A DNA stretch of 64,000 nucleotides, from assembly GCA_963921795.1 (NCBI GenBank), contig OY997642.1:57868021-57932020 (forward strand), given 5' to 3'. The notes under the pieces are model-generated. The model was not told where the DNA came from. It saw only the letters and a list, made by a program, of their open reading frames with translations, and did no database searches. Made by a program: the position numbers and the translations under genes. Shown here in pieces: positions 1 to 64,000 of the stretch (positions within the stretch are counted from its first letter, which is position 1; each line of letters starts with the position of its first letter). This DNA is from Nannobrachium achirus (taxonomy: Eukaryota; Chordata; Actinopteri; Myctophiformes; Myctophidae).

Positions 1-68
1 CAACCGTTGATCGTGTTTTATCTCCAGTATTCCAGCACAGCGACTGGTTCCTCCAACCAACCTTAAAT
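1..68 (-). CDS. partial SRCR exon (B type), cut by the window edge
   Basis: Reads DLRLVGGTSRCAGILEIKH from an acceptor TAAAG|AT at 68. It is nearly the same as the start of B1 (33612-33899). Phase 1, in keeping with the other modules. It presumably belongs to the gene whose signal exon is at 5625-5700. Confidence 0.75.
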
Positions 69-96
69 CTTTACAAATACATCACAGTTAGTGACA

Positions 97-770
97 TTAC
101 ATATTTATAGAATAACAATAATAATAAAAAATATAGCTGCAAGCAGCGATAAAGTGGCCAAGGCATAAAAAGCAGCAAAGCAAAAAGGCAGCAAGGGAAA
201 GCAACAAAGACATCAAAGAAAAACTAGAAGCAGTGTTCTTCCGAACAGGACTCCGGCAGGTCAGGTAGGTTTTTTTTGGCCTAGTGGCGACTCTATAATA
301 GGCCAAAGTGAAAAGGGTGCCACGCGTTCTTGGGCCTTTGGTGGCGCTATAACAGGCCAATGTGAGAAGGGTGGCATCTGTTCCTTGGCCTAGTGGGAAT
401 GTGTGTGCAAAATTTCACACACATAGCAGGCTACGTTCATGATTTGAGACATTTTGTTCAAAAAGGAGCAATCCTGCAAACCTTGGAATTCAATGTTAGC
501 CAATTAGATAGAATATGATATCTGACAAATCTGTCATGATTACATCACTGTAGAGACTACTGTGTACTGATTTGTGTGATTTTCGGATAAAATCTGAAGG
601 AGTAATATCGAAGAATGTGTTTTACATACTGTAAGTCGGCCTTCTGGTGGCGCTATAAATGGCAGATGTGAAAAATGCAGGGCACAGGTTTTTCCTTGGC
701 CTCTGGGAAGTGTGCATACAAAGTTTTACACTAATCGGTGGTTATAGGTAAAAGCACAAATTAGCCTCTA
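97..770. repeat. unclassified interspersed repeat with repeated 'gtggcgctataa' blocks
   Basis: AT-rich stretch in which a block with cctagtgg, a gctataa motif and gtgtgcaaaatttcacac recurs in degenerate form about every 100-250 bp. Short reading frames here are not convincing genes. It may be related to the tandem array at 2467-3995, which also has gtggcc and gcgccac motifs. Confidence 0.4.
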
Positions 771-799
771 CACAACATGTATGCAAAAGACTGTAGGCC

Positions 800-1150
800 T
801 ATATGCAACAGACATAAAAAAAAAACTGTGATACTATGCACAGTTTGATGATGTACATAGTAAGCCTTGCTGAGCTATGAAGACCATATGAATCAGCCAG
901 GCTATGAATCTCATAGGGCAGGAGCCTATCTCCTGTTTCTGTAGCGTAAGGCAGCTTGATGTACAAGTACATCATGACGCTAGTATGTCGCAGGGAGTTA
1001 CCCCCAATCCAACCCTTGATGCTGAGTTTCAAGCAGGGAGGCACTGGGTCCCATTTTTTAGAATCTTTGGTATGACGCGACCCGGGTTTGAACCCGGATC
1101 TCCTAGTCTCAGGGCAGACACTCAAACCACTAGGCCACTGGAGCTGGTAC
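800..1150 (-). repeat. tRNA-derived SINE
   Basis: On the minus strand a tRNA-like head (about 1150 to 1077) has an A-box-like GGCCTAGTGGTTTGAG and a B box GGTTCAAACCC. The body after it contains GCATCAAGGGTTGGATT, common in fish SINEs, and it ends in a T/A-rich tail near 800-830. Not a functional tRNA gene, because it continues into SINE body without a terminator. Confidence 0.65.
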
Positions 1151-1380
1151 ATGATATCATTGCAATCCTTGAAAATCACAACATAGGTGTAGACATGACA
1201 GTTTGTATGATAATGCTTGTTTCAGGATTTATGATGCAAAATACATTATTTAGTAATGGCGGATATTAAAATACGCATCAAGGGGGGTTGGGGGACATTT
1301 TTAGGAAGGCTCCATATCAGACATTGTTCAAGGAACCAAACTGTAAAGTCTACTAAATGTCATGGTATTATGCTCATATA

Positions 1381-1460
1381 AACCCCAAGCGGGATTCGAT
1401 CCAACGACCTTCTGCATGAAAGGCATATGCCCTGACCACTACACTAGGCAGCCACAGGAT
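1381..1460 (-). repeat. tRNA-like SINE head
   Basis: The minus strand reads TGTAGTGGTCAGGGCATAT and later GGATCGAATCCCGC, resembling A and B boxes of a tRNA-derived SINE promoter. No clear body is attached. Confidence 0.5.
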
Positions 1461-1620
1461 CTGTTAACCATGTTTGTTTAAAAAATAAGTTCTATGTAGT
1501 TTGAGTGCCTTGATTTTATTGATTTATTTTTTATATTTTGGAGGCTTGGGGTGAAATCAATCTGAGTAAATGTAATCTGAGTATTTCTGACATTTTCGAG
1601 TGATCATATTTTCTTTTACT

Positions 1621-2445
1621 CAAAACAGAAAAAAAACAGCCGGTAGAGAAGGGCTCATTTTACTCAAAACAGAAAAAAACAGCCGGTAGAGAAGGGCTCA
1701 TTTTAAACATGAACGTGATCTGGAGCTAGATGAGACGTGTCAACATTAAAGAGTTTGACATATGCACATGCCATGGGCATCCAGGATGTTAACATCAACT
1801 CAACCCGACGTGGGGTTTGAACTGCCAACCATCCATATACTAGGCACAGGCACTGACCACTACACTACCACAGTCACACGTAATGGACCTGTCATTTTTT
1901 TTTTAAAGAAAAAAAAAAGAAAAAGTTTCATGTAAATCTACAGTAGTTGTGGGGCTCATTTTAAACATGATCTGGAGTTAGATCAGACGTGTCAACATTA
2001 AAGAGTTTGACATGCACATGCCATGGGCATCCAGGATGTTAACATCAACTCAACCCGAGGTGGGATTTGAACTGACAACCATCCGTATACTAGGCACAGG
2101 CACTGACCACTACACTACCACAGTCACACGTAATGGACCTGTCATTTTTTTTTTAAAGAAAAAAAAAAGAAAAAGTTTCATGTAAATCTACAGTAGTTGT
2201 GGGGCTCATTTTAAACATGATCTGGAGTTAGATCAGACGTGTCAACATTAAAGAGTTTGACATATGCACATACCATGGCATCCAGGATATTAACATCAAC
2301 TCAACCCGATGTGGGGTTTGAACTGACAACCATCCGTATACCAGGCACAGGCACTGACCACTACACAACAGCAGCCACACATGATGGACTTGTCATTTTT
2401 TTTAAAAAGAAAAGAAAAAAGAAAAAGTTTCATGTAATGTACTTG
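1621..2445. repeat. three tandem ~250-bp units, each with a tRNA-like segment
   Basis: Units start near 1697, 1951 and 2201 with ggctcattttaaacatg, continue with cattaaagagtttgac, then a tRNA-like segment (minus strand, B-box-like GTTCAAACCCC) and an A-rich stretch. A short direct duplication of about 40 bp (1621-1698) precedes them. The same leader (gagtaaatgtaatctgag, ccggtagagaagggctc) is found in the B6 intron near 21080-21200. Confidence 0.6.
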
Positions 2446-2466
2446 ACGCCTTCTTTCCAAATGATA

Positions 2467-3995
2467 TAGTGCCCCCCTTTGGCCAATTGGGGTAAGATTG
2501 GTTTCAGCGATGTTTGGACTAACCCTCTACAGTAGTTCATCATGAAAATTTTACTTTGCAGAGGCAGAAGAATAATTTGCATACAACTTGCAATATTTAT
2601 TGAATTATTAAAAATGCATGTTTCAATTTTTTTTTAAATCCGATCTGACAGATCTTTAGATATTGGTCCAAAGTTCATGTAAAAAAAAGTTCCGTGCACG
2701 TGACGCGAAAGTTCCGGAATAAAAGCGGGTTTAAGTGTTTTACAAACTGCTCAAAATTGCGGAAAATCTAAGGACGGAGCTTACTTAACAAAGACACGGA
2801 TGGCTTCCGCTTGAGTCAAGGCACGCGTGTAACCAAGTTGCATGTCTTTAAACGAAACAAGGCATGACTTATGCCCCTTTAAAGTTTGAGTTTTCAAACG
2901 CTTCGTATAGCGCCCCCCCTTTGGCCAATTGGAGTAAGATTGCTTTCAGTGATATTTGGACTAACCCTCTACATATTTGCCAAATGCCATGAACGTGTCA
3001 CTTTGCATGTATGATTTAGAGGCAGAAGAATAATTTGCATATAACTGCAACATTGAGTGAATTATTAAAACATAATGTTTCGCTTTAAAAGAAATCCGGC
3101 CGCTGTGCGATGACCGTGTTGGTCCAAAGTTCATGTAAAAAAAGTTTCGCGCACGTTACGCGAAAATCCCAGGAGGAGATAGATTTTTACTGTTTTTCAT
3201 ATAATTCAAAATTGTGGGAGAGGTAAAGGTCAGAGGTCAAAAGTCAGAGCGTAAAAGTTGTTCGGCATGAGGAGACGCATACGTGTATACAGGTTTCATT
3301 GCTGTACCTGAAACAGGGCATGAGCTACACCAGTTCAAAGTTTGCACTTTCGAAGGCTTCCTACAGCGCCACCCTTTGGCCGATTGTTGCGAGCTTCGCG
3401 TTTTAGCCGTTTGGCATAGTCCTCTGCCATACTGCCATGAACGTGTCACTTTGCATGTATGATTTAGAGGCAGAAGAATAATTTGCATAAAACTGCATTA
3501 TACGGTTAATTATTAAAAAATAATGTTTCGCTTTAAAGAAAATCCGGCCGCTGTGCGATGACCGTGTTGGTCCAAAGTTCATGTAAAAAAAGTTTCGCGC
3601 ACGTTACGCGAAAATCCCAGGAGGAGATAGATTTTGACTGTTTTTCATATAATTCAAAATTGTGGGAGAAGTAAAGGTCAGAGGTCAAAAGTTAGAGCGT
3701 AAAAGTTGTTCGGCATGAGGAGACGCATAAGTGTATACAGGTTTCATTGCTGTACCTGAAACAGGGCATGAGCTACACCAGTTCAAAGTTTGCACTTTCG
3801 AAGGCTTCCTACAGCGCCACCCTTTGGCCGATTGTTGCGAGCTTCGCGTTTTAGCCGTTTGGCATAGTCCTCTGCCATACTGCCGAGTTTCGTAAAAAGC
3901 GACTGCACGGTCTAGCCGCTAGAGAAAAAGTGGCGGAAGAAAAACATGATGAAGTCCAATATCAATGAGTGGCCATTTGCCACTTCGTGGCCTTG
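2467..3995. repeat. tandem array of ~450-bp units
   Basis: The block beginning gcgccaccctttggcc recurs near 2467, 2909, 3365 and 3821, a period of about 442-456 bp. Each unit also carries gaggcagaagaataatttgc and gtccaaagttcatg. The third and fourth copies are nearly identical, so the array is locally homogenised. No coding sense is seen. Confidence 0.7.
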
Positions 3996-4515
3996 GCCAC
4001 TAATAAAATAAACTCTCTCTCTCTCTGAGAGAAAGAGGAATCGTCATTGTCCACCTCCATCCTTCCATTCTCCACTTTAAGACCAGACACCACAGAAGAG
4101 GAACCCAGCTAGTACAGTAGATGGATTACTTCTATTAGGAGAATCCATTTACATTTTCTTCACTTGTTTAGCTAGGAGAGCTGGGGAAACATCATAAAAT
4201 ATGTGATCTTCTGTAAAAGATTGCATGGATCCTTCTATTGTAACTGTGGTTTATCTGTTGCAATACTGAAATGTTATGACTCTGCTCCCATTTGCTATTC
4301 TAAAGCTGGCATTCACAGAGCAGAAATAACATGTATAGCAAATAAAATAAAAGGTGAGATGGTGAACAAGGACACAGTGTTCCATTTAACCCAAAGAACA
4401 GGTAGAGCAGCAAGTCATTATTGAGGTGGTCCATCCATGATGCACCCTCCACACAGTCGTTTGAGTCCCACAAAGCGAACATTGCAACCCATTTGTGACC
4501 TTCTTTTATCTAAGG

Positions 4516-5453
4516 CAGTGGTTCTCAACCTTTTCGGGCCGCCACCCCCAAAATAATCATATTTTAACTGGGGACCCCCCACCCTGATGAACACTAAGAG
4601 TTGAGGCATTACATTTTGTATAACACGATTCTATTGTGAAAATAGCCGATCTACATGCTCTCGTTGTGAGCATGTAGATCGGCTATTTTCACAATTTCTG
4701 CCTCTAATATGTGACAATATGGCCCATGTTTAACTTTTTATTTTACAGGTATTAAAAGGGTCTTAAAAGTCCTTAAATTGTCACTTTAGAAATGTGCATA
4801 TACCCTCTATAGCAGGGGTGGGCAACTTTGATGATGGAGGGGGCCACTATATTTCCACCTTCTCTCCAGAGGGCCACATTGCATATTGCTACGTTCTACT
4901 TTGTCTTTCTAGTATCTCATGCAAAAGAAGCAAAAATAGAAGATCTACAAGCTCAAAATGCGTCGCACTGCGACGCGTTTTGAGCTTGTAGATCTGCTAT
5001 TGTTGCTTCTTTTGAATTGCAAACATGAATAATTTTTGTTATTTTTTAATTGGAATCCTGAAATGTACAATTGTATTTAATTTCAAATGCATTTAGTTAA
5101 ACTCATATGAACCTAAATACAAACCCATTTTATTACTACTGTACTATACTAGTCATTATCATTAAGCTACTAAGGTAGACTGTAATTAAAACGGTTCATG
5201 TTTGCATGTTTAGAATTGTAACAGCTGAAACCAATAATATATCAGTATTCTGATATTAACCTGCAGGCCGCATTAAGTGAAGGTGGGGGCCGCATGTGGC
5301 CCCCGGGCCGCCAGTCGCCCATGTATGCTCTATAGTATACACTTAAACTTTATGTTGGTTTGTTTACTGTGGAGTGAGAAAACAATGTTTCACATTAAGC
5401 TAAACATCTGGGGACCCCCTTGGGGGTCCCGACCCACAGGTTGAGAACCGCTA
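4516..5453. mobile_element. non-autonomous hAT element, family 1, with a nested hAT inside
   Basis: Ends CAGTGGTTCTCAACC and an inverted GGTTGAGAACCGCTA, with an 8-bp duplication atctaagg at 4508-4515 and 5454-5461. Contains a palindromic hairpin at 4633-4696 and a second hAT at 4813-5327. No transposase coding. Confidence 0.85.
4813..5327. mobile_element. non-autonomous hAT element, family 2 (nested)
   Basis: Starts CAGGGGTGGGCAAC and ends with a degraded inverted copy (GTCGCCCATGTATG). The 8-bp duplication ctctatag is at 4805-4812 and 5328-5335. It sits inside the family-1 element, so it is younger. Centre carries a hairpin with arms of about 46 bp (4922-5014). Confidence 0.85.
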
Positions 5454-5624
5454 ATCTAAGGCATAGGAATCTGCAACACCATGCATTTGTGGTGACACTT
5501 AAAGCCATCATAGTAACCGATTAAAAATGTAATTAAAAGAGAAGGATGATTCACATTTGTGTGAAAAACTAAAAACTAAAACTAAAACGATAGAACTACT
5601 TCCTGTAAATGAGAATGTTCTTAC

Positions 5625-5700
5625 CTTCAGGCAAAGCATTCACAAAGTTCGGAGCGTGCACCCATATGAAAAGGAGACAGCTTCCAAATATCACATCCAT
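5625..5700 (-). CDS. signal-peptide exon of a second, neighbouring SRCR gene
   Basis: ATG at 5700, 25 codons plus one base, then GAAG|gtaaga. The peptide starts MDVIFGSCLLFIWVHAP and shares C-LLFIWV with the signal exon at 35.6 kb. It also has the same bases around the ATG and donor, so it is a paralogous first exon. It marks the start of another minus-strand gene that continues off the left edge. The first SRCR exon found after it is the partial B-type exon at 1-68; no A module was seen between. Confidence 0.75.
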
Positions 5701-5939
5701 TTTGTTTATTAATTCAGCAGCACATTGTACAAAGCTTAATTTGAAACCTTTCAATGAATGACACAGATCTGCTCGTGTCCCTCTAGTCCAGCACTGGAAA
5801 GGAATGAATTGAACAAGTGACCCCGTGGATGTTACACGTTGTATAACACAGAGGTTGTGACACATGATGATGAAGTCAGTCAGTTTGTCTGAGGGAGTGG
5901 AATCCTTCGCAAATATTAGCAATATAGCACAGCCTGTTC

Positions 5940-6460
5940 CTACTGAGGGTTCCTCTCAGCTACACAGATAGACAGCTTGATGCAGGTTACGTCGTCGTCT
6001 TTTGCAGGTAGTTCCGACGAAGCAATCTGATTGGTTGAAATGGCTATCCACCCGTGCAAATAATGACGATAACCGCACTGGTCTAATCAAATGCAAACAT
6101 ATCAGCTGTGTCAAAATCTTAATTTTTTTTAATCTAATCTACCTTTATTACAATGACATTACGTTTTTAATTTTTTTATTTTTTAAGGCCAACTGTTGCA
6201 TAATCGCAATATTACACTCGAGGGTCTCTCGGTCATGCTTTACCGTGGCTATTGCCACTTCAGGGAAGCAAAGGCTCATAGTGGCGAAATCTGGCATTAC
6301 AAAAATAAAAGATTTTATCCAATATACCTTAATTACAATGAAATGAAGTTGACAAGTTTTTTGTATAATCGCAATATTACACTTGAGGATCGTGCTTTGC
6401 CGTGACTATTGGCACTTCAGGGAAGCAAAGGCTTATAGTTAACTGTTGTTTTGGTTTTCA
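5940..6460. repeat. degenerate tandem duplication
   Basis: A segment with ataatcgcaatattacact and cacttcagggaagcaaaggc occurs at about 6195-6275 and again at 6362-6440. It is upstream of the signal exon at 5700 on the gene strand, so it lies in the likely promoter side of that gene. No promoter motif is clear. Confidence 0.5.
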
Positions 6461-6797
6461 CTCTTGTACCCATTGTATCACTGCAAATAAAAAGCAAGCA
6501 TTTGATGTATTATTTGGTTGTGAAATAATCAATGTACTTTTAACCTGACCAGGTCCTATTATGTTGTAGCCCTTTGGCGAGTGATCCAAATTAAACATGA
6601 AACTACAACGTTAACAATAACTAAAGATTACAGAGAAAGTCCTACTACAATACTACAGCTTACAATGGTGCTGCTCAATGTTATTTGATATAGTAATCAA
6701 ATTATTATGTTTTAATAGTTGTTTACTGTATATGCTTATACAGCAGATGCTGTGCCTCTCACAGGCAGAATCATCAGAAGTAACTGTGATGTCACTC

Positions 6798-6864
<67 letters not shown>

Positions 6865-7242
6865 ACGTGCGCGCATGTGTGTATGTGTATGTGCACCACA
6901 TGATTAAACAGAGAATCCCTGTTATGTCTATCATTTTCCTCTGGTAATTATTGGCAGTAAATCAATTGAACAAACAAAACGGTTTGTTAGTTTGTCATCC
7001 ATAAAAATGACGGCTCTCTTGCAAGGCCCAGGTTTAAGGTTCAAGGTGTTTATTGACACAAGCACACACACCGTACAGTTGGCACCAGCACTATACTGTA
7101 AGCAGTGACATTATACTGTACCTCACGCTCAACAGTGGGGATAACGTTCATTTTGAAAACACAGCGAGATGGAAATATAATAAAGCAGTTGTACTAATGA
7201 ACTAAATGAGAGGAGAACACAACTACGGTGTATGGTCTACAC
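6461..7242. other. no gene; (TG)n microsatellite at 6799-6860
   Basis: A GT run of about 60 bp is followed by an imperfect gcgcacgtgcgcgc stretch. Apparent frames here are repeat artefacts. The rest shows nothing I recognise. Confidence 0.7.
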
Positions 7243-7760
7243 CATACATGGGCAACTGGCGGCCCGGGGGGCCACATGCGGCCCCCACCTTCACTTAATG
7301 CGGCCCTCAGGTTAATATCGGAAAACTGTTAAATTATTGATTTCAGCTGTTGCAATTACAAACATGACCTGCTTTAATTCTGTCAGTCTAGCTTAATGAC
7401 TGGTATAGTAGTATTAAAATTTATTTTTTTATGTCCAATGTATTTGTATTTAGCTTCATGAAGTTAACATGAGTATATAACTAAATGCGTTTGAAATTGA
7501 ATCAAAATATTACATTTCAGGATTCCAATTAAAAAATAACAAAAAATTATTAAGGATTCCAATTCAAAAGAGGCAAAAAAACTGATCTACAAGCTCAAAA
7601 CGCATCGCAGCGCAATGCGTTTTGAGCTTGTAGATCTGCTATTTTTGCCTCTTTTGTATGAGATATGACAAAGTAGGACGTAGCAATCTGCATTGTGGCC
7701 CTCTGGAGTGACAGTTGGAAATATAGTGGCCCTCGCCATCATCGAAGTTGCCCACCCCTG
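7243..7760. mobile_element. non-autonomous hAT element, family 2, inverted copy
   Basis: The same element as 4813-5327 in opposite orientation: ends CATACATGGGCAAC and GTTGCCCACCCCTG, target duplication gtctacac at 7235-7242 and 7761-7768. The central hairpin is at 7565-7656. Confidence 0.85.
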
Positions 7761-7768
7761 GTCTACAC

Positions 7769-8856
7769 AGTATATAGGCCAGAGTTTAAGTGGTGAATTT
7801 AACACGCAATATGTGCTATGTAGGTTCAATTTTTCCATACATTATCAAGTGCTTCATGTGTTGTGTCAACGTTAACACATTACATTTTCTATGCATGATA
7901 TAATTTCCTGTGCTTGTAGTTTATGAGGTGCAGGTTGGGGTACATATACTGTAGCTCTGCCAACTCTCAACCCTGGGAAGAGGTGGCGATTCTGTTAACT
8001 TGTGACACCTGGTGGCAGAAAAGAGAACAGTTTAATACGTGCAAAGGAGGAAAAAAATGCAACCTTTTTGACATGAAGAGACATGTTTTTATTTTGTTGA
8101 TAGTGCCGTAAGAGGTAACATTCAGGTATGTCAGCACATCAAAATAAGATATTTCAGTCTTAACAGATTTTGATCGGATTTTGTGCATTGTGATTGTGAA
8201 TATAACAACCCTCTCTTCAGGGCAGGATCATGGGACTTAATTTAATTGACTAAAATTTAAATAGAATTTATTTGAAATCAATCCTCTCTCAATCCTCATT
8301 TGGTAAATGGTGCATTTATATAGCACATATATCCAAGGCACTTTACAAAGACTGTGCATTACATTCACACACAAATTCATACATCGATGACGGAGGAAAC
8401 CACCCTATAGTGTGCCTGTGAGTATCCTCCCCTGTGTCTATGGTTGTTACCGTTCTTCCCTATTGAGCTTGGCACATTTCCTGGGGCAAGCTGCCCAGAT
8501 CACACATGTCACACGTGTCTTCTTATTTTTTCACTCTCAAAAAGCGCCTGCAATGTCGTGCATTTTAAACTACAATGCAGTGCACATCATGGGGTGATCA
8601 CTGCGTGACTCCTGTGAATTGTTTTATTTTAAATTTTGTTTATTTTCTGTTCATTTCGTTGCTGAGTGAGGTCAGCAGACAAAGTGACGTGAGTGAGATG
8701 AAAAAACCTGGGTGAAATGTGCCGATCTCAACAGGAAACAACGGTAAATACCCCTAGTTTAGAACTACGGTAGACAGACTGACAGACAGAGATCAAATGA
8801 AAAGAGAGAAATTAGTCTTTAAATATTACTGCTGTTGAAGTCATCGTTTGTGTTAC
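7769..8856. other. no gene recognised; SINE/LINE tail near 8302-8350
   Basis: The minus strand near 8350-8302 reads as the tail common to fish SINEs and L2-like elements (agtgccttgg ... tgctatataaatgcacc). The stretch should contain the 3' exons of the large SRCR gene, but no transmembrane or cytoplasmic exon could be supported by eye. Confidence 0.5.
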
Positions 8857-35659
<26,803 letters not shown>

Positions 35660-35896
35660 TTTGTTCTTCATTCAACAGCACATCAGAGTCAGACAACAAC
35701 TTTGAAACCTTTCAATGAAAGATCTGCTTCATGTGTCCCTCCAGCACTGGACAGGGAGGGAATGAGTGAGTGACCCTGTGGACGTTACCTTACATGACAC
35801 GAGGTTGTGACACATGGTGACATCAACTGACTGGCTGAGGGAGGAAGACTGTTTCAAACACACAGGCAGGGGAGTAAATATAGGCTGTAATATGGG

Positions 35897-36181
35897 GCCT
35901 TTTCCACCGGCAAAGAACCGGTTCCAGAACCAGTGCCGGTTCAACTTTCTTGGGAACCTTGGTTCGTTCTTGGGAACCGGCTTGCGTTTCCACCAGATTG
36001 AACCAGAGCCAAGGATTTGGCTCTGGAACCACAAAAAACAAGGATTTTGTGGTTCCGGTTCCGAACCAACTTTTACGGTTCGGAACCAACTCCAGTTCTC
36101 TGTGGAAAAGCTCACCTCTGGTTCATCCCATAGGCGGGAGAAAGAACCAGAACCGGTTCTTTGCCGGTGGAAAAGGCCCCG
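35897..36181. mobile_element. palindromic MITE, 'accggttc'-rich
   Basis: Long terminal inverted repeats GGGGCCTTTTCCACCGGC and its complement, with many internal ggttccgaacc palindromes. Probable target duplication around gtaata. Second copy at about 39359-39643 in the duplicated segment. Overlapping long frames are repeat artefacts. Confidence 0.75.
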
Positions 36182-36189
36182 TAATAGAA

Positions 36190-36585
36190 CAGTGGTTCTC
36201 AACCTTTTCAGGCCGTGACCCCCAAAATAATCATATTTTAACTGGGGACCCCCCCACCCTGACGAGCACTAAGAGATGAGGCATCACATTTTGTATAACA
36301 CGGTTCTATTGTGAAAATAGCCGATCTACATGCTCACAATGCCTTGCAACGCTCGGCTGTTTTCACAATTTCTGCCTCTAATATTTTGAGAAATGTTCAA
36401 TTTTGTATTTTACAGGTATTAAAAGGGTCTTAAAAGTGTAATTTTAGAATTGTGCAGATACCCTCTATACACTTATACTGTGTGTTGGTTTGTGTACTGT
36501 TGAGTGATGAAACAATGTTTCACATTAAGCTTAACATCTGGGAACCCCCCAAAATAATTCCCGACCCACAAGTTGAGAACCACTG
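36190..36585. mobile_element. non-autonomous hAT element, family 1
   Basis: CAGTGGTTCTCAACC and GTTGAGAACCACTG ends, with taataga(a/c) on both sides. A hairpin with the palindromic core is at 36307-36370. The duplicate is at 39652-40042. Confidence 0.85.
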
Positions 36586-36890
36586 TAATAGACTACACAA
36601 AGAGTACAACTATTCATACTGATATATTTCGCACAGTAACATACAGTAACCCCACTATAATGATTAAATATAATAGAGAAAATATAAATCTTTATTTGGT
36701 ACAAATAAGGAATTGTAATTAAACTCATGTGAGCAATGACAGCAATGTATGTGAGCAATGACATACAGTATTAAAGATGTCCCTGTTTGTTGTGTACCTA
36801 TAAGACCTGACTGACCTGTGCTCCACTTCTGTTGGCCGGTGGCTTAAAGAGGTGAACATATGGGTGAACTCACTCACTTTAAAGGGCTGT

Positions 36891-37071
36891 CCATACTGTC
36901 TCCGACCACCAAACTTTTCGTTGGAAAGTTCAGACTTTCCGATGTGCAGCTTTCCAAACTCTAATTCGGGCTATTAAAAGCTTTTCAGAAGTTGCAAGTG
37001 ACGTCATGTTGTAGTTGAACCGGACCTTCCCGACGAAAAGTTTGGTGGTCGGAGACAGTATGGACAGCCCT
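36891..37071. mobile_element. 181-bp MITE with ~40-bp terminal inverted repeats
   Basis: AGGGCTGTCCATACTGTCTC at the left is matched by its complement at the right, continuing through cgaccaccaaacttttcg. Flanks are ttta/taaa, in keeping with a TTAA-like target. Duplicate at about 40320-40509. Confidence 0.75.
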
Positions 37072-37323
37072 TAAAACAGCACCCTACACTTGGCAAAGCA
37101 TTCAACTCCACTGAGAAACATAACGTATCAGTATCAAACTAGGGCCCAAATACATTGGTAACAAAGCAGTCCAATCAGTGTACAAACAAATCCCTCACCT
37201 TTATGGCAGCCCAACACAAGGAGCACAAGTATAGCTGGGGTTTCTAATAGAGCAACACTGGGGGAGATGGCAACAATAATTAACAATAATAAACAAATAA
37301 ATAATAAATAAAATGTCAAATCA

Positions 37324-38708
37324 TCAACTTCCGGTTGAGCATGAGAGGGTAGGAGGCACGAGTTGGTGGCTCTCTCTCAAACTTTTATGTTCATCTAATT
37401 TCTAGCAGACTATATCCAGCTTTTATGTCGCAAAAGGCTTATTTTAAGATTAGCCCAGACAGACCTGCAACTACCAGGTCGGTCAAAAAAGACAAAATAG
37501 CGAAAAAAAACAACAACCCACAGCCACGACCTGAATCAGAGGCAGCAGTGGGGGAGGGGAACCGAACAATGGCTGGAGCCACCGCCGCACCAGGCCAAAC
37601 AAAGCCGCCGACTGCTGAAGAAGCAAGCCCAGGTTTACAACCTAAAGACCTGGACAACTTGAGAACGGCGATTCAAAAGGACCTGTCCATGACAGTGGAC
37701 ATAGCCCTAGCTACTGCCCTCGCCCCGATTAATGCTACTCTGGCAGCTATTCAGACAAATATCGGCGCACAGAGTGAGCGCATTTCTGAGATGGAGGGAG
37801 CTCTCTCAAGCCAAAGTGACAGGGTTGTTAACTTAGAATCGAGTTACAGTCGGCTGAAAACTCAATATGAGCAAACGCTGACTAAGCTGGATACATTGGA
37901 AAATCAGTCTAAGCGATCCAATTTAAAAGTAATTGGAATTTCAGAAACAATGGGCAAGACAGACCAGCTAAAGTTCATGACTACTGTATTCAACGAGATC
38001 TTTGGAGAACAGTTCTTCTCGCCACCATTAGCACTGGACCGTGCACATCGCCTTGGGAGACTGAATGAGGACGACGCAACGAGGAGAGGACCCCGAGCAT
38101 TCATAGTTCGGTTCCACTACTTTCAACACAAAGAGCTGGTGATGTCCAAAAGGAACCAGGACCTGACCTTCCGTGGCCAGAAGCTAAGATTCTTCAATGA
38201 TATCAGCGCCGACCTGTCCAGGAAACGCTCAGCTTTCAACGCCATCATGACCAGCTTCTACAAAAAAGGAGCGTCGGTGAGGCTACAACACCCGTGTCGA
38301 CTAAGGATAAAGAAAGATGAGCAGGTTTACTTCTTCAACACTGCTGACGAGGCGCAAGCCTTTTATGATTTACAGTGGGGACAGAGCGAGGGACAGACTG
38401 AGGGTGAGTGAACCAAAGCATACACAGACACTGCGCAGGAGGCGAGAGAAGAACACGTTATGACTCTACACGAATCACGTTATTATAGGACACAAATCAT
38501 GCACCCTGGAGACTATCCACGCCTAAGCTGGTTACTATTATTACTAAAGACACACTTCTCCTACTAACAATGTATTGCAAAGTGTAGAACGTCATGTACT
38601 GTGCAAGCCTGGTTACTATTCGCCTCCTGCGCCCGTGCGCCGCGCTGCGCACACGTGCACGCGCTGCGTAATCACGCAAGCGCCTCCCGTGCCAACGGAG
38701 TGAAGAAT

Positions 38709-38749
<41 letters not shown>

Positions 38750-38936
38750 CGCGCGGGCACACACAACAATCTCCATTGAGATAAAGCGGATACAATGAAA
38801 AAGGATGAAGCTTTGTACGATGTACTGTATTAATAAGTACTGTATTAATACTATCTGCTTTCTTGCGATGATGATGTTGCCTCACGTTTGATATTTGCTA
38901 TTGCTCACATACCTATATATAGACACGCATATACGT
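37324..38936 (+). mobile_element. L1-type LINE, 5' part only, at the duplication junction
   Basis: A leader of about 100 bp, an open ORF1 and about 500 bp more, with no reverse transcriptase. LINEs are usually truncated at the 5' end, so loss of the 3' part here points to rearrangement. It is the only single-copy sequence between the two duplicated segments. A (CA)n run is at 38711-38747. Confidence 0.7.
37425..38411 (+). CDS. L1 ORF1 protein (RNA-binding chaperone of the LINE)
   Basis: 328 residues, uninterrupted, starting MSQKAYFKISPDRP. A basic, proline-rich N-terminal part (1-85) is followed by a helical coiled-coil stretch (about 95-165, with MEGALSSQSDRVVNLES), an RRM-like segment (SNLKVIGISE at about 168) and the C-terminal domain (RAHRLGR, RAFIVRFHYFQHKELV, KLRFFNDISADLSRKR, YFFNTADEAQAFY). 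This is the L1 ORF1/Transposase_22 layout: a trimer that coats element RNA. Length fits the family. That it is fully open suggests a young insertion, although the ORF2 part is absent here. Confidence 0.85.
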   Translation: MSQKAYFKISPDRPATTRSVKKDKIAKKNNNPQPRPESEAAVGEGNRTMAGATAAPGQTKPPTAEEASPGLQPKDLDNLRTAIQKDLSMTVDIALATALAPINATLAAIQTNIGAQSERISEMEGALSSQSDRVVNLESSYSRLKTQYEQTLTKLDTLENQSKRSNLKVIGISETMGKTDQLKFMTTVFNEIFGEQFFSPPLALDRAHRLGRLNEDDATRRGPRAFIVRFHYFQHKELVMSKRNQDLTFRGQKLRFFNDISADLSRKRSAFNAIMTSFYKKGASVRLQHPCRLRIKKDEQVYFFNTADEAQAFYDLQWGQSEGQTEGE

Positions 38937-40760
38937 GGTGCTGGGAGTGAAAATTATAATGTTGGGGTGCCTCGGATTAAAAAAATATTCATGGGGTGCC
39001 CTGAGACAAAAAAGTTTGTGAACCACTGCTCTAAATGAGAATGCATAAATGGTTTCTTACCTTCAGCCCTCACGGCGTTCACCCATATGAAAAGGAGACA
39101 GCAGTGCGTTATCACCTGCATTTTGTTCTTCATTCAACAGCACATCAGAGTCAGACAACAACTTTGAAACCTTTCAATGAAAGATCTGCTTCATGTGTCC
39201 CTCCAGCACTGGACAGGGAGGGAATGAGTGAGTGACCCTGTGGACGTTACCTTACATGACACGAGGTTGTGACACATGGTGACATCAACTGACTGGCTGA
39301 GGGAGGAAGACTGTTTCAAACACACAGGCAGGGGAGTAAATATAGGCTGTAATATGGGGCCTTTTCCACCGGCAAAGAACCGGTTCCAGAACCAGTGCCG
39401 GTTCAACTTTCTTGGGAACCTTGGTTCGTTCTTGGGAACCGGCTTGCGTTTCCACCAGATTGAACCAGAGCCAAGGATTTGGCTCTGGAACCACAAAAAC
39501 CAAGGATTTTGTGGTTCTGGTTCCGAACCAAGTTTTACGGTTCGGAACCAACTCCAGTTCTCGGTGGTAAAGCACACCTCTGGTTCATCCCATAGGCGGG
39601 AGAAAGAACCAGAACCGGTTCTTTGCCGGTGGAAAAGGCCCCGTAATAGAACAGTGGTTCTCAACCTTTTCAGGCCGTGACCCCCAAAATAATCATATTT
39701 TAACTGGGGACCCGGCACCCTGACGAGCACTAAGAGATGAGGCATTCCATTTTGTATAACACGGTTCTATTGTGAAAATAGCCGATCTACATGCTCACAA
39801 CGCCTTGCAACGCTCGGCTGTTTTCACAATTTCTGCCTCTAATATTTTGAGAAATGTTCAATTTTGTATTTTACAGGTATTAAACGGGTCTTAAAAGTGT
39901 CATTTTAAAATTGTGCAGATACCCTCTATACACTTATACTGTGTGTTGGTTTACTGTTGAGTGATGAAACAATGTTTCACATTAATCTTAACATCTGGGA
40001 ACCCCCCAAAATAATTCCCGACCAACAAGTTGAGAACCACTGTAATAGACTACACAAAGAGTACAACTATTCATACTGATATATTTCGCACAGTAACATA
40101 CAGTAACCCTGCTATAATGATTAAATATAATAGAGAAAATATAAATCTTTATTTGGTACAAATAAGGAATTAATTAAACTCACACATAGGTGAGCAATGA
40201 CATACAGTATTAAAGACGTCCCTGTTTGTTGTGTACCTAAGACCTGACTGACCTGTGCTCCACTACTGTTGGCCGGTGGCTTAAAGAGGTGAACATATGG
40301 GTGAACTCACTCTCTTTAAAGGGCTGTCCATACTGTCTCCGACCACCGAACTTTTCGGTTGGAAAGTTCATACTTTCCGACGTGCAGCTTTCCAAACTCT
40401 AATTCGGGCTATTAAATGCTTTTCAGAAGTTGCAAGTGACGTCATTTTGTAGTTGAACGGGACCTTTCCAACGAAAAGTTTGGTGGTCGGAGACAGCATG
40501 GACAGCCCTTAAAACAGCACCCTACACTTGGCAAAGCATTCAACTCCACTGAGCAACAAAACGTATCATGATCAAACTAGGGCCCAATACATTGGTAACA
40601 AAGCAGTCCAATCAGTGTACAAACGAATCCCTCACCTTTATGGCAGCCCAACACAAGGAGCACAAGTACAGCTGGGGTTTCTAATAGAGCAACACTGGGG
40701 GAGATGGCAACAATAATTAACAATAATAAACAGATAAATAATAAACAAAATGTCAAATCA
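38937..40760. repeat. segmental tandem duplication, copy 2
   Basis: About 1,824 bp, direct repeat of 35475-37323, including the second signal-peptide exon. It starts within what was the hAT family-3 element and ends at the shared gtcaaatca. Confidence 0.9.
39061..39121 (-). CDS. exon 1 of the SRCR gene: duplicated signal-peptide exon (distal copy)
   Basis: The same 61 bases, ATG, 20 codons and phase-1 donor as at 35599-35659, inside the second copy of a 1.85-kb direct duplication. Because the gene runs right to left, this copy is the more distal first exon. Splicing from here straight to A1 would give the same protein, so it could be an alternative promoter/exon pair. It may equally be an unused by-product of the duplication. 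Confidence 0.6.
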
Positions 40761-41262
40761 GCTAACCAGCTCTGCACTCTACTTATCACCAGAAGTCTTA
40801 CATTGTGGCTGCCGGCCAGCCAACCTGAACTAAAAACCTACAAATCAGCCATCATTACTTCACAAATCGCATATTTGTGTTCTGCCAACCGGTCCCTGAG
40901 CCGGCGTATTGTCCTAGCTACACAGAAAACATCTCAGGACAGGTACAAATGAGTCTGTAAATTACAAAGGCAGTATTACAGTTGTTGTACATTAAAGCAG
41001 TGTGGACAATTCATACGTTTGTAAGAACCAATTCATACCTTGTAAGCCTTTACAGCCATAAATAGTTGTGTACCAACTTGTCCCGCAGTGTAGGGGCTCA
41101 TCTAAACGAAAAATCTGAGGAGGCACGGTGAAGTAGTGACGAAAAAATTGCAATCCAGGGCTCTTTGGAGGCCCTGTAATTGGAATGAGTGGACTTGTGA
41201 GCTTATAGTAGGATCATTTGTCGTCGTCATCCTAGCATAGAACTAGACTGCACTCTGTCAAG
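40761..41262. other. no gene recognised
   Basis: About 500 bp without a convincing frame or repeat. Confidence 0.5.
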
Positions 41263-41270
41263 GTGCCAAC

Positions 41271-42720
41271 CAGGGACGTGCTGGCCATTGGGAAAAGCGG
41301 GACAACTCCCGAACGTCCGGTTCATTCCAGGCCGGCCATTAGGAAAAATAAAAAAAATTAAATGTCGGCCCTCGTTCCATTTTGGGGTCTGGGCGGCCAA
41401 CAAAGTTTCAAATTTATAATTTTTTTTCGCAAAGCAAAGCCCTTCTTCATCATACAAGGCCGTTGCACAAAAGTAGTGAAAACAGCAGATCTACAAGCAC
41501 ACAACGCCTCGCGGTGCGAGGCGTTGTGTGCTTGTAGATCGGCTGTTTTAACTAGTTAAGTGTGCCTGCCATGCAATGGCAAAACACTTATTGTAATCCG
41601 CCATACTTATATAGTTAGTTAGACTTCCCGCAAATTTCGGCACGTAATAACTGCCGCACGATTTACGCCACCCCCGCAATATATACATCAAAACGTGCGG
41701 CTCGGCCGGGAATGTGCTATTACTTTTCTTTCCGATCCGCGTTACCATGGCGACGTGATTCGTAAAAAACTACGCCCAAAAACCCCATAGACTTTGAATG
41801 GAGGACTCGAAAAAAAAAAAACAGAAACTTTGGCGCCACATAACTCTGCCATACTTTTGCCTAGCAATGTCATTTAAACTTTAAAATGCACACACAACTT
41901 TGGTCTTTTTCCGGCCAATAGAGATGAGCTGTAATTGATTAAGCCCCGCCCCCTCTGTATTCCTATTGGCTGGGCTTTAAACAGCCATAACTCCAGTTCA
42001 CAGCATGGTACCGTCTTGAAACTTGGTGTCTGGACTTGAATGGCCAATAGGGACTTATTACTTAAGCCCCGCCCCTCTTAAGCCCCGCCCTAACTTCCTA
42101 TTGGCTGAGCTTTAAACAGCTATATCTCCAGACTCCAGTTTGCAGCATGGTAGGGACTTGAAACTTGGCGTGAGTATTAAGATGGCCAATAGGAATGATC
42201 TGTAATTGTTTAAGCCCCGCCCCCTGCCTTCCTATTGCCTGGGCTTTAAACAGCCATAACTCCACTTCCCAACACGTTACTGGTCTCAAACTCGTTGGGT
42301 GGTTCCACAGTCCCAACGGCTAACTGCTAATGCTAACTGCTACTTTCGCTAATGCTAAGCTAAAAATGCTAATGCTAACAAATGCTAATGCTAACACCAA
42401 CTGCTATACAAGGTTGCACACACTTAGCGAGCTGCAGGCACACTTAAAATTTCTTAGAAATTTTCTTTTCTAGTTTAAATCATTTTTAAAATGATAAATA
42501 CAAAACAAACGGGTTTGGACATACAAGGTTTCCACCCGACAACGACGAAATATAACTCATGTACAGTAATTGGCCCACTGGCTTGTCACTTGTCATGATC
42601 CGAAATGGCAAATCTTTGAGTAGCAGCAGCGCTATAGAGAGAGATCTCTCTCTATAGCGCGCAATGAGGGCCTCTCCAACTCTTTTTCCCGGGCTGAATC
42701 AGGGGCCCAGCACGTCCCTG
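41271..42720. mobile_element. 1.45-kb hAT-like element
   Basis: Ends CAGGGACGTGCTGG and CCAGCACGTCCCTG. Perfect 8-bp duplication gtgccaac at 41263-41270 and 42721-42728. The interior has a long hairpin with the palindromic core (41471-41556), several degenerate blocks of ccataactcca/taagccccgcccc (41930-42260), and a 26-bp palindrome of agagagatctctct type near 42632-42657. No transposase. Confidence 0.85.
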
Positions 42721-42728
42721 GTGCCAAC

Positions 42729-43109
42729 TCGCGCCTTGTGCACTCGTGGCTATCTATGGCCTACTTGAGTGCCAGCAGAGCTCGCAAGTACTGTGTTCTG
42801 TGTATCAACCACGTATCTGTCTGCTCAGTGTTATTTATATCAGATCGCACTTGTTGATGGTGGCTTCACCATGAATGCTGGTCCCCAATTGGATAAGGGC
42901 GTAAACACAAACAGAACTGATCATTTCAATGCAAGTTTCTCAGTGGTGTTTGATGCACCCGGAAGAAGCAGAATCCAGGTGCATTGTGGGGGAACTGGAT
43001 CATCTGGAGCAGGCGCCACTGGTAAACAGTAGCCTTAGCAGTTGGCATACGCACGCGCAGTAGCGTTTAACTGCACTCCCAGGTTTGACCACTAGGTTAA
43101 GGCTGGTTC
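42729..43109. other. no gene recognised
   Basis: An open frame of 87 codons at 42769 has no recognisable domain. I do not call it. Confidence 0.5.
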
Positions 43110-44192
43110 AATGCTCTACCGTGGTTCTGGGGGCTTGGTTTCCCCCTGTGCAAGTCATCCTGTGTCGTTTTACAGCACTCTTTTGACTACAGCCTTTCCC
43201 AGAAACTGTACACATAAAGGAGGTTTCCCCTGTATGAGTCAGCACGTGTTGTTCTTAGCCACTCTTTTGCAATTGTGAATCCATTTCCTCTACCCAAAGA
43301 TTTGGGTGGACCAATCAGGGCCCAGCATTGGTCTGGTCTAACCAATCATGTCCAGAGCCATTTTTTTTAACCCACCCCTTGGGAATGAAGATTATGCTCG
43401 CGAGTCCAGACTAATATCCAATACGCAGTGAGGAATTAGTATGAGCAACGCCAGGCTAAGATTTTAGTGCATCCTTTCGGCTACAGCCTTTGCCTCAAAC
43501 TGTACAAGTTAACATTTACTGTATGAGTACAGGGGGTGTGTGATGTGTGATATTAGATTACCCAATTGACCGTGGCCTTTTCCACACACTTTAGAATCAA
43601 CAATATTTTCCCAGCGTATGAATCGTTGAATGCATTTTCAGATTCCCCTTTCGATTAAACGTTTTGCCACAAACTGTACAACCGAAGCTTTTCTTCCCCG
43701 AGTGACTCCTCAGGGAGTGATTTTGTTTTGATGATTTGACAAAGTCCTGGCACAGCTCGTCACTCGTCTCCTTCCACACATCACCGTTTTCAATGTCAAA
43801 TTCAGAGCAGCCCAGTCATCACTGTCATCGGTATCAGATTCCGAAAAGGGTGAAGAGGAGAGCCGGACATCTATACTTGGTTGTGATGCTGCTTCGCGGT
43901 CCTCAGTTTGTGTTTTCATGTGTTCAGTTGAGGTGCTGGCTAGAGGCTCTGTCTCATCATCATCATCTTCACTCTTCACTGCAAGTAATGTCATCGTTGA
44001 CACCTCCGCCTAGGGGTGGGCGATAAAAAATACAACATCACAATATTTTTCCAAGCTGTATCACGATACACGATCTTATCGCTATTGTTTTTCATGTTGT
44101 TTTTTTATGGGTATTTTTCAAGTTATGTAACTGTACAGCCATCTACAAGGTCACACAGACTAAAAGAACAAGGAGTAACAGACCATTTAGAC

Positions 44193-44363
44193 CAGTCGTA
44201 CGCAAAGTGAGGTCCAGGGACTCTCTGGGTTCCTTTTGAGAGGTCTAAATTTACCCTTACAAGTATGTAAAAAATTAAACCAAATGGAGGGTCCATTTGG
44301 TTGCATTTGTGAATTGTCAAGGTTAAGGGGAGACCATGACAATTTAACGTTTGAGAACTACTG
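44193..44363. mobile_element. 171-bp hAT MITE
   Basis: Starts CAGTCGTACGCAAAGTG and ends CGTTTGAGAACTACTG. 8-bp duplication atttagac at 44185-44192 and 44364-44371. Nested in the larger hAT. Confidence 0.8.
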
Positions 44364-45099
44364 ATTTAGACCAAAATGCAGGTTTAAATGAATTCTGCAA
44401 TGAATCTCTGTATTAAAGATGCAGTGCCATGATTTATTTCCCCCCAAAACATGATTATCAGGTATTATGATTATATTAGGAGGAAGATTATTATTATTTT
44501 TTTTAAGAGTGTACAGAAAGAGTTAAAATTTGTTTTTTATCTGGCCACACCCACCAGTCATTAAGTATGCCTGGTTGTCAGGTGGGTGGTGACCCAGCTG
44601 AAGTTAGCCACACCCACAGTGTTGGGTGAATGGTAAAAGGGGAGGGGATGATTATATGATGTCATTTACTGACTGTTTTTTGATTGGCACTTTTGACCCA
44701 CAATGGTGTCAGCCTCCAGGAAGAAATACAAAATACAAAGGAATACATAATTGCTCCACACCAGGGGGTCTAATAAAGTACTGTCAACCTCATAGTCACA
44801 TGAAAACCAGAAAAAGAACAAAACTATGGCACCGCCTCTTTAACAATTCAACAGGATTTGTTTCATACGGCACCCTTGTTGTATCACAATATATATATGT
44901 GTCCCAATTTGGCCAAGAGCCAGTCATCTCGGGAAGTGTCATTATTCCCTACAGCCTATATGACGTTTTTTTTTTTTTTCTCTAAAAAGATAATGCCACA
45001 ACAGCATCTCATAATATCTAGGCTACATTTCACTTAAACGCCAGAGCTTAACTCTGCATGTAAATAAGACTTTTTTTAATTAATGTGAGAGATCGGTAC

Positions 45100-46140
45100 A
45101 TAATTCTGTTAGTCCTCCCAGTTGATATTAGCTAAAATGCTAACTAGCCAGCCTTTGTTAGCCGTTTGTAGCCAAATGCGGTAATATCGGGACTCCATTA
45201 CTTTGCGATGCAACCCACAGTATTTATCCCATTAATTTAATGCCACGTGTGTTCCAAATGAACAATTATTAACCACGTAATGTTGTTATAATGATTTAGT
45301 GTATTATTTTATTTATTATTCTTCCGTCGTTCACTTCCGCTGTTTCTTCTTCTATGCGGGTGAAAATGATCCGTTCCTGCCTGGAGGCGTCTGTGACGTA
45401 TGCGTTTGTCTTCCGTGAAGCCTTCCTTTGTCACTGAGTTAGCTTAGCATTGAATAGAAAAGTGTCGTCGTAAACTATCTAGTTCTAACGTTCTAACGTT
45501 TTGGACAATAAATTGACAGCCAAGAAAACATGGATGGAATGCAATCGTTCACTCGCCGTCGGAAAGTTGACTTTAGAGTAGACCATTCTGGATGAATGGC
45601 TATGAGTGGCTAACGGCTAACGCTAGCTAGCGTTAGCTAGCGCTAGCTGCAGGCTAACGCAGGCATCGTATAAACAAATAAAACGTGACCCAACTCTGTT
45701 GCTCTTCTACAAGCTCACAACGCGAGGCGGTTAAGCCTGTAGATTGTGTTTTATTATCAGGTCAGATTATCCTTCTGACTGAAGTCACACAAACACTCAT
45801 GTAACATGAAGCACTGAGTTAGCTTAGTTAGATGACCAATTTCGATAGGGCACAAGTTCTGGTGTTGCATACGTATATAGAAGCGCATTCCCACAGAGCA
45901 ACGTGGGACTGGGTGCCCTATAGAATGTTGTGTCACTTCCGGTAGCAATTAGCATAGCTACAGTTATCTATTGTTAGATGTTAGATGTATAACAACATTA
46001 CGTGGTTAATAATTGTTCATTTGGAACACACGTGACATTGAATGAACGGGATAAATACTGTGGTTTGCATCGCTAAGTAATGGAGTTCCGATATTACCGC
46101 ATTTGGCTACAAAGGGCTACAGTTACGAAATAATTCACAC
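45100..46140. repeat. foldback element, arms ~190 bp
   Basis: 45130-45300 (ccaaatgcggtaatatcgg through ccacgtaatgttgttat) is repeated inverted at about 45990-46130 (ataacaacattacgtgg through ccgatattaccgcatttgg). The interior includes a gctagcgttagctagcgctagc palindrome near 45620-45645 and a degraded palindromic core near 45698-45748. Confidence 0.7.
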
Positions 46141-46794
46141 AGTACAAGGAACAAAGGATTACATTTGGGCATTATGAGAGAGATAGAATAGTAGTTTTAA
46201 TACTGAGGATAGAACGCCTCGTTTATTGATATACCAGTGGTGGAAAAAATAGCCGATTGAGCTTGTAGATCTGCTATTTTCAAATTACCAAGGTATAAAA
46301 TAGGGCTAAAGTGGTCCGTGCATGTTTTATAATATTATAATTTATATCTGCAAAGTAATTAGTAACTAAAGTTTTCAAAAATTGTAGTGGAGTAAAAGTA
46401 CAATATTTGGAACCGAGATGTAGTGGAGTAGAAGTAAAAGTATTGGAAATTGGATTTACTAAAGTAAAGTAGAAATAGCCAAGTTCTCTAAGTTAGAGTG
46501 TATGTAAACGTTTGTGTTCTCATGCCAATAAAGCTTTTTGAATTGAATTGTGCCTCTCTACTTCCCCATGTGGCGGAGTCACGTCATTGCAGGTTAGAAT
46601 TATATTTAAAAGGTAAATATCTCAGAAGCAGTATTTTAGCATGGCATCCTTCTATAAGCCATATCTTCAAAACTGTTGGGTCAATCTCCACAACCAATAT
46701 ATCATTTTTTAGCTATGATCCCCAGCTTTCAAATGAAATGAAAAAACGGAAATGAATAAAAATCCAATGACTAGCCGCCAGTGAGATTGGGACA

Positions 46795-47257
46795 CATATG
46801 TCACGTTTTATTTTTTTCCGTTTCAGTGAAATTGAGAACAGGAGCGCTTGTCGTGCAGCACGGGGCGGAACAAGCTGTCGCTTTGATCCACAACAACGTC
46901 AACGTAGCGTCGGCAGGAATGATAGCGCCTCACCCCACAGGGGTTAGTGTTAGGCATAGTTTTACAGAGGTTAAGGTTAGGGTTAGAGTTAGGCATAGTA
47001 AGCTAATGGCTAAACAGAGCCGAGCTGGGCGAGTAGATAAACAACGAAAGAGGTGTCACAGACGAGTGACGTCAGCGACTGCACAAGTGAATGGCTGTTG
47101 TCGCCATCTCATGGTGAATACGCAGAATTACACTGGTGCGCTGATAAGAGACTATCAAGGTGAATTGATCCAGGTGGTGTTAGGGGTGTGTGGTGAACTG
47201 CAAAACGAGCGCTCTTACCCCAATCTCACAGAGTTACCCAAACTGACTGTAACATAT
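46795..47257. mobile_element. second copy of the TTAGGG-bearing DNA transposon
   Basis: Shares cggcaggaatgatagcgcctcacccc, the TTAGGG-like stretch (about 46965-46995) and the gagttacccaa...tgtaacatata end with 29969-30376. Confidence 0.65.
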
Positions 47258-47540
47258 ACAGTATTTTCCGGACTATAAGGCGCACTGGATTATAAGGCGC
47301 ACTGTCAATGAATGGTCTATTTTCGAACTGTTTTCACATATAAGGCGCACCGGACTATAAGGCGCACATAATAGACGCTACCATTGCGTTATGCATCCAA
47401 CAGATGGAGCTGTGCTAAAGGGAATGTCAATGTCAAGGAATGATCCATGTATAAGGCGCACTGGACTATAAGGCGCACTGTAGTTTTTTTGAGAAGATTA
47501 AAGGCTTTTAAGTGTGCCTTATAGTCCGGAAAATACGGTA
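47257..47540. mobile_element. 284-bp DNA transposon with TTTTCCGGACTATAAGG ends
   Basis: The terminal inverted repeats TAC(A/C)GTATTTTCCGGACTATAAGGC are about 28 bp. The motif gactataaggcgcac is repeated five to six times inside in both orientations. Common vertebrate non-autonomous type; superfamily not assigned. Confidence 0.75.
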
Positions 47541-47763
47541 TACGATATCTCTGAAAAGGCACATCGTGGTGACACTGTATCGTCTCAACCATAATTTATC
47601 ACCATATCGCCCATCCCTACCTCAGCCTCTCCTGGTGTTTGCAGGAGCTCCTCCTCCCATTCCTCGCCAACCTGTGGGGTCTCTGCTGGTTCCTCCCGGG
47701 CCAGACTGGAGTTCCTCTCCGGCTGTTCAGGGGAAACCTCCTCCTTACACACAGCCAGGAAGA

Positions 47764-48296
47764 CTAAGGGGAAAAAAAAAACATGAAGTAAGAGAGAAGC
47801 GTTTAACGTTGGGACATACATTTTCTTTTTCTCAGACAAAAGCTAAAGCTAAGCTGCTGGCTATTAGGGATGTTAAGATGGGTCGAAGGTCGATTCTTTG
47901 ATTTGTTGCTCCTGTCGAAATCGAAAATGTATCATTAATTATTTGGATTACCCAAAAAATTATAATAATGACATGTTCAAAATAAATGTATGATAAATGT
48001 TAATGTTTTTCAAAATTGCCATTTAAAAATGTAAAAACACTAGAGGGTCGCGGCCCTTCGGGCCGCTCACATCTAGTTAAAAAAATAAATAAAAAAATAA
48101 TAAATAAAAAAGTTTAAAAAAAAAAAGTTAAAAAAAAAAAAAAAGTTTAAAAAAAAAAAAAAAAAAAAAAAGTTTAAAAAAAAAAAATGTTTTGGGGGGG
48201 AACTATTGTGGCGGAACTATTGTGCCGCACCACGTTTCCGGTCGGACATATTTGACCGCCGGACGCACTTCTCGGAGGGGCTGCGCTCTCTAGGGG

Positions 48297-48331
<35 letters not shown>

Positions 48332-49376
48332 CTGCCTACGACCCCCTCGGTTGAAATTGGATCCGCCGGTCCCATAGCTGGGAATACGAGCAAATCACCG
48401 GTCACCATGGCAACGGGGGGCCAATGATAGAGTTATGGGCGGTATTCCTTACCACTACCACGACTACCTATGCGACTACCTATGAGTTGGAGTGGATGTA
48501 AAGGGGGCGTGAACGGCCATGGAAGTGGGATGCGGCAATAGGAGGAATGTAATAATAGATATAAATGTTTTCCAAATGGGAGAGGAGCTGCACACGACCG
48601 TGTGCGTGCTGAGTTGTTATGTTTATGTCGTACTTGGGCATGCTTGAAAGCCAGCTTGCAAATGTCAGCTTCACATAGGAGTGCAGTGTGGGATGATTTT
48701 TAGCTATTCAAAAATAGCAGATTTACAAGCTCGCAGCACGGCTTGTAGATCTGCTATGTTTGTAAATCTTTGAATATATATATTTTTTCAAAGCAAACTT
48801 TTGTAACTCAAATCTTCTGCTCTCAAATCAGCAAGTGCCATGTTTTTATTTTCTAGATAGTCAGTGTTTCGACATATTTCGATTGTCAGGACATTGTTAT
48901 AACAATCATTAGACTCAGAGCAATAACCCAGCTATCTCCCAGACTCCCTATACCCAGTCAAAGTTCAGATTTTAACCCATTCTGGACGGGTACACATTAA
49001 AGTGTATTACCCCCCCAGGCCGGGAACACTTTTTAGTGTATTACAGTATGTACAGTATGTAGTACAGTAATTTTTGAAAAAGATATTTTAAGTGTTTCAG
49101 ATTGTTTTCTATGAAAGCCAAAGGTGTAAGGCTATCAAATAGTTTTGGAATGTTGTTTCTAACTGCTACAGAGGCTGAGTAATACGTTTTCCAGAAAAAC
49201 GGTGGGTAATTTTCAAATCGGACTTATGGCTTCATTCAAATCGGATTTAGGCCTAAATGGGTAATGAATGTAGAAGAATTGTGTGCATGATGTTGCTGTA
49301 AATTAGGTGACTTAATTGAACTGACCACATTTAACACACAAATCAAGAATCAAGGCGTGCTGTTCAACGTACATCG
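47764..49376. other. no gene; A-rich repeat, (GT)n, palindromic core copy
   Basis: A-rich runs at 48080-48190, (TG)n at 48298-48330 and a palindromic-core hairpin at 48709-48762. Possibly upstream sequence of the zinc-finger gene, but no exon is recognisable. Confidence 0.5.
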
Positions 49377-49805
49377 TCACCAACCTGGATCCTGGGGAGC
49401 GGCGAGGTGAGCGGAGGAGACGGAGGCCGCGACGACCGACCGGGCCTCGGCGAGCGCCAGCTGTCTCCGCTGCAGCTCCAGTTTCTCCCTCTTGACGCTC
49501 AGCATCTCCCGCTGCAGGGCGTTGGAGCGCTGGAGGTGGGCCTCGATCCTCCGCAGCACCGCCAGCTTCTCCCTCTCGGAGGCCACCAGGGCGGCGCTGC
49601 AGGTGCAGCGCGCCAGCGAGGGCCTGGTGCGGGGGGCCCTGGTGGGGCGACGCGGCAGCGGTGGAGCGCTGTCCGGATCCGGCATGCTGCCATTGCAGCC
49701 GGGGACCGGGGAGGCGGACCGCGCTGCCGAGGCCCAGCTCGCTGACGGTTGTTCGTGGTCGCCTTGCCGCTCTGCCGCGGCCCCATTCGCGGGTGACCCT
49801 TCTTG
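49377..49805 (-). CDS. Myb/SANT-like gene, exon 4 (coiled coil and stop)
   Basis: Open frame from the hAT junction to TGA at 49377-49379. EGSPANGAAAERQGD leads into a Pro/Ala-rich linker and a heptad-like helix (EREKLAVLRRIEAHLQ ... VKREKLELQRRQLALAEA). GC-rich, with other open frames on both strands that are shadows. This frame is shifted relative to exon 3 if the hAT is removed precisely. Confidence 0.6.
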   Translation of the reverse strand, partial: QEGSPANGAAAERQGDHEQPSASWASAARSASPVPGCNGSMPDPDSAPPLPRRPTRAPRTRPSLARCTCSAALVASEREKLAVLRRIEAHLQRSNALQREMLSVKREKLELQRRQLALAEARSVVAASVSSAHLAAPQDPGW

Positions 49806-52800
49806 TAGGGCTGTCACGATATGACATTTTACATGACGATTAATTGTCACTCAAATGATTGCGATTAACGATTTAATTGTGTTTTTGTCGTTGATAATTA
49901 CATTTCTGTTTGGCTTGTAGGCTTTGAAGTTGCACATGGCAGATATGACACATAACCTAAATATACAAAGAAATTACTGACATATTTGACAACTTTCTAC
50001 TTAAAAAATAACATTGGTAGTTGAAATAGCCGATCTACAAGCTCACAACGTGTCGCATCGTGACGCGTTGTGAGCATGTAGATCTGCTATTTCCACTCTT
50101 TCTGAAAATGTTTATCAAAGTATGAAAATTTTTCAACATTCACGATTTTGACGATTATTACAAAATATTTTGCGATTATGTCAAATAATTACGATTAGAC
50201 GATTATGTAATAATTGTGACAGCCCTACCTTCTTGGTCGTCCGCTGAGAGCCCCGCCCCATCTCCCCCAACATGTCTATCCCACCGTTGACCCACGCGAC
50301 CGTTGCGTCGCCGACGATGGCGATGACCCTCTCCTCGTCGGCGGTGAGGCAGGTCTTGTCCGGTTCACCGCTGCTGCCGCCAGCGGCCCGGCCCCTGATG
50401 TTCGCCGCCTTTATTCTCGTGAGGCTGGCCAAGTCCTGCCACTTCTTCCTGACGCCCTTCCAGTGGCGCAGGCCGCAGGGACTGGAGGGGGCCATGGCCC
50501 TGGCGATGGCCTGGGGCCGAAGAAGATATTATATTATCATGATTGATTATTGCGACCGTAGGTCGCATTTACTACCAAAACCTCCACGGGCTGTCTGTGA
50601 GTGAGTCAGTCAGTCACACTTTTGCCCTGCTCATATCTCCACAACCGTTGCCCCCATCCATGCCTAATTTTGCACACACACTCCTTGACTGCCAAACTAC
50701 AACCTCCAAGGACCCCCGGAGCCCCAGGGACCCCCAGGTCCCTGGGGGACCCCCAGATGTAAAAAATGACCAAATGTGATCACACGTCACACGTCACACT
50801 TTTTCCCTGCTTATATCTCCGCACCCGGTGACCCGATCCATGCCAGATTTTACACACACACTCCTTGCCTGCACACATTTTACACACACACTCTACAACC
50901 TCCAAGGACCCCCGGAGCCCCAGGGACCCCCAGATGTAAAAAATGACCAAATGTGCAAAAATGACCAAATGACCACCCCAACGGGGCTGCTCACGGGGAA
51001 TTCCCGGGGACCACCGGCTCCTGGTGCTCCAGAAGGGATGCAAAAGTGGTGGCCCCCCCAGTGGAGGACCCCCTGCCACTGCAGCGCACATAAAATGCCG
51101 TAACTCGGGCTAGGAGCGTCCGGGAGAGCCGGGGCCGGTAGCTATTCGTCCGCCAAGGCAACGCGGAGACCCCACCCCTCATTTCTCACATGGCCCTATT
51201 CTAGCGCCACCTTCAGGCCGATTTTTAAAACACATTTTTGGACACTGCTCCTACAGTTTTTGCCCTAAAATCACGAATATCACTACACAGCACGTCTACA
51301 CTCATGTCATCAACATGGATCAGGAAGATTTGGGAAAAACACATTTTTGCCCTATTTGTGGAGATAAGCCACCTACGGTCGCTTATCTCCCGATTAGGGA
51401 GTCTTACTGGTAGGGGTGGGCGATATGGTGATAATTATCGTTGAGACGATACAATGTCTCCATGATATGCCTTTTCAGAGGTATCGTATATATCGTGATA
51501 CAATTGAGGGAGCCTTGTAAAAAGTCCTGTTTAATCGTTAATACAGAGATTCATTGCAGAATTCAATTAAACCTGCATTTTGGTCAAAATCATCAGCTCG
51601 AACTTTAAAATGTCAAGGTCTCTAACTCTGACTCAAATGAAACCAAATGGACCATTTGGTTTCATTTGTATACTGTCAGAGTTACATACTTGTAAAGTTC
51701 ACGTTAGACCTCGCAAAAGGAACCCAGAGAGTCTAGTATTGTCAAGTAATTTGAAAAAATAACCATAAAAACCAACGTGAAAAAGAATCGTGATAAAATC
51801 GTGTATCGTGATACAGCTGGGGAAAATATTGTGATATTGTATTTTTCCATATCGCCCACCCCTAATTGATTATGTGTGACGTTAATAACAGTAGATATTA
51901 TATTAGCACGATTGATTATGTGTGACGTTGGTAACTGTAGATTATGCCGTATCATACATTAAAGATTACATGATGTACTGTAAGAGTCAAGATGTCTTTC
52001 CTAGGTCTGATAGATATTGTTAAGGCACAGCTTGTCCTTGTAATGCCAGTATAACTATGGTCTGATTTCCTTTGCTTAGAGCAGAATCACTGTACCACAG
52101 GCCTGTGGTACTCCTATGTACACAATCACCTGTACAGTCATTGTATGAAACCTCCACCACCACCTTATGTTTTTACCTCTGACACTTCTTTATTTATAGT
52201 GCGAGGCGTTAAGGGGAGCAAATGCAATTTTTGTACAAATTTGTCTTAAAGCGCCACATTTTGCACAGATGTAGCCCAGGGCATGCTCTGATGATTTAGC
52301 TAGGGCGCCAGAGTTTGCGACCTTCGGGGTCGCCACAGCGGCCAAGTCAAGTTGGGCTCCCATCGACTTTCTATACAGGAGGAAAATACCCAGAAATGGC
52401 CCACAAAACTGTGATTAGTGATGAAAAGTGATCGTTTTCTGGGGCCATTTGTAGCCCAAGGAATGTTTTTTTGTGCAAAACAAATGCTTGCAATGGATTC
52501 AGCATCATGACAAACTCCTAGTTAGACCCCTCACATCCTACTTAAATACCCCCCCCAAAAAAAGTTTTTCTGGGTATTTTCCTCCTGTATAGAAAGTCGA
52601 TGGGAGCCCAACTTGACTTGGCTGCTGTGGCGACCCCGAAGGTCGCAAACTCGGGCGCCCTAGCTAAATCATTAGAGCATGCCCTGGGCTACATCTGTGC
52701 AAAATTTGGCGCTTTAAGACAAATTTTTACAAAATTAGCATTTGCTCCCCTTAACCCCCCGCACTATTATGTCTTGTTGACAGAACTTGAGTTCCACCAC

Positions 52801-54248
52801 CACACCTGCCACAGGCAGCTCTTGGTGTCGGTGGCCTTCTTTCCATTGGTGCTGCCAAACAGGACGGCCCGGTGCTGGTGCACATGCTCCAGGAGGACGG
52901 CCACTTCGTGCCGAGTGAACGATGCCGACCGCGACCGCTTGGCCCGAGCCTTCTTGGTGTGACCCAGGCGTGGAATTTCCCAGTCTGCATTTAAAACAGT
53001 TAAACATTGAATGCTGTTATTTTGGTAATTATTTGGCTATAGAGTGCCTAACCTTATTCCTAACCTTAACGTCAGTAAAATGGTGCCAAAACCCTATTCC
53101 CAATCTTAACCTCAGAAAGATATGCATAATCCTAAAGTTGTATATAAAACAAATACAAGAATAAAAATCTCGGCGAGTATGTTTTCCGGCGATGCTACCG
53201 GTTACCCTGTGAGCTTGTAGATCGGCTATTTAAAAGCTTAAAACGTGTCCTCCGGTCAGGGGTGTCGCACCAAATTCTGGGTCACTGTGGGCCCCCATGA
53301 ATGTTCTTCATAGGGGGAGGGGGTTTAACCCATTTAGACAGGGATCACATTATTATGCATTGTTTTGTGCTTTAACTATTGAAAAATAATATTTCAAATC
53401 CTTCTACGGTATTTTGAAAAACCTATGTTTCTATGTCAGTGGTGCTCAAACGTTTTCATGTGAAGGACCCCCAAAATGATGTGTATTTGGCCACGGGTGC
53501 TAAAAAACATACATAATATTCAAAGATTTGCACACATTTTCACGACTTTTCAAAAATAGCAGATCTACAAGCTCGCAGCGCGGCACCGAGCTTGCATAGC
53601 TGCTATTTTTCATAGTATATAACAGGGGTCTTCAACAGGGGTCCGGGACCCCTAGGGGGTCCTCAGAGTTACTGTAGGGGGTCCTCCAAATCTTTGTGTG
53701 ATAGAAACCTTTTTTTTCTCTCCTTTTTTATATTAACCACTTGAACCCTAGCGTCCAAATTATGAGAACTTTAGCCAAAAATAGCAGATCTACAAGCTTG
53801 TAGATTGGCTATTTTTGGCAAAGAGGTTTGGTGTAGAGGAGAAAAAGAGCAGACTAAGTACATGTGAAAGGTCAAGTTTATTAAGTATTGACGGTTCAAG
53901 TGGTTAAATATCTGAAAACACACATTGACATGAATACAAAATACACTGATGATTGTGCTGTCAAACGATGAAACTATATGGAGTCTATGAACAGGTTGTG
54001 GGGGTCCCTGCTTCATCTCTCTCTCAACTAATAGACCCCCCTGGTATAGGCTATAATATAGGCCCCTCCACCTTGGCTTGGGCCCTAGTGAACTCAGTCC
54101 CACATTTCCCCCCCCTTGTGACGCCCCTGCCTCCGGTTAACTTACTTGCCACAGCAGCAGCAGCATCATGTCCAGAGTAATCCTCTCCCACCGGCGCCAC
54201 GTGTTCATCTGGTGACTCTACTTTCACTGTGTGTTTTATATGAGACAT
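49377..54248 (-). CDS. Myb/SANT-like DNA-binding protein gene (NAIF1-like), four exons listed separately
   Basis: Minus strand, exons 54146-54248, 52806-52984, 50229-50510 and 49377-49805. The first three join cleanly (phases 1 and 0). They give MSHIKHTVKVESPDEHV, then RSRSASFTRHEVAVLLEHV, HRAVLFGSTNGKKATDTK, WKGVRKKWQDLASLTRIKA and a linker. The C-terminal exon holds a charged helix (SEREKLAVLRRIEAHLQR, KREKLELQRRQLALAEARS) and ends QDPGW-stop. This order (trihelix-like Myb domain, linker, C-terminal coiled coil) is that of NAIF1 and related proteins derived from the Myb partner of Harbinger transposons; such proteins bind DNA in the nucleus. A 422-bp hAT lies exactly between exons 3 and 4, and the two sides are not in the same frame after simple removal. 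It may be inactive or spliced in an unusual way. Confidence 0.65.
49806..50227. mobile_element. 422-bp non-autonomous hAT in coding sequence
   Basis: Ends TAGGGCTGTCACGATATG and TTGTGACAGCCCTA, perfect 8-bp duplication ccttcttg at 49798-49805 and 50228-50235. Carries a palindromic-core hairpin at 50021-50094. Sits at the exon 3/exon 4 junction of the Myb/SANT-like gene. Confidence 0.9.
50229..50510 (-). CDS. Myb/SANT-like gene, exon 3
   Basis: 282 bp, 94 codons, phase 0 at both ends. Acceptor ttcggccccag. Reads AIARAMAPSSPCGLRHW, KGVRKKWQDLASLTRIKA (third helix of the domain), then a Gly/Ser linker and EERVIAIVGDATVAW. The apparent donor AAGAAG|gtaggg is formed by the target duplication plus the first bases of the hAT element. 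Confidence 0.75.
50511..51410. repeat. tandemly repeated, CCCAGGGACCCCC-rich segment
   Basis: The block atctccgcaacc ... ccatccatgcc ... acacacactcctt ... ccaaggacccccggagcc occurs at about 50635-50775 and again at 50810-50945. The following stretch contains ccgtaactcgggctagg. Apparent ORFs have no domain. It lies in intron 2. Confidence 0.5.
51411..51864. mobile_element. 454-bp non-autonomous hAT, compact relative of 44011-47619
   Basis: Ends TAGGGGTGGGCGATATGG and CCATATCGCCCACCCCTA. Inside is a short hairpin (aaatggaccatttggttt). No convincing 8-bp duplication was seen. Confidence 0.75.
52209..52754. mobile_element. foldback element, arms 188 bp, TTAA at both ends
   Basis: Left arm 52209-52396 and right arm 52567-52754 are near-perfect inverted copies (TTAAGGGGAGCAAATGC outermost). 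The loop (about 52440-52545) matches the arms of the foldback at 9489-10139. TTAA ends are a piggyBac hallmark, but the terminal bases are not diagnostic. Confidence 0.8.
52806..52984 (-). CDS. Myb/SANT-like gene, exon 2 (first part of DNA-binding domain)
   Basis: 179 bp. Acceptor ttaaatgcag|AC, donor CTGTGGCAG|gtgtgg. Reads NWEIPRLGHTKKARAKRS, SASFTRHEVAVLLEHVHQ, HRAVLFGSTNGKKATDTK, CLWQ. The basic stretch KKARAKRSRS could be a nuclear signal. A foldback element ends 52 bp past the donor. Confidence 0.75.
53257..54129. mobile_element. 873-bp hAT-like element in intron 1 of the Myb/SANT-like gene
   Basis: Ends CAGGGGTGTCGCACC and GTGACGCCCCTG. Perfect 8-bp duplication cctccggt at 53249-53256 and 54130-54137. 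It contains further hAT-like pieces (53436 cagtggtgctcaaac; 53624 caggggtcttcaac) and two palindromic-core hairpins (53549-53611, 53774-53819). Confidence 0.85.
54146..54248 (-). CDS. Myb/SANT-like gene, exon 1
   Basis: ATG at 54248; 34 codons plus one base reading MSHIKHTVKVESPDEHV, then a run of alanines (AAAAVA). Donor GCAA|gtaagt in phase 1. Intron 1 carries an 873-bp hAT element beginning 9 bp past the donor. Confidence 0.7.
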
Positions 54249-54446
54249 GTTTTATCCACTGCTCCACGCTCTCCATGGAGACGTTGTAAACAACAACAAC
54301 ATGTTACACTTACTTCCGGGTCAACGTAATTCGCGCGTGCGCAATGAAGGGGCCGAGGCACCGTTGCCTTTAGCCCATCGCCCCCTGGTGGACGAGGTGT
54401 GTAACTGTCGCTGAAACAGATGGATGGATGGATGGATGGATGGATG

Positions 54447-54942
54447 GATCAGCAGTGGAAAAAAAGTACCCAAATGTTTTACTTCATTGTAAAAGTATCA
54501 ATACTGCAATGTAAAAGACCAGAATTCAAAATGTACTTAAAATATACAAAAGTATATTGGCATTACAATGTAGGCTACGTAAAAGCAGGCCTACTCATTA
54601 TGCAGAATGTCAACATTTCTAGTTTTCAAAATATAAAAATCTTTTGAAAATAGCAGATCTACAACCTTGCGACGCATTGCGAGCTTGTGGATTGGCTATG
54701 TTCAAATGTCCGAAATGTTATTGTTTTTATTTATTTTATTTATAGTAGCCTAATAATAATCAAAATCTACAAAGTAACTAGTAACTAAAGATAAATGTAA
54801 AAGTACAATCTTTGGATCCAAGATGTAGTTGAGTAGCAGTAAAAGTATTGGAAATTGGAAATACTCAAGTAAAGTACAAATACCTCGGAATTGTACAGTA
54901 CTTAATTAAATGTATTGTATTTAGTAACGTTACACCACTGGA
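54447..54942. mobile_element. MITE with 'gtggaaaaagtac' end
   Basis: Left end CAGCAGTGGAAAAAAAGTACC, right end TTACACCACTGG, flanked by ggatggat-type repeats that may be the target. Palindromic-core hairpin at 54643-54706. A partial relative is at 46232-46490. Confidence 0.6.
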
Positions 54943-55976
54943 ATGGATGGATGGACGGACAGTGGACACATGGATGGACACATGGATAGATACAAAGATT
55001 TATTGATTTGTAGCCTACTGCAGTGGTTCTCAACCTGTGGGTCGGGACCCCTAGGGGGGTCCCCAAATTATTTTGGGGGTCCCCAGATGAGCATCACCAA
55101 ATATGGGCATTCCATATATGGACTTGATATTAACATTTTCGGCATGGGATTGAGGACATCAGAAATCTCCATATATGGACATAAAAGGGATTTTGTTTCT
55201 AGGAATAACCATGTATGGACTTTTTATTTTATTTTATCCTTTATTAATAATAAGAAGCCGGTGGGACAAACGGTTCTCGAGATACGCGGATTACATACAC
55301 ACAGACAGACTCACAGAGACTTCTCGCATTTATAGATAGATATGTATTGATATGGAAAACGGGTCAGGTCCACCTTATGTCATGGATATCAGACAACAAC
55401 TATTAATATAATATAAAACCCAAGTGTTCGTTGAACCTGTTATATGAGGAACACAGAGGGACCCAAATAAAACAATGTCCTGGCAGAATTATAATCCAAT
55501 ATTCCAAATTATTTATTTCCTATTCGTTAAGTGTACAATTATTGATGAACCTATACTAATGTAAATGAATGAATGCAAGAAAAGAATGATACAACCTTAC
55601 ACAGCAATACAGCAATACAGAGCTCTGGGTCCAAACTTAACTAGCACATAGAGTAAACTCAGTGTGTCAGTTCATGAAGTCTGACACTGAGTTTCTATCT
55701 ACAGAGCTTCTTATACAATTCAGATCAAAGGGGTTGATGAGTCGATTCTCGTTGTGGGTTGATCTTCAGGTAACTTGGGGAGTCCATGACAGGGTGTTGA
55801 CAACTTTGATTGACCACAGTGATGGATTATTTTACTTCATCACGGGTGCACGTGAGTGCACGTACGCCTTCATACTTCCTGAAATGAAAACAACTTCGTG
55901 CAGAACAAAGTACAACAATATCGCTATATTTTCCACACCTTTTGTCAGTTTTTAGAGATTCGTGGGTGGGTTCATG
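54943..55976. other. no gene; hAT end fragment and repeats
   Basis: A family-1 hAT end in inverted orientation at 55023-55088, then the catatatgg-type repeat (55085-55215). The rest is AT-rich with nothing recognised. Confidence 0.5.
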
Positions 55977-58583
55977 TGTAACGGGGCTGGTTTTGTGTGG
56001 CTTGGGGAGCTGATTGGGAAATTGCCTGCACCTGGACTTGGGTGTGGCCCTTAAAAGCACGCTGCAGTAAGAGCAGGCTGGGCATTCGAGACAGAGAGCA
56101 GAGCAGAGCAGCCATGGACAGGTGCCGGGGCCCTGTCACCCAAGAGCGGACCCGTCTGTGGGGTGCTGAGGAGCGGACCCGTCTGTGGGGTGCTGAGGAG
56201 GAACACTGATGGAGATGACAACACACAGATAGCAACGCAGAGTATGCAGCCGAGGGGAAAGCAGAGCCAGAACCACGTTGAAACGCCGATTGAAACGTCC
56301 TGAAATGGCCAGCAGCACAGCGGTGCAGCTCCAGAGAATGGAGGCAGCAGCCGCGCTGACCAGACGGCGGCGGTGGTGCCGTTCCCCACGAGGCCAGAGT
56401 GAAAGAGGGGAGGCTGGATACACGCAACAGAGGGGTCAAGTCAAGACTTGCCCCTCTCCGAGCTAAGTACCCCTCTACACTCTGATATCTGCGTTGTGCC
56501 TGCTGTGCTGTTTTTAACCTCCTTATTTTAGTCCTTTAATTATTCCTTTTATTTGGTCCTATAATTCCTACTCACTGTAAAGGCTCCGTTTTGGGACACT
56601 TTTAGCTCATTTTATAGTAATAGTCCTCACTGTTTTGATATTAAAATAAACCATTGCATGCTTTTATTTCCCTTTAACTTTAGTATTGTTTTATTGGAGT
56701 TCTCTTGTTATTAGTGTGCAGTGTGTTTAATTTAGTGGAATGTTGAGGCCATTAGGCCATTTGGGACTTAGTACTGAAAGAGCTATTTTGTTTGACCCCC
56801 TCTAAAGGAGACCTGCGAGAGAAGGAGAATATTGGACATTGGGAAAAAAGGACTGTGCGCGTTCCACAAGGACTGCTGGGGGCCTATGCGCATTAGTAGG
56901 AAGCAAACCTGAAGCCACATATTGTCTTTTAAAAGTTCATTGTCTGTTCACTGTTGATTCATTACCATTTTCAAAAGTCATTGCCTGTTTCATGTTAAAT
57001 TAATACTTTTTGTAGCAATAAAACTGTTTATTGCATGAAGTGCCTGATTATTTCTCTGCTCGAAAACCTGATTAGAACGAACCTGTTTGCCTTATTTTTG
57101 AGAGTTTTGAATAGAGTTCCTGGGCTCTCCTCCAGGTGGCGTTGTTGGCAACAATACTTTTTATACTTTTTAACCTTGCCACAGACCCAAATTCTGGCGT
57201 CGGTCGGCAGGATCAGGTTCACTGAGCAGAGATTAATCAGGTTTTTTTTATTTTTGTTGTATGGATTTTAAAACATGATGATGATGACTGTTAATCTTTT
57301 TCAGAACTTTAATACGGCACTGGCCTGTTAAGTTTGCAACCGTGGCAGGGACTGCCAACCTTTAGCCATGGGGGGATGTAACTGGGCTGGTTTTGTGTGG
57401 CTTGGGGAGCTGATTGGGAAATTGCCTGCACCTGGACTTGGGTGTGGCCCTTAAAAGCACGCTGCAGTGAGAGCAGGCTGGGCATTCGAGACAGAGAGCA
57501 GAGCAGAGCAGCCATGGACAGGTGCCGGGGCCCTGTCACCCAAGAGCGGACCCGTCTGTGGGGTGCTGAGGAGCGGACCCGTCTGTGGGGTGCTGAGGAG
57601 GCACACTGATGGAGATGACAACACACAGATAGCAACGCAGAGTATGCAGCCGAGGGGAAAGCAGAGCCAGAACCACGTTGAAACGCTGATTGAAACGTCC
57701 TGAAATGGCCAGCAGCACAGCGGTGCAGCTCCAGAGAATGGAGGCAGCAGCCGCGCTGACCAGACGGCGGCGGTGGTGCCGTTCCCCACGAGGCCAGAGT
57801 GAAAGAGGGGAGGCTGGATACACGCAACAGAGGGGTCAAGTCAAGACTTGCCCCTCTCCGAGCTAAGTACCCCTCTACACTCTGATATCTGCGTTGTGCC
57901 TGCTGTGCTGTTTTTAACCTCCTTATTTTAGTCCTTTAATTATTCCTTTTATTTGGTCCTATAATTCCTACTCACTGTAAAGGCTCCGTTTTGGGACACT
58001 TTTAGCTCATTTTATAGTAATAGTCCTCACTGTTTTGATATTAAAATAAACCATTGCATGCTTTTATTTCCCTTTAACTTTAGTATTGTTTTATTGGAGT
58101 TCTCTTGTTATTAGTGTGCAGTGTGTTTAATTTAGTGGAATGTTGAGGCCATTAGGCCATTTGGGACTTGGTACTGAAAGAGCTATTTTGTTTGACCCCC
58201 TCTAAAGGAGACCTGCGAGAGAAGGAGAATATTGGACATTGGGAAAAAAGGACTGTGCGCGTTCCACAAGGACTGCTGGGGGCCTATGCGCATTAGTAGG
58301 AAGCAAACCTGAAGCCACATATTGTCTTTTAAAAGTTCATTGTCTGTTCACTGTTGATTCATTACCATTTTCAAAAGTCATTGCCTGTTTCATGTTAAAT
58401 TAATACTTTTTGTAGCAATAAAACTGTTTATTGCATGAAGTGCCTGATTATTTCTCTGCTCGAAAACCTGATTAGAACGAACCTGTTTGCCTTATTTTTG
58501 AGAGTTTTGAATAGAGTTCCTGGGCTCTCCTCCAGGTGGCGTTGTTGGCAACAATACTTTTTATACTTTTTAACCTTGCCACA
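55977..58583 (+). mobile_element. miniature LTR element: two 1,207-bp LTRs around a 193-bp interior (fossil, young)
   Basis: LTR 1 is 55977-57183 and LTR 2 is 57377-58583. Both run TGTAAC ... GCCACA and have the same length. A 4-bp target duplication CATG flanks the whole (55973-55976, 58584-58587). The interior begins with a primer-site-like stretch and ends with a purine tract (ggggga) just before LTR 2. It holds no gag, pol or env coding. The LTRs differ at only about 0.4% of sites, so insertion is recent. It is broken in the sense that all coding content is absent, as in TRIM-type elements. Family not assigned. Confidence 0.8.
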
Positions 58584-58587
58584 CATG

Positions 58588-60660
58588 ACCTCAGCCTAGT
58601 TTCCTTTTGACAGTTTAAATCAAATAGATGATATCCTGCCGTCAAATTCTGCTTTCTCTTTGACAGTATAAGTGAATAAAAAGAAAAAACAATTGTCATA
58701 ATAAGTTTAAATTCCACGGCAGTGAATTAAAAGAAAAACAATATTGTCATAATGATAAGTTTAAATTCCACGGCCCATTACAGTAAGTTTGACATGTTTA
58801 AATTCCACGGCCCATTACAGTAAGTTTGACATGAGTTTCTGACATCACTCTTTTAGACCAGTTTAATTTACATTATGCTGCGGCAATCACCTTTTATTGC
58901 TGGAATCTATGAGACCTTATGTTTTAAAATTCCCCTATGTTTTAAAATTCCCCTATCAGTGCAAAATACTTTTGTCATTTGTCTTGATTTTTCATAAACT
59001 TTGGATGCACTTTTGGGGCCTTTTTAGGGACAGGGGTTACTCAATTTAGCTTTTTTTCCGTGAGGTTTTTAAGTCCCTTCTTAAGACTCACTTTTTTTTA
59101 ATCTGGCTTTTAACCATAGCTTTTACATTTTTAACTTAACTTTGTTATTTTTCTTTTTAATCTGGCTTTTAACCATAGCTTTTACATTTTTAACTTTTTA
59201 ACTTTGTTATTTTTCTTCTCGCTTGTTTGTTAAGGGGAGACATGGCAGGTGAAAACATGTAAAAAATCAAAATGTAAAAAAATGAAATTTTTTACTATTT
59301 TGCTTCCTAAACATGCCTTCTTTCAAACAAATGCAAAATTAACGTTCAAAATACACATATAAATGTTCATTTCATACGTGAAAGTGCCGAGTTAACAGCA
59401 TTTGTTTTCATACATATTTTACAAAATATAGATATATATAGACAATAAAAAATGAATAAAAGATGAATCAAAGAAACATGGCCCCCTCACGTATTAGGAG
59501 GACAGTATGAGTCACCAGAACCGAGGACAGGTGTTTTTGATGAATCTAACATGATTAAAATGGAGTTTGAAGTTACAATTGGTTTGTATAGGATGGGGGT
59601 GTGTCCAATCTTTAAAGGCTGTTTCCCAAAATGTGTTTTTCCTCATACTTAGGTACATAAATCTCCTCTTCAGTTGCACCCACATACACCAAACCTTCCA
59701 GTTTTATTCTTATCTATATCCTGAAGATATTTACAAAGGGGTTTGTTGATATATCATTCATAGCCTGATTTACATCACATTTTATCACTAAAAACATGGC
59801 GAAAATGTGTTTTTTATGACTGTTGACACTATTTTATGATTTATGGAGTGATAAAAAGAGATATCTAAAATCCCCTCTGTAATTTGTTTTGTCTCTAATA
59901 TGTCAAGAAAGGGAAACAATAGTTTTGAACCTGGCATTATCCAATCTTCAGATTTATGTACCTGAAAAGTATGCAAATTGGGCATTATTAGCGCATATAG
60001 TGCCTCATTTGCATATCTAAACATATAATTTCAGAAAACTTGTAATTCAAAAATTCTTAGTCTTGATGTAAGTAATCAACTGCAAAAGTTTCATTGTTGT
60101 AGCTATTAGTTATTTTTTTTACCCTATTCACCTGTAGTGTGTCTTGTACTTTGGTTTTATTGTTTTTCGATTCCACTGTTTTTATTCTGTTGTAAAGCAT
60201 TTTGGTCAGCATTGTTGTTTTTAAATGTGCTATATAAATAGCGTTTTGATTGATTGATTGATTGATCTAAGTTCACATAATGCTTTTTTTTCTCAATTTA
60301 GTTTATACATTTAGTTTCCTAAGTTCACATAATGCTTTTTTCTCAATTTAGCTTATAAATTTAGTTTCAAATAATGCTATTTCTCATCAGTATCCATATA
60401 CATACAATATATTTCATGCCCATACATGGAGATCCCTATCTGAACCAGTCACACAGATATGGTCCATGCCTTTGCCATCTGGCCAGTGATATATATCAAT
60501 GACATCAGGGATCTTCATATATGGGCATAACAGGGATACCCATATATGGACTGTCACTGTGATATCACCTGTGATGTCACAGTGACAGTATGAATATCCA
60601 GGGTTTGATCGGTTTGATATTTGATGAGGTGATGTCACCTGACATCACTTCTCATCAGAA
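58588..60660. other. intergenic, AT-rich; short tandem duplications and a SINE/L2-type tail
   Basis: Direct duplications: a ttaaattccacggcccattac block at 58735-58830, a ctggcttttaaccatagc block at 59100-59215 and a ctaagttcacataatgc block at 60268-60375. The usual fish tail gtgctatataaatagcg plus (ATTG)n is at 60228-60266. An inverted copy of the repeat at 32566-32830 is at 60415-60560. No gene. Confidence 0.6.
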
Positions 60661-60700
60661 ACATTGATGGAAGTTCACGTGAGAGCCTCTCAGCAACAAC

Positions 60701-62947
60701 ATGGCGCGGCTCTTGGTCCCGCTGAAATGTGGATTTCACGCACAAAGGCGAAAACTGCCGTTTATTCTTCGACAGACGAGTTCGTTTCATGCGTGGAACC
60801 ACAAGGACGGAGATGAACGCCGCCACAACCATCAACATAATAAAACATGTCACCTGTTGAGGTCCACAGCCAACCTAAGAACGGCACCATGGAGTGTCAA
60901 CAACACTGGAAACTGTCGTCGGATCTTGGAATCTGCAAATTATTTGCAAGTGACGGACAAGCGGACATGTTGGCATGGAAACGCAGGCGGAGGACTGAAT
61001 GCCGACCCCAAAAATGTGCTGAAGGAGGTGAATTCTGACCAGATTCTGTCTGCGATGCTTTCGTATGTGTGGCCCAAGGACAGGCCAGATCTACGGAAGA
61101 GTGTGGCTGTCTCTCTGGGGCTGCTGGCTGCTGCTAAGATGATCAATGTGGCGGTACCCTACATTTTTAAGCATGCGGTGGACAAGCTCAACCCGATGTC
61201 GGGACACATGCTGAACCTGAATGACGCGCCAAGCACTGTGGCTACCACGGCAACAGCCCTGCTGATTGGCTATGGTGTGGCACGGGCGGGCGCAGCCCTC
61301 TTCAATGAGCTGAGGAACGCTGAGTTCGGCAAGGTGGCACAGAGCTCCATCCGTAGGATCGCCAAGGATGTGTTCCTCCACCTGCACAACCTGGACCTGG
61401 ACTTCCACCTGAGCCGGCAGACGGGCGCGCTGTCCAAGGCCATCGACCGCGGGACGCGAGGCATCTCCTTCGTCCTCAGCGCCCTGGTCTTCAACTTGGG
61501 GCCCACCGTCTTTGAGATGGGCCTTGTCAGTGCCATCCTGTATTATAACTGTGGTGGAGAGATTGCGGCCGTGGCTGTGGGAACGTTAACGGCGTACACA
61601 GCCTTCACCATCCTAGTCACTCAATGGAGGACTCGTTTCCGGGTGGAGATGAACAAAGCAGACAACGAGGCGGGAAACGCAGCCATCGACTCCCTCCTCA
61701 ACTATGAGACCGTTAAGTATTTCAACAACGAGAGGTATGAAGCAGAGCGGTACGATGGTTACCTGCAGACGTACGAGCATGCTTCCCTGAAGACCACAGA
61801 AACACTGGCCATGCTTAACTTTGGACAGAGCGCCATCTTCTCTGTGGGCCTCACAACTATCATGGTGATGGCCAGCCAGGGCATCATGGCAGGCGACATG
61901 ACGGTAGGAGACCTGGTGATGGTGAACGGCCTGCTGTTTCAGCTCTCGCTTCCTCTCAACTTTTTGGGTACCGTGTACAGGGAGACCAGACAGGCGCTCA
62001 TCGACATGAACACACTCTTCACCCTGCTCAGTGTGGACACCAAGATCAAGGAGAAGGATCTGGCTCCAGCACTGACCGTTATGCCGCAGGACGCCACAAT
62101 CCGCTTCGAGGATGTCTACTTCGAGTACCTGGAGGGCCAGAAGGTCCTGAACGGCGTGTCCTTTGAGGTGCCCGCCGGGAAAAAGGTGGCGATCGTCGGA
62201 AGGAGTGGGTCAGGGAAGAGCACCATCGTGCGCATGTTGTTCCGCTTCTATGAGCCCCAGCAGGGGAACATCTACATCGCTGGTCAGAACATCAAGGATG
62301 TCAGCCTGGACAGCCTGAGGAAGTCTGTGGGCGTCATCCCTCAGGATAGTGTTCTGTTCCACAACACCATCTTCTACAACCTGCAGTATGGGAACATCAA
62401 GGCCACTGCAGAGGATGTGTACCGAGTGGCGCGGCTGGCTGGCCTCCACGATGCCATCCTCAAGATGCCAAATGGCTACGACACCCAGGTCGGTGAGAGA
62501 GGCCTCAAACTGTCAGGAGGGGAGAAGCAGCGTGTGGCCATTGCTCGCGCCATACTGAAGGACCGGCCCATTCTGCTGTACGATGAGGCCACATCCTCCC
62601 TGGACTCTATTACAGAAGAGGTCATTCTGAGGTCCATGAAGGAGATGGTCAAAGACAGAACATCAGTGTTCATCGCCCACAGACTGTCCACCATCGCTGA
62701 CGCTGACGAGATCATCGTCCTCAATCAGGGTAAAGTAGCGGAGCGCGGAGACCACGCCACGCTCCTGAGCACGCCCGGCAGTCTGTACGCTGACCTGTGG
62801 AACACCCAGAACAGCAAGATCCTCAACAGCAACGGCGCGGCCGAGCCGCCTACTGAAAAGCGCCCGTCCGCCAAAGAGGAGGAGAGGAAGAAACTGCAGG
62901 AGGAGATCATGAACGGCGTGAAGGGCTGCGGAAACTGCTCCTGCTGA
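60701..62947 (+). CDS. abcb7: mitochondrial ABC transporter ABCB7 (ATM1 type), intronless
   Basis: 748 residues, close to the length of vertebrate ABCB7. The family sits in the inner mitochondrial membrane as a homodimer and exports a glutathione-linked sulfur/iron-sulfur precursor to the cytosol for Fe-S protein assembly and heme balance. The N-terminal ~100 residues are basic and fit a targeting sequence. The membrane domain spans about 125-430 ([53 protein letters not shown]). In the ATPase domain: Walker [10 protein letters not shown] at 500-508, signature LSGGEKQRV at 604-612, Walker B ILLYDE at 624-629, H-loop His at 660. The C-terminus KGCGNCSC is typical. The known vertebrate gene has many introns; here there is none and no defect, which indicates a retrocopy that stayed functional. 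Start chosen at ATG 60701 (aacaacATGG). Confidence 0.93.
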
Positions 62948-63652
62948 GAGGAGCGGAGGAGGAGCAGTTAGGAGGTCCCCTTCCTGTCCCGCTGTCGTTA
63001 TCCTCCTCCTCCACAAGAGGCCGGCGCTGGTCGGATTGCTCTGCGACGTTCATGAACACATGATGAACTCCTCCTCCTGAAGCGAGAGGTTACAGGAGCC
63101 AGACTGGTATCCCTCAAACCACTGGTGCTCATGGGAGGGAATAATGTTCAGGGAAAAGGAGAGGTTCTAACCACAAGGGCATAAAGAATGGTCCAGCCAC
63201 TGAAAGTGGGTTTTGAGAGTAAAAGGCCTTTAATTAAATAGACACCCCTCCTCGAAAGCAGTCAGAGCCAGCGTGCCATTGGATGACGTCCAAGGGGCTG
63301 TGCTTTATGTGACGCACAAACTGCAAAAACACATTGTCTGTTAGCCTACGTTTTTCTGACATTGCACATGGACACGCCTTTACCCACTTGAACCCCAGTG
63401 TTCTGTTCTGGGGACGAACATTCGGCGGAAATATTTTGCATCAAGCAAGAAAAGCAGGTCCCCTAGGCTAGTATAGAGCCTTGGGGGACTCCGGTCAAGT
63501 GTACAGGGTTTAGGTGGTCAATGGGCTTTGGCAACAGATGAGGCCGCACACACGTAATGAACCAGACACATGCCTTGGCGTTAACCTATGAATTATGTTG
63601 ATTTGAATTTATCCTGATGTGAAAGAAATAATTACAGAAGAAGTAGAAGAAA

Positions 63653-63658
63653 AATAAA
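63653..63658 (+). terminator. probable polyadenylation signal of abcb7
   Basis: AATAAA about 700 bases after the stop, in an AG-rich stretch and followed by gttgttaatgg. It is the first full consensus found downstream. No genomic poly(A) tract follows, so an old retrocopy tail, if any, has decayed. Confidence 0.5.
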
Positions 63659-64000
63659 GGTTGTTAATGGACAACCAAAATCAGTTGGAAATATTACATC
63701 TTGATGTGGCCTCATAATTAAACGTAATGTTGATATGTCACTCTGACTATCCAGAAAATGATAACATGGCACTTCATGTCAAAAAGGTTGCCAACCCCTG
63801 CATTACTCCTATATATGATGTGCTTAGCGTTTCAAGCCAATAGGTGGCACTGTTGCCACTCATTACATATATTAAAGCTTTACCTGGGACAAGTTGGTCT
63901 TTGCGACAGTCATAGCCTAGAAGAGCATGCCAAGACTGAAGGGTCGGCCCAGAGCAATGGTCATACAATGTCACTGTTTTCTGGGTCCATGGTATTACTG
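63659..64000. other. hAT end fragment; no gene recognised
   Basis: aaaaggttgcCAACCCCTG near 63783-63801 looks like the right end of a hAT element; its left end was not found. The 66-codon minus frame beyond it has no domain. Confidence 0.4.

Follow-up and report, generated by a model that had tools for sequence, protein, structure and literature searches.

We asked why one palindromic hairpin recurs inside elements with different ends in a single window, the 64,000-nucleotide stretch of teleost DNA analysed here. An earlier note on this DNA had counted about 16 such places and had offered two readings: a tiny foldback element that inserts into hAT transposons, or a component that exchange had brought into non-autonomous families. 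All 16 places do hold a hairpin or a recognisable remnant of one, with TGAAAATAGCMGATCTACAAGCTC as the palindrome arm; the window contains 25 arms scoring at least 19/24, compared with a maximum of 18 in five Markov shuffles (320 kb). A covariance model trained on ten of the window hairpins retrieved 14 of the 16 places, missing the one-arm places at 34804 and 53213. It found no further window site with E <0.9 and no match in 60 kb of bacterial DNA. The 16 are all present but cannot be taken as independent and equally secure. The hairpins at 36307 and 39769 are a single event within a segmental duplication (35475-37323 ~ 38937-40760, 96%), and two places are weak by the covariance model: a decayed hairpin at 45698-45748 (E 0.009), situated between long inverted repeats (45159-45290/45988-46119), and half a hairpin at 46241-46283 (E 0.04; right arm 24/24) in a truncated F6 (CAGTGGTGGAAAA) element.

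Most hosts that could be recognised are hAT-like and non-autonomous. Ten of the 16 sites fall within elements bounded by target duplications (TSDs), which occupy 9.75% of the window (P=3.6e-7; P=2.3e-6 with the segmental duplicate left out). An F1 (CAGTGGTTCTCAACC) element on the + strand (4516-5453; TSD ATCTAAGG at both sides) carries a hairpin with a perfect 28-bp stem at 4633-4695. Nested within it is an F2 (CAGGGGTGGGCAAC) element (4813-5327, +; TSD CTCTATAG) with a hairpin at 4922-5014, and a second F2 element, on the - strand (7244-7760; TSD GTCTACAC), has its hairpin in reverse orientation at 7565-7656. Other F1 hosts lie at 36190-36585 (+; TSD 7/8), where the right arm of the hairpin (36307-36370) is damaged, and at the segmental duplicate of this host (39652-40042, +; hairpin 39769-39832). 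A degraded F1 copy retains a left arm with the centre deleted (34804-34826, +; score 19/24). The remaining bracketed hosts are F3 (CAGGGGTTTTCAAAG; 35050-35566, +; TSD CTCTAAAT; hairpin 35309-35390), F4 (CAGGGACGTGCTGG; 41271-42720, +; TSD GTGCCAAC; hairpin 41471-41556; TTAA-bounded insert 41556-42447), F5 (TAGGGCTGTCACG; 49806-50227, +; TSD CCTTCTTG; hairpin 50021-50095) and F6 (54453-54940, +; hairpin 54643-54706), the last with an approximate left end and a target duplication obscured by a microsatellite. The hairpin at 48709-48762 is in an F8-related fragment that has a 26-nt flank in common with F8, and the host of the single arm at 53211-53236 (-; score 22/24) was not recognised.

The CAGGGGTGTCGCACC element had been named as a further hairpin host. 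This F7 element (53257-54129, +; TSD CCTCCGGT) shows no hairpin of its own and appears to contain nested F8 and F9 elements, to which the two hairpins inside it appear to belong instead: one at 53549-53611 in F8 (CAGTGGTGCTCAAACG; its left end is at 53437, and no right end was located), and a short one at 53774-53819 in F9 (CAGGGGTCTTCAAC; 53623-54043, +; target duplication just 5/8 at this copy), within a TTAACCACTTGAACC-bounded segment. We dropped 53733-53907 as a non-hAT (TTAA) host, and do not count it as independent, because the segment recurs in other F9 copies.

The hairpin is abundant in the window's own assembly, where 295,224 exact matches to the 13-nt core occur (147,921 + 147,303; reversed control 2) and complete hairpins number 81,674 (control 0). 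Extrapolation from a 170-kb systematic sample gives ~0.7 million loci, to be read as an estimate of several hundred thousand. The 16 window places are a tiny corner of this set. Elements with nine different types of end carry the hairpin and are flanked by exact 8-bp target duplications (hosts F1a, F2a, F2b, F3, F4, F5, L020, L021, L027, L030, L032 and L036), and the terminal inverted repeats of bracketed hosts begin CA/TAG, a pattern seen in 16 elements versus 1 in a reversed-sequence control. Among 102 sampled loci, 73 were impossible to bracket as hAT-like. None of the 150 PF05699 matches scored in the assembly was linked to a host family, and a 64-aa open frame adjoining the hairpin in the L031 family had no Pfam match.

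Are these hosts related to each other beyond the hairpin? We compared 91 pairs, using one copy per family with the hairpin cut out and 40 shuffles per pair. The earlier claim that the hosts share little else holds for 85 of the 91, which do not exceed their shuffles; six exceed all 40, of which F2-F4, F2-F6 and F11-F7 do so by little, and F5 matched no other host. The claim fails for F3 and F4, which have ~250 bp of interior in common, and for F1 (4516) and F8 (53437), whose ends are alike and alignable. Aligned in this way, the hosts did not prove to be members of one hAT family. The interiors of F3, F4 and L021:658-1105, the last of which retains one hairpin arm, align at 84-92% while their ends do not align; the perfect TSDs given for the three are CTCTAAAT, ATCCCTAC and GTCTATAC. 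Here unrelated ends enclose a single interior with the hairpin in it, so in these three families the exchange of interiors between elements with different ends can be seen, which directly supports acquisition by exchange. In most families the sequences display just the supposed result of exchange and not the exchange. The block common to F3, F4 and L021 carries its own inverted ends (82-85%, 35-37 bp) and may therefore have come into these families as a transposon; no target duplication was seen around it. An F8 flank joined to several partner flanks is better read as deletion variants, as by eye the partners begin alike.

We also asked whether copies of one family exist with and without the hairpin, using genome searches with the F2, L028, L017 and L031 flank sets. 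In the young L031 family, whose flanks match at 97-100%, 40 copies were scored of 889 first-look candidates, and all 40 have a 58-67 bp gap; the 67-bp gap of L031 is the hairpin itself, and the other copies were judged by gap length. In a 288-kb sample, copies with both flanks at most 150 bp apart all retain one or both arms at the site, and 9 of 70 left-flank rows have no arm nearby, none of them (0/9) with an adjacent right flank. In F2, the hairpin is lost through deletions in and around its centre. Two of 19 copies are full, seven have centre-out deletions that keep both outer stems, five miss one arm and five are armless; deletions are over-represented in this set because 16 of the 19 were chosen, as all the rows spanning joined flanks. 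L042 has CAAAAGTTTTG at the F2 site, arguable as a deletion or an unfilled site. With L042 ambiguous, neither the 40 young-family copies, by gap length, nor the 19 F2 copies supplied a convincing empty site. What the comparison returned was constant presence at the same relative place in the families tested, the outcome that the earlier note had tied to an internal part, and this fixed placement also backs acquisition by exchange.

The two arms of a hairpin evolve in concert: 211 of 240 positions match between an arm and its own partner, versus 193.6 when partners are swapped, and 0 of 20,000 permutations did as well. Among the matches listed for 53-nt hairpins, 59 of 60 carry left and right arms of one and the same variant. 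The hairpin flanks are palindromic past the common core, with an extension that is family-specific, and longer palindromes occur elsewhere, the F3 left flank standing on both sides in P0122 and P0124.

From these data the hairpin looks like an integral component that families hand to one another, not a jumping element of its own. We favour, as the probable explanation, one ancient cassette of single origin, internal to non-autonomous and mostly hAT-like transposons and inherited within families, occasionally exchanged, kept palindromic and lost by deletion. A self-mobile micro-foldback, a hairpin of 55-95 bp that inserts by itself with a preference for hAT MITEs, would likewise place one core in many hosts and concentrate window sites in TSD-bounded elements, and L042 could then be an unfilled F2 site. 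One solo hairpin (L028:6226-6281) has flanks that match nowhere else, in apparently single-copy DNA, and is bordered by a 2-bp GC..GC repeat, which fits self-mobility or filler repair better than a cassette; it was one of three candidate solo loci searched, the other two lying within repeats. Because of this copy we keep self-mobility in consideration, yet think it unlikely: by eye the hairpin edges have no common or constant target duplication, the palindromic extensions differ by family, no scored young-family copy is empty (0/40), and the five armless F2 copies have five different junctions. On the same grounds the tiny foldback of the earlier note loses favour. Plain common descent, in which the ends and interiors of one hAT ancestor diverged past recognition and the hairpin alone stayed alike, would fit the CAG/TAG ends and 8-bp TSDs of the hAT-like bracketed hosts, as well as the similar distance (~112-117 bp) between left end and hairpin in F1 and F8. 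We consider it improbable too, as similar interiors with unrelated ends in F3, F4 and L021 are the reverse of slow divergence and so few host pairs rise above their shuffles.

Could the hairpin instead be a selected module that works as RNA or by binding protein, its stem feeding Dicer/Drosha or binding a host factor that aids spread? Ten folded hairpins have long, stable stems of ~20 to 43 pairs (RNA folding energies down to -66 kcal/mol; z down to -14.9), and the inner stems keep their pairing although they vary by family (550 of 636 pairs, versus at most 510 in 5000 permutations). Of 44 paired hairpins, 20 have a mismatch at site 11, and in 16 of those 20 it sets A against C. Such a module would nevertheless be a doubtful explanation on this evidence, given that correction at the DNA level explains the pairing equally and that no curated Rfam family reaches its gathering score (best 54.8 of 140 bits, in a microRNA precursor test).

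For the cassette, we infer that the repair or replication strand of an element would stall at the hairpin and switch to another element, moving the hairpin between families by gap repair or by fork stalling and template switching. Snap-back (hairpin-templated) copying would keep the arms matched and at times lengthen the palindrome. Whichever putative hAT transposase recognises the host ends could then amplify cassette and hosts together until they occupied several hundred thousand loci, and the putative benefit to the host might be better amplification, small-RNA production or escape from silencing. A bolder version, tentative but conceivable, makes the hairpin a portable selfish module below the level of the transposon: ~75 bp that do not jump, help any non-autonomous acquirer multiply, and are handed on by template switching to ~0.7 million places via many transposases.

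Seven transposase loci (3.9-4.0 kb each), perhaps from unrelated families and with element ends mostly undefined, hold a sole complete hairpin, in L060, beyond the element end. We rejected it as part of the 479-aa transposase element, since it sits in a neighbouring F4-type element. Four sister copies agree to ~470-495 bp past the transposase domain, and the L060 and L063 hairpins lie beyond that point. L064 and L065 have no hairpin within 1.3 kb, and L057 has one arm upstream of the transposase frame.

Angel is reportedly a palindromic fish MITE, attributed to Izsvak et al., 1999. One close likeness is medaka Tol2, a bony-fish hAT element with the Angel inverted-repeat element inside it (PMC8151067); Tol2 is one autonomous element, whereas the hairpin here is found in many MITE families. 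In the available part of their description, gadMor-hAT-1784/8043 of Atlantic cod are likewise teleost hAT MITEs that are non-autonomous and contain many internal inverted repeats, but they make up a single family, divided into two subfamilies with repeat units of 167-169 bp, and that part does not report a hairpin common to several families (PMC12368964). Pack-TIRs acquire foreign interiors between TIRs, hAT included, through gap filling/FoSTeST template switching; they capture host gene sequence and are mostly single copy, unlike the recurrent hairpin (PMC8277862). Foldback elements and mitochondrial mobile hairpins (GC clusters, RHEs) also put short or long palindromes at many places, but they are described as self-mobile, while the present hairpin is carried by larger elements (PMC4478555, PMC2800124). 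Literature searches with the core strings in DNA and RNA letters returned no transposon paper, by title, and among the literature matches listed none described a hairpin common to several hAT families. Three DNA patterns had no match in viral contigs, and protein alignment confirmed 0 of 46 pattern-matched stretches there. Eight exact 19-mer matches in bacterial genome contigs were put down to chance, as 0/8 had a second arm within 80 nt.

If the cassette aids its carriers, MITEs would owe their success not to end sequences alone but also to an internal part open to exchange, and internal palindromes like that of Tol2 raise the same question. Hairpin-bearing and hairpin-damaged copies of one family coexist, so effects on amplification, silencing and deletion are measurable in one genome, and these copies form a natural series for the correction and deletion of long palindromes in a vertebrate.

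The hairpin that the earlier note had placed at 16 sites in the window was borne out at all 16. Lengthening the reader's core gave the arm sequence TGAAAATAGCMGATCTACAAGCTC, out of which each arm is scored to a maximum of 24; 25 window arms score at least 19/24, against a maximum of 18 in five Markov shuffles. The 10 two-armed hairpins that we folded form long stems, with RNA energies down to -66 kcal/mol and z-scores of -5.5 to -14.9. Across the assembly (1.659 Gb, 564 contigs), GATCTACAAGCTC has 147,921 exact forward and 147,303 reverse matches (reversed control, 1 + 1), and two-armed hairpins, with arms 2-32 nt apart and two known variants allowed, number 81,674 (control, 0). A systematic sample of 18 stretches of 10 kb, with 170,553 readable bases, contains 97 arms at 71 loci (counting those with one arm only); scaled to the genome, this gives an estimated 690,000 loci or so (0.50-0.89 million by bootstrap over stretches). 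Head-to-tail hairpins, with a unit of about 43 bp and junctions via GCTTGTAGATCTACAAGC, form a chain at about 4825-5000 of L017, a fetched stretch picked for its clustered matches.

Many different hosts carry the hairpin. When the window and 20 fetched stretches were searched mechanically for exact 8-bp duplications flanking CAG/TAG inverted repeats, 16 elements were found, 10 with an arm scoring at least 18/24 and six without, compared with one element in reversed sequences. The 10 include F7 (53257-54129), whose hairpins are apparently those of elements nested within it. Nine end types have exact duplications (CAGTGGTTCTCAAC, CAGGGGTGGGCAAC, CAGGGGTTTTCAAA, CAGGGACGTGCTGG, TAGGGCTGTCACRA, TAGGRATGGGACRA, CAGGGGTCRGCAAC, CAGTGTTGWTTTYG and CAGGKACGTGCASA), and a tenth, CAGGGGTCTTCAAC, has a duplication matching at 7/8. 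Because some of the nine are alike (CAGGGACGTGC.., CAGGGGT..GCAAC), the independent families may be fewer than nine. With the hairpin excised, 6 of 91 host pairs beat all 40 shuffles, about 2 being expected by chance; the alignments are clear for F1-F8 (ends), F3-F4 (interior) and F8-F11 (26 nt), and marginal for F2-F4, F2-F6 and F11-F7. Hairpin loci from the window, the 20 stretches and 8 loci excised around pattern matches total 102. Only 29 of them are bracketed by a duplication together with inverted repeats, and some of the brackets are false or overly wide. The remaining 73 are nested, truncated or of no recognised kind, so the description of the hosts as mostly hAT speaks for the bracketed loci only.

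In one clear case, judged by alignment, the same interior appears under different ends. F3 in the window, F4 (clean copy at L027:6641-7198) and the element at L021:658-1105 differ in their ends, among which we found nothing alignable, and have perfect target duplications, each different. Their interiors share 210-260 bp at 84-92%, with the hairpin in the middle of the block (one arm only in L021). This block may once have been an element, because its two ends are themselves imperfect inverted repeats (82-85% over 35-37 bp); a duplication bordering it was looked for and none was found. A TTAA-bounded insert with 14-bp ends TTAAGTGTGCCTGC occupies 41556-42447, at the very edge of the F4 hairpin.

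The earlier note had called for hairpin flanks to be clustered in search of family copies with and without the hairpin. The hairpin proved to be fixed in place in the families tested, and its presence there reads as inheritance, not insertion. The 142 flanks (leaving out L010-L012, tandem copies of L009) formed 24 clusters and 47 singletons, and left and right flanks paired consistently within families, for example at 6 F9-type, 4 F1-type and 3 F2-type loci. All sample copies with both flanks at most 150 bp apart have one arm or both at the site. Of 70 left-flank rows, 9 lack a nearby arm, and an adjacent right flank is present in none of the 9. The hairpin flanks of L031 match their family at 97-100%, and its copies, classed by gap length, have gaps of 67 bp (35 copies), 66 bp (1) and 58 bp (4), with 40 scored of 889 candidates. 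The flanks at L017:558 belong to a low-copy repeat, mostly close to contig ends, in which the hairpin is whole or partial in 4 of 4 copies inspected. Copies without arms did turn up in F2, where the hairpin decays by deletion. A query of its joined flanks gave 53 matching pieces among 40 scored of 600 candidates, and the 19 copies inspected are mostly selected, 16 of them being every row that spans the flank join. Two have the full hairpin, seven have lost the centre and keep the outer stems on both sides, five lack one arm, and five are armless, with five different junctions; we read the 19 as a deletion series. One of the seven, L042, has CAAAAGTTTTG at the hairpin site and is ambiguous, as it could instead be an unfilled F2 site. 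Alternatively, the hairpin could insert by itself, and a solo copy at L028:6226-6281 would fit this and stands against inheritance. The flanks of this 56-bp hairpin (93 nt and 37 nt) match nowhere else in the assembly, in a search that ignores highly frequent words and may overlook diverged copies, so it seems to be alone in single-copy DNA. Its edges have only a GC..GC repeat. Such a copy might represent a genuine but rare insertion, the filler of a repaired break, or the remnant of a host that is now too old to be recognised.

The two arms of a hairpin evolve together, as their base matches show. When partners were swapped among ten hairpins, the arm matches fell from 211 to an average of 193.6 (of 240), and the real matching was equalled in none of 20,000 permutations; with one hairpin per family (n = 7) P was 0.0008, and the 8 bases lying outside the core gave P = 0.003. 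Among 60 hairpins of length 53 (53 distinct), from 100 listed from the assembly, the arm variant is identical on both sides in 59 and mixed in one. Of 44 paired hairpins, 20 have a mismatch at arm position 11 (A or C), with A opposite C in 16 of the 20; this position may reflect ancestral asymmetry or a bulge that has been retained. Next come position 1, at the outer edge (19), and position 15 (14); F8-type copies that have GATATAC in one of their arms account for at least some of the mismatches at position 15.

Public protein collections contain 11 predicted peptides that cross this type of hairpin, 10 from ENA contigs and one from the merc set. P0122 and P0124 have the F3 left flank on both sides, and therefore a longer palindrome. 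Left-right order is normal in P0121, P0126 and P0129; in P0123, P0125, P0128 and, weakly, P0130 the match is confined to one side; and in P0127 and P0131 the left flank matches none of the hosts tested, the right flank being too short for comparison.

A strand copying or repairing an element probably stalls at the hairpin and then changes template. A switch to the other arm would yield correction and longer palindromes, a switch to another element would yield exchange, and copy number would then climb via whichever transposase mobilises the host. Numerous hAT transposases are encoded in the assembly (150 scored matches to PF05699). Seven transposase loci, whose open frames span 337-666 aa, were examined over 3.9-4.0 kb each, with element ends mostly not fixed; the sole complete hairpin lies within an adjoining F4-type MITE (L060), and a single arm lies upstream of the open frame in L057. 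From this small sample, the hairpin cassette looks like a trait of non-autonomous elements. Fish hAT elements with internal palindromes are already known, from passages on Tol2 with its internal Angel element (PMC8151067) and on palindromic hAT MITEs in cod (PMC12368964). What appears to be new is one hairpin across many hAT families, of which we found no description among the papers listed by text searches of the open literature.

Several other features were noted. The L031 family, which is very young and of high copy number, has a short open frame (L031:6891-7085) directly upstream of its hairpin, with no match in Pfam. In the window, 8800-34300 is a many-times repeated row of SRCR-like scavenger-receptor exons, the family name being assigned by inspecting the frames by eye. 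Further palindromic stretches without the hairpin core occur at 9503-10113 and 22959-23069, the second with sub-threshold microRNA matches in Rfam. An uninterrupted ABCB7-like mitochondrial transporter frame of 748 aa (60701-62947), with 84% identity to Centroberyx and other teleost proteins, marks the window as coming from a teleost and is probably an intronless retrocopy, and 55977-58583 is a direct duplication of 1.2 kb at 99.6% identity.
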